Position numbers and translations under genes: made by a program. Under the pieces are notes generated by a model. It saw only the letters and a list, made by a program, of their open reading frames with translations. It did not search any database and was not told the origin of the DNA. A stretch of 64,000 bases of DNA from Stomorhina lunata. Its lineage: Eukaryota; Arthropoda; Insecta; Diptera; Rhiniidae. The stretch is from the NCBI GenBank assembly GCA_933228675.1, contig OW121741.1:58818037-58882036 (forward strand), in the 5' to 3' direction. Of the stretch, positions 1 through 64,000 are shown piece by piece. Each line of letters opens with the position of its first letter. Within the stretch, counting starts at the first letter, position 1.

Positions 1-251
1 AACATTAAATTAACATAAATAAAAGTGAACAAATTAAATAAATAAAGTTAAAATATTGAGAAATTTTTTAATTTAAGGAAAAAGTGAGAAAGTGATTTAA
101 TTAAATAAAGAGGTAAAATAATTATAATCGGGCGAACATTATAAAAAGTGATCGCGAGTTAAATTATAAATAATTGCTATTTATTAAGAGGCTGTGGTGA
201 TTTTTATTAAAAATAAATTATATTGTGTACCTACTTAAATCGTGCTTTGCT
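1..251 (+). mobile_element. Truncated BEL/Pao leader, second copy
   Basis: These bases match 7706-7956, part of the untranslated leader of the BEL element at 6576-13828, with no difference that I could find by eye. The match stops abruptly at 251, where a Helentron-like repeat begins, so this is the cut end of another copy whose LTR lies outside the window. No coding capacity remains here. Confidence 0.9.
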
Positions 252-421
252 CCAGGGGCTTCAGAAACTTGATTTCAACAGACAGACGGACATCGCTTAA
301 TCGATTCTCCTCCCGATTCTGAGTCGATCGGTATTATGGGGTCTACGATCACTAATAAAAAAATTACAAACGGAATCACAAACTTATAATACCCTTTCAC
401 CTATTGGTGAAGGGTATAAAA
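252..421 (-). mobile_element. Helentron/DINE-1-like head fragment, reversed
   Basis: This is the reverse complement of the repeat head seen at 44462, 45759 and 51231: a hairpin around atacccttcac and gtgaagggtat, then the block holding cgactcagaatcgggagg, then a short GTCY microsatellite remnant. It abuts the BEL leader, which suggests insertion into or recombination with that copy. The class follows from the better-preserved copies further right. Confidence 0.75.
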
Positions 422-1316
422 AATTCAAAAAATTGTTTGATTGCACACTAAATTTTTTTGGGGTTCTATTAAGGAAGCTTAGTGAATGTAAAATCCGTTC
501 GCGTTAATGATTTTACGCGATGCGCGCAAAAGTTATGACGGTTAAAACAATAATTTCTAAAAAAAATTAAAAACTATTTTATTTTTATTAGTTTTATGTT
601 GATTTCGACACAATTTATATATTTTCAGGTGTTCTGTCGTTTTATGGTATTATGGTAATTTATATATGCCTTAACACGAAGAAATAATGCAATTATGCAA
701 ATGAAAAAAAAAAATATTTTTTAACAATATTTTTTTTATTTTTTTAACCGCAATTTTCGCGAAATTTGACAAAATGTGAGTCTTAGTGAAATTCTGCTGC
801 CTTGACTTATGGACAAATTAAATTTAAAAGATTTTTTTTATTTAAATATAAGTTTTATTAGGTGCATATCTTTTTAAGATATAAAATTCTTATTTGGTCC
901 ATAAAATCGTTAACCCTAGTAAAGCCTTATTAAAGAATAGTTTTAAGACCATTCTTGATCAATTTTGAGCTAAATTCACGATGTGCTTCATTGAAATGTT
1001 TTTGGATAAAACCTTCGCGTTCTCAGTTAATAAAGAGATTTTTGACAAACTTTTGATGCAAATCGGTTATAAATGACATAGCTTTCATGCGTTATGTGAT
1101 TTTGTCTCAGTTTGCAATCTAAAACCATTTAAACCAATATGCACTTTTTTGCACGATTTTCAAAATCTTTATAAAATTTTAGCAAACAATGATTTTTTTG
1201 GTGCGCTAAGCTTTCTTTCATTTTTAACATTTGTGTGTAATAGATTAAATAACTGCAATCCTTTATATAATAGACATCTTTTCATTGCACTATTTGTTGC
1301 TCTATGTATCCTAGTT
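422..1316. other. AT-rich stretch, nothing recognised
   Basis: There is no open reading frame with protein-like composition on either strand, and no inverted or tandem repeat that I could find. The short frame at 1149-1331 is low-complexity and is not supported as a gene. Confidence 0.5.
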
Positions 1317-1390
1317 GGTGGTGTGGCTTAGTTGGTTAGCACGTCGACTACTAAGCATAATATCACATTGAGCCTGGGTTCGATCCATGG
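1317..1390 (+). mobile_element. tRNA-like SINE head or tRNA relic
   Basis: An A-box match (tggcttagttgg, 1324-1335) and a B-box match (ggttcgatcc, 1377-1386) lie at about the spacing of an internal RNA polymerase III promoter. The flanks do not pair as a seven-base acceptor stem and no clean anticodon arm is visible, so this is not a working tRNA gene. It is probably the head of a tRNA-derived SINE or a decayed tRNA. The sequence just downstream (1422 onward) is a separate inverted-repeat element. Confidence 0.5.
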
Positions 1391-1421
1391 TCACGGCAAC
1401 ATCAATTTCTGTAATTATTGT

Positions 1422-1823
1422 GGTATGTGATGGAAATCGATCGATTTCTGATATATTTTTGAGATAATTTTCGGTCATTTCCCATAAAAAAGTGGATATT
1501 TGGTCCTTAGCCCTTTTGATTGATATCTTATCTTTCATTTGGTTTGAATTTTTTTGTGGAAATGGGGGAAATTATCACAAAAATGTATCTGAAATCGATC
1601 GATTTGAAAATGATCGATGTGATGAAAATCGATCGTTTTGAAATCTATCGATTTCTGATATATTTTTGAGATAATTTTCGGTTATTTCCCATAAAAAAGT
1701 GGATTTTGGTCCTTAGTCCTTTTGATTGATATCTTATCTTTCATTTGGTTTGATTTTTTTTGTGGAAATGGGGGAAATTATCACAAAAATGTATCTGAAA
1801 TCGATCGATTTCCATCACATACC
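1422..1823. repeat. 402-bp element, 27-bp inverted ends, doubled core
   Basis: The ends are perfect inverted repeats of 27 bp: left 1422-1448, starting ggtatgtgatggaaatcgat, and right 1797-1823, ending in its complement. The inside is a direct tandem duplication with a period of 207 bp (the gatttctgatatattttt block at 1443 and 1650), the copies differing at only a few sites. It looks like a small non-autonomous DNA element whose core was duplicated. I see no clear target duplication, so the class is open. Confidence 0.7.
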
Positions 1824-2341
1824 GGATTAATTTTTATTAAAAATATTGAAGTATTAACCCACTACTAGCTGTTTGGTCCGCGGGAGATATCTAATTGTTT
1901 CTCCTACCACCCACGGTTGGTTCCCCACCCATGAGTGGGAGGCATTCCCTATCCGCCACCTGGGGACGCGCCCTCTAGGGATTAGGTTCCCCCGAACCTA
2001 AAGTAAAGTACTAAACTGTAGCGTCTGTTCAACATATTAGTTGAGGCTGCAAGCGGGCGTCTGTTTCGGATCGATAGACTCGCTCTACTAACGTGGTTCT
2101 TGTCTTTGGACTCATCATCCATCGACTTATCACTTACGATGTTTTAAGCATGGAAAGAAACAACATTATAGAATATACTACTCCAAGGGGTAATCAAGCG
2201 AGAAATCCCCCTGCTACGGCAGCTGGCACAAGGATTTTGGAGGTGCCTTATCTATGCAAGAACTTCCTGATGAATGAAACCAATTCTAAAAAATCGAACT
2301 ATAAAAACTAATATAGGCATGAAAAAAGTTTAAAGTTTGCG

Positions 2342-2788
2342 ACATGGAACGTACGCACGCTATACGAAACTGAAAATCTCGAACAACTAGGGCGTGAAAT
2401 GTTTGATTATAAAATTGATTTGCTGGCGGTGCAAGAAGCTAGATGGACAGGACAAGGGGAAGTTCGGAACGAAAATAGTGTGATTCATTACTTCGGTCGC
2501 CCGGAGGGTGATGAGCATAGTAGGGGTGTTGGCTTTTTGATGACTAAAAGAATAGCTAAAGCGATGACAGCATGGTATCCCATCAATGAGAGGCTAATGG
2601 CAATAAAACGTAAGACCAAAGCTCGTAACATGATAATTATTAATGTCTACGCTCCTACTGAAATCCAATATGAAAACGACAAAGACGAATTTTTCGATAT
2701 ATTAAGCAGTTGGATGAGCAGTAATGTACATAATTGTGAGAAACGGCAAAAGTCAATCGGAAAATTGATGTTGGGAAACTGGAATTAG
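2342..2788 (+). pseudogene. LINE endonuclease domain, truncated
   Basis: The reading frame opens with KFATWNVRTLYETENLEQL and continues through LLAVQEARWTGQGE and IIINVYAPTE, the first motifs of the exonuclease/endonuclease/phosphatase fold used by LINEs to nick the target. It stops after about 145 codons, where such a domain normally runs to about 220. The sequence then jumps to the linker before the RT in another frame (near 2745-2790), so the catalytic C-terminal half of the endonuclease has been deleted. This is inferred from length and motif loss. Confidence 0.8.
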
Positions 2789-4677
2789 AGCGACATCGAA
2801 ATGCCTTTATAACATCCATAAGGAATCGGCTTCCAGATATTTTAAACAACAACGAAGCAAATATAAACGAAATCGGAAGGTGTATTACTCAGACGTACAA
2901 TGAGGTTGGTCAACAAACGTTAGATTTAAAAGACCATAAAAGGAAAGTCTGGCTCACCCAAGCAATATGGGACCTGGTTGAACATCGTAAAACCACAAAA
3001 AATACAATTTTAAATTCAAACGTGGATGTTGAGGAGCTTAGTACAATATACCTATCCAACAGAATAAAAAGGTTTGCAAGGAGGGACAAAAGAATGTGGG
3101 TAGACAAACAAGCGAGCCAAGCTGAGTCAGCTGCAAGTAAAGGCGACATGAGGACCTTATACAATATATCAAGGGCGTTGTGCGCAAACCTACCTACACC
3201 AACAGTCCCATCCTGAGTAGTAGCGGTACACTACTTTAATACGATGGATGGAACACTTCCAGCCAACATTAAACAATCCCATTGGATTAGAAGCGCCGAC
3301 GGAAGGGCAAAATGAAACCAACCATGACTGTTTATTCCATGAAATTTCAGACAGCCCACCAACAATACAAGAAGTAAAGAATTCCATTAAAAGCCTCAAG
3401 CGCAACAAGGCCCCGGACAATGACAATATATCAGCAGAGATGCTTTTATGTGACGTTAAAGGATCGGCGAGACTGGGGCACCCATTTGTACGTCAAATAT
3501 GGGAGGAGGAAGCTCTGCCAGCCTCCTGGAATGAAGGTATACTAGTCAAAATACCAAAAAACGGTGACTCCAAAGACTGCAATAACTACAGGGGAATAAC
3601 ACTTCTTCCAATACCGAGCAAAATACTAAGTCGAGTAATTTTGAATAGAACGTCTGACGCAGTTTCTGAAACACTCCGCGAAAATCAGTTTGGGTTCCGA
3701 GAGAATGGATCTTGTGTTGATCTAATCAACACAGTAAGAATCGTACTGGAACAATGTAATGAATTCCGCACCCCCATTTACCTAGCATTTATCGACTTTA
3801 TGAAGGCCTTCGACAGTGTTAGTAGGAGCTATCTATGGAGAAACGAAAATTCTGAGCTTAATTCAGGCAATGTACGTGGACTTTAAATGTCGGGTTCTAC
3901 ATAAAGGTAAATTGTCTAATCTGTTCGAAGTTACTACTGGAGTAAGACAAGGATGTATCTTATCACCCATACTTTTTATCCTTGTCATCGACAATGTAAT
4001 GCGCGCGGCACTAAACGTGGTATCCAATGGACACCCTTTAAACAACTCGAGGACTTGGAATACGCCGATGACGTATGTCTTCTAAGCCAAAGCTCACGCC
4101 ACCTTCAAGAAAACACTAGCGCGATTACTGTTGAATCTCGGGCAGCTGGGCTGGATATCAATATTTCCAAGACAAAGATTATGCCACACATCAATGTGGA
4201 TAACGAGGTTATTGGATGTGTAGGTACCTTCAATTATCTTGGTAGTTTGGTATCTACAAAAGGTGGCGCTGAAGAAGATATTGAATCGCGTACTAATGAG
4301 GCAAAATCTGCATTCGGCATTCTCCGAGCTATTTGGAAATCTCGGCAAATATCAACAACAGCTAAGTTACGAATATATAACTCGAATGTCAAGTCCATCT
4401 TGTATTACGGCTGCGATACTTGGGAACGCACAAATGTCATCGATAAGCGCCTACAAACCTTTGCAAACAAATGCTTGCGGCAAATCCTTAATATATGGTG
4501 GCCAAATCGCTTAAGAAATAAAGATATACTAAACGCTACAAACCAAATCCCTTCTTCTATAGAGGTATGTCAACGGAAATGGCGGTGGATAGGCCATACA
4601 CTACGAAGGCCAAATACCAACATTGCTCGACAAGCGCTTCGTTGGAATCCACAAGGAAGCGGCCGTCGTAATTGATG
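2779..4677 (+). pseudogene. LINE reverse transcriptase, frameshifted
   Basis: The linker (to 3216) is in one frame, the RT fingers and palm (3248-3850, with NYRGITLLPIPSKI and FIDFMKAFDS) in a second, a short stretch with TGVRQGCILSPILF in a third (3850-3985), then the YADD active-site segment (near 4060) and the C-terminal region with WKSRQISTTAKLRIYNSNVK and RKWRWIGHTLRR. At least three frameshifts and stops separate these blocks, so no active protein is made. The C-terminus runs on out of frame to about 4785. An RTE-like assignment is from motif style only. Confidence 0.8.
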
Positions 4678-4818
4678 CGGAGTTACAAGCAGCAAACTAT
4701 TCATGGAATGATGTATGCCTAACATCTCGCAATAGAGTTCGATATAAAAGGATGGTTGAGGCCCTATGCTCCACTGGGAGTTAAGGATAACAGAAGAAAA
4801 AGGAAGAAGATGAAATGA

Positions 4819-5068
4819 CAATGTGATTTTAACCACAGCTTTAGTTAAATTAAGAAATAATTCCGGACGTCCTAGCCAGAGCTTTATTGGATAACGGTTC
4901 ACAAATCAACTTTGTTACCGAGGAACCAAAACTACGAAAAAAGAAAGAAATCTCAGTTTAACTGGCATTAGAAGAACGAACTCTTCCACCAAATACAAGG
5001 TTCAGGTAAATGTGAGATCTCGAACGAATACCCATGAATTTTCGTCAAAATTCTGGATTCAACTTACG
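4819..5068 (+). pseudogene. BEL/Pao protease fragment
   Basis: It matches 9659-9918 of the BEL element further right, which covers the aspartic protease region, with several substitutions and small deletions that break the frame. It follows directly on the LINE tail, so the LINE sits against or inside an older BEL copy of the same family. Only this ~250-bp piece is visible. Confidence 0.85.
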
Positions 5069-5640
5069 TTCTAAAATTTTATTCTCATAGCTTTAACATA
5101 TTGGCGTAAAAAAATATTTATTATTTTAAGTTAATACAATTTTATAATTTCATAGTAATTTTTTCAAAATCATGGAAACAGTTTTTACTTAAACATCAAG
5201 AACGTATGATTCTACAAAATATAAGTTAAGCCCATTATTTAAGGTCCACGTTGCTATTCCAAAGTTAAGGATCTATCAAATATGAAAAGTCGGTATAGGG
5301 AAAAATATCCTTCGCAAATGATGGCAGAATATTGCTTGTCAATATGTCTTGTTTTAGTTTTGTTATAATTTGTAAAATTGTATATTCTAATCTTCATTTT
5401 TTTAACCTAATTTTCTATTTCTCAACTAACTATTGTTTATCGCTGCAATATCAACAATATGTTTGTACAGGACTAGTTTTATCTAATCCATTTCATACAA
5501 ATAGTGCCAAAATAAAGAAATTTCTATTGAACGGACGGATTGGGATCAAATAATAATTTACAAAATTAAGCGCATATTTAATTGACAATAAAGAAGAATC
5601 GGTAAAAATTGTATGTTTAGTCAAAATAATGGAACTAGGA
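5069..5640. other. AT-rich flank, nothing recognised
   Basis: AT-rich sequence with no protein-like frame or clear repeat. It forms the left flank of the large TA-flanked transposon starting at 5643. Confidence 0.5.
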
Positions 5641-6187
5641 TACACCCAGAGAAAAAACCACATGAAATCAATAAAAAAAACGCAACGAATACTAGCCAAG
5701 GTGGAAAATTGTAAATGTAACAACATCCATTGTAAAAACAAGATAGGTCCCAAATAATAATAATGGCCATTCTTAAATCAAAGATTGGCATTTTTAATTT
5801 GAACATCACCTACTTTTAATCAAAAAATATTCTACATTGTTTCCAAATATAAATATTTTAAAATCAAAGTTAAAAATGTACAAATCAACAAAGCACACCT
5901 ATATTTTAATGGTGGACGTATTAAAACCGCACTCGTTCAACGTTGAATTAATAATGCTACTGCAGTGGTACAGTGGTTCATTCTGCTCATATTTGCTTTC
6001 AAAGCTTATACTTACTTTGATGTTTTTAATTAAAAATACTGAGTAATTTAATTTTTAAAATATTTTATTGAAAGTAAATTATTAAATTCATTTTATATTA
6101 TTTTATAATTACATGTTTGGTCGAATGTAAGTCTTTTCGTTATTTACAGTATAGGAATGTATCGGAATGCTATTAAAATAATATATG

Positions 6188-6575
6188 CTAAATTAATTCA
6201 TATGATTGAAAATGTTGACAAAACTCTTTTAAAACTGTTGGAAAACACAAAATATACAAATTATTAAATGCCTTAAAATGCTGTTTTTGAGTTGCTATAA
6301 AATAATTACTTTTATATTTTGTACCTTTGTAAGTAACGTCTTTTACTGAAACTACTTTTGTGAAATCAACATTATTATTATTTGATATAATTTTTGAAAA
6401 ATAAGATTCTTTAGTAATATCTGAAATTTTATGTTTTTCAAATCATTTTCTAATAAAAAAATGTGCAAATTTAATACCCGATTTAATAGCTAAAGAGTGG
6501 AGTGGATTTATTCGAGATGTAATGTTTACTAAATATTTTTTGGCTTCTTTGTGTTTTGCTTCGAAACGCATTACC
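6188..6575 (-). pseudogene. Transposase-like gene, C-terminal end
   Basis: The frame resumes directly across the BEL insertion with VMRFEAKHKEAKKYLVNITS and runs through IKFAHFFIRK, SYFSKIISNNNNVDFTKVVS and KQHFKAFNNLYILCF to a TAG at 6188-6190. One in-frame TGA lies near 6450. The remaining ~540 bp to the left transposon end are AT-rich 3' untranslated sequence with no gene that I can support. Confidence 0.75.
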
Positions 6576-6893
6576 TGTTTGGTCATTTAACCTTAATAAA
6601 ATTTGTAATTCTATGGATTTAAATCTTTTAAATAACTGACCTTATGTCAAATTGAATTTTTAATGTCAACTGAATTTTAATGTCATTTTATCAACCATTT
6701 TGAATTTCAATAACAAAAATCCTTCTTGTATTAAACCTGAATAAAACCGGCTTTGTATTTTTTCGCTCCGACTTTTTTTTTAAAATTATTTAATAAAGAC
6801 AAGTGCCCTAATTTTTATAAATAAAAACTTTCAGTTTGCAAATATTAATTTTCGTTTGTGCAAACATTCTTTAAAAACTATTAAAGAAAAACA
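6576..6893 (+). repeat. 5' LTR of BEL element
   Basis: 318 bp, beginning tgtttggtcatttaacc and ending aaagaaaaaca. Preceded by ttacc and followed by the primer-binding site. It contains an aataaaac polyadenylation-type signal. Nearly identical to 13509-13828. Confidence 0.95.
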
Positions 6894-6896
6894 TTT

Positions 6897-6913
6897 TGGC
6901 GCCCGAGCAGGGA
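6897..6913 (+). promoter_or_regulatory. BEL primer-binding site
   Basis: tggcgcccgagcaggga starts three bases after the 5' LTR, the usual place for tRNA-primed minus-strand synthesis. It begins with TGG, matching a tRNA 3' CCA end. I cannot name the tRNA with certainty from sequence alone. Confidence 0.85.
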
Positions 6914-8369
6914 CATTGTTTTTTAAAAAATAAAAATAAAGTCGCGATTTACCAAAACCGTACTTCATTTAATAAATATTCCGTGCGTTAGTTATTATAA
7001 CAACCCGGTTAATTAATCGTTTAATAATTAAACAAAAACATCATCGACAACCATCTTCAGCCTCAGGACTTATTGTGATGCCCAGCTGCAACTGCATACT
7101 TTGCCAAAAGGAACGTCAACAAAATCCTAACCAGGTATTTAAGAGCAAATAATTTGTGTGAGACTTTGCAATTATTTTTCTTAAAACGAAAATTCAATTC
7201 AGAATTAATCTAAGCAAAAGTTTTATTCCACACGAAAAAATTATTTGTTCTTCACATCAATTTATTTACCGCCTAAGTAGTGAAACACACACACATAGTG
7301 ATATTAAAGTGATAATTTATTTAAAATTCACAACACAAAATATCATTTATAAATTGCCAAATAAAAATAAAATACACCACAAAATAAACACATTTCGCCT
7401 CCTCGCCGCAGTTTTTGCCATCACTCGTTGCTCGTTCTCTTTTTTATCCTTTCTCGCGGGTTTTCTATTAAAAAATCATTAAAAGTTTTATTAAATCGTA
7501 AAATTACTTACATTTTTCCAATATTTACATTTATCTGCTGTGCTTATTCCTTTTATTTACTTGCTTGTCAAGTTATTTTGACGTTTGTTTTAATTCATTT
7601 TCTTTATTATTCGCTAGTAATTAATACAATCGTTTACCAACACTGGGCTGATCAAACACGCAACCCAGTTAATCTTTTTGTGTGAACAGACGAGTAAAGT
7701 AAATAAACATTAAATTAACATAAATAAAAGTGAACAAATTAAATAAATAAAGTTAAAATATTGAGAAATTTTTTAATTTAAGGAAAAAGTGAGAAAGTGA
7801 TTTAATTAAATAAAGAGGTAAAATAATTATAATCGGGCGAACATTATAAAAAGTGATCGCGAGTTAAATTATAAATAATTGCTATTTATTAAGAGGCTGT
7901 GGTGATTTTTATTAAAAATAAATTATATTGTGTACCTACTTAAATCGTGCTTTGCTTGCGGTGTAACCCAGCAAACATTTTCTTGTAAATTAAAGCTTAG
8001 TTTTATTTTTTATAATATTTTCATAAAATTTATTGCAAATTTAACTGAGAATCAAGAAAATAATTATTTTTGGAATAATTAATTATATTTCGGCTTTAAT
8101 TTTACATTTATTTAGCATTTTGTACACAATTAAATTCAAATAGTTGAGACTTAATAATTTTCTGTGCTTTTAATTAGTTGTTTCTGCCATCGCATTGAAA
8201 CAGAGGTTGATCTCGGAAAATAATTTACTTATTTCTTTGTTATTACAACAAAATTCTTCGGATTCCTTGAGATCCTTCCAGAAAATTAATATTTACTAAT
8301 ACTTTTTAAGTATTATAACTAGTCTCCTATTTATATCTATTGAAAATTTAATTAAACCTCGACTACAAA
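6914..8369 (+). other. BEL untranslated leader
   Basis: About 1.45 kb of AT-rich sequence between the primer site and the gag start. It has no supported gene; the 85-codon frame at 7428 is a hydrophobic low-complexity artefact. The part at 7706-7956 recurs at 1-251, so it is a conserved part of the family. Confidence 0.7.
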
Positions 8370-11300
8370 ATGGCTGGCGGTAAGAAACAAAAAAGTTCCG
8401 CTCCTAGTCTAGAGAGTTTATATCAACAGAAAAATACAATTTTGACCAACGTTGCGAGAATTAGGCGTTCTATTAAAGAAAAAACTATTTCGTTCAATCA
8501 AAATGAATTGCAATGTCGTTTAGAAATATTAAATTCCTACATTGAAGACGCAATGGAAATCCGGTCAGAAATCGACATTTTAGATCCATCTAATGATGAA
8601 AGAGCTGATTTGGAAAATTTGTGCGTCTCTGCAAAGAGTATGCTTATGGGGTACTTAACTCCAAGAGAGCATAGTTTCGCAGAAACTACTTTCGGCTTTC
8701 AGCCTCATCATAACCGACTTCCAAATATGAAGTTGCCTAAATTCAGCGGTAAATATTCCGAATACAAAAATTTTATAAGTTTATTCGAGAGTCTGGTTGA
8801 TAGCGATCCGACTCTGACTGAGATTGAAAAATTTAATCATCTTATATCATGCCTATCAGATGAAGCTTTAGGTACGGTAAAAGCTTACCAAATAAGCGAA
8901 CAAAATTATTCCAAAGCTTTGAATAGTTTAAAAAAGGTTTACGACAATCCATGCTTGATATTTTTCGATAATATCACCAAATTGTTTGAACTTCCGGATA
9001 TGTCTAAACCATCTGCTTCAGCTTTGAGGTGCATGATCGATACGGTTTCGGCAATATATGGCTCGCTTTTGTCAATTGGTGACGATAAAGCGATTACAAA
9101 TGCCATTATTATACATTTAGTAATGACGAAAGTGGATCCAATCACTAGGTCCAAGTGGGAAGAGCAACTTAATTACGAAAAGTTGCCCTTATGGAGTGAT
9201 TGCGAGGATGCCTTGAACAAGCGATATCAACACATTTCAGCTGAAGAAGCTTCGTGTTCAAGAGCAAAACCTAATCCAAATTTATATAAGAAACCTGATA
9301 GTTTCTCAAAAAAGAAACAAAATTCGTCATTTTCATGCCAAACCGACAATCAACAACAAAATTCTAAATGCCTATTTTGTAAATCGACACAACACTACTT
9401 ATCAAACTGTCCTTCATTCGCTGCTGTACCTGTACAGCAGAGATTCGATTTCGTAAAAGGTGTTCCTGCCTGTATCAACTGTTTGAAAAAAGGACATACA
9501 GTTACTAAGTGTAAATCGTCAAAGTGTCGAGTTTGTAGTCGCTCACATCATACGTTACTGCACATTTATGCAGCAAATGAAAATACAATAAACAGTTCTG
9601 ATCCTAATCAGCCTTCAACTTCAAGAGCTTCCGTAAATCATTCGTCTTCATTGAAAGATAATGTTATTTTAGCCACAGCGTTAGTTAAAATAAGAAATAA
9701 TTCTGGACAATACGTCATAGCTAGAGCTTTATTGGATTCCGGTTCACAAATCAACTTTGTTACCGAGGAACTTTCGCAGCGACTACAACTACAAAAGGAA
9801 CAAAGAAATCTCAGTTTAACTGGCATTGGAAGAACGAATTCTTCCACCAAATACAAGGTTCAGGCAAATGTGAGATCTCGAACGAATTCCCATGAATTTT
9901 CGTCTGAATTCTGGATTCTTCGATCGATTTCCAATTACCAACCAGATCGAACGATTTCGACTTCAGGATGGAACCTGCCTTCGAATATTGAATTAGCTGA
10001 TCCATACTTTTATAAACCACAAAAGATTGATATGTTGATCGGCGCTGAGATATTCTTCGAATTATTATGCGTTGGTCAAATTAAACAAAGTCCAAACATT
10101 CCAACACTTCAAAAGACGTTACTTGGTTGGATTGTTTCTGGAAAATATAAAGAGCCAAGAGAAATTTATAGTAATTGTTGCCATTTAAGTCAAATTAAAG
10201 ATAATGACGAATCATTAGATCTTGTAGTTCGTAGATTTTGGGAATTAGAAGAAATTCCTAGAGAGGCAAATATACTTTCTATAGAACATCAAAGGTGTGA
10301 GGAACATTTTTCAAAATCTGTTCAGCGATTGCCATCCGGCAGATTCAAAGTGGCGCTACCTTTCAAAGCAGATCCAAAATTGCTGGGTCTCTCTTTTGAA
10401 ACAGCCAGAAGACGATTTTTATCATTAGAACGTCGGCTGTCAAAAGAACCACAAACGAAAGAGATGTATAACTCATTTATGAAAGAATACATTAACTTGG
10501 GACATATGTCTATTGCAGATAATAAAATCCCCAATACTCCTCATTACTTTATCCCACACCAATGTGTTCTACGACCGCAAAGTACTTCTACCAAGCTTCG
10601 TGTAGTTTTCGACGCCTCTTGCAAAACATCTACGCATCATTCGCTAAATGATCTACTAATGATCGGTCCGACGATTCAGGAAGAACTGTATTCCACGCTT
10701 ATTCGTTTCCGTATGCATAAATATGCAATAACGGCTGACATTGAGAAAATGTACCGTCAAGTCGTAATTGACGAGGCCGATAGAAATTACCAATTAATAT
10801 TATGGCGTGAAGATCAATCACAAAATATTGAAATTTATAGATTGAATACAGTGACTTATGGCACATCTTCGGCTCCATTCCTGGCAATACGATGTCTAAC
10901 ACATCTGAGCGAATTGTTCGAAAAAACGTTACCAATCGGATCTAAAATAATTAAAAGAGACTTTTACGTCGATGACTTGCTAATTGGCGCCGATTCTATT
11001 GAAGAACTCAATATTATCAGGTCCCAAGTCACAGATATTTTGCAATCGGCAGGCTTTCATTTAACTAAATGGTTTACGAATCATAACAAGCTGCCAGATT
11101 CTACTACAACAGAAAAATCATTACAAATAGATCCGGATCTCACGAAGACATTAGGCACATACTGGCGTCCAAAGAGTGATGTATTTAAATACCACTTAGA
11201 CAAGTCCTTTCAAGATTTAAGAGCGACAAAGAGAAACATATTGTCAGTTTCGGCAAGACTTTTTGACCCTCTAGGACTCTTGGGCCCTTTGGTAATAAAG

Positions 11301-13481
11301 GCTAAAGTTCTTCTTCAAGAACTATGGCTTATGAAGTTGGATTGGGATGAATCAATCCCCACGCGTTTAGATACATCTTGGGAGAGTTTCAAGTCCAATT
11401 TATTGAAAATTGATGTTATAGAAATTCCCAGATATGTTTTAACCACTTCTAAAACCAAATGTCAAATTCATGGGTTTTCTGATGCCTCAATGCGAGCGTA
11501 TGGCTGCTGCCTTTATATACGGAGTAGAGCTTCTAACAACATTTCTTGTCGGTTATTAACAGCCAAATCAAAAGTCGCTCCTCTGAAGACCAAATCTCTT
11601 CCGAGACTTGAACTATGCGCAGCCCATTTATTAGCCAAATTATGGTCTTAAATAAAACCCATGATATCGTTTGAGATAGAAAGCGTAACATTATGGACGG
11701 ATTCAGAAATAACTTTACACTGGATTCAGACTCATCCATCGACGTTGGCGACATTTGTTTCAAATCGAGTTTCTGAAATCCAAGAACTATCAGACCAAGT
11801 TACATGGCGACATGTTCCAACTAAGGATAATCCGGCCGATATAGTTTCTAGAGGCAGTTATGTCGATGAATTAATTAATTCTATTTGGTTCACAGGCCCT
11901 AGCTTTTTACTCCAAGAGAGTAACATGTGGCCAATTAACGATCATTTTAATCTGACAATCGAAGAAGAATCATTAGAAAAGCAAACGTATTTCTCGCGGT
12001 AGAGGAAACCGATAACCATATTTTGAAGGTGATTGAGACATATTCATCATATACTAAAATGATTCGAATATTCACCTATGTCTTTCGGTTTCTTGATATC
12101 GCTCGAGGACACAAGTGCCGCAATTTGGGGAAACCTGAAGCGAGAGAAATGTATTGGACGTTTCTTCACTTGGTTGAATTCTTGCAAAAAATTAATTATG
12201 CTGACGAATTGAAAAAGTTAAGCAAATCACAAATCTTGCCTTCAAATTTACAACGACTGAATCCATTTGTCCATCAATATAAAGACGAACATCGCTCGTT
12301 TTCCTACTTAGGGTCGGCGGGCGGTTGCTTAATGCACCAATTGCATACGATGCGAAATTCCCCCTCTTGATGTCAAAGAACTCGCATTTCATCACCATTT
12401 ATTTAAGACATTTGCACGTTACAAATTGTCATGCTGGCGCAAAGGCTTTAGTAGCCATCTTGCGAGACAGAATATGGTTGATAAATGCTAGAGAAGAATG
12501 TACGAAAGTAGTTCGCAAGTGTCTACATTGTTTTCGATACAAACCTAAATTAATGAATCAAATAATGGGGAATTTGCCCGCTGACAGGGTGAGAGCTCTG
12601 CGCCCATTCAAAATATGCGGCGTAGACTTTTGCGGCCCAGTTAATGTAACGCTTAAAATTCGAGGCCGTCCACCCGTAAAAATGTATATTGCTATATTTG
12701 TGTGTTTTACTTCAAAAGCTGTACATATTGAATTGGTAACTGATCTCTCTTCAAATTCTTTCATTCTTTGTCTTCAAAGGTTCATCGGCAGGAGAGGTCT
12801 ACCGGAGAAGGTTATTTCCGACAACGCGACCAACTTTGTAGGTGCCAGTCGAGAGCTAGAGGAGCTTCGACAAGCAATGGTCAACAATGCCGAAGACGTA
12901 GAACGGTACGCTGCCAACAAGGGAATCAGCTTCCAATTCATCCCACCACGAGCTCCACATTTCGGCGGACTATGGGAAGCGGCCGTCAAATCTGCCAAAG
13001 GCCTTCTCGTCAGGACAGTAGGCAAGGTTCTGTTGACCGTAGAGGAGCTACAGACGGTTCTGGTAGAGGTAGAGGCAGTCTTGAACTCCAGGCCCATCGC
13101 CCCACTCAGCAGCGATCCCAACGACGGAGAAGCGTTGACTCCAGGGCATCTGCTAATCGAGACGATCAGGACAGGCTGACGTTCTCCAGGAGATGGCGGC
13201 TTATCTGCGCACTCAAGCAGACGTTTTGGCGGTCTTGGGAGAAAGACTACGTCCGCAGCCTCCAAGTCAAAACCAAGTGGGCGGAGGCAGAAGCAGATCT
13301 CGCCGTCGGCAAGGTCGTCGTCGTTCACGAGGACAACACTCCACCGCTTCACTGGCTAACCGGCCGAGTTCTGGAGGTAATCCAAGGCGGCGATAACAAA
13401 GTGAGAGTAGCGAAGGTGAAGACTAGGAACGGCGTATTAACACGACCTATTCATAAGCTTGCCCTACTTCCAGTGAATTGA
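8370..13481 (+). pseudogene. BEL gag-pol polyprotein, four lesions
   Basis: The main frame opens at 8370 and runs 1,093 codons to a TAA at 11649-11651. Order: a coiled, charged N-terminus, a DUF1759-type gag domain (residues ~110-300, KLPKFSGKYSEYKNFISLFE), CCHC/CCHH knuckles (~345-400), an aspartic protease with ALLDSGSQ (~453), an RT with FYVDDLLIGA (~865), and RNase H with HGFSDAS (~1033). The same frame resumes after the stop to 12002. The integrase then lies in other frames: 12023-12370, 12325-13179 (zinc region, [29 protein letters not shown]) and the C-terminal DUF5641-like part to 13481. So there is one stop plus shifts near 11995, 12310 and 13165. Not functional as read. Confidence 0.93.
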
Positions 13482-13508
13482 AGACCATTGGTCCTTCAAT
13501 GGGGCCGG

Positions 13509-13828
13509 TGTTTGGTCATTTAACCTTAATAAAATTTGTAATTCTATGGATTTAATTCTTTTAAATAACTGACCTTATGTCAAATTGAATTTTTAATGTC
13601 AACTGAATTTTAATGTCATTTTATCAACCATTTTGAATTTCAATAACAAAAATCCTTCTTGTATTAAACCTGAATAAAACCGGCTTTGTATTTTTTCGCT
13701 CCGACTTTTTTTTTTTTAAATTATTTAATAAAGACAAGTGCCCTAATTTTTATAAATAAAAACTTTCAGTTTGCAAATATTAATTTTCGTTTGTGCAAAC
13801 ATTCTTTAAAAACTATTAAAGAAAAACA
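13509..13828 (+). repeat. 3' LTR of BEL element
   Basis: 320 bp, matching the 5' LTR except for a substitution near 13557 and a longer T-run near 13710. It follows a G-rich run (tcaatggggccgg) that is the likely polypurine primer, and is followed by the ttacc target copy. Confidence 0.95.
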
Positions 13829-13833
13829 TTACC

Positions 13834-15110
13834 CAAAGATATTTTAATGGGCCACATTTTTTTTATTGACATAATGTGTAAGAAAGTGATGCTTGGGTTT
13901 CAATGAACCATAGAGTTCGATATAGTTTTTATGGTGCACTTCTACTGAACTTTGAAATTCTGTCAAATCTGCAGTACTATATTTTGATTTCAGTACGAAG
14001 TCAATTATTTTTAGCAATAGGACTAAAATATGCCAGTGTTTATTTGAAGCTGGGATCATGTCTCCAATCATGTCTCCACCACACCTCTACAGCTGTCATA
14101 TTTAAGTTGAATGACCTTTATCTATCTATATTTAAAGGAGGAGAATTATTTCCAATTTCTATTTCACCCAATCGAAACAATCGTTTTCTACAATTTAAAA
14201 TAAATAAAGTTATTAACTCATCGGCTATTAATCCTTGTCAAATATTACAAATATCATAAATGCATATTCCTTCAAATAAATCGTGCAAGATGTCAAAACA
14301 AAAATTATCTGTTACATCAAAACTTTTTAAATTATTGAAAAAATACGGCAGTATCTTTTTGAATTAAAAGATTGAACAAATCCTAAAATGCTATTTATTC
14401 CCAAATTATCTCCTACTATACTCGTAACACCTAAAACAAAATAAACTTTACGTGTTGTGTTTTGAGTGGTAATTTCAATACCATTTTCTCCTAATAATTT
14501 AAGCTCTTCCACTAAATGGTAGAATGATTTTTCATTTCCGCACTCTTTTAAATTTTGACAGTAAATATGAAGGCATAGTGAGGAAGTTATAGTAACACCC
14601 ACAAATTGAATATGTGTGACTACCAAGTGCGTTGTTAATTTGAAAATCGTCAAAGAAAAGGGTGTATGGAATAACTAAGTCTGATGTAAAAAGTAGTTTT
14701 TAGATTTAAAAATTTCTCCACTTGCAAAGTTGGTTAAATCTGAGCTGATAAATGCAGTTTGGGTACACTCTAAAGTTGTATCTAACAGACCATCAATCTC
14801 AAATATTTTTTGGAATTGAAATTGCAATGGTTGAATGATAATTTCAACAGTTTTTGAAACTAAAGTAGGATTGCCGGAAGAGGTCTTTTCAGTTAATATT
14901 TTTTTAATTATAATGTTTTTCGGGTACTCATATAGACTAATGTCTTTTAAGTATTTTAAAAGCTTGTATTCAGAATGGAATTCTGAAAAAGGATATTTAA
15001 CTAAACTAAAAAGAAACTCTATATCTCTTTATACGTCACATGCTTCATGTGTTTCTAATATACTTGAAATAGCCGTTGATGCATCGGATACACTATGCTA
15101 GTCGCAAATT
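13834..15110 (-). pseudogene. Transposase-like gene, catalytic-core region
   Basis: Reading down from the TTAA at 15111, the frame is collinear with the piece ending at 29295. It holds FHSEYKLLKYLKDISLYEY, FFDDFQINNALGSHT, YFVLGVTSIVGDNLGINSIL, LHDLFEGICIYDI and, near the left end, SLKPKHHFLTHY. Frameshifts and stops fall near 15040, 14690, 14340, 14250 and 14080. One shift near 14070 is next to a small duplication of a gacatgat motif. The frame runs into the target duplication of the BEL element at 13829-13833. Confidence 0.75.
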
Positions 15111-15114
15111 TTAA

Positions 15115-15225
15115 CAAGCTGGGCACCATATTGGTAAAGCTAATTCGAGTACGCAGATTTCAGTGGCATTAGCCATTTTTCGAAGTTAGCGCTCGTATTC
15201 GCGCTCGTATTTAAAATTTGTACGC
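15115..15225 (+). repeat. Left inverted end of TTAA element
   Basis: Matches the reverse complement of 29170-29290 with scattered differences and one small indel, including the caagctgggcacc tip, a ggtaaag block and a gcgctcgtattcgcg block. The repeat grades into AT-rich interior after 15225. Confidence 0.75.
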
Positions 15226-15371
15226 TAAAGTACTATAAAAACGATGTTTCTATACTTTTTTGACCATTTTTAAATTTGAAATTTAGAAATTTTGATTAAA
15301 TATGCACATCAGTAAATTGAAAATTTTAGCGCAAATTTTTTTTCGAGATTTTTTGCAAATTTTATTTGATG

Positions 15372-16018
15372 ATTTACTGGGCCAACCTACTCTTGTTGAA
15401 GGAACTGCTGCAGTTAATGGACGTAAACTTAACGAAGTTATTAAACGATTTGATGAATATTTTACCCCACAAAAGAACATAGCAATGGAAGCGTTCAAGT
15501 TTAATTCAATTGTGCAGAAAGAGCACCAACCATATGCAGAATTTGAAACCAATCTGCGAAAGCAAATACAGCATTGCGACTTCAAATGTACTTGTGGCAT
15601 TTCATATGAAAATCGCATGCTTCGGGATCGCATAATTATTGGAATTGCTGACAAAACCTTGCAACTAAAACTTTTGAACAGCAAAGATGATCCACTTGAA
15701 ACTGTTATTGAAAAATGTAAAATAATTAAGTCAGCAAATGCAAACAAGATTATACTACAGGGTGAAGCAACAAGTGCGATGAATATCATGGATGAAAGGG
15801 TCTCCATACAAGCTATAACAAAGAAATGCTATAACTGCGGAGGCAATTTTACACCAACACATGCTCGAGTCTGTAAAGCAGTAGGCATAACCTGTTTTAA
15901 CTGTGGCCGTAAGGGCCATTTTCAGAAATTTTGTAAGCAGCCTAAAGCAACGACAGTGGGAAATCAGCAATGCAGCAAAACAAAAAACAGTAAATCAGCA
16001 AGAAGTCGACAGAAGTTT
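15372..16018 (+). pseudogene. Mag-like gag, 5' truncated
   Basis: The frame from about 15372 reads LGQPTLVEGTAAVNGRKLNE, then FDEYFTPQKNIAMEAFKFNS and ISYENRMLRDRIIIGIADK, a Mag-type gag core, then two zinc knuckles (CYNCGG...HARVCK and CFNCGRKGHFQKFC). The upstream AT-rich codons from 15302 belong to the host element, not to gag. The frame stops exactly at the TTAA (16018-16021) where a piggyBac-like element begins; it originally ran on into the protease beyond 17716. Confidence 0.85.
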
Positions 16019-16449
16019 TAACCCTTATACACTCCTTGGGTCAATTTGACCCAATTTTGTTTTTCAAACGCAAAATTTTTCCCTTAATAATTAGATATGA
16101 ACATGAAACTTTAATTTATCCATTACAGGGACGAAAATGGTATATTTAAAAGAAAATAATAAAATTAAAAATTTTCCTCCCCCCTACACATTTCAAAATA
16201 CGATTTACACACACTTAATACCCTTTGGGTCAATATGACCCAACAAGCGATATTTCAAGCTTAATTCCACTTCATAATTTTTTCCTATTGAACATAATTG
16301 AGTTCGGTTCACCTTCATTTAGAAACATCTATCAATAATTTGTTCAGTCAAATTATCAATATAATCGCTTTCATTGAATATTTTTCCTTTCATGGGCTGT
16401 TCACATATCATGTAACGGTATTTTCGCATTTCTGTTGTTCTCAAATGAT

Positions 16450-17580
16450 ATAGCTATAATGATAAAGGAATATTTCCAAGGCGTTTGATATAGTGTACGG
16501 GCACGGAGCACTTCTATCAAAACTTATTGCCTTTGGTGTCGATAAAAACGTCTCTCGGTTTATATCGAGTTTTCACAGAGATCGCTCTATACGAGTTGTT
16601 ATAATTAGATTGGTTCTCTTCATACGAGTTGAGGCCCTATGCTCCACTGGGAGTCAAGGATAACAGAAGAAGAATACGAGTTTGTGATTAATTCAGGGGT
16701 ACCGCAAACTCTGTTCTTTATCCAACTCTTTCTTATCTTTATAAATGACCTTCTACGTCAAGCTTCCAATCCTATCTACTCTTTTGCAGATGATAGTAAT
16801 ATTTGCCATTCATATTCATTCAATCGTAGGTCAAGCCTTCTTGTGTTTGGCGCTATGACACAAAACATGAATTAATCACTAAACCGAGATTTAGAAACAA
16901 TTTCAGAATGGGGTCGTGCGAATAGATGATGTATGCTTACGCATAAACGCGCGGCAAACCATGTTTCTTCATCTGTATTAATGGATGGTGTACATATTGA
17001 GGAATCAGATGCTCTTGATGTTCTGGGCATGAGAATTTAATGTGAAAAAAAGCATTTAAGTGCCTCTAAAACGGTGCAAAGGATACATCACTCCATATGA
17101 TCTCCTTACTATTTACCCCACTTCATATATGGGCCAGAGCTTCAAAGTCTATTTTGCAGCTTCTCAACCGAGAGCACGAAATGGCGAAAGTGCTCATCGG
17201 GACAGTGGGGTATTCAACTCTATTGATTTACAGGAGCACCGTCGCAATTTGAGTTGTGTGACACTGTTCTATTGTTAATACTTTGGAATGTGCTCTAAGA
17301 AATCAGAGAACTCGTTCCCGAAACTCGGACATTTTACGCAATACACGTCATTCTGTTAAAGCTCATTCCTTTGTGGTCGATTGGTCGGTAGATCGAACAA
17401 CACGTTACATTAAATTTGTTCTTCAGCCGCATAGTTCGTATGTGGAATTCACTCCCCGCAGAAGTTTTCCCTGTTAGTTGCAATATAGGTAAATTCAAAG
17501 CCATAAACACTACTCCATCTACCCCCCTCCCATAACCTATTTTCCTACATCCAACACAATGCATTGCATAAGTAGGGGTC
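16450..17580 (+). pseudogene. LINE RT fragment, CR1/Jockey-like
   Basis: Broken frames read ISKAFDIVYGHGALLSKL (near 16480), NSGVPQTLFFIQLFLIFIND (16690), SFADDSNICHSYSF (16780, the active-site region with FADD), then C-terminal blocks with EHRRNLSCVTLFYC (17235) and NTRHSVKAHSFVVDWSVDRT (17340). Many stops and shifts. It is a different LINE family from the one at 1858-4815. The clade is uncertain, with CR1, L2 or Jockey possible. It fills most of the piggyBac-like element. Confidence 0.7.
16631..16673 (+). mobile_element. 43-bp LINE 3' end with 9-bp target duplication
   Basis: Matches 4757-4799, the 3' end of the RTE-like LINE (gaggccctatgctccactgg through the gaagaa tail), with one or two changes. 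It is flanked by atacgagtt at 16622-16630 and 16674-16682. It is a severely 5'-truncated insertion into the other LINE fragment; the flanking frame continues across it. Confidence 0.85.
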
Positions 17581-17716
17581 ATCCCCTAAATTCTGGTCCT
17601 AAATTAAGAAAAGATCCTATTTTAAATATGAAATTTTGTTGATATTTCATTGTTGGGTCATATTGACCCAAAGGGTAATATGAAGGGCACAAATCCAAGG
17701 AAAGTAGAAGGGTTAA

Positions 17717-18653
17717 TGGAAAACAAAAGCAGGCATTCAATGTTTGTTGGGATGATAAAGGTACATCTAACTGTTGTAATAGTTTTAGAGTAAGTCAATT
17801 AAATTATAAGTATGTTTCTAGAATAAGCAGTATGAGGTGGACCAAGGTGTATCGTATATTTGATGAGGAAATTTCATTTAAAATTGATACTGGATCGGAT
17901 ATTAATTGTATTCCAGTGAAATTAATTGATAAATTTAACGTTGAATTAAAGAACAAGTTAAATAAATTTCCTGTGTTTGATTACAGTGGTAATAGCATTA
18001 GAATAATTGGGACAGTGGAATTAAATTGTGTTGACTTAAAATCGGGACTCGGACGGAAATTGACTAATAATGGACGTAAATTGACTAATAATGGTCACAA
18101 ATTTGAATGGAATCAGGAACATGAAAATGAATTCCGTGAAATTATTCCGGAAATTATAAGTTCTGATCCGGTATTAGTAGTATATGATCCTAGAAAACCT
18201 GTGGTAGTGCAAACAGACGCATCGAAGGATTGGCTTGGATGTGTTTTAATGCAGGATAGACAGCCAGTAGCATATGCGTCACGTACTTTGAGCAAAAATG
18301 AACAAAAATGGGCTCAAATTGAGAAAGAGTTGTTGGCTATTGTGTTTGCTTGCGAAAGATTTCATTTTTATTTATATGGCAGACAGTTTTTAGTGGAGAG
18401 TGACCACAAGCCTTTAGAAACTTTGATCAAAAGGGATATTGATGATGTAACAGCGCGGTTACAGAGAATGTTAATGTTTTTGTTAAAATATTCAAAAATG
18501 CATATTATATATAAACCGGGAAAGGATATGCTAGTGGCCGACTGTCTTTCACGCGCTCAGCTTCCTGAAGTAATAGAGAACAAGGAAATGGAAGCTATTA
18601 GAAAAGACCTTATCACGCGGACGAATGCTATATTTTTGGCCTGGAATAAGTAA
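17717..18653 (+). pseudogene. Mag-like protease fused to RNase H, RT missing
   Basis: After the piggyBac-like element the frame holds a retroviral-type protease with ISFKIDTGSDINCIPVKLID (~17870). It then runs through a short duplicated GRKLTNN segment directly into the end of the RT thumb and RNase H (VVVQTDASKDWLGCVLMQ, DHKPLETLI, DCLSRAQLPEV). The RT fingers and palm are absent, yet the frame from 17832 stays open for 273 codons, so the deletion was in frame. No reverse transcription is possible from this copy. The frame breaks near 18645. Confidence 0.85.
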
Positions 18654-19811
18654 ACAAATTAAGGAAATAGTGAAGACATGTTCTATTTGCGAAAAATTCA
18701 TGCGTAGCATTACAAAAGAGACTTTAATACAGGACCATGCGCCATAATATCCATTTGAGAGAGTGGGAATTGATCTTTTTGAGTATGCTGGCAGTGATTT
18801 TGTAGCAATAATCGATGCGTATTTTGGATATTTAATTTGTGAAAGACTTCAGAATAAAACGTCAGCACATATTATTGACACAATTTCTAGATCATTTAAC
18901 AAATTGGGGTTTCCTACTGTCATTAAATGTGACAATAGTCCATTTGGATCAAACGAATTTAAAGCATTTGCTGATAATTGTAGTTGTGAAATGAGATTTT
19001 CAAGCCCTAGGTATGTGCAGAGCAATGGATTGGCGGAAAAGAGGGTGGAAATTGCCAAGAATATTCTTAAGCGCTGTTATGAGGCGAATGAAGTAGATCA
19101 GTTTGATACCGAGTTTTGGAGTATAATGCTACACCAATAGCCAGTATGCAGTTGGCTCCTGTTCAGTTATTTTTTGGAAGAATGGTTAAGACAAAGTTAC
19201 CTGTTTCAAAAAACCTTTTGTATAGAAGCAATATTAGTGAAAGTGAAGTACAGGAAAGAATAAATAGGAAAATGATGAACCAACAATATTACTACAATCG
19301 AAATGCTAAGAACTTGACAAGGTTGAGAATAGGTGACCGGGTTATTTTTAGAAAGAACGGGAAGGATTGGTATTATGGGAGTATTGTAGGAATCGTTGAT
19401 GACAGGTCATACATTGTAAGGGACAACTTTGGTAGATGTTTTGGGAGAAATTGCAGGTTTATAGCTAAAAGTTTTAACAATGAGATAAAAGGGGGTGATC
19501 TCTTATTTGAAAATAACATTGTACCACTAAAAAAAGGTTCATTAGAAGACGCTGATCCCAACCTCAATGGAATTCGAATAGTACCATATCATGATCAAGT
19601 ATCTGAGGATACGGGTGTACATGAGCACGTACCGGTCGCTGATACAAATATAAATTTACCGTCAGATGAATATATTACTGCTAGTAGTGACGAGACTGAT
19701 GCATCGACGGGCGAACTTGAAAGTTTAAATAGTAATAGCCCTGAGCCGGATTCTTATTATAAAACGCGTAGCGGTCGTATAAGTCGCCCTGTACGCAGAT
19801 TGGACCTTTAA
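18640..19811 (+). pseudogene. Mag-like integrase
   Basis: Zinc-binding remnant near 18690 (CSICEKFM), then catalytic segments GIDLFEYAGSDF (18765), KCDNSPFGSNEF (18925) and SNGLAEKRVEIAKN (19020), the last bearing the glutamate. A stop at 19138 and a frame change lead into the C-terminal part (19116-19811), which has a basic region (YYYNRNAKNLTRLRIGDRVI) and ends in an acidic tail and TRSGRISRPVRRLDL. A stop near 18745 and the shifts make it non-functional. Confidence 0.85.
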
Positions 19812-19970
19812 TCATTAATTGTGGTAGATCTTGGTTCAGGCCCTATATCCTAATTATATCGAAACTAATCCTAATTTTAAGAACGAAGCAATATAATAAA
19901 ATTATTGTAATTAATGTCTATTTATATAATTTAAAATCTATTGTAAAAAAAAGAAAGCATGTAATAAATG

Positions 19971-20113
19971 TGTGATTGACAGTGTAAGAGCATCTCTTGA
20001 ATTAGAGGAATCTGGCATCACTGTTTAGATTACCGACCTTTTTGGTACTTTAGAACGCTGGCGGTCAATCACATACGACAAGTATTAGAGAGTTGAATAT
20101 TATTATTATTATA

Positions 20114-20170
<57 letters not shown>

Positions 20171-20239
20171 AACTTAATAAATAAGCCATTTACTTTATAC
20201 AAGCGTGTTTAACTAATTGGATAACTCAGGCTTGTTACA
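19971..20239 (+). repeat. Probable 3' LTR of Mag-like gypsy
   Basis: Begins tgtgattgacagtgtaag after an A/G-rich run (aaaaaaaagaaagc near 19948) and ends ggcttgttaca. It contains an (att)n run, a taataaataag polyadenylation-like stretch and an inner inverted pair (tgtgattgac, gtcaatcaca). There is no partner LTR in the window, so the limits are inferred from the TG/CA ends. Confidence 0.5.
20091..20167 (+). repeat. (ATT)n microsatellite
   Basis: About 25 ATT/TTA triplets with one or two interruptions, inside the probable LTR. Confidence 0.95.
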
Positions 20240-20594
20240 AAAATTTACTGTATATTTGAACCTATAAATAAAATTCGGATAATATTAGAAAAAGTCTAAA
20301 ATTTTAAGTTATTTTCTTTTTTGGATTAAAAAGTAGATACCTTGTGCTAATTAACCGCGCCAATTTCGATATTTTTTGACCTATGCTTTATGGAGAATTC
20401 TGGCAGTTAAAACAACTATAATTTTTTTTTTTTTAATTTTAAATACAAAGTTTAACAGACCGCCAATTTTTTTTTTTAGAGATTTTTAGAGGTTGGAGCA
20501 CAACAGCTTCGAATAGCTGAATTGAATCAGTAATAAGCTCTATGAATTTCGTATCCATTTGCATCCCATTTTAACAATTATAACGTTTTTAGTG
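20240..20594. other. Interior of TTAA element, no gene
   Basis: AT-rich sequence between the Mag-like gypsy and the antisense BEL, presumably the interior of the TTAA-flanked element or old flank. No coding frame is supported. Confidence 0.45.
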
Positions 20595-20957
20595 ACAAGA
20601 TTGTGAACAGCAATTAAAACTTCAAAAATATTTAATTTTGATTGAATTTATATTTGCATGTTAAAATTCCTAAGAAGTACAAAATTATTAAACGTAAATT
20701 ACAATATTTTAGATAGATTTACATACTTTTTAAGTGAGAAAACTAAGCGCAAAATATTGAACAAATTTCATTTCAAATAAATTTATAAATCTGTCTTCAC
20801 AGTTAAAGATATAGACGTACATATATTCTAGAAGAACGTGTAACTTTCTGACGAAGATGCCTGTCTTTTATAATTAATTTTGACACTTAGGGATTACATT
20901 ACAAAGTAATCGATAAATAACTCATCGATAAATACGTGGGAGACAGTGGCGGTAACA
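20595..20957 (-). repeat. 3' LTR of antisense BEL
   Basis: 363 bp, homologous to 28705-29080 on the same strand but clearly diverged. The inner edge at 20957 meets a purine run (gaagggg on the minus strand), the expected polypurine primer. Confidence 0.85.
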
Positions 20958-21303
20958 CCCCTTCACAGTGTGGCGAGAATAAAATTCGATGCCTTTCTCC
21001 TTATCCGAGTACAGCTAGCTTTGCCACCGGCCTCTCAAAAATACCACAAGCTGTCATCACTTGCGCTGCGTACTTGACCATCTTGTGCGACTTTGGTCTC
21101 CAATATTTTCCCCCTTGGCCACACATTACGGGGACTCAAAGGGTCAACCACAACCACCAAATCACCAAACCATTTTGTCCTGCATGTAAGGGTTGGCAGA
21201 TATTCAGTCAACCACCTTCTCCAAAACTGTTGAGCATATTGCTAACAGTATAGCCTGCTATTTTTAAGAATCAAACTACAATCGCTATATTCAACCAATG
21301 GCT
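20958..21303 (-). pseudogene. BEL integrase C-terminal domain
   Basis: On the minus strand FWRRWLTEYLPTL (near 21220) and a VVVVDPLSPRNVWPRGKI segment (21140) match the DUF5641-type C-terminus of BEL integrase, followed by decayed sequence to the polypurine run gaagggg beside the 3' LTR. Too broken to define a single frame. Confidence 0.75.
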
Positions 21304-23456
21304 TCATCCCGTTGGAACATCCAAACAACAAATGGTTATGGGTAAGAACTTCTTGGGCACATATGTAAGAGACCGCGAATTAATAATATTTTCTACTTCT
21401 GCCATCATACTACGAAGTGTTTCGTCATTTGAAGATCTATCTGGCATTATCTTATACAACACCGTTTTCACAGAACGAACCATTCGTTCCCAATCACCAC
21501 CCATATGGGGCGCTGCGGAAGGGTTAAAATTCCACTTGGTAACAGCAGTAGTGAATTTACGCACGAATTCGTTAGCATCAATTTCCTTGATAGCCTCGCG
21601 CAATTCACGTTCAGCACAAATAAAGTTAGTTCCGTTATCGGTATAAAACTCTCGAGGTGTTCCGCGCCTTGCCATTAAATTTCGTATTGCTTAGATACAT
21701 GAAGCGGTGTTTAGCGAATGCACAATCTCGATATGGACTGCTCGGATCGTTAAGCATGTGAATAACGCACCATACCTTTTTTCTTTGTGTCGGTTAACAT
21801 AAACCAAAATCGGGCCAAAAAAGTCCAGGCCAGTGAATGTAAATGGTGCAACATATGGAATCAACCGTGCTCTGGGAAGTTTGGCCATTTGTGGTATAAT
21901 TGGCTGAACGGTTTTCTTTTACACATTTGACATTTTCTAATAAGCTTTTTAAAGACTGTTCTTAAACGGGGAATATAATATTTCTGCCGAATTTCATTTA
22001 TCGCAATTTCGTGGTTTACATGATGATACTGTTCGTGAAATTGAAGTATTAGAAGTTCTGTTGTGTAGTTATATTTGGGCATAATGGCTGGTTCCTCTAA
22101 CTCCCCGGAAATACTGACATTATATACTCGGCTATCAATGCGTAAAACTTCTTCACTATCTAGGTAGGGGGATAGTTTGTAGATTGAGCTACTTTTACTA
22201 ACTTTATCCTCAGATTTATGGGCTTTAATTTCAGTCATATATTCTTCATTCTGGGCCTGTTTAATCAGAATGGTTTCCGCCCCTTTTAATTCACTTTGGG
22301 AGAGATTGTTCTGTGTTTCAGTATTTTTTAATTTGTTTACAAAATATATTACATAGGCCACAGCTCTGAGAACTCTGTTCCATTTAGAAAAACTTTTAGT
22401 ATTAATGAAATTGTCAGACTTTTCGATATAATGTATGTGCTGCTTCAGTTCACAGTCAGTACCACAATTATCACCATCTCGGTACCACGATTTCGAATCT
22501 TGCATAAGAAAATCAGGACCATTTTGCCACCGACTCTTGTTTGATACATCAGGACCACGTTTTGCCTACTTGCAACGTTTAACTTGCCAGTAACCCATCG
22601 CCATTCACTCAGCTCGGTTGTATCAAGAATCTCGCTCACACGAAAAGCTACAAATTGGTGCTATTTTCTATGATCTGACCTTAGCCAACTAATCACGGTT
22701 CTCGAGTCGGACCAAAATATTTTTTGATTGATATGTATTGTTGTACTATTAACAATATGGTTAGCAAACTGCCGCCATTAGCTCTAGACGAGGGATTGAT
22801 GTTATTCTCAATGGGGCGACTCTTGTTTTAGAACCAATCAAAAAAACTACAATATTTATACCATTTGAGATTCTAAAATACGACACTGCTGCGTAACTGT
22901 TTTCGCTAGCGTCAGCAAATGTGTGAAGTTGTATATCTAAATTTTCGTATGTCTTAAAAGTTTGAAGATAGGAACGGGGTATAACAATGTTTTAAATTTC
23001 TGGGAGAAATGATAGCCATTTATCCCACTTAATCTTTTGAAGAGGCTGAATTTTTTCATTCCACCCGATTCCGCTCCTTGGAGGACAACTTTTAAATACA
23101 TAAGGTAGTGGCCGATAAGACCTAGAGGGTCATATATTGTCATCAACACCTTCAGTAACTCCCTTTTTGTTGGTGTCTTGGTACCGAGAAATAAATCATT
23201 AGAAAGTGATAATTTGAATGTAAGTACATCCTCAGACGACTTCCAAAATATTCCAAGCACTTTGTTAGCATCCAAATTTGAGGCTCTTCTGCTCAAAATT
23301 ATCTTTTTCGCTTAATGCAGATAAAACATTGTTATCATTGCATAACCAATTTCTGATATTAAATCCACCTTTACTATGAATGAGCTTAACATCTAACGCT
23401 AAACGTATTGCTTCTTCAGGCGTATCCACTGAGTCTAAAAAATCATCTACATAATG
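21304..23456 (-). pseudogene. BEL RT active site, RNase H and integrase
   Basis: Starts with HYVDDFLDSVDTPEEAIRLA (near 23450), then the connection region (LLKVLMTIYDPLGLIGHYL, 23150), an RNase H remnant (HTFADASENSYAAV near 22915, SIPRLELMAAVC near 22790), the integrase zinc region (HEQYHHVNHEIAINEIRQKY, CQMCKRK, 22040-21920), and catalytic segments GLDFFGPI (21830), FYTDNGTNFICAERELREAI (21640) and PHMGGDWERMVRSVK (21500). Stops and shifts occur throughout, for example near 22780-22650, 21900 and 21690. Confidence 0.85.
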
Positions 23457-23460
23457 ATTT

Positions 23461-25389
23461 TGTGGCGATTTTTCATTCTAAACAAGCATTTTTATTTTCA
23501 ATATTCAATACAAAATATATTCATTGGCAGAAGATCCAAAATTGTCAATAAGGTTATCTTCCCAATTTCTAGCATGATATAATATTTTGGTTCTCACAAG
23601 TTCACCAACGAACATGCGTTTAATTGTATATTTTGCAACTTACGCTCACGAGATCATTTTTTCTTCTTATGACAATATATGGTCATAAATACGTCTTATT
23701 TTCCGTTATATATACCATATACTTTTTTATGAAATTGTAATACACATTCTTTCTTTTTAAAAATCAAGATCATTATATTGAATTCAGTGATAACGGCGGT
23801 AGCCGCTAAGTACTTTTAAACCCTAAATTTCTTAATATACATCATTCCTTTTAAACATCATTACAAAATTCTGCTTGGATTTAATTAAGTTTTGTTGGTT
23901 GAGAATCGGTAAGAGTTTTCTAACGCAAGTTGGTTCGGAACAGATGCAAAAAAAAAAAATATTTATTTTTCCTCAGTGCACCAGAATTTCTCGGAATTTA
24001 ATTCCTACATCTTAATCCTGGCATAAGATTACTACGTACACAGTTAAAAACGCAAAACTGTAATCTTTGTAGAAGGCACACGTTTGGGACTTACCCTCGT
24101 GTGTCCCAATTCTTTCCTCAACCATTAGTTTTCATCATCGAGTTGCGGGACGAAACCCAAGATCCTAATTGGAATAGCTCCTTACAACGATAGACCAAAA
24201 TAATCTAACTAAAAGTGTTAAAATCCTTAGTGTTAATCCTCATATAAAGAAACAAATAATACATAACCTATAAAAAAAATAACTAAACTAAACATAGCTT
24301 AAATAAAATATATAGAATTCTAACACTCCTAATATTAGAATTTCAGCACCAATTAAGAATCTAATATGTAATTATTATTAATCTAATTCATTTATAAATC
24401 TTAAATGAATTAGTGAGCCCTTTGAATTATAACTTTGAATTACAACTTTGACTTAATTTTTTTTTTGTTGAATCTAAAAATCCTAAGACAATAAATGTTT
24501 AATATATATACTAAATTCTAACAAACTATTCTACCTAAAATTTAACAAACAATGAATTTTCTAATAATATTCTAAACTACCCTAAATTAAACTATAAATA
24601 TTTCTACCCATAAATAATTTTGGTTAAGTATAAGTAGTGTGAGAGAAAATGTTTTAGAGCGAAATCGTCTTAAAATTTTATACCTATTAATATTTTAAAG
24701 CTAACAGATCAATTATTGTCTTCTACGTCATGCCCAACGATGTAACACTTGTAAGTAAAACTAAAAGATATATTGTAAACACAGGAATTTAATTATAATA
24801 ACAAAGTCTCATAGAAATCTCATATTTAATTATGCAAAACATTAACTCTCATTCTCATAAGGTCGGTCCGATTCCAAATGTTTCAAACTCTCTTTGTTAA
24901 ATTGTTTATTCTATTTTCTTTATTTATATAATCTCTATATTGATCCATTAAAATTAGAATTCCTTGATTCATGCAATCATCAAGAGCACAGGTTAATTGA
25001 CCTTTATACATTTATTAAAAAGCTATATTATTGTTATTATTTTTCAATAAATTAATTGTAAATTTGTCAAAATGAATTTCTAAGTTTAAAATTCTTTGGG
25101 AATGTCCATTAAATGAAGTAAAGGTGACCATGCAAGAAAACTAAGGATGTCATTAGTCATTAGGTGGGATCAGTATACCCCAACCGAAATAACATCTTTT
25201 CCGAAGTCTGATATATCGTTTGTCTATAAATCCATACCACGGCTATATTTTATAAAGGCATGAAATTAGATTTTTTTTTGTTGCTGTGCTGTAGCAGTTA
25301 TTGGGTTGAGAACCTTCAAAAGTAGCTAGCCGAAACAACATTGAATCATGCCTATCGACCTCTTTATTTACCAGTTCCAGCACACAACA
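23461..25389. mobile_element. 1.9-kb insertion in the BEL RT
   Basis: The direct repeat attttgt lies at 23457-23463 and 25390-25396, and removing the insert with one copy rejoins the RT frame exactly between the palm and the YVDD motif. If the target copy is taken as attt, the insert reads tgtggcg...cacaaca, a TG/CA form that would fit a solo LTR. A coding-looking minus-strand frame with ILYHARNWEDNLIDNFGSSA lies at about 23510-23625; I do not recognise it. The rest (23650-25240) is AT-rich with no supported gene. Confidence 0.65.
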
Positions 25390-26832
25390 ATTTTGTTTAA
25401 TAGCTTCAGATGCCACGGGGTACTTTTCGCGAAATTTATCCGCATTAATATTTTTCACATATTGCGAAGTACATGGTGAGCATGAGGCACCAAATATCAT
25501 CAAGTTCATAACAAAGACATCAGGCTCTTCGGAGTCTGTGTTGTGCCATAGAAACCGCTGAACATTGCGGTCTTCTTTTCTTATAAAAATTTGGTGGAAC
25601 ATTTGTTCTATGTCTCCACAAATAGCTACTGATTTTTGACGAAAACGAATTAGTATTGATAACAACGAACACAACAAGTCTGGACCCTTCAATAAAACTG
25701 AGTTAAGGGAAACACCTTTGGACTTAGCGTCTGCATCCCATACTAATCGAGTCTTTCCAGGTTTGTTTTTGTTGAAGACCGGAAATATGGGCAAATACCA
25801 AATTTTTTCATCTATTTTTGGATTTACATATTTTTAATTTTAGAAATATATTCGCAAATAATTTTATTGCAAGAATCGTTCAGAAGACTATCGTTCCTTA
25901 GTTTTTTTTTTTCTCAAACACGAAAACTTATGTAGCGCCATATCATAGCTATTCGGCATTTTTTGTTCTTAATTTTTCCACAATAACGATGTTTCATAAT
26001 GTCCATCTGGCCGCTGCTTAGTATGCTTCTGTAAAATTGATATTGCCTTTTCTTCGTCTTTTCTGATGGGGAGCTTATTGCATGTACCTAAAGTCTCCAA
26101 ACTATAGAAATTTTTCATTAACTCACATAATTTTTCATTGCTGCATTCATGAGTGTGGCAATGGTGGTACTCTAGAAGAGAGTTTGGTGTCATGGAACCA
26201 TAAACGACCCAACCAAGTCGTGTGCGAATAGCTGTAGGTTCATTGGATCTACCCTCCCTAACACTATTAAAACACACAGCCTAGAATTGTTTAAACCGAT
26301 TATTAAGCCGGGAGTGGCTTCTGTATAACTTTTCAAAGGCAGCCCTTGTAAATATGGGAAGTCTTTTCTCATCTTTTCAATGTCTATAGTTTGATTTGGA
26401 AGTGAAAGATTATTAACAGTACGGACGTCAATAGAATGCATTTTTTTTTTTTGGTCCAGAGATGTTTACACTAAGCTGCTGGGAATCTTTTTCAATACGC
26501 TCAACACTTCCAGTCCACTTAAGACACAACGGTTCAAGGCTTCCAGTAAGCTGTAAATCATTTATCATTTGTTCATCAATTAAACTTGTGGAAGAACCAT
26601 CGTCTATAAATGCAAACGTGTTAATAAATTTACCTTTATTACCATAAATGGTTATAGGAATAATTTTGAATAAATTAGTACAACTCGAAACACTGTGCGC
26701 ATTACAATTCTGCGGCTGATTTGTTTTATTATTTGATTCTGTTATTGTTGACATTTCCCTTTTATCTGTTTCTTCATTAGTTTTGTGTAAAAGAGAATAA
26801 TGCTTGATTTGACAATTGTCTATACCACACAC
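25390..26832 (-). pseudogene. BEL protease and N-terminal RT
   Basis: Protease with AFIDDGSSTSLIDEQM (near 26615; DDGSS in place of the more usual DSGS), a DUF1758-like linker (26441-26190), then a pre-RT segment (26277-25969) and RT fingers and palm (from 25794: TRLVWDADAKSKGVSLNSVL, AICGDIEQMFHQIFI, FGASCSPCTSQYVKNI). The RT is cut at 25396 by an insertion, before the YVDD motif. Shifts near 26435 and 26240 and a loss around 25800-25960 make it inactive. Confidence 0.85.
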
Positions 26833-26875
26833 ATTGTTGCTATTACAAACACCAAAATGTTTACGGAGACATTGC

Positions 26876-28058
26876 TTACAAAGTTTTAATTAATTCACCA
26901 TATTCCATTTTTCTGTTCTTTCTGCTTCTTTGAACAGTTCGCAACATTGTTGCAATCACCGCCACATACCAAACATTTTTTACCTTGATCTGTATGGTGT
27001 ATATAAACATTTTTTTGTTTATTGCGAGCGAGATTCTGCTGCAGATGGTAGACTGCATTTGATGTTGACGCTGCTGGCAGAGACTCCAATTTCGAAAATC
27101 CAATCAGAAAATTCTGTCAGATTAACTTTTTTGTTTTGTTTTGCTAAATTAATTTTATAAGTACCCCAGTTTATTTGAAAATAAGAAGGAAGTTTTGAAA
27201 CTAATTCTTGCAATAGCGATGAATTATTTAATTCATCAAACATACCACAGGCTTAAATCGTTGCTTGAAGACCCTTTACTTGTACAGCGAACGAGGTAAT
27301 AGTATCTAGTTTATTTGGATTAATTGTTGGTAACGATCGAATTTTTGTTTTTAGTGAATGCAGAATTTTTTCGGGCTGCCCACACAAAAGCCTTAAAGTT
27401 GATATTGCTGCTGGAACGCACGATGGATGAATTAAAATGTGCTGAACTGATTGTAAAGCATCACCCCGCAAAACCTTTTGCTGTCGAACAAGATTTTCAG
27501 CATCTGTTAATCCACACACTGCAACTGAACTGAATAATGGCCATGCCTCCGGGTTTTCTGTAAATATTGGTAAATCTTTTGGAACTGTTTGTCTTGCATT
27601 TATTTGCTGATAGGTGAGATTACTACTTGTGCTGCTGCGGGGAGCGAGTGAAAAGGATGGCATACATGCATACATGCCTGTGCGGGTGCTGTTGGATGCA
27701 CATTTGTTGAATTAATAAAAGTTGTAGTATTATTGTATGAAGTTTAATTTAAAGAAACATTGGGTGTTTTATTTTAAAATTTTTATTGCAAAGAGTCTGT
27801 CGGCATATTATTTTGGATTACTGGAGAAGTTATTGGAATATGGTTTGTTTCAAAAACTAAATTATTTTGAATGCATGCTGTGGATTTGCTATTGTTGTTT
27901 AGAACATTAGAATGAGTTGTTTTGCACAAATTTTGAAGATCATTTTTGGGTACAGTAGGCATATTGCATTGTTGATTTTGAGCAGTTGTTGTTGTAAAGG
28001 CTACACTATTTTTCACTGATGTTCTCGGTTCATATGTACTGTGATTGTTAACAGGCAA
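26876..28058 (-). pseudogene. BEL gag core and zinc knuckles
   Basis: A glutamine/asparagine-rich linker (28058-27783), then a DUF1759-type gag core (27675-27253: DLPIFTENPEAWPLFSSVAV, LRLLCGQPEKILHSLKTKI), its C-terminal part (27243-27019: LPSYFQINWGTYKIN) and a knuckle segment (CLVCGGDCNNVANC near 26960). At least three shifts or stops separate these pieces. The order and motifs are those of BEL gag. Confidence 0.8.
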
Positions 28059-28135
28059 AGGAATATAAGATGTTTCACATAAGTTTACTAAATCATATGT
28101 TATGTCATTGGCAATTGGAGGGTCAGGCTGACTGT

Positions 28136-28507
28136 TTAGCCATTCATAAACAGAACTTGTTGCAGTAATTGATATTTTTGTTTTAAAAATTGACTATCTC
28201 GTTCTATAGCGAGTTGTCTCTCCTCTTCAAGACGTTGAAGCTCTAGGTTTCTTCTACGAACAATAGATCTTACAGAGGAATTTGATGCATTACTGCGTTG
28301 ACTGTAAACGGATTTTGGCGAGTCTGGAGCTTGATTATCCCTGGAACAATTGTTGCATGTAAATGCTTGGTTATTATTTTCTCTTTTAGCACAATGTAGG
28401 TGAAAGTTTTTAGAACACTTATGGCACCTAACAAATTTGGAATCATTTGGTTTATTACACATTGAACATTTGTCGACTGGCTGGTGATCGGTGGCAGATT
28501 TATCCAT
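28136..28507 (-). pseudogene. BEL gag N-terminus with PHD-type finger
   Basis: The ATG at 28507 opens 123 codons. Residues ~15-58 form a C4-H-C3 pattern (CSMCNKPNDSKFVRCHKCSK, then NFHLHC and TCNNC), a PHD/RING-like zinc finger found at the start of gag in some insect BEL elements. A serine-rich linker and a charged coiled coil (RRNLELQRLEEERQ) follow. The frame stops at 28136, short of the gag core, which continues in other frames below. Confidence 0.85.
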
Positions 28508-28685
28508 TTTTTAAGACTTACGGTTACTGCTGGTTAGAATGTATTTCTTCTTTGAAATTTGAGCTGCTGCCGCGATCGTCTCTCTGGTTTTTAGGTTATG
28601 TAATAAGAAGTTGATACAAAGGCTCCGGTAATTGAACGAAACTTGAGACCACCATAAAAAAGAATTTTAATTTTGTGGGGAATTT

Positions 28686-28706
28686 GCCCGAGCGCAAAGT
28701 TTCCAC
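28686..28706 (-). promoter_or_regulatory. Primer-binding site of antisense BEL
   Basis: On the minus strand tggaaactttgcgctcggg begins at the inner edge of the 5' LTR, starting with TGG as expected for a tRNA 3' end. The edge is fixed only by where the two LTRs stop matching. Confidence 0.6.
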
Positions 28707-29080
28707 AAGATTGCGAACAGCAATTAAAACTTCAAAAATATTTAATTTTGATTGAATTTATATTTGCATGTTAAAATTCCTAAGAAGTACAAAATTATTA
28801 AACGTAAATTACAATATTTTAGATAGATTTACATACTTTTTTATTGATAAAACTAAGCGCAAAATATTCAGCAAATTTCAATTCAAATAAATTTATAAAT
28901 CTGTCTTCACAGTTAAAGATATAAAAGTCCATTCTAGAAAAACCTGGAACTTTCTGACGAAGATGAACCAACGAAAAAATTGCCTCTCTTTTATAATTAA
29001 TTTTGACACTTAGGGATTACATTACAAAGTAATCGATAAATAACTCATCGATAAATACGTGGGAGACAGTGGCGGTAACA
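28705..29080 (-). repeat. 5' LTR of antisense BEL
   Basis: 376 bp, starting (minus strand) tgttaccgccactgtctccc and ending with aatcttgt. It carries a ~17-bp insertion near 28965 that is absent from the other LTR. Confidence 0.85.
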
Positions 29081-29169
29081 AGAAGAATCATAAAGAAATG
29101 ATTAAACGATTTGACAATAAAGCACATTTTATAAAATTTCGCAAAAAAATTATTTTGCGCAAATAAAAA

Positions 29170-29290
29170 TTACCGTGTTTTTACAAATTTTAAATCGCGA
29201 ATACGAGCGCTAACTTCGAAAAACGGCTAGTGCCATTGAATACAGCCATTGAATACTTGAATTAACTTTACCACTAGGGTGCCCAGCTTG
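29170..29290 (-). repeat. Right inverted end of TTAA element
   Basis: Inverse of the left end, next to TTAA at 29291. The side facing the antisense BEL (29081-29169) is AT-rich element interior, with gcgcaaa and gcgaaatttta motifs similar to those near 15330-15350. Confidence 0.75.
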
Positions 29291-29294
29291 TTAA

Positions 29295-30956
29295 AAAAAT
29301 AAAGTGTCAAATTCGAGCACAGTGATATTAACGAAGTCATAACATTTTGACTTTCAATTACTTGTTTTCTAGACATAGAATCTTTGGCATATAAATTAAG
29401 TAATGCTTTTAGCAAATTAATTTTCAAGTTCTTTATAATATTACTAAATTGGGGATTTAAAGTACAATTTTTAAATAAATTGGGTTCTGAGCCATTAATT
29501 GTTTCCACCGATATTGTTAAAGAAGAAATAGCTTGATTTGATTTATCGTTTGATATACCTTTTGGTTTAAATGAATTATATGTTGGGTGTTCAAATGTTT
29601 CTGAAAAGATGGATAGTTTGAAAATATTTGGTTATATTTATTATGTGTACAAATAACTTTAATTAATTTTCCAGAAATAAAGTGGTAAAATTTTAAGTGA
29701 CGTACTAATAATTCGACTTCAGCGAAATCTTTTAAGCACTTGAAGCACATATGCATTTTTATTGTTGATCTAAAAGGCTACTTAGAAATGTTAAAATAGA
29801 TGTAGTTTTTGAAGATTTAATATGAAGAACTGTTGATATCTCAAACAAATTTTTGTATAAACACCCAAGATGCTTCACATGCTTAATTGTACTTAAGAGA
29901 AAATACATGAAAACTTTTGAAGCATATGTACAAACTTTCAACAAATGAAGAAAATTTAAACAACGTTTTGTCAAAATAGACGTAAAATGACTTAATTGTG
30001 TTATCGGAAGGTTCCTCAATAATTATAAATGGTTGAATTGTTATACCAATAGAATATTATTTGCTTATACGTTCTGCAATTTCAGCTTCGTAGTTATTGA
30101 TGGATATAAGCCGAAGAACAGAACTTTCCTGTGCATCGATGATTGTTATTTTCTTCTTCAGCTTTCCATCTTCAGTTTTAAAACGTGTGGATGACTGCAA
30201 AATACTAGCAAGTAGTATTGCTATTATGTAGTCTTGGGTATCTGAAAGCAAAAGTTTCTGTATAAAAATTTATTTCTACTTTAATTTCGATAATATGAAC
30301 AAGTTCATACAAATCGCATATTTTTAAAGTTATAAAAGAGTTACATAAGTTACGCAACATTTCATAGATTTTTTTGTGCAATACATAATTACCTTTGCTT
30401 TCAGTAGATTGAGCAACAGAAAGCAGCTGTATGCAGAAATGATTGTGGATGTTATCACTGAAGTATATTTTGATTTTCTCTTTAAAGCTTTCCCACTTTG
30501 TATATAACATGAATTCTTTGTCTGGGTACAAAAAATTTAAATCTATTTTAACCTAATAAAAAAAATCTATTAAAAAATGTTATAAATTCTTTCCAAATAC
30601 ACTTACAAGATCTGGAGCTCTAGAGTCTGAATATTTAGACCAATCCTTTAAAAACTCCGTATTGCATACTTCTTGCCAATTGGAGCTATCTCTATTAAGA
30701 TACCTTTTTAAAGCTAAAGCAATGGATTCATTTATTTCTACACCTTGATTTATTTTTGTAACAGGTTGTTCTGCCTTTTTTATACGTTTACATCGAACAT
30801 TATTGTATTTAGAATATAACTTGCCGCTAGGATTTTTTTTCCCTTGGCGTCCAATAAAATAATATTCCTTATAAATATTGAAAAATTATTATATTTGTTT
30901 ATTATTCAAAATTAATTACGTTACCTTTGCTACTGCTTCGCTATTGAAAATCTGGC
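29295..30956 (-). pseudogene. Transposase-like gene, central exons and zinc finger
   Basis: This piece lies between the gypsy insertion and the TTAA-flanked element. It holds the rest of the exon ending at 30925, an exon at 30867-30607 (RYLNRDSSNWQEVCNTEFLK) with a clean GTAAGT donor, an exon at 30552-30393 (YPDKEFMLYTKWESFKEKI), and a long exon from 30241 down. The long exon carries YIIAILLASILQSSTR, FYVYFDKTLFKF and a C2H2 finger (C-X2-C-X12-H-X4-H, 29750-29680) with a half-lost second finger. The donor and acceptor phases agree across 30601/30552 and 30393/30241, which supports a real spliced gene. Stops in the ~29.85-kb part show decay. Confidence 0.75.
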
Positions 30957-30960
30957 ATAT

Positions 30961-31528
30961 TGTAGTGTACCTATGCTTGGTATACTGTAGTGTACCTAAG
31001 CCAGGCACACTGTTTTATATTATAATAAATGCTTAGTTCATAAAACTAAATAATTTTGTTACTGCATTAAACTTCTATGCAGTCGCTGCATACAAATACA
31101 AGCTGAGCTGAGTATGACAAATTAGCTGCTGATCGTTTTGGTGTATTGAGTGATTCTGACCAATTCCACTCAAATTATCCAAAACGACATTGAATTGAAG
31201 TGATTGGTCAACTCCTCAAGTTGAATATATAACTTATGAACTAAGTATGTAGACATAATTTAGAGTAAGATAGAATAATTTTAATTAAGATAATAATGAG
31301 TAATTTTAATTAAGAATTTTATATAAAAAGGGACGCGAGCCCACAATAAAGGCAGAATTAATATATATTTCAATACGACTTGTTTTAATTCTTTCAAAAG
31401 GGCATTTTGATGCTCGTAACAATATCGCCAGGTGCTAAGATAATACCAAAACTTCAAATCTATTACAATACAAAGGACCCCTAACAAACGTCATTCAGAT
31501 CCTACCTTACCTTTACCATACCTTTACA
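30961..31528 (+). repeat. 5' LTR of mdg1-like gypsy
   Basis: 568 bp, TG to CA. A duplicated tgtagtgtacctа-type head occurs at 30961 and 30986. A TATA-like box (tttatataaaaaggga) lies near 31319, followed by cacaataaaggc. Flanked by atat on the left and the primer site on the right. Confidence 0.93.
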
Positions 31529-31547
31529 TGGCGATCCTGCCCAACTG
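31529..31547 (+). promoter_or_regulatory. Gypsy primer-binding site
   Basis: tggcgatcctgcccaactg begins immediately after the 5' LTR. TGG matches a tRNA 3' CCA end, and direct contact with the LTR is typical for this position. Confidence 0.8.
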
Positions 31548-31585
31548 AATCTCAAAATCATTTTTTTTCACATTTAGAACTTTTA

Positions 31586-31840
31586 ATGATTTCCCAAGAA
31601 GAAATTGATGCTACCTTCAAGAAATGGGAAGAATATGTTCCAACAACTGAAGTTGCAATAGAGACACGTATATACACCCCGACACCGATATCTGCGGGAC
31701 CAAAGCCCCTCACCATAGAAGAATATAGAAAAAGGCAAACTAGAAACAACAAAGAAGAATATAAGACAACAATTTCAATTTCAAGAAACGAGGTAGGAAG
31801 CGACGTTTCCAGAAGAACTGTGATGACCTCCAAAGAATAA
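31586..31840 (+). CDS. Small leader frame of gypsy, unknown function
   Basis: An 84-codon frame starting MISQEEIDATFKKWEEYVPT, mostly charged and proline-containing, with KPLTIEEYRKRQ in the middle. It lies between the primer site and gag in the same strand. I do not recognise its fold. It could be a small accessory or leader protein of the element or the remnant of an upstream gag part. Homopolymer A and G runs at 31922-31952 separate it from gag. Confidence 0.45.
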   Translation: MISQEEIDATFKKWEEYVPTTEVAIETRIYTPTPISAGPKPLTIEEYRKRQTRNNKEEYKTTISISRNEVGSDVSRRTVMTSKE

Positions 31841-32253
31841 TAAATATTAGTAAAGGAGAACAAAAAAGAGAACTAATTAATAAAATAAAAACTCTGAGAA
31901 AAGGGATGGAAAGAGCTTAATTAAAAAAAAAAAAAAAAAAAGATGGGGGGGGGGTAATCAAAGCAAAGTAGAAATAGATGAAAAAACCATCAACAACCAC
32001 CAATCAACAGGTCTTCATAATATGGTTCCAGAATTTTTAATTACATTAATAATTGTAGTAATTTTTTTATACGCTGCGCATAAAGTCAGTACATATTTTA
32101 AAAATTATGTAAGAAAATATATGACAAGACAAATTACAAATTCAATTTCAGAAGTATGACAAAAACATATATATAAAATATTTTAGAAACATAAACGTAT
32201 GTATAGAATAAGAAATTAAAATAAAACTTTTACATAAGATAAACAAAATTTTA

Positions 32254-33285
32254 ATGGAATGGAAAAAGATTTTAGAACACTGTAGACTAGTAAAAGAAAA
32301 ATTTGACAGGTCATATAAATGTTTAAATATAGATAGACCGACGGGTAAAGAAACTGTTGAAAAAAACTTAGACATTATTATAAATTGCTTAGAAGAAATT
32401 AGAACAGTTCTCAACGTATATTATGACCGTTTTACTCCTTCACACAAAACAGCAGCAGAAGCATTTTTCTTTGACCTTAGGAGTAAAACACTAACATTAG
32501 CAGAAAAGAAAAACCTAGATATTACAATTCCTGAAACTATACATGAAAAGATAGAAATTAAATCGTCTACTTTACTTAAACAAGAAACAGAAGAAAAGAA
32601 AAACCTAGATATTACAATTCCTGAAACTATACATGAAAAGATAAAAATTAAATCATCTACTTTACCTAAACCAGAAACAGAAGAAATATTAAAAATGGCA
32701 TCTTTCAATTTAGAGAGTGTAGCAAAAACTCTACCTCTATTTACAGGAAACTACATAGAACTTGAGAGTTTTATCATTACTGCGGAACTTATTAACAAAA
32801 CTTTAAACGAAACAGGCAAAACTGATTTCTTACAATACACATACCATGTTAAACTAACTTCAAACGTGAAAACCGCATTAGGCAACCTCACTCCTATAAG
32901 CAATTTTGAAACATTAAAAAATTTACTAAAAATCAGATATAAGTGTCGAAAAACTATACCCGAACTACAAAATAAACTATTACAATTCAATCAAAAAAAC
33001 CTGACGGTAAACTCATATAGAGATAGATTGTCAAAAATAATTGAAAATCTAAATAAATTAGGAATTGATGCCCTAGGAGAGTCTGCGACAGAAGCAGAAA
33101 AAAATGTGATTATAAAAACGAACAATAGATTAGCCCTTGATGCATTTAAAAGAGATATAAATGAGAACTTCAAGCCAATGTTGTACGCATCACGACCTAA
33201 AACATTAGAACTTGCGCAAGATTTAAAAAATGAAGAAAAAGCTAATATAAGCACAGTCACGCATTATAGAAAAAAAAAACAGTAA
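32254..33285 (+). CDS. Gypsy gag, mdg1-type
   Basis: A 343-codon frame with an N-terminal helical part (MEWKKILEHCRLVKEKFDRS), a tandem repeat (EKKNLDITIPETIHEKI twice, residues ~84-143, DNA period 90 bp at 32503 and 32593) and the capsid core (LPLFTGNYIELESFIITAEL, LLKIRYKCRKTIPELQNKL, AFKRDINENFKPMLYASRPK). The C-terminal Asn/Arg-rich tail continues out of frame at 33286-33344 and after the MITE at about 34340-34570. No CCHC knuckle is visible. The capsid frame itself looks intact. Confidence 0.85.
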   Translation: MEWKKILEHCRLVKEKFDRSYKCLNIDRPTGKETVEKNLDIIINCLEEIRTVLNVYYDRFTPSHKTAAEAFFFDLRSKTLTLAEKKNLDITIPETIHEKIEIKSSTLLKQETEEKKNLDITIPETIHEKIKIKSSTLPKPETEEILKMASFNLESVAKTLPLFTGNYIELESFIITAELINKTLNETGKTDFLQYTYHVKLTSNVKTALGNLTPISNFETLKNLLKIRYKCRKTIPELQNKLLQFNQKNLTVNSYRDRLSKIIENLNKLGIDALGESATEAEKNVIIKTNNRLALDAFKRDINENFKPMLYASRPKTLELAQDLKNEEKANISTVTHYRKKKQ

Positions 33286-33344
33286 CAATTCACAAAATCA
33301 AAATAATAGGAATTTTAACACATATAGAAATAATGACTTTAATT

Positions 33345-34322
33345 CATTGATGGACATTTCATCAAACAATTGTTTGCAAGCAACGCCTCCTTTTTCTTAT
33401 GCTCTTTAGTTAAGCCGTTATTTTGATCAAATTTTGTTGTTTTTTCTTCCAGATACACTGCGAGATGTTGTGATGTTATATGAGATTATTTTTATGCTAA
33501 TTATTTAATTCAGTTTTTATATAAAAAAAATCAGTTTTTCAATAAAAAAATCAGTTTTTCTATGGAAAAAAAGTTGTTCTGTGCAAACAATAAGTTTTTC
33601 TATAGAAAGAATATGTTTTTCTGTAGAAGTTAAGTTAGAAGATAAGTTTTCTATAGAAAAAAAGTTTTTCTATAGAAGTAACAGTAATTTTATTTTTTTT
33701 TTATAGAAAAAGTAATTTTTTCTATAGAAAAGTAAGTTTTTCCATAGAAAAGTAATTTTTTCTATAGAAAAGTAATTTTTTCTATAGAAAAGTAATTTTT
33801 TCTGTAGAAAAAGTAATTTTTTCTATAGAAAAATCAATTTTTTCTATAGAAAAAGTAATTTTTTCTATAATAAAAGTAATTTTTTCTATAGAAAAATCAA
33901 TTTTTTCTATAGAAAAAGTAATTTTTTCTATAATAAAAGTAATTTTTTCTATATTAAAATTAATTTTTTCTATAGAAAAGTAATTTTTTTATACAAAAAG
34001 TAATTTTTTCTATAGAAAAAGTAATTTGTTCTATAGAAAAAGTATTTTTTTTATTTATAAGAAAAAGTATATTTTCTTATAATAATATAAGATATCTATA
34101 GAAAGATACATTTTTTCTATAGAAAACAAATAATTAATATTTGTTTACTAAAAATAACAAAAAAAAGTACAATACTCCTCCTCATGTTCATTCCTCGCTG
34201 GTTCGGCGGTAACTGAAATAAAACAGAAATAAACAACCAAATTTATAACGATTCGTGCTTCTGCCAGTGTATCCTCTCTTTCGCTCACAAATACAATCAC
34301 ATTTTCTTTTTGTCCATCAATG
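33345..34322. mobile_element. MITE-like element packed with tttctatagaaa repeats
   Basis: Ends are a 12-bp perfect inverted repeat: cattgatggaca at 33345-33356 and its inverse at 34311-34322. Flanks ctttaatt and ttttaatt form a near-perfect 8-bp duplication, as hAT elements make. The middle (33490-34140) is an array of about 20-bp units built on the palindrome ttttctatagaaaa. It interrupts gypsy between capsid and protease. No coding capacity. Confidence 0.75.
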
Positions 34323-34639
34323 TTTTAATTAAAATAACGATAATTATAACAACAGAAGCAGAGACGTAAGCAGATATATTAACAATCATAATAGAATAAT
34401 AATAATAGAAGTAATACTAATAATAATAATAACATATACAATAACAATAATAGCAGATATAATTCCAATAACAGAAATAATTATTTCCGAAATAACCAGA
34501 ACAGATATAATTCCAATAAAAGGAATAATAATTTCAGAAATGACCACAACAGAAGAAATGTATACGCAATATAAAATCAGGGAAACGGGATAGGCTTGGA
34601 ACACGAGGATGTTCCGAACAGCCAAATCTAAAAGTTCAA

Positions 34640-35144
34640 AAGATTTCAGATAATAATCCTAACTACATAGAATTCGACTATAGGAAGACTAAATTAATTT
34701 TTCTAATTGACACAGGTGCAGATACTTTGTCGAAAAAATGACGTTTTCGTTGGAGAAGAATTTTATCCAGAAGAAAAATGCAAATTGACAGGAATTACAA
34801 ATAAAGAAATTCAATCAATAGGGACAATAGACTTAAAATTACGTCTGGCAGAAGATAATCTTATACATACATTTCAACTTGTTGAAAAAACTTTCCCAAT
34901 AGACACTAATGGAATAATAGGAAGAGATTTTCTACAAAAATACTTGTGTAAAATTGACTACGAGACATTCACAATAACATTATTTATAAACAATAATAAT
35001 CTGACTATTCCTCTACAAACAAAATCACTTGGCACCATACGTATAAAAATACCACCCAAAATCGAGATCATTCAACCCATAAAACTAAACTTAAGCGAAG
35101 ACAGTTTAATTTTAAATAATGAATTAAAAACGGCATTTTCTTAA
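34640..35144 (+). pseudogene. Gypsy protease
   Basis: The active-site segment LIFLIDTGAD lies near 34697-34726 in one frame; a shift at about 34730 leads into the 34707-35144 frame with FYPEEKCKLTGITNKEI and IIGRDFLQKYLCKIDYETFT, the flap and C-terminal half of an mdg1-type protease. The single-base shift just after the catalytic aspartate would inactivate it. A stop at 35142 precedes the RT frame. Confidence 0.8.
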
Positions 35145-36412
35145 GTAATTCAATAGCACCTAAAAACGGCATAACACATATAAAAATTTTAAATACAACG
35201 AACTCTTCCGTAACACTAACAGAGGTTCCAATTAAAACTGACCCACTTAAAAATTATGCAATATTATATTACAAAGAAAATAATGATGACGAACGTTTTA
35301 AACAAATTTTAAAAGAAATACAAATTGACGGCAACGATAAAAATGCAAAGTCCACACTTATGAACATTTTCAAAAAATATCAAAATGTATTTCACCTGGA
35401 AAGCGAAAAATTAACCGTCAACAATTTTTATACACAAAATATAGCACTTTCAGACAATACACCTACATACATAAAAAACTATAGACTTCCGCATTCACAT
35501 ACAGAAGTAATAAATGACCAAGTACAAAAAATGCTTAATGAGAACATAATAGAACCATCAGTAAGTCCTTGTAATGCCCCTTTACTCTTAGTTCCTAAAA
35601 AGAACACGGAAGATAAAAAGAAATGGAGACTAGTAGTTGACTTTAGAAAATTGAATGACAAAATTGTTAATGACAAGTTCCCACTCACAAGACTAGAAGA
35701 CGTACTGGACAAACTTGGTAGAGCAAAATGGTTTTCAACCTTGGATATGACTAACTCATTCCATCAAATTAAACTTGACAAAGAATCAAGACCATTAACA
35801 GCATTTTCTACACAAAATGGACATTACCAATTCAAGAGACTACCTTTTGGTTTAAAAATATCTTCCAATAGCTTTCAACGTATGTTAACTGTAGCGCTTG
35901 CTGGTCTAGATTTCGAAGCCTTTTTATATGTCGATGACATAATTGTTTATGGCTGTAGCTTAAACCACCACAATGAGAATCTCATTAAAGTACTTGATAG
36001 GTTACAACGATACAATCTGAAGCTTAATCCAAAGAAATGTTGTTTCCTCCGACCAGAAGTTGTATATTTAGGACATCTTATAACTAAGGACGGAATAAAA
36101 ACTGACCCTTCTAAACATAACATTATAAATAATTACCCTGTACCCAAAAATACAGATGACGTCAGACGATTCGTCGCTTTTTGCAACTATTATAGAAAGT
36201 TCATGCCAAACTTTGCTGACATTGCAAAATGCTTAAACACACTATTAAAAAAGAACATAAAATTTGAATGGACTATCGAATGCCAGAATGCTTTTGAAAT
36301 GCTGAAAGAAAAATTAATTAGTCCACCGATATTACAATACCCGACTTTGAAAAAACATTTATATTAACGACAGACGATTCACAATTTGCATTAGGCGCAA
36401 TTTTATCACAAG
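35145..36412 (+). pseudogene. Gypsy reverse transcriptase
   Basis: The frame from 35360 reads HTEVINDQVQKMLNENIIEP, then KKWRLVVDFRKLNDK, WFSTLDMTNSFHQIKLDKES, LPFGLKISSNSFQRML and FLYVDDIIVYG (~35925), then the thumb (VYLGHLITKDGIKTDPSKHN). This is a full RT domain with both aspartate motifs present. Frameshifts near 35140-35360 upstream and near 36345 downstream separate it from its neighbours; the start of RNase H (TDDSQFALGAILSQG) lies in another frame at about 36367-36412. Confidence 0.88.
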
Positions 36413-37960
36413 GTGAAATTGGTCAAGATTTACCAAATTTCTTATGCTAGTAAGTCTTTACAAAAACATGACATAAACAAACCAATCATAGAAAAAGAAT
36501 TGTTAGCGATACATTGGGGAATAAACTTTTTCAAACCATATTTATATGGTAGGAAATTCGTAGTAGTAACTGACCATAGACCTTTAATTTCTTTGTTTTC
36601 ACATAGGAATCCATCCTCAAAAATGACGAGAATTAGGCTAGATTTATGTGATTACGATTTCACAATCATTTACAAAAAAGGTAAAATGAATACAAATGCA
36701 GACGCATTATCTAGAATACAAATAGAATCAGATATTCTTAAACATATGATACCCATCGAATATGACGAAAAACAAAAAAAGGTATTAATAACGACAAGGG
36801 CAATGACAAGAAATGAGGCAAATAAACTTAATAATAATACTGCAGTAGAAAAAGAACAAAATAACACGGAGAAACACATATCTCAGAAGCCTGATCAACT
36901 TCATATATGGGATTGCACCTCCATTAATGACGTCAAAAATATGAAAAAATTAAAATTTAGCCCTCAATTAAATTTAGTAATATATAATACCCCAACAAAA
37001 ATATCTGACAGTATATTACAATACAAATTAATAGATGAATTCCATAGAACGTCACATTCTATGAGTAGTATGGTAAAGAAATTTGTGTCATATTGCGACA
37101 ATTGTAACAAAAATAAACAGACAAAACACATTAAAGAACCACTTACCTAAACAACAACACCAGACAACAGTTTTCAGGTGATTTCAATTGACACTGTAGG
37201 ACCGTTACGCATATCAAACGGTTACCGCTATATACTAACAATGCAATGTGAACTAACAAAATTTGTTATTGCACACCCAATGCAAACAAAAGATGCGGTT
37301 ACCACACTAAAACACTTGTAGAACAATTTATCCTAAAATATGGACAATTTAAGGTATTGAAATCTGACAAAGGGACAGAATTTATTAATGAATTGATGAC
37401 AAACATTTGTAAATTACTTTAGATAAAACAAATATTTTCAACCCCTTATCACCATGAAACACTTGGTAGTGTAGAAAGAAATCATAGAGTTTTGAATGAA
37501 TTTCTGTTAACAACAGCAAATAATGAGGAATGGGACACTTGGATTCCATACTTCACTTTCGCTTATAATACAGCTCCTCATATTGATACTGGCTATTCAC
37601 CCTATGAGTTAGTTATGGGAAATTACCATACTTGCCATCAGTTAATATTTCCAACCAAACAATTAGAATTTAGAACTATTATGACTACGTAAACGAGCTA
37701 CGAGTCAGATTACAATTCGCTCTAAATAGAGCAAAAGAAATGACAATTAAAGAAAAGAAAAAAGAACAAATAACAGCAATTATGATAATAGACTTAAGTT
37801 AGATATAGGAGATTTAGTTCTAGTGAAGATAGAGAATAGAAAGAAAAATCAAAGCCCGTATAAAGGACCATATAAAATTATAAGTAGGAATGGTGTAAAC
37901 ACTACGTTAGATTATAATGGAATTGAAAAATAATTCCATAACAATATGCTATAACCATAT
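36413..37960 (+). pseudogene. Gypsy RNase H and integrase
   Basis: RNase H continues in the frame at 36413 (IIEKELLAIHWGINFFKPYL, VVTDHRPLISLF, NADALSRIQ), then the integrase zinc region (HRTSHSMSSM, CDNCNKNK near 37100). The integrase core is interrupted by stops at about 37148, 37318 and 37421, with catalytic segments VISIDTVGPLRIS (37185), LKSDKGTEF (37360) and SVERNHRVLNEFLLTTANNE (37470). The C-terminal region (37690-37930) holds LVLVKIENRKKNQSPYKGPY-like sequence. Not functional. Confidence 0.85.
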
Positions 37961-38184
37961 AAGTCAATATAATTGCTACATTTTTGTAATATAATTAAAT
38001 TTTTATTCTATAACCTAATCATGAATCATTTTATACTTTATAACTTTTTCAAAATTACAAAAATTATTTTTATACATAATTTTAATTTTTAACATACATA
38101 TATATACATAATATAAAATTACTATTGTAACTATTCATATATTTAGAAAAATTACTCCCCTAATTTTTCTCTTGAGGATAAGGG

Positions 38185-38747
38185 TGTAGTGTACCTATGC
38201 TTGGCATACTGTAGTGTACCTAAGCCAGGCACACTGTTTTATATTATAATAAATGCTTAGTTCATAAACTAAATAATTTTGTTACTGCATTGAACTGCTA
38301 TGCAGTCGCTGCATACAAATACAAGCTGAGCTGAGTATGACAAATTAGCTGCTGATCGTTTTGGTGTATTGAGTGATTCTCACCAATTCCACTCAAATTA
38401 TCCAAAACGACATTGAATGTGATTGGTCAACTCCTCAAGTTGAATATATAACTTATGAACTAAGTATGTAGACATAATTTAGAGTAAGATAGAATAATTT
38501 TAATTAAGATAATAATGAGTAATTTTAATTAAGAACTTTATATAAAAAGGGACGCGAGCCCACAATAAAGGCAGAATTAATATATATTTCAATACGACTT
38601 GTTTTAATTCTCTCAAAAGGGCATTTTGATGCTCGTAACAATATCGCCAGGTGCAAAGATAATACAAAAACTTCAAATCTATTACAATACAAAGGACCCC
38701 TAACAAACGACATTCAGATCCTACCTTACCTTTACCATACCTTTACA
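38185..38747 (+). repeat. 3' LTR of mdg1-like gypsy
   Basis: 563 bp. Preceded by the purine run gaggataaggg, the polypurine primer, and followed by the atat target copy at 38748-38751. It differs from the 5' LTR at about a dozen positions, including a 4-bp indel near 38415. Confidence 0.93.
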
Positions 38748-38751
38748 ATAT

Positions 38752-39459
38752 ATCGTTGACAATGCCTATAAAGTCACTAGGCTTAAGTGATATTTTATTA
38801 CAAACAATTTCTTCTATAATACTTATAATGTCATCACGGTTATTATCTGAAAACGTTCGTGATTGTATATATATTTCCAAGCATGATTTACCTTTTGATG
38901 TACGGTTTAATATATCTGTCAAATCCTTAAAAGTCATATAAATATTATATATAAAGTTAAAAATAAAGCAGAAATAATTACCTTATTTAGAACACGTTGT
39001 ATAGATGAATTTTAAGAAGAAGATGGTACATTTTAGTGGTCTCTGTTTAGCCAGTCTTGGACTTTATTGGAATTTGAAATGGTTTCATCGTCAATTCCAA
39101 ACTGTAATTAAATAAATAATTAAAAATATACTCTTATGGACATATGGAAACTATAAAATTCTTACTTTCTTTTTACGCCACAAAAATAATTTCTCTCTGA
39201 ATCTACAAGATCGTCTTTTTAGATATATGTATTGCAAACATCTGTATGTCACATTAACCATAGAAGTTTTAAAGACATATCCAAACGTAATTACTTACCC
39301 TGTAATATCGGCAATAGCTGCATTAGATTAAAATCACTAAGTGGCCTCATTTTTTTCATTATAAATTATTTTGGAAATTGAATCTGGAAATTGTGCTGCA
39401 TTTATTGTGATTTCATCTCCACCAACTATTATATTCCCCAGAATTTCTAAATTGTCCAT
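38752..39459 (-). pseudogene. Transposase-like gene, N-terminal exons
   Basis: Exon 1 starts at the ATG at 39459 (MDNLEILGNIIVGGDEITIN) and ends at a GTAAGT donor near 39298. A shift in an A-run separates its start from an LSDFNLMQLLPIL segment. A further short exon is likely near 39220-39165 (ERNYFCGVKRK before a GTAAG). The next exon runs about 39101-38982 (FGIDDETISNSNKVQDWLNR, with stops). The last one here begins near 38925 with DLTDILNRTSKGKSCLEIYI and runs to the mdg1-like gypsy insertion at 38751. Its frame continues on the far side of that insertion at 30956. Confidence 0.7.
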
Positions 39460-40249
39460 TCAATTAAAATAAAAATTTTAAATCGCAAACTTTTTTACCG
39501 ATCTGACTGCAGCTAACAATTTTTATTTACTTTAATTTTAAGATGGTAACATCTTGATTCCAAAAAGTGCAACTTTATTATAAGGTGATACAATTCTGAA
39601 TTAAAGTATCACGTATTTAAATCGAAAATTAACAATCTTAAATCAACATTGCGTTATTGGTATAAGCATAGATGAACATTAATTTAATGTTGCTTCACCA
39701 TGAATATATGTTTAACCACGCACATTATCAGTTCAAAGGTGCATATACATTGAATCAAAAATATACTTTGTGAATTTAAAAACATTTCCCTTTAAAATCA
39801 TATTTTAGCATTTTTAAAACCGAAGTTGAAACGTTTTTGATTTACAACTGTCACTGTAAATACAAAATTGATTAAGACACCAAAAAAGTTTGTTCTTAAC
39901 TCAATGTTGAATGTCTTCAATTAAACAAAAAAATGTTGTTTTAGAGAAAAATACAAATTTCAACAGTGTTTATCGTTCATTTAATGTGATTTTACATACT
40001 TTCGAAGCTGCTCAATGTTGGATTAACGTCGAAAACCATTAAGTTGCTAAATTTTTAATTCAACAACTATTCTCTTCAATTTTAAAATGTGACTTCTCTG
40101 GGTGTATATGTATGTATATAACAAATATTGTTTTTATGCCAATATGTTAAATATATGAGAATGAAGTTTTAGAACGTAAAAGAATATAAGCAACTTATTA
40201 AAAGAAAAATTTTTTTCATTTCATTCATTTTTAAAACCCTAGGCACAAT

Positions 40250-40795
40250 GTGGTCGAACAAATGGTGTATCAGATTGCAGGCGAGGTTATTATCTATCGA
40301 TACCCATAGTCAGAATCTATAACAGAGTGAGTTGGTAGGCGCTGTTAACAGTTTTCCAAAATATCAAATGTGAGATTATGCTAAGGGAGGATTCCAAACT
40401 CCCAGGAAACAAGACAACGTGGGCGGACAAATGTGGTATCTGGTTGTAGGTTAGGATGTTTCCTATGAACACATATAGTCAGAACCTTTAACAGAGCGAG
40501 TTGGTAGAAGTTATTGAGATTTTTCAAAAATTTCATATGTGGGACTATGTTAAGGGAGGATTCCAGATTCCTTGGAAACAAGGCAACGTGGGCGGACAAA
40601 TGAGGTATCGCGGAGTAGCTGAGGATGTTTTCTATAGGGCTCCATTGTCAGAATATCTAACAGAGCGAGTTGGTAGGAGTTATTAATATTTTTCCAAAAT
40701 TTCATATGTAGGACTATGTTAAGGGAGGATTCCAGATTCTTTGGAAACAAGGCAACGTGGGCGGACAAATGAGGTTTGGGGGATTAGCTGAGGAT
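40250..40795 (+). repeat. 169-bp tandem repeat, about 3.2 copies
   Basis: The block gcggacaaatg recurs at 40423, 40592 and 40761, with a diverged one at 40258. Each unit also carries cagagcgagttggtag and ttaagggaggattcca. A partial inverted unit lies at 41473-41575. Short frames inside repeat with the unit and are not genes. Confidence 0.85.
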
Positions 40796-40804
40796 AGATA
40801 GATT

Positions 40805-41470
40805 ACACAGGCCTACAAATATTGGGGTCATGGAAGTTGTTGGAAAATGGAGGGTCATTTCCGAAGTAATTTTTTCCGTAGAATCCGAATCCGGGGTCCG
40901 AATTGCTCTATCACGTCAGGATTTTGAGATATTTGAGGTTTTTTACCCAAAAAATGGCGTTTTTGGCTACTTTTGAGGTTATGTACAGAAGAGACAAAAT
41001 TTTTTGGGAGTTTTTTTTTAGTTGCATCTTATAGCACTACTCTTCCTCTTTAATTTAAGAGTCGCAGAGTTCAATTACGATTTTTCTACACCAAGTTACG
41101 TCAATTTGAAATTACGAGATATGTCCTATTAATTGCATGACCATTTGCATTGAATACGGGACTCCCGCTCGTAATTTCAAATTGACGTAACTTGGTGTAG
41201 AAAAATCGTAATTGAACTCTGCGACTCTTAAATTAAAGAGGAAGAGTAGTGCTATAAGATGCAACTAAAAAAAAACTCCCAAAAAATTTTGTCTCTTCTG
41301 TACATAACCTCAAAAGTAGCCAAAAACGCCATTTTTTGGGTAAAAAACCTCAAATATCTCAAAATCCTGACGTGATAGAGCAATTCGGACCCCGGATTCG
41401 GATTCTACGCAAAAAATTACTTCGGAAATGACCCTCCACTTTTTGACAACAAAACCATGTTGGCCTGTGT
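40805..41470. repeat. Near-perfect palindrome, ~300-bp arms
   Basis: Left arm from acacaggcc at 40805 to about 41118; right arm from about 41170 to ggcctgtgt at 41470, with a ~50-bp centre. The arms match almost base for base over the part containing cgtcaggattttgagatat and its inverse. It is a foldback-type structure able to form a very long hairpin, without coding capacity. Confidence 0.85.
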
Positions 41471-41666
41471 TATAGATTCTGACTATGGGTATCCATATAT
41501 AACATCCTAGCCTACAATCTGATACCCCATTTGTCCGCCAACGTTGCCTGGTTCACTAGGAATTTGAATTCCTTGTGTATTCCCTTTATTTTTGGTTCTT
41601 AACAGAGCTATGTTAACTACATAACAGAGCTCTGTTAAAAACATTGGTTTGTGTCTAGGGTTTTAA

Positions 41667-42684
41667 ATTTCAAATTTAACTTCACACACATTCGTTTAAT
41701 ACCCATATTGCTAGACAAAACTGTATATATTAAATAATTTATTTAAATTTCCACGTCCTAAAAAATTTGAAGTCCTTCAAAAATGAAAATTGAAGATCAG
41801 TTGAAAAACTGAGTATTTATTTTTACTACACTCAGCTTCTAGTTTCAGGTGCATAGAGTTTAACTCAGATGTCAAAAAATTCGTATAATTGTGTAATTTT
41901 TAATGCTAATATGTTAAAGATATCGAAATTAAATCTTAAAACGTACTAGAAAATATGCGACTATTTAAAAAAAATATTTTTAAAATTTTTTTCCTCAAAA
42001 AATTCCAAGGATGTAAAAAGACAAAATTTTCAAAGGACACTTTTGTTTAAATTTCGTCCTAGAAGACCAATTTCAAAAATAGTTTCAGAATACGTGGAAC
42101 GTCTTCTTTCGTTTAATACCTATATTGCTAGAAAAAAAAACTGTACGTATATTTTAAATAATTTATTTAAATTTGTATGTCCTTAAAACTTTGAAGTCCT
42201 TCAAAAAGGAAAATCGAAGACCAGGTGAAAAACTGAGTACGCAATTTTACTAAGCCCAACCTCTGGTTTCAGGTGTATATGGTCTCATTCAGATGTCAGC
42301 GCAAAAGTGTCAATTTGTATCGCAGTGTTATTAATGAAAATAATGCTGTAACTTTAATTTATCTAACCATTCTGTGCTTGCTCACAAATTGTTCTTCACG
42401 TCATCTTTTGCTTTCAAATTCTTTTAGGAAATCGGAGTTTGATTGTTTTTTGCAATATAAATCATAAACAAATTTGTCAGGTTGTAGACTCTATTTCGAA
42501 TATATTTTTTGTTAAACTAAATGTCGATTTTATTGACTTTTGATGACAAAGTGATGAAAAGTATTGTAAATACAATATCTTTCTTTTCATAGATATATTA
42601 TTGAGTTATTTTAATACATCTATGAAGCTTTTAAACAAATTTAAGTAATTTCTTAAATATAATAATTAATAACTTCTTAAATAT
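41667..42684 (+). repeat. 417-bp repeat family, two visible units
   Basis: cgtttaatacc with following sequence recurs at 41693 and 42110, similar over about 190 bp (through gaagtccttcaaaaa and gaaaaactgagta). The flank at 40130-40230 resembles the end of another unit (atgccaatatgttaaa versus atgctaatatgttaaa at 41910), so the palindromic element was inserted in this array. No gene is supported; the frame at 42273 is an AT-rich artefact. Confidence 0.65.
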
Positions 42685-43970
42685 TGTCACGAATTTTTAA
42701 GTTACCCGCCCCATTGTGCAAAGTTTACTACTTATAATTCTTCCCCTACATTTCTAGAATGTTTCTGTTGATGTTGTTGTTATTCTGTTTATGTCTATAA
42801 GCACAGCAACATGTTTCTCTTATTTACAGTAAAGAGTACAGCAACATGTTTCTCTTATTTACAGTAATGATTATAGCAAAATGTTTCTCTTTTATCTACA
42901 TTATCTCTCTCTCTGTTACTGTTAACTTCTTTTATTCTATTCGTACAACGTATGTGTAAGAGTGTTCTCCCAACAAACCAAAATGGTTTTAGAAATAACT
43001 TATATATATGCTTACTTACCTAAGTGTTATGCTTAGAAAAGTGTTGAGATTACTATTATAAAAGATTTAGTGAAAATAGTTTATTAATGAAAACTAAACC
43101 CTTACAATAAATTTACTTTTATAAATTATATATTAAGCATTGAAGAAGAATATTTTCTTAAACATGCTTACTAGAATTGCTCTCTTTCTTTTTTTTAAGT
43201 AATTTCACAATTTCTTTATAAAGACCTAGTTTAAATTTGTAGAACAAATGTATTTACTATAGTAAATATATAGGTCTTTTACTTTAAAATATTTAATTAC
43301 TTTTTTTCATACTGTTAATAACACTTCACTGATAATAAAAATACTTCACTTTTCACTGAAAAAAACACAAAGACAGAAAACTTTAATAAATAATACGAAA
43401 TTGAGACATAAAACGGTACTTTATTCTCAGAAACAATAACAAATCTATAGCGAGAATATATAAGAAGAGAATAAATTTTATCATATTTGACAAATGGTTA
43501 TCATTCTAAGCATTTAAAAAAGTTGTAGAAAATCTCGTATGATAAGTCTTTTCTGCAACTAATTTAAAATTTGCTTCTCAATTGGTTTGTTGGGCTTGAT
43601 CATGTGAGAATGTAGTGGAAAACACATGAACTTTCGTAAGCCACATTGTTAGTGTAATCAACTACGGCAGCTCTTTGTTTGCGTCTGCAGAATTTGCTAG
43701 AAACTCTCATCTCTATATAAGGCCGATGGACGAGTATTGTGGAAACAGTTTTAATTAAGACGCGTATAAAGAAAACAGTGGGACTAAGAGTATTTGTAAA
43801 GCAGTTTTGTGAAGTTTGTTTACAGTATTTGTGAAAGTTTATTTTAAGTGATTAACTCTAAAGTTAATAAAAGTATTGCTTTGTAAAACTACATACTACA
43901 AGTGTTTTAATTTGATTACGGTTGTTTGCAAAAAGAATTCCTTCCACGTTTTTAAAGGAAAAACGTAACA
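42685..43970 (+). repeat. Long LTR, probable gypsy-type
   Basis: Begins tgtcacgaatttttaag and ends aaaaacgtaaca, directly before a primer-binding-site sequence. It carries three near-copies of a ~30-bp repeat (acagcaacatgtttctctta, 42788-42890) and a TATA-like box (ctctatataaggc, 43712). The right limit is firm because of the primer site; the left limit is inferred from the TG start. No partner LTR is in the window. Confidence 0.6.
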
Positions 43971-44211
43971 ACTGGTGTCAGAAGTGGGATTGCAAAATCA
44001 AAAACTAGATGATCTAAAATTGGACCAACTTAAGAAGGAGTTGGGAAAGTTGAACGTGCTAACAGCTGGCACCAAAGCTGAACTTCAAAGAAGGCTCATG
44101 CAAGCAACTCTTGAGCGAGCTTTATGGATCTCTGGACTGGCAACGCTGAAAATCTGGATGTGCGAGGGATTTAAGTGGAATTATGCCTGGCTAAGCCGGT
44201 GGAGGGCGTAA
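43969..44211 (+). pseudogene. Gag start with SAP-like domain, truncated
   Basis: The frame opens after a TAA at 43966-43968, runs through the primer-binding site, and encodes LKLDQLKKELGKLNVLTAGT and KAELQRRLMQ, a SAP-type helix-extended-helix motif (a DNA-binding fold) known at the start of some retroelement gags. No ATG lies in frame before 44098, so initiation, if any, would be at a CTG or GTG. The frame degenerates and stops at 44209; nothing downstream looks like more gag, so only the head of this element survives. Confidence 0.65.
43973..43989 (+). promoter_or_regulatory. Primer-binding site tggtgtcagaagtggga
   Basis: Starts with TGG two bases after the LTR end and has the form seen in several gypsy-type elements. 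It lies inside the open gag frame. Confidence 0.75.
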
Positions 44212-44461
44212 GATCCACCAGTCCAGCTACCCACAAGTTGCTGATCAAAAAAAGGAAGCACAAAAATTCCCTATTTACAACCCGTTACTAATTTTGGCAT
44301 TTTCTTTATAATCCCTAGCTATCGCGACCTTCTTCTTCTTTGGCCGGCAGCTGATGGACTGCTGCCACGGCCTGTCCACCCTCTTCCATGGCAGGTTCTC
44401 GGCCTATGATCGAACCTGCCCCTAACATATACCCCTACAGCTTAAATACTACTCACTTACC
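44212..44461. other. Short flank, nothing recognised
   Basis: Moderately GC-richer sequence between the truncated gag and the first Helentron-like head. No frame or repeat that I can support. Confidence 0.45.
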
Positions 44462-47040
44462 TTTTTATACCCTTCACAAATAGGTGAAAGGGTATTATAA
44501 GTTTGTGATTCTGTTTGTAATTTTTTTATTAGTGACCCCATAAAAATTATACCGATCGACTCAGAATCGGGAGGAGAATCGATTAAGCGATGTCCGTCTG
44601 TCTGTCTGTCCGTCTGTCCGTCCGTCCGTCCGTCTGTCTGTTGAAATCAAGTTTCTGAAGCCCCTAGAGGATGGACCTACATAAATTATATATCAGATTT
44701 TAGAAAATTCTCCCGCAATGAAATTTTATTAAAATCGTTTTATAAACACCGAAAGTATCGAAAAAATATTAAAAATAAGACGAAAATTTAAAAATTTTTG
44801 ATTGAAACACACTTTTAAATAACAAGAGAAAAAAGATACTCCTGGTGTACATGTGATAATATATTATATATCGGATTGTAAGAAATGGTTCTCCAAAGCA
44901 CTCTGTAAAAGTTTATCAAAATCGGTCCATAAACAACTGAGATATCGCCAAAACACTAAATTTGATGTATCGCAAATTGCCCAAAGTACGCATTAGAGAA
45001 TGTTTGTTGAAAAAATTAAATGCAGAAATAGGAAAAACCATCCTTCTTTAGCTCGGACATACATAAATTTTATATTAGATTTAGAAAATTTATTACTGAC
45101 CCCATAAAAATTATACCGATCGACTCAGAATCGGGAGGAGAATCGATTAAGCGATGTCCGTCTGTCTGTCTGTCCGTCCGTCTGTCTGTCTGTTAAAATC
45201 AAGTTTCTGAAGCCCCTGGAGGATGGACCTACATAAATTAAATATCAGATTTTAGGAAATTCTCCTGCAATGAACGCTATTAAATTTCATTTATATATAA
45301 TTTTATTAGTGATCGTAGACCCCATACAAATTATACCGATCGACTCAGAATCGGGAGGAGAATCGATTAAGCGATGTCCGTCTGTCTGTCTGTTGAAATC
45401 AAGTTTCTGAAGCCCCTGGAGGATGGGCTTACATAAATTATATACCAAATTTTAGGAAATTCTCCCGCCATGAACGCTATTAAATTTCATTAAAATTCCC
45501 CAAAGTACGTGTCTAAGAAATGTTGTTGACATTTTGTAAGTATTGTTTCAGCGATATCTCAGGTGTTTATGGACCGATTGTGATGAAATTTGACAGCGTT
45601 CTTTGTGATCTGATATATAAACTCCACAAATTTGATTATGAATACCATTCAAATTGTACCGATCGACTCAGAATCGGCAGGAGAATAGATTTCGCGACAT
45701 GTGTCCGTCTGTCTGCTTGTCCGCCTACCTGTCTGTCCGTCCGTCTACCTGGTTGTCCTTTTTATACCCTTCACCAATAGGTGAAAGGGTATTATAAGTT
45801 TGTGATTCCGTCTGTAATTTTTTTATTAGTGATCGTAGACCCCATAAAAATTATACCGATCGACTCAGAATCGGGAGGAGAATCGATTAAGCGATGTCCG
45901 TCTGTCTGTTGAAATCAAGTTTCTGAAGCCCCTGGTGGATGGACTTACATAAATTATATACCAGATTTTAGGAAATTCTCCCGCAATGAACGCTATTAAA
46001 TTTCATTAAAATCGGTTTATAAACACCGAAAATATCGAAAAAATACCAAAAATTAGAAGAAAATTTTAAAATTTTGGATTGAAACACACTTTTAAATAAT
46101 AAGAGAAAAACTATACTCCTGGTGTATATGTGATAATATATTATATATCAGATTGTAGGAAATGGTTCCCCAAAGCACTCTGTAAAATTTTATCAAAACA
46201 CTACTTGTGATGTACAGCAAATTGCCCAAAGTACGTGTCTAAGAAATTTTGCTTACATTTTGTAAGTATTGTTTCAGCGATATCTCAGGTGTTTATGGAC
46301 CGATTGTGATGAAATTTAACAGCGTTCTTTGTGTGAGGATTTCCTAAAGTCTGATATGTAAACTCCACAAATCTTATTATGAATACCATTCAAATTGTAC
46401 CGATCGACTCAGAATCGGCAGGAGAATTCATTTCGCGACGTCCGTCCGTCTGTTAGTCCGTCCGTCTACCTGTCTGTCTGTCAGTCCGTCAAGTTTTTGG
46501 AGCTCCTTTTTTGCCGATATTTTAGATGATTATTTTGATCAAATTTAATAGCGTTCTTCACAGCGGATTACCTAAATTCTGATGCACTCGGTAATTCGTG
46601 GTAGATATAATTTAGTGTTTAAGCGATATTTCACTTGTTTTGATCGACAACAATGAAATGCAGGGTGGGACGATATCCTAAAATTTTGTATAAAATGCAT
46701 ATGGGTATACCTTCCAGGAGCTCCACAAATCTGATTTTAGCAGACAGACACACTGCATTATCTTAATTTTGTGTCTGACTTTTGAACATTATTATAAAAT
46801 TTGAGAATGCATTATATATCAAGTTATAGGCAGTCTTCCTAGGAAGTACAAAAAATGCAGCTAAGTACATGATATGCGTTCAAAACCTACATTTGTATGT
46901 ATGTATCTCACATATCAACAAAAATTTAAATTTTTTAATTGCAATTGGGAGAAATCCGTTCACGTTTGACAATTGCTCCCATATAACTTCGCCTAAGGCA
47001 ATCTCTTAGTAGCTAATAAATGACAAATTATAATTACCTT

Positions 47041-47103
47041 TATACTAAATGTCATCATCGTATCTATTATAATAGACACGATGATGACATTTAGTATAAA
47101 GAC
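47041..47103. repeat. Perfect hairpin inside Helentron-like repeat
   Basis: Arms tatactaaatgtcatcatcg and its inverse flank a short centre near 47070. Other copies of the repeat (48660, 52570) have only one arm or a shortened form, so the hairpin arose or was lost within the family. Confidence 0.8.
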
Positions 47104-47640
47104 GTTGTACAATATCCTAATTCAGGGCGATAGCGCCTAAAATAAACTTTCTAGAGGGACAACATTTGACAAAAATATTTCTGATCTCTTGAAAAGTTCG
47201 GTATTGAAAATGGGCGAGCTCGGTTCACATTTACTGTTATCTCCCATATAACTCCGACCGGGAATCACTTTAATGCTGATAAATTAACTTTCCACACATC
47301 CATCGGACAGATCGAAAGAACAATACATCCCAAATATTATTGTTGAAGTATTCATCTTAATTAGTTAACTAACTTCAGATTAATAAGTAAATCTTTAATA
47401 AATTTTCCGACAAAGCTGATATTCATTCATTTAAAAGCTATATATTTCACGTATGTATCTAAAACTAAGAGTTTATACCCTATAATTCTAAGGCTTGTAT
47501 ACATTGACAATCATTGTTAAAGCTTTGACCTAAATCAGTCCGCTAACTTCAAAGTTTTACATAACTAATCAAGAACTTTTACTAGTTGGATAATTCGTAT
47601 GAATTAAAGTACACAACCCTCACTGGGCACTGTGTTTTTG

Positions 47641-47935
47641 GGTTGCATGCCAGAATACTTAATCTTCATCAAATCGATGTGCTATTGCAAATCTAAGGGC
47701 ATCTACATTTTGAAGCATCTTTTCTGCACGGTTTATCTGGTCTATCGAACTTTATTAAATGTTCGTAAAATAGACACATATCACTTTCGAATCCAAGTGA
47801 CGCTGCCTTAGACATCAGGCACCTGCCCAACCAAAAATTTGGGTCCATAACTATTCTAGATGACGACGCCACCGAAAAGCTTTTCGTTTTCCGACTCTTA
47901 ATTTTAAAGATTCTTTGCATATAATACTAGTATAA
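47641..47935 (-). other. Coding-looking block conserved across repeat copies
   Basis: The minus strand holds two protein-like stretches in different frames: FSVASSSRIVMDPNFWLGRC with LMSKAASLGFESDMCLFYEH (47880-47765), and EKMLQNVDALRFAIAHRFDE ending at a stop near 47662. The same block recurs, with changes and deletions, at 49170-49370, 50690-50960 and 63342-63545. It could be a captured gene fragment carried by the family, or chance open sequence. I do not recognise the protein. Confidence 0.35.
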
Positions 47936-48141
47936 CCAAATATTACTAGGAATTACATTTAGTATGAACAAAAGAAAATTAATATACATATGAAGCATTT
48001 GTGTGGGGCTCAACTAAGTCAGTAATCAGAAACTATATAATTATCTATATATTCTTACGATTTTGTACTTTACTTTTGGAACACAATTGGTGAAGGGTAT
48101 CCAAGATTCGGCAAAGCCGAATATACCACTCTTACTTGTTT

Positions 48142-49566
48142 CTGTTGCAGTCAAGTTTTTGGAGCTCCTATTTTGTCGATATCTAAGATAATTATTTTGA
48201 TGAAATTTAATAGCGTACTTCGCAGGGGATTACCTAAACTCTGATGCATTCGGCAATTTGTGGTAGATATAATTTATTGTTTAAGCGACACTTCAGGTGT
48301 TTTGATCGACAATGATGAAATTTACGATATCCTAAAATTTTGTGTACCTTCCAGGAGCTCCACAAATCTGATTTTAGCAGACAGACACACTGCATTTATC
48401 TTAATTTTGTGTCTGACTTTTGAACATTTGAGAATGTATTATATATCGAATTATAGGTAATCTTCCTAGGAAGTACAAAAATGTAACTGAGTACATGATA
48501 TCCGTTCAAAACCTACATATGTATGTATGTATCTCACATATCAACGAAAATTTAAATTTGTTAATTGCAATTGGGAGAAATCCGTTCACGTTTGACAATT
48601 GCTTCCGTATAACTTCGCCTGAGGCAATCTCTTAGTAGTTAATAAATGACAAATTATAATAGATACGATGATGACATTTAGTATAAAGACGTTGTACAAT
48701 ATCGTTATTTAGGGCGATAGCGCCTAAAATAAACTTTCTAGATTCACAACATTTGACAAAAGTATTTCTGATCTCTTGAAAAGTTCGGTATTGAAAATGG
48801 TCGAGCTCGGTTTACATTTAGTGAAATCTCCCATATAACCCCTACCGGGAATCACTTTATCACTGATAAATTAAATCACATTATAATTGCACAATGAACT
48901 AGAGCAAAACTTTGCACACATCCATCGGACAGATCGAAAGAACAATACATTATTATTGATGAAGTATTCATCTTAATTCCATTTAAAAGCTATATATTTC
49001 ACGTATGTATCCAAAACTAACAGTTTATACCCTATAATTCTAAGGCTTGTTTACATTGACAATCATTGTTAAAGCTTTGACCTAAATCTGTCCGCTAACT
49101 TCAAAGTTTTACATAACTAATCAAGAACTTTTACTAGTTGGATAATTCGTACGAATTAAAGTACACAGGGTTGCATGCCAGAATACTTAATCTTCATCAA
49201 ATCGATGTGCTCTTGCAAATCTAAGGTCATCTACATTTTGAAGCATCTTTTATTATTTTTTCGTAAAATATACACATATATCGAAGCTACTGGCTGGCTT
49301 AAATATCCATAACTATTCTTGATGATGACGCCACCGAAACTATTTTCGTTTTCCGACATAGCTAAATATTGCTAGGAATTACATTTAGTATGAACAAAAG
49401 AAAATTAATATACATATCAAGCATTTGTGTGGGGCTTAACTAAGTCAGTAATCAGAAACTATATAATTAACAATATATTCTTACGATTTTGTACTTTACT
49501 TTTGGAACACCATTGGTGAAGGGTATCCAAGATTCGGCAAAGCCGAATATACCACTCTTACTTGTT
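48142..49566 (+). repeat. Helentron-like tail copy 2
   Basis: Homologous to 46490-48141 from gtcaagtttttggagctcc to the terminal hairpin and cttacttgttt. Tandem placement end to tail suggests head-less repeats generated by rolling-circle or unequal events. It has internal deletions relative to copy 1. Confidence 0.75.
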
Positions 49567-51174
49567 TCTGTTGTAGTCAAGTTCTTGGAGCTCCTGTTTT
49601 ATCGATATCTCAGATGTTTATTTTGATGAAATGTAATAGCGTACTTCTCAGGGGATTACCTAAATTCTGATGCATTCGGTAATTTGTGGTAGATATAATT
49701 TAGTGTTTACGCGATATTTCAGGTGTTTTGATCGACAATGATGAAATTCAGGGTGGGACGATATCCTAAAATTTTGTGTAAAATGCATGTGGGTATACCT
49801 TTCAGGAGCTCCACAAATCTGATTTTAGCAGACAGATCTGTCTGTGTGTCGACACACTGCATTTATGTTAATTTTGTGTCTGACTTTTGAACATTATGAA
49901 AACATTTGATCAAATTATATTTAATTTTCCTAGAAAGTACAAAAATGCAGCTAAGTACATGATATCCGTTGAAGACCTACATATGTATATATGTTTGTAT
50001 GTATCTCACATATCAACGAAAACTTAAATTTTTTAATTGCAATTAGGAGAAATCCGTTCACGTTTGACAATTGCTCCCGTATAACTTCGCCTAAGGCAAT
50101 CTCTTAGTAGCTAATAAATGACAAATTATAATAGTATAAAGACGTTGGACAATATTGGTATTCATTGTCTAGAGGCAAAAGTATTTCTGATCTCTTAAAA
50201 TGTTCGGTATTGAAAATAAGCGAGCTCGGTTCACATTTAGTGAAATCTCCCATATATCCCCGACAGGAAATCACTTTAATGCTGGTAAATTAAATTAGAT
50301 TATAATTGCACAAAGAACTAGACCAAAACTTTCCACACATCCATCGGACAGATCGAAAGAACAATACATCCCAAATATTATTGATGAAGTATTCATCTTA
50401 ATTAGTTAACTAACTAAAGATTAATAAGTAAATCTTCAATAACTTTTCCGACAAAGCTGATATCCATCCATTAAAAAGCTATATATTTCACGTATGTATC
50501 AAAAACTAAGAGTTATACCCTATAATTCTAAGGCTTGTATACATTGACAATCATTGTTAAAGCTTTGATCTAAATCAGTCCACTAACTTCAGAGTTTTAC
50601 GTAACTAATCAAGAACTTTTATTAGTTGGATATTTCGTACAAATTAAAATACACTACTCTTACTGGGCACTGTGTTTTTAGGTTGCATGGCAGAATACTT
50701 AATCTTCATCAAATCGATGTGCTCTAAGGGCATCTACATTTTGAAGCATCTTTTCGTAAAATAAACACATATATCGAAGCTACTGGCTGGCTTAAATAAG
50801 CATTCTCTACTTGTAGTCTAGTAATCATTATCATTCACAAAGGAACTACTTTAGAACCCAAGTGACCTGCCCAACCTAAACTTTGTGCCCATAACTATTC
50901 TAGATGATGAGGCCACCGAAAAGCTTTTCGTTTTCCGACTCTTAATTTTAAAGACTCTGCATATAATAATTGTATAACCAAATAGTGCTAGGAATTACAT
51001 TTAGCATGAACAGAAGAAAATTAATATACATATTAAGCATTTGTGTGGGGCTCAACTAAGTTAGTAATCAGAAACTATATAATTATCAATATATTCTTAC
51101 GATTGTGTACGTTACTTTGGAACACCATTGGTGAAGGGTATCCAAGATTCGGCAAAGCCACTCTTACTTGTTTT
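49567..51174 (+). repeat. Helentron-like tail copy 3
   Basis: A third tail copy, again starting with the gtcaagttcttggagctcc block. Its final hairpin is damaged (gattcggcaaagcc runs directly into actcttacttg at ~51150-51170). A 56-bp AT-rich spacer separates it from the next head. Confidence 0.75.
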
Positions 51175-54039
51175 ATTTTTACTCCATATTTCCTTTTATT
51201 TGTTATTAAGATGCTTAGCCAATTTCCATGTTTTTATACCCTTCACCAATAGGTGAGAGTGTATTATAAGTTTGTGATTCTGTTTGTAATTTTTTTATTA
51301 GTGATCGTCCCATAAAATTATACCGATCGACTCAGAATCGGGAGGAGAATCGATTAAGCGATGTCCGTCTGTCTGTCTGTTGAAATCAAGTTTCTGAAGC
51401 CCCTGGAGGATGGACCTACATAAATTATATACCAGGTTTTAGGAAATCCTCCCACAATGAACGCTATTAAATTTCATTAAAATCGGCTTATAAACACCGA
51501 AAATATCGAAAAAATACCAAAAATTAGACGAAAATTTTAAAATTTTTGATTGAAACACTATTTTAAATAATAAGAGAAACAAGATACTCCTGGTGTACAT
51601 GTTATAATATATTATATATCAGATTGTAGGAAATGGTTCCCCAAAGCACTCTGTAATTTTAGCAAAATCGGTCTATAAACAACTGAGATACAATCAAAAC
51701 ACTAAATTTGATGTATCGCAAATTGCCCAAAGTACGCGTTAGAGAATGTTTGTTGAAAAAATGAAATGCAGAAAAAGGAAAAACCATCCTCCTGGAGCAC
51801 GGACATACATAAATTTTATATCAGATTTTAGGAAATTCCCCCGCCAAGCACATTATAAAATTTTATCAAAAGCGGTCCATAAACAACTGAGATATCGCCA
51901 AAACACTACTTGTGATGTACAGCAAATTGCCCAAAGTACGTGTCTAAGAAATTTTGTTGACATTTTGTAAGTATTGTTTCAGCGATATCTCCGGTGTTTA
52001 TGGACCGATTGTGATGAAATTTGACAGCGTTCTTTTGATATAAACTCCACAAATCTGATTATGAATACCATTCAAGTTGTACCGATCGTCTCAGAATCGA
52101 ATTTGCGACGTCCGTCCGTCTACCTGTCTGTCCGTCCGTCCGTCTACCTGTCTGTCTTTATTTCTGTTTTAGTCAAGTTTTTGGAGTTTTTGGAGCTCAG
52201 GGTGGGACGATATCCTAAAATTTTGTGTAAAATGCATATGGTTATACCTGCCAGGATCTCCACAAATCTGATTTTAGCAGACAGACACACTGCATTTATC
52301 CTAATTTTATGTCTGACTTTTGAACTTTATGATAACATTTTAGTATGTATTATATATCAAATTATAGGTAATCTTCCTAGGAAGTACAAAAATGCAGCTA
52401 AGTACATGATATCCGTTCAAAACCTACATATGTATGTATGTATCTCACATATCAACGAAAATTTAAATTTTTTAATTGCAATTGGGAGAAATCCGTTCAC
52501 GTTTGACAATTTTTCCAGTATAACTTCGCATAAGGCAATCTCTTAGTAGCTAATAAATGACAAATTATAATTATCTTTATATTAAATGTCATCATCGTAT
52601 CTATAACATTTAGTATAAAGACGTTGTACAATATCTTTATTCAGGGCGACAGCGCCTAAAATAAACTTTCTAGAGGGACAATATTTGACAAAAGTATTTC
52701 TGATCTCTTGAAAAGTTCGGTATTGAAAATGGGCGAGGTCGGTTCACATTTACTGCTATCTCCCATATATTCCCGACCGGGAATCATTTTAATGCTGATA
52801 AATTAAATCACATTATAATTGCACAAAGAACTAGAGCAAAACTTTCCACACATCCATCGGAAAGATCGAAAGAACAATACATCCCAAATATTATTGTTGA
52901 AGTATTCATCTTAATTAGTTAACTAACTTCAGATTAATAAGTAAATCTTCAATAAATTTTCCGTCAAAGCTGATACCCATTCATTTTAAAGCTATATATT
53001 TCACGTACTCGTATGTATCTAAAAGTAAGAGTGTATACTAGGGTGGGTCGTTTTTTGACTTTTGTCTCTGATTGACTTCTAATAGTGAAATTATATGGCC
53101 AAATTATGTCAATCGGAAGTGTGCAAAATATTATTGATTTATTTTTAGGATACGAGCCCGCGCAACGGGCCCAAAGTTTTTGAGCCCATTTGTATGGGGA
53201 AAACTGAGAGCATTTGCAGTTTTTGCTACTTTTCGTCCAATTTATTTTAAAGAGAAAAGATAATGGAATCTAAAAGTGAACTAATGCAGCTTTAATTGAA
53301 GTCATCAATATTTGAAATCCATAAAACAGTTTAGAAGTTATTGCGATTTCGTGTCCTTGACAATACGCCTAAGGATACACCGCTAGAAAAAACTGCTTTG
53401 GACAAAAGCTCGCAAAGCAAGACATGATTTATCATTTTAAGACTTGTAAGTTTAATTTTGTTAAAATATAACAATATTCACTTAGTTTTTTTCATAATCG
53501 AAAATGGGTAATTTTTCTCAGGTGGGTTTCAAAAGGCATTTTTTAATTTTTTGAAAATTTTGTTAAACAAATATTACAAATTTGAATTTCTTTCATCGGT
53601 GTGTTAAAATAGATAAAAAAGACAATAAAACTCAAAAAATTGATTCCATTATCTTTTCTCTTCAAAATAAATTGTAAATGGAAGAAATGTAGCAAAAACT
53701 GCAAATACTCTCAGTTTTCCCCATACAAATGGGCTCAAAAACTTTGGGCCCGTTGCACGGGCTCGTATCCTAAAAATAAATCAATAATACACTGGAACCT
53801 GTTTTTGTGCGGTAACTCGGGACCGTACAAAAAAAAATCACACAAAAAAATGTCTTTTTAAAGACAATTTTTTATGCGGTAGCCGCACAAAAAAAAATGT
53901 TTCTCCCTCGAAAGGCAAGAGTTTAAATTTAATTAAAATATCATTAGGCAAATTATCATTTAGAAAAACATTACAATAATTACTTCAACTTTATTTGAAA
54001 AGTATGTATTACAAAGATTAAACACTTAGTTTAACATAA

Positions 54040-54156
54040 AGATTTTCTTATATTTACTTCATAATCATCAAGATTTTGTATTTTGAGGCGTTTTGGTTGT
54101 CGAATGTCACTATCGCTACTTAATTCATCGTCTATCTCAATTACATTCCTTGATAG
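54040..54156 (-). pseudogene. Possible pogo transposase C-terminal tail
   Basis: The minus strand reads NVIEIDDELSSDSDIRQPKR then LKIQNLDDYEVNIRK, an acidic then basic tail like those at the end of CENP-B/pogo-type transposases, and it sits where a transposase should end, ~250 bp inside the left tip. No catalytic domain is present. The assignment rests on position and composition only. Confidence 0.4.
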
Positions 54157-54664
54157 TACTTATAATCAGTGATAAGGCTTTGAGAGGGTTGCAAGAAAAT
54201 TAACTTTTTCATGTATTTATTTGTTTCGACCGCCAGCCATATAAGATCTCAAATCGTTTTGAATTAATGCCTTTGGAATAAAAATATGATATATATTAAA
54301 GGTCAAAGTCTTAGCCTTGCATTCGTCTATAATAACTTAAATAACGCGTGTGAAGAAAAAAAAACAGGAGAAAACAAACATTTTTTCCTTTTATCTGAAC
54401 CACCCTGTTTCAAAAATTAAATATGTAAACAAAGATTGGAAAAAAATTAACTAATTTCCAAAGTGAATTAAATAAGTATTATTATTTAATTTTAAGACAA
54501 AATTCTATTTATATAAATGTTTAAAGTGTCTAGTATCTGATTATTTATTGTTTTTTATTTTTATTATACGTTTTAATATAATAAAGTGGTGTTATATTTT
54601 ACCTTAATATCTTGGTGTTTTTTTTCATAAAAATATAGGCTATAAAGTGAATTTGAACAAAAAA

Positions 54665-56110
54665 TCAAAAACGATTTCATGTACATATACAGGGCCTAAG
54701 GGCATCGATAGAGGACGATAATGTGATCATTTTAAGCTATAAACCACTCCTAGAAAGACTTGGGATTCATTGTTATAGACTAGCAAATTTTCGAAAATTA
54801 AAAGTTTAGTACACTATTCTAAGGGTGAATTCGTATTCCCAAACAAAAATCAAAAACGATTCCGTGTGCTTCTACAGGGCTAGGGGGAATCAACAGAGGA
54901 CAGTACTGTGATTCTTTTAAGGTACAATACACTAATGAAAAGACTTGAGGTCCCTGGTTATAGACCGGCAAACTTTTTATAATCCAAAAAAAAAATTCTA
55001 AAATTGAAATCGTATTTGAACACATAAATCAAAAACGATTCCGTGTGCTTCTACAGGGCTAGAGGGAATCAACAGAGGACAGTACTGTGATTCTTTTAAG
55101 GTACAATACACTAATGGAAAGACTTGAGGTCCCTGGTTATAGACCGGCAAACTTTTTATAATCCAAAAAAAAAATTCTAAAATTGAAATCGTATTTGAAC
55201 ACATAAATCAAAAACGATTCCGCGTGCTTCTACAGGGCTAGGGGGAATCAACAGAGGACAGTACTGTGATTCTTTTAAGGTTCAATACACTAATGGAAAG
55301 ACTTGAGGTCCCTGGTTATAGACCGGCAAACTTTTTATAATCCAAAAAAAAAATTCTAAAATTGAAGTCGTATTTGAACACATAAATCAAAAACGATTCC
55401 GTGTGCTTCTACAGGGCTAGAGGGAATTAGCAGAGGACAGTACTGTGATACTTTTAAGGTATAATACACTCCTGGAAAGACTTGAGGTCCCTGGTAATGG
55501 ACCGGCAAACTTTTTATAATCCAAAAAAAAATTCAAAAATTGAAATCGTATTTGAACACATAAATCAAAAACGATTCCGTGTGCTTCCACAGGGCTAGGG
55601 GGAATCAAAAGAGGACAGTACTGTGATACTTTCAAGGTATAATACACTCCTGGAAAGACTTGAGGTCCCTGGTTATAGACCGGCAAACTTTTTATAATCC
55701 AAAAAAAATTTTCTAAAATTGAAATCGTATTTGAACACATAAATCAAATGCGATTCCGTGTGCTTCTACAGGGCTAGAGGGAATTAACAGAGGACAGTAC
55801 TGTGATACTTTTAAGGTATAATACACTCCTGGAAAGACTTGAGGTACCTGGTTATAGACCGGCAAACTTTTTAAAATCAAAAAAAAAATTCTAAAAGTGA
55901 AATCGCATTTGAATACATAAATCAAAAACGATTCCGTGTGCTTCTACAGGGCTAGGGGCAATCAACAGAGGACAGTACTGTGATTCTTTTAAGGTATAAT
56001 ACACTCCTGGAAAGACTTGAGGGGCCTGGTTATAGACCGGCAAACTTTTTAAAATAAAAAAAAATTCTAAAAGTGAAATCGTATATGAAAACAAAAATCA
56101 AAAACGATTC
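54665..56110 (+). repeat. 179-bp satellite, about eight units
   Basis: The block tcaaaaacgattccgtgtgc recurs at about 54851, 55030, 55209, 55388, 55566 (a variant at 55745), 55923 and 56099, with a diverged first unit at 54665. Spacing is 176-186 bp, mostly 178-179. Repeated minus-strand open frames (about 68 codons each) follow the period and are not genes. Confidence 0.95.
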
Positions 56111-57190
56111 CGAGTGCTGATGAACAAAATTGTTCAGTTATTTGGATCTATATTTATTGATTATTTTTAGCTGGGAACCTAAATTAAGAGTTTTTGAATT
56201 CTTATCATTTACTCGGCAAGCAATTCCGAGAATGATATCATTTTAGACTCTAAAGAAATAGCTGTCTCCTTAAAAAAGTACACTCGATTATGATATCATA
56301 ATTTTCGAAAATAATGATACCATTGGCAATATCGAAAACACAAAGCAGCGCGATATATTCTCGATAAAACTAGAACTGAACTAAACTAGAACTGAACTAA
56401 AACTGAACTAGAACTGAACTAGAAATTATGATTATATTAAACTCAAATGTTCAACATAAAACTGAAAACAAAAACTACCTTTATTTAAAAGGTCTAGTTT
56501 ATTTGTTATAAATCGAAACTTTTGAGTATTTTCATTTATTACCCTGTATTATATTATTATTAAAATTAAACTTTTTTTAAATTCTTTTAATTTTATATTT
56601 TTTCTTTATTATTTAAAACAACTGAACAAAACAAAATTGTTTAATTCAAATTATAATTAAATGATATATAATAATACAAATTAATTAAATAAAAAATAAT
56701 AAAGAAAACTGTTTCCCAAGAACAAAATCCTTGTTAAAACTACTACGATAGATACAAATTATATATAATCCAAAAATAACTAAAAAATACAAAAACTTTA
56801 TTCTATTGTAAAAAGATATTTATTTCTATTTACGAGTGATTTATAAAAATATAAATATCAAAATTACAAAAATTATAAAAGAGCAAACATTGTTTTATTT
56901 TCTTAGCACTGAAACAAAAATGTTTTTTCAGAAATTTTTTAAAAGAACTCATTTTTTCTTGTACGACTTTTTTAAAAAAAGTTCTATTTTTAATGGAATT
57001 TTTTACTTTTTCAAAAATTATCCTTTTTTCAAGGAAATTTTTCTGAAATAGATTTATTTTTCAAAAAAAAATTTTACAAAAATTATAAGAGAAAAAAATT
57101 AACTTGACTTAAAAATGTCTTAAATATGTTTTCTTTATACATATTTTAAAAGAAATCCCTCCAGGAATATTTTTTACAAACACAATTTTT
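56111..57190. other. AT-rich centre, short aactagaactg repeats
   Basis: Contains a small tandem array of aactagaactgaact-type units (56365-56420), then very AT-rich sequence. The frame at 56836 is phenylalanine/lysine low-complexity and is rejected as a gene. Confidence 0.5.
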
Positions 57191-57194
57191 ATCT

Positions 57195-57816
57195 TCAAGA
57201 TAATATTGAAGAACCTTCAATATGCATATCATCTGGATACATGAAGTTTGGATTTTTTGTGTATATTAGGCTTTCCAAACATGATCGTGGTTTAAAACCT
57301 AATAATACCATTCCAGGAGAGTGAATATTACGTACCCTATTTACTTGTTCATACGTTAAACGCATTTTATCGGTTCCCAATTGAATTTCATACCAGGCAT
57401 TCTTAATATTTATGTCTTTAACTTCATTGGTGTCACACTGGAAATCCATTTCGTTTTTTGTTATCTGCGTTATACGATGTTTTCTTACCAAAGCATTATC
57501 GGTACGTTGTAGAATTACCTTTTGTGGCCTCCGATAGAGATAAACAGAAATGCCCCAAGGATCTGCGAACGTGATGCTGCTTTAATTTGCCAACAGCCAA
57601 CATTTCCCTTAATTTTTTTGGATGAGTTATTTGAAAGCTTTCCACATCTGTATTGTGTAGCAAGCAAATTAATTCTTTATAAAATATATCATAATTAAAT
57701 TCATCTATCATGGGAATTAATTCAAATTCAACATCGCTCTCGGCGGCTTTTTGTAAAGTGTGTCTATAAGATTCAGAATTTGGAGGAAGTGGTGTAAATT
57801 TAACAAAGGTGGCCAT
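57195..57816 (-). pseudogene. Ku70-like (XRCC6/Irbp) fragment, captured
   Basis: The minus strand from ATG 57816 reads KAAESDVEFELIPMIDEFNY, DIFYKELICLLHNTDVESFQ and RRSLGHFCLSLSEATK. After a one-base shift near 57524 it continues NALVRKHRITQITKNEMDFQ, LGTDKMRLTYEQVNRVRN, SPGMVLLGFKP and PNFMYPDDMHIEGSS. These in this order match the end of the von Willebrand-like domain and the first half of the DNA-ring core of Ku70, the end-binding subunit in non-homologous end joining. About 205 of some 600 residues are present, with no introns, and it is cut off at SSILS. It sits in the centre of a long-inverted-repeat transposon. Too short to act as Ku; assignment by motif memory. Confidence 0.75.
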
Positions 57817-58419
57817 TAATTTTTTTCCAATCTTTATTTTTATTTTTGGATATTGAATAAAAGCGATTTTTATTTTTTTCAGCGATTTTTAATTATCAGT
57901 GATGTTGCCACACGTAAAGAAGTAATGACAATAGCGGGTGCACATTATTATCGACCTTCGATAATTGTGTTGATTTAATAAAAGAGTAATAAGATTTTTA
58001 ATTTACTTTTTTATTTGAAATAAAGAAGATTTCTTAAAATCCTTAAAACCTAAAAATCCTTTAATGCAAAATAGTCTTTAAAATTTTTTTTCAGTAAAAA
58101 TAAATATTTTTAATATATATGTATTTTTAAGTAAATAATGCCTTTTTTGTAATGCAAAATGTTTTTATTTAATATTAAAAATGTTTCCTAAAAATAAAAA
58201 TATCTTAAAATGTTTTAATCATAAACTTTTCTAATAAATGTGTAAAATTTTTAAAAAAATTAAAAATACTTCAAGCCCCTCCTGTAGTATTTTTCCTTTG
58301 GTATTATTTTATGATGAATGAAGTGAAACGGAGAAGAAGAAAAAACATTGAAGTAGTTATCAACCATGTGAAAAATTATGTTCAAAGTTTCTAAATATAC
58401 CTAAAGTTTGTTGGTCTAG
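57817..58419. other. AT-rich sequence upstream of Ku70-like fragment
   Basis: Upstream of the ATG (minus strand) lies a less AT-rich segment (57895-57970) with gatgttgccacac and a small inverted pair, attatcgac and ttcgataat, which could be captured 5' flank or promoter sequence. The rest is AT-rich and featureless. Confidence 0.4.
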
Positions 58420-59085
58420 TACCGAGGACCTCAAGTCTTTCCAGGAGTGTATTATACCTTAAAAGAATCACAGTACTGTCCTCTGTTGATTCCACATAGC
58501 CCTGTAGAAGCACAGGGAATCGTTTTTGAATTATGTGTTCAAATACGATTTCAATTTAAGAAGTTTTTTTTGGATTATAAAAAGTTTGCCGGTCTATAAC
58601 CAGGGACCTCAAGTCTTTCCAGGAGTGTATTATACCTTAAAAGTATCACAGTACTGTCCTCTGTTAATTCCCCCTAGCCCTGTAGAAGCACACGGAATCG
58701 TTTTTGATTTATGTGTTCAAATACGATTTCAATTTTAGAAATTTTTTTTGGATTATAAAAAGTTTGCCGGTCTATAACCAGGGACCTCAAGTCTTTCCAG
58801 GAGTGTATTGTACCTTAAAAGAATCACAGTACTGACCTCTGTTGATTCCCCCTAGCCCTGTAGAAGCACACGGAATCGTTTTTGATTTTTGTTTGGGAAT
58901 ACGAATTCACCCTTAGAATAGTGTACTAAACTTTTAATTTTCGAAAATTTGCTAGTCTATAACAATGAATCCCAAGTCTTTCTAGGAGTGGTTTATAGCT
59001 TAAAATGATCACATTATCGTCCTCTATCGATGCCCTTAGGCCCTGTATATGTACATGGAATCGTTTTTGATTTTTTGTTCAAGTT
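58420..59085 (-). repeat. 179-bp satellite, inverted, about 3.5 units
   Basis: The same monomer as at 54665-56110 in reverse orientation; aatcgtttttga recurs at about 58519, 58697, 58875 and 59060. The last unit is the diverged form that also begins the left array, so the two arrays are mirror images of unequal length. Confidence 0.95.
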
Positions 59086-61029
59086 CACTTTATAGCCTAT
59101 ATTTTTCTGAATAAAAACACCAAGATATTAAGGTAAAATATAACACCACTTTATTATATTAAAACGTACAATAAAAATAAAAAATAATAAATAATTAGAT
59201 ACTAGACACTTTAAATATTTATTTAAATAGAATTTTGCCTTAAAATTAAGTAAAAACACTTATTTAATTCACTTTGGAAATTAGTTAATTTTTTCCAATC
59301 TTTGTTTATTTATTTCATTTGGATACAGGGTGGTTCAAATAAAAGGAAAAAAAGTTTGTTTTCTCCTGTTTGTTTTCTTCTCATCGATACTTAAATAACA
59401 TAATTTTACTTAATTTAGATTTCAGGCTAAATATACAAATATAAAAAGTTTATTTATATATCGATGAAAAGCTGAGGCTAAAACCTTTAGTTTGGTATAT
59501 ATTTTTTTGTAAAAGTAATTATATATGAGAAGATAAATAAAAAAATTATAAAAGTTCAGATTTGATATATTTTCTCTTCAATTAATGAATTTACACAAAA
59601 TGTATATCATATTAAAGACCAAAGGTTTTGGCTTGTATCGGTATATAGAACAGCGGCAAATATTTGTTTGTTTTGCCTCAAATCTAAAATTAATAAAACA
59701 ATATGACTATAATTTTACTTATTTAAGATTTAAGGCTTAATATGCAAACATATCCAGCCAATTAGTATATGAATAGAAAGCTAACCCATTACCCTTTAAT
59801 GTGATACACCACAACTTTTAATTTTATTTTTTATACGCAAAAACAAATTAAAAATACACAATATATTGTTTCTTAGAATGGTCGGTGTATCGGTGTGTTG
59901 CTTAGCTAGCTTGTATTAATATAGGTGCAGTTCCGTATGAAAATTCGTCAAGATGAAAAATGCTCTTTAGTCTTCCACTTATCGCTGTGATGATCTCCGC
60001 CGATTAAACATTCATTTGTCGATTTGATTTATCAAATGGTTTTTGCGATGTTGTTCACCAAATGTGGTACAGTCTAACTAACTCTGATATCATTTGAGGA
60101 GTATGCATAAAAGCTTTCAAATTAGGAATAATTGTATAATTTTTCGTGGTGATTTCGCATTAATAGTTTGGGTTATGTGACAGACTAGTATTGAGGTTTC
60201 TAATTGCGTATAATGAAGATTGTTTGAAATCGCATAAAAAAAAATACCACGCATAAAAAAAGTCGCACAAATCTAGATCGCACAAAAAAACACCGCACAA
60301 AAACAGGTTCCAGTGTATTTTGCACACTTAAGATTGACATAATTTGGCCATATAATTTCACTATTAGAAGTCGATCAGAGACAAAAGTTAAAAAACCCTA
60401 GTGTATACCTTATAATTCTAAGGCTTGTATACATTGACAATCATTGTTAAAGCTTTGACCTAAATCAGTCCGCTAACTTCAGAGTTTTACATAACTAATC
60501 AAGAACTTTTACTAGTTGGATAATTCGTACGAATTAAAGTACACAACCCTCACTGCGCACTGTTTTTTTGGGTTGCATGCCAGAATACTTATGGCTCGAT
60601 TATGTATTGCAACATAACTACAATCGGGTTGTCAATTGGCAAAATGGCATTACGTATGGCAATTGATAACAGTACGTTTACACACGTAGGTGACTTGTTA
60701 CAAGTTGTGTATACGTATTCTTCTGACATGCAAGTAAAAAAATCACTGGCAATCAAAATCGCTTGCCAGTGAGCCTACAACTTGCAGAAGTATGATTGTG
60801 TTAGTAAAAAAATATAAATGTATTGAGCTTGCACTTGCATGTGTAAATGCCGTGTAACCGATAACAGAAATTCAGTTGCGTTACCAATTATAAATTGTAA
60901 TTGCAGATGGCAACAAGTGTTCGTTAGCTGTCAATTCTAGTTGTCAGTTTTGGGTTATTTTTACAACCGCGAATTTGTAGTTGCTCTACAATTCTTTTTG
61001 TAAAAAAAGCGACAGATTTTTTTCTTAAA

Positions 61030-61692
61030 ATGGTAAAAATAACTACAAAGCAGCAGTTCGAATTGCTCTCTCTCTCCAAAAGAGTACGCACTTTTGGAGA
61101 GTCTAAAGCCACCACAGATCAAATATGGACTGGAATTGCAGAAAAATTGAATAGTATTGGCCCTCCCGTACGCACACCCGACGAATGGGCGCGGGTTTGG
61201 GTCCATTATAAGGCAAAACTGAAAAAGAAAATGGCCCAGAATAAAAAAAAATTGTACATAACTGGCGGTGGGCCATCTGAAGAAATATGCCTATCTGTTC
61301 TAGAACAAGCTGCTGCAAACCTCCTACAAATGGATTTAAGTGTAAATCCACCTGGTAATTTGTTTGGCACGGACATTTAGCGGGTATTAGAGTTCGACAT
61401 ATCGTCGATAGAAATAGAACAGCAAGCACAACCAGAACAAATTGTAGAGCCCGAGCTGCCTATGAAGAAAATTGTAGACGCCAAAGAAAAAAAGGCTGCA
61501 CCAATAAAAAGACCAATAAAAGTGGAGGAAAAAAAGTTCAACTTACTCGCAGAACAAACTGGAACTCAAAGTGAGCTGTTAGCCACTATAAAAAAGATAG
61601 AAGAAAATGTGAATAAAAAATATGAAACTTTAAAAGAAATTAATGAACTAAAAAGGACACAAATAGAAGTTTTAAAAGAATTAAAGATATGA
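61030..61692 (+). pseudogene. Harbinger Myb/SANT-like accessory protein
   Basis: The ATG at 61030 opens a domain with FELLSLSKRVRTFGESKATT, QIWTGIAEKLNSIG, TPDEWARVWVHYKAKLKKKM and ITGGGPSEEICLSVLEQAAA, a Myb/SANT-like fold (residues ~5-85) that in Harbinger elements binds DNA and brings the transposase to the nucleus. A single TAG (61378-61380) interrupts the frame, which continues in phase through an acidic linker and a coiled coil (NKKYETLKEINELKRTQIEV) to 61692. Similar coiled-coil sequence goes on in another frame to about 61800. Confidence 0.85.
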
Positions 61693-61809
61693 AAAAAATA
61701 AAATATGAGTCTCTGAAAGAAGACCAAATTCTGTATAAACAAATTAAAGAAAAAAAGCTTCAAATTTTAGAGAAACAACTATTTAATTTAAGCAGTGATT
61801 AAAACCTTT

Positions 61810-62130
61810 CAACAATTTTAATAACAAAGCTCTTTATGAGGAGGATGCATATTGAATCCTATTTATATTATTCATTGTATTTTAAGTGTTCTATTTATAG
61901 TCTGAAATGAAATGACCTGAAACATGTACAAATGTTATATAGATATTATTTTTTACGTTAACTTTTTTTCACTTTTTATATTTTTATAAAAACATTTTTA
62001 AGAATTTTTCCTGAACTAATTAAAATAAAATTAATTTTGGATTTATCTTATTGCTTTTGTTTATTTGTAAGAAATAAATATTTTAAGTTTTTTTTTAAGT
62101 GTTTTAAAATAAAATTTACAATTTTAACAA
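61810..62130. other. Harbinger intergenic, AT-rich
   Basis: The space between the 3' ends of the two convergent Harbinger genes. It contains aaataaa-type polyadenylation signals on both strands but no gene. Confidence 0.5.
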
Positions 62131-62139
62131 AAAGGGATA

Positions 62140-63208
62140 TTATTTGTTTAAAAATAGCATTATTTTTTGTCTAATGTTTGAAGCTGAAATGTCATCTTCG
62201 TTTCCATAAAAGTTTACGATATTGGTTTCATGAGAATCTATGGAGTCCTGCTCCCAATCTGCTTTATAATGCAGCCCAATGTTGTACAATGCGCAACATG
62301 AATTTACTATGGAAACGGCTTTGTCTGGTCCGCGTTCTGAAGAAAGGAACCTAAATACAGACTTCAGAACACCATTTGTTCGCTCAATAACATTGAGGGC
62401 CTTGCAATGTGTTGTATTATATTTTCCCTCAGGCGATTCAGGCTCAGCAGAACGAAATGGTGTCAAAAGGTATGGTTCCAAGGGAAATCCTGCATCACCT
62501 AAAAATAAATATTTTTAAATTCAAAAAGTCTTTAGAAATTTGTGTGATATTACCTAGTAACCAAGTGTTTTGTCCAAAATCTGAAACTATTTGTTCCTTT
62601 AAAGGACTATTGTTCCAAATGAAGGCATCATGTGTAGACCCAGGATGTCTAGTGTCAACATAACGGATTCTCATTTGGAAATCACACATCTAAAAAATTA
62701 TAACAATGTTAATTTATAAAAAAAAGTTTTGCAAATTTTTAGTTCGATTAGGTGAATGACTTCCTTTAAAAAAAGCGACAACGTAGACTGAGCCATCCCA
62801 TGTGATTTCTGAAAACTTCCTTCCGCAAAAAACCTTAAACAGGCACAAACTTTTAAAAGAGGAGGTATTGCTGTTGACCGATAATTTTTGGAAAAGTCAT
62901 CTTTTAAAGTTTCCACTAAGTAGATCACTGCATCTTTGGGAAGCCGAAAGTACGCTTTGAAGCTAAATGGAAAAGTTGTAATTTAAAAGGATTAGTTCCA
63001 TCAATTTAAAGACCTCTACTTACAGTGCAGGCGGCAATTCCAAAGGACTGGAATTATCCCTTAAGTGTCGTCTAATTGATTCAACATTGAGTTCTTTTTC
63101 TTCCTCACAAAAAAATAATTCCACTGAACTAATCATTTTAGTTATTTTATTTTTTAGTTTGTTATTTTGTAATGCCGGTTTGTTTACAATAATTAAGTTG
63201 CCAGTCAT
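62140..63208 (-). pseudogene. Harbinger DDE transposase, internal loss
   Basis: N-terminal part from the ATG at 63208 (VESIRRHLRDNSSPLELPPA), then exon pieces with YRSTAIPPLLKVCACLRFFA and EGSFQKSHGMAQSTLSLFLK (62870-62760), [20 protein letters not shown] (62665, second catalytic Asp) and, after a GT-AG intron (about 62505-62554), [20 protein letters not shown] and [20 protein letters not shown] (62395, catalytic Glu). The segment with the first catalytic Asp, expected between ~62760 and 62690, is missing, so the enzyme would be inactive. Family HARBI1/DDE_Tnp_4. Confidence 0.88.
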
Positions 63209-63770
63209 CTGTCAAAATACCATTTTCGATAACTATTGACAACTGACAAGTGTTGCCATAAGCAATATAGATTTTTTACTAGTTGTGTTGCGACAAGACG
63301 AAGCAACTAAAATTCGATTGCAATACACAATCGAGCCATTAATCTTCATGGTATGGTTTATCTGGTCTATCGAACTTTATTAAATGTTCATAAAATAGAC
63401 ACATATCACTTTAGAATCCAAGTGACGCTGCTTTAGACATCAGCCACCTGCCCAACCTAACCTTTGGGTCCATAACTATTCTAGATGATGACGCCACAGA
63501 AAAGCTTTTCGTTTTCCGACTCTTAATTTTAAAGATTCTTTGCATATAATACTAGTATAACAAAATATTGCTAGGAATTACATTTTGTATGAACAAAAAA
63601 AAAATTAATATACATATGAAGCATTTGTGTGGGGCTCAACTTAGTCAGTAATCAGAAACTATACAATTATCAATATATTCTTACGATTTTTTACATTACT
63701 TTTGGAACACCATTGGTGAAGGGTATCCAAGATTCGGCAAAGCCGAATATACCACTCTTACTTGTTTTTT

Positions 63771-64000
63771 TTGTTGTTGGTTGTGTCCAAGGTTCAGTTC
63801 GAGGTCAAAAAAAAAAAGAATTCCGTTTCGTTGCCGGCTTAACGTCTTTTTGCAGTTTAATAATAAACACGAGAACAAAAACGTAGATCGGACCCGATGT
63901 ACGGTTACCACAATCTTACTTAATTCTTTTTAATAACCCGTAGCGGCCTTATTTAGAGAAAACAAATCTTTTCCTTTTTTTTGTGTTTTGGTCTTAGTCG
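63771..64000. other. Right edge, nothing recognised
   Basis: Sequence after the Helentron-like 3' end. Short overlapping frames on both strands lack protein-like support. Confidence 0.45.

Follow-up and report, generated by a model that had tools for sequence, protein, structure and literature searches.

A probable two-gene DNA transposon of the CACTA-Mirage-Chapaev-Transib superclade behind an unnamed family of animal proteins

A stretch of 64 000 nucleotides from the fly Stomorhina lunata (contig OW121741.1), referred to here as the window, contains a transposase-like gene on the minus strand between two short inverted repeats. The locus raises the question of whether gene and repeats together form a mobile element and, if so, to which group of DNA transposons the element belongs. 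With high confidence, we interpret it as the decayed remains of a cut-and-paste DNA transposon with two genes, belonging to the CACTA-Mirage-Chapaev-Transib (CMCT) superclade.

Structure of the copy in the window

The window contains exactly two copies of CACCCAGAGAA, the left terminal inverted repeat at positions 5643-5653 on the plus strand and the right one at 40094-40104 on the minus strand. Each adjoins a TA dinucleotide (5641-5642 and 40105-40106, the two copies of a 2-bp target duplication), which confirms the perfect inverted tips next to TA reported in the original prediction. When the two 1-kb margins were shuffled by dinucleotides, 77 of 500 shuffles yielded an inverted pair of 11 bp whose outer dinucleotides matched (two pairs were observed), and three of 500 did so when a CA start was also demanded (one observed). 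Judged from the window alone, the terminal repeats are only fair evidence for an element. The same left tip is reached by the left ends of other copies, and the right margin, which lies 5' of the second gene (39460-40104), occurs six times in the genome, terminated by the tip every time.

Between the tips, the single spliced minus-strand gene originally predicted from 39459 to 6188 gave way to two genes, one of which, the transposase, has an uninterrupted reading frame in a full-length copy elsewhere in the genome. The stop near 6188 reflects decay, and transposase similarity continues in another frame to 6112. Margins of 540 and 645 bp had been proposed; the left one, 3' of the transposase (5643-6111), is shorter because the decayed frame runs to 6112, and the right one depends on the predicted start at 39459.

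The transposase is broken into three minus-strand pieces by two insertions. Its N-terminal piece (29324-29756) encodes a pair of C2H2 zinc fingers and the region that follows them. A composite 14-kb insert of retroelement fragments (about 15091-29323, with boundaries taken from alignment to the full-length copy) holds a repeat pair at 20595-20957 and 28705-29080. The central piece (13829-15090) carries FFDDF with the candidate first catalytic D, GDNLG with the second, HDLFEG and PKHHFLTHY. It is separated from the C-terminal piece by a plus-strand Pao-type LTR retrotransposon (6576 to about 13828; LTR matches 6576-6895 and 13509-13830), with TTACC target repeats read by eye at 6571-6575 and 13829-13833. 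The C-terminal piece (6112-6575) is frameshifted and contains MRFEAKH, with the candidate third catalytic residue E, and a tail that folds as a BAH domain in the model of the homologue P0004.

The second gene, ORF1, is multi-exon, decayed and also on the minus strand (29757-39459), with similarity to the proteins P0197-P0199 from about 39258 and a start at 39459 known from the original prediction only. It is cut by a plus-strand LTR retrotransposon with a reverse transcriptase (30961 to about 38743; LTR matches 30961-31528 and 38185-38747), which has probable ATAT target repeats as read by eye. Structure prediction for ORF1 gave no usable fold (pLDDT 40), a PDB search returned no good match (best E 0.28), and DUF4769 weakly matched two of three ORF1 proteins below its cut-off (best E 1.5e-4). 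By our own reading, the N-terminal helices and a motif could be described as SAM-like. Subtracting the inserts from the copy leaves about 5.2 kb, the element length originally estimated.

Other copies in the genome

A full-length copy at C1:44051463-44057175 has a transposase open over 814 codons, with a second multi-exon gene matched upstream on the same strand. Right margins stop exactly at the tip in all six copies, each with the left tip at the opposite end, and the six sit in different flanks. The original prediction had named gene copies without these tips as evidence against an element; six of six carry both ends. It had likewise named tips found mainly around unrelated sequence with other duplications. 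The exact tip occurs 133 times in the genome in comparison with 97 for a reversed control pattern, and 13 of these fall in described copies, leaving about 120 outside known copies. Since the control gives 97, most of the tips outside copies are the chance expectation; the tip alone is not specific and is mostly a chance word genome-wide. The duplications in complete elements are uniform, at 2 bp in 20 of 20, with 3 or 4 identical base pairs in none. The target dinucleotide is TA in 14 of the 20 elements and another in six (TA, CA, TG and TT were all found), which makes TA preferred rather than obligatory and in this respect corrects the 2-bp TA target of the original prediction.

These elements measure 5.2-5.9 kb and end in perfect inverted repeats of 11-14 bp that start with CAC, continued as CACCC or CACAG, in agreement with the predicted CAC-type tips. 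Near-identical copies are present at many sites, and five diverged subfamilies have the same kind of protein between matching ends with matching 2-bp repeats, with gene order varying between subfamilies. A total of 60 protein matches were found in the genome. Two copies, at two sites, lack nearly all of the transposase, and mobilisation in trans therefore probably happens. Searches of the genome with the margins revealed no short MITEs with these tips, and only one short left-end fragment (C7:1087703) besides full left ends. Other copies in this genome look recently mobile.

The transposase family and its relationship to known groups

The transposase is about 790-815 amino acids long. According to PMC12730594, the CMC/CMCT superclade is defined by C(2)C and H(3-4)H between the second D and the last E; the family has CxxC in 66 of 66 proteins and HxxxH in 65 of 65 at this place, with near-invariant D, D and E. 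The CA..TG termini and 2-5-bp target repeats of the superclade are also found here, as CAC tips and 2-bp repeats in all 20 elements. The P0004 structure model has a predicted RAG1-like catalytic fold, the feature that characterizes the Transib/RAG group, with 9-12% identity in structural alignments, and D282, D373 and E620 (P0004 numbering) are the candidate catalytic triad. In this one model, the C-terminal tail is predicted to adopt a BAH fold. In a sequence search of the PDB at E<=1, the family profile had 125 matches, the best 60 of which lie in the zinc-finger region and include neither RAG1 nor Transib; because the PDB matches listed are to zinc fingers only, the link to RAG1 rests on the predicted fold and the signature. 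The original proposal that the family is a transposase and that this copy displays its element structure is supported by the signature, the predicted fold and the copies with matching ends.

Profile matches to named transposases are weak. Transposase_21 was matched by three of 20 proteins at E<=1 and by 18 of 38 at E<=0.1; most tnp2 matches do not score above the Pfam cut-off (P0040, 28.5 bits versus 28.6), and a tnp2 search of the genome matched four other loci, none from the element family. Plavaka (PF18759) weakly matched five of 38 members (best 1.7e-4), and DUF4218 matches were weak as well. NCBIfam gave nothing useful for the four proteins searched, and a viral structure library gave no matches at E<=0.001.

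The original prediction described the family as common, unnamed proteins of cnidarian, aphid and fish genomes. Relatives are seen in insects and bony fishes, with no cnidarian among the named protein matches listed, and databases call many members 'uncharacterized protein' and one 'somatostatin receptor 2'. No relatives were found in viral_contigs (A1, A2) or prokaryotic genome_contigs (A2); the tip pattern occurs in 44 stretches of viral_contigs, with a single match each.

The strongest alternative, to which we give somewhat less than an even chance, is that Repbase or Dfam already lists the lineage as an animal EnSpm/CACTA and that only the protein databases are behind. Published animal elements include TRC of Schistosoma, Aedes and Tribolium (PMC1636069), Spongebob_HMa/EnSpm-4N1_HM (PMC4298943) and CMC-EnSpm (PMC12220107) of Hydra, EnSpm in fish (PMC7599744) and CACTA in a gall aphid (PMC9783078). 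TRC, a set of animal and fungal CACTA relatives with SmTRC1 among them, is reported to share the 2-bp target repeats, CxxC and DD residues and tnp2 similarity, to encode several proteins (from alternative transcripts) and to include a 5.2-kb element in Tribolium (PMC1636069). Its tips start with CCC, as do those of Spongebob with its 2-bp repeats (PMC4298943), in contrast to CAC here; TRC motif I (D-G-x3-F/Y..W-P) is in none of 196 family proteins and box A (D-x-L/M-H-x3-L-G) in two, and no BAH tail was noticed in the part of the TRC description consulted (PMC1636069), whereas one is predicted here. Other catalogue entries could still match. This alternative concerns naming and is compatible with the mechanism proposed below.

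Among other groups, CACTA/EnSpm (Transposase_21, PF02992) has CAC tips and a DDE with CxxC in common with the family, which matches tnp2 and DUF4218 weakly and differs in lacking the CACTA tip (it has CACCC or CACAG) and the 3-bp repeat (0 of 20). ESTA, the EnSpm-like elements of rust fungi, resembles it in a 2-bp target repeat (TA in ESTA and in 14 of 20 elements here), the CMCT signature and RAG1 similarity, reported for ESTA from HHpred (PMC12730594). In comparison by description, ESTA is fungal and has a TET/JBP gene in the described families (PMC12730594), whereas the present family has TA, CA, TG or TT targets and C2H2 and BAH modules. The same modules distinguish it from Transib, ProtoRAG and RAG1, as does the target repeat of 2 rather than 5 bp (5 bp for TransibSU and Transib; PMC4411706). 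Plavaka tips are TGT..ACA or CATCA..TGATG (PMC12730594), neither of which is found at the CAC ends here. In the literature searched, we found nothing nearer than TRC, EnSpm and ESTA relatives: the string MRFEAKH was not found, a search on BAH domain, transposase and RAG1 gave only unrelated review material, the matches listed in a further search had no mention of BAH, and those listed for the tip word included no transposon title.

It is very unlikely that the gene travels as a passenger in an element moved by another enzyme recognising the tips. The two transposase-depleted copies fit such a passenger, but the predicted RAG1-like fold with its near-invariant DDE triad, and the recurrence of such a protein inside matching ends across five diverged subfamilies, argue against it. 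Membership in the Kyakuja-Dileera-Zisupton (KDZ) group, the alternative to a branch near CACTA/Mirage/Chapaev in the original prediction, is less likely still: no result points there, no KDZ model is among the best 25 of 31 and best 25 of 32 families matched, and an earlier Plavaka placement near KDZ has been revised (Kojima 2025), whereas CMCT is indicated by the predicted fold, the CxxC/HxxxH signature and the weak matches to tnp2, Plavaka and DUF4218. Least probable of all, to a negligible degree, is a domesticated host gene between chance inverted repeats, for which the modest shuffle result and a fairly common tip word might speak, but which is refuted for this genome by the six both-ended copies in different flanks, the five subfamilies with matching 2-bp repeats and the 60 protein matches.

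Proposed mechanism and significance

Within the preferred placement in CMCT, we tentatively propose, at somewhat less than even probability, that the family is a distinct, animal-wide and uncatalogued branch of RAG1/Transib/CACTA elements that is recently or still active in flies, with a BAH chromatin reader behind a RAG1-like core, a mobile second gene and a target choice set by nucleosome marks and a pyrimidine-purine step. The C2H2 pair and the core would bind the element ends, and the enzyme would nick just outside CAC. RAG1 and Transib form hairpins on the donor flanks, and release might proceed through the same chemistry. Joining of the 3' ends to the target would follow at flexible pyrimidine-purine steps, with a 2-bp stagger between the two strands. 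The BAH tail would tether the enzyme to nucleosomes, and ORF1 would assist, perhaps as a partner that binds the ends.

This explains many unnamed animal proteins: a large set of genes listed as 'uncharacterized protein' can be named as transposases, with consequences for gene counts in fish and insects. With a predicted RAG1-like enzyme, a 2-bp duplication and many open, near-identical copies, the family offers a natural system for studying what determines stagger and target in RAG-type enzymes. The predicted BAH tail suggests a transposon that may read chromatin directly, a feature comparable to the PHD finger of RAG2.

Ends of the window copy and of its relatives

The inverted tips of the original prediction are present in the window, with CACCCAGAGAA at 5643-5653, its inverted counterpart at 40094-40104, TA adjoining both, and no exact match elsewhere in the window. 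In 77 of 500 shuffles of both 1-kb margins, an inverted pair of 11 bp arose whose outer dinucleotides matched; with a CA start also required, the count was 3 of 500. The coding region between the tips, on the minus strand, is decayed and interrupted by two LTR elements, the first of Pao type (6576 to about 13828) and the second at 30961 to about 38743, and, between them, by a composite retroelement insert (about 15091-29323). A 21-bp repeat array at 33523-34121, inside an LTR element, leaves several reading frames open. The window sequence by itself makes a fair, not conclusive, case for a transposon, which other copies settle.

These were sought throughout the 728-Mb genome that contains the window (G000; contigs given as C-numbers). 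The right margin has six genomic matches, each terminating at the final base of the tip, and all pair with six of the seven long left ends, so that further copies are joined to the same tips, one of the checks proposed with the original prediction. The complete members of the family are the window copy, C1:44051463-44057175, C2:75722044-75729444, C2:52097521-52116740, C11:15853002-15856400 and C11:77647216-77650649. The seventh left end lies within a duplication just outside the window; a tandem duplication of ~7.7 kb adjoins the window start (window 1-251 and 7706-7956; G000:C2:58815962) and holds a second transposon left end, 100% identical. At 54441-59294, the window also has 178-179-bp repeat arrays, accompanied by an inverted pair of 553 bp whose arms are 97% complementary.

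A transposase protein search of the genome gave 60 matches, some of them fragments of one copy, and by our count 23 have stop-free frames of at least 700 codons. The best 30, which we retrieved and read, split into several subfamilies, and both ends were worked out for five: the window's, G6, G7, G8 and G9. Perfect terminal inverted repeats of 11-14 bp occur across all five, and tips in G6-G9 start CACAGA. Both tips were read in ten of 11 G9 copies retrieved from 18 margins; of these ten, one (L081) has the 5′ tip CACAAA. Among five G6 loci, the 5′ tip follows TA in three and is lost in two, with both ends read in one; at loci L084 and L078 the 5′ tip has been lost. In subfamily G4 (L067-L070) the 3′ tip reads GCTCTGTG and the next two bases are TA or CA, while the 5′ end was not found at these loci. 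Tandem transposase copies, three at each place, occur at G000:C2:58542612-58558951 (regular spacing of 7829 bp) and G000:C1:69308170-69329353 (about 9.7 kb).

Target duplication and signs of recent mobility

In 20 elements with both tips read (six of the window's family, ten G9, two G8, one G6 and one G7), the flanking 2 bp are identical on either side in every case, with a chance match of 0.081 at window composition, and a 3-bp flank match was found in none of the 20. The duplicated dinucleotides are TA (14), CA (3), TG (2) and TT (1), 19 of them pyrimidine-purine steps. Because six are non-TA, the tip begins at CAC and TA is a preference; the predicted CAC-type tips and 2-bp target length thus hold, while TA as a fixed target does not.

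Pairwise alignments of ~4.4 kb show 99.7-100% identity among eleven G9 copies, which are spread over five contigs. The 5′ margin of a whole G9 element (C11:64403454-64408651, 5198 bp) has 18 copies at least 99% identical, 17 of which begin at the first tip base. The window's family includes two 3.4-kb copies, about 99.5% identical, that share a deletion of bases 2764-5040 of the C1 copy, almost all transposase, and keep the second gene, ORF1; their flanks differ, each with its own TA repeats. Most simply read, these would be a transposase-less derivative mobilised in trans.

The two genes

Instead of the one spliced gene originally predicted, the full-length C1 copy has a transposase in a single open frame of 814 codons and, upstream of it, the separate ORF1. 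The closest named relatives of both are from flies, so we regard the host as a fly; all three ORF1 relatives found in one protein search are likewise from flies. Musca has a single locus (LOC101889627) for both proteins, as isoforms X1 and X3, and in Haematobia one gene model joins them. ORF1 relatives share the transposase strand in all five subfamilies, preceding the transposase in the window's family and following it in G6-G9. ORF1 residues ~33-80 alone match far more often than the remainder, as many short frames of ~56 codons (60-69% identity) at more than 50 places on C1, C2, C7, C10, C11 and C12, a lower bound with 96 of 381 candidates scored; this exon seems to be carried by a high-copy repeat. 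One fish protein of the transposase family (P0078) carries the source label 'somatostatin receptor 2', apparently a misannotation.

Classification and proposed mechanism

The element works like a member of the CACTA-Mirage-Chapaev-Transib (CMCT) superclade, with its signature, tip and repeat-length features, which supports the suggested kinship near CACTA/Mirage/Chapaev. We claim the family as a variant of this known kind and not as undescribed. TRC as defined in 2006 is ruled out, since it has CCC tips, unlike this family, and motif I and box A occur in 0 and 2 of 196 family proteins, respectively. CACTA sensu stricto is ruled out by tip and repeat length, Transib by repeat length and Plavaka by tips. 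Matches to tnp2 (PF02992) close to the threshold, at four G000 loci outside the family (C10:33428209, C10:122978170, C10:42506191 and C7:71207780), may represent a TRC-type lineage. We built a midpoint-rooted tree of 29 transposases of our choice (21 of the 196 found plus eight genome copies), in which 14 of the 26 inner branches have good support. The window's family groups among fly proteins, other G000 subfamilies are placed among other insects, and fishes branch apart, as expected for an old element of multiple lineages.

RAG1 and Transib act by a nick, a hairpin on the flank and transfer of the 3′ ends. The family has defined ends, a 2-bp stagger, a near-invariant triad, a predicted fold and near-identical copies. 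By analogy with RAG1 and Transib, the transposase would nick outside CAC, a hairpin would form on the flank, and the 3′ ends would be transferred across 2 bp. Its domains suggest that the C2H2 pair may bind the element ends and that the predicted BAH may bind nucleosomes, with ORF1, at a guess, as a helper.
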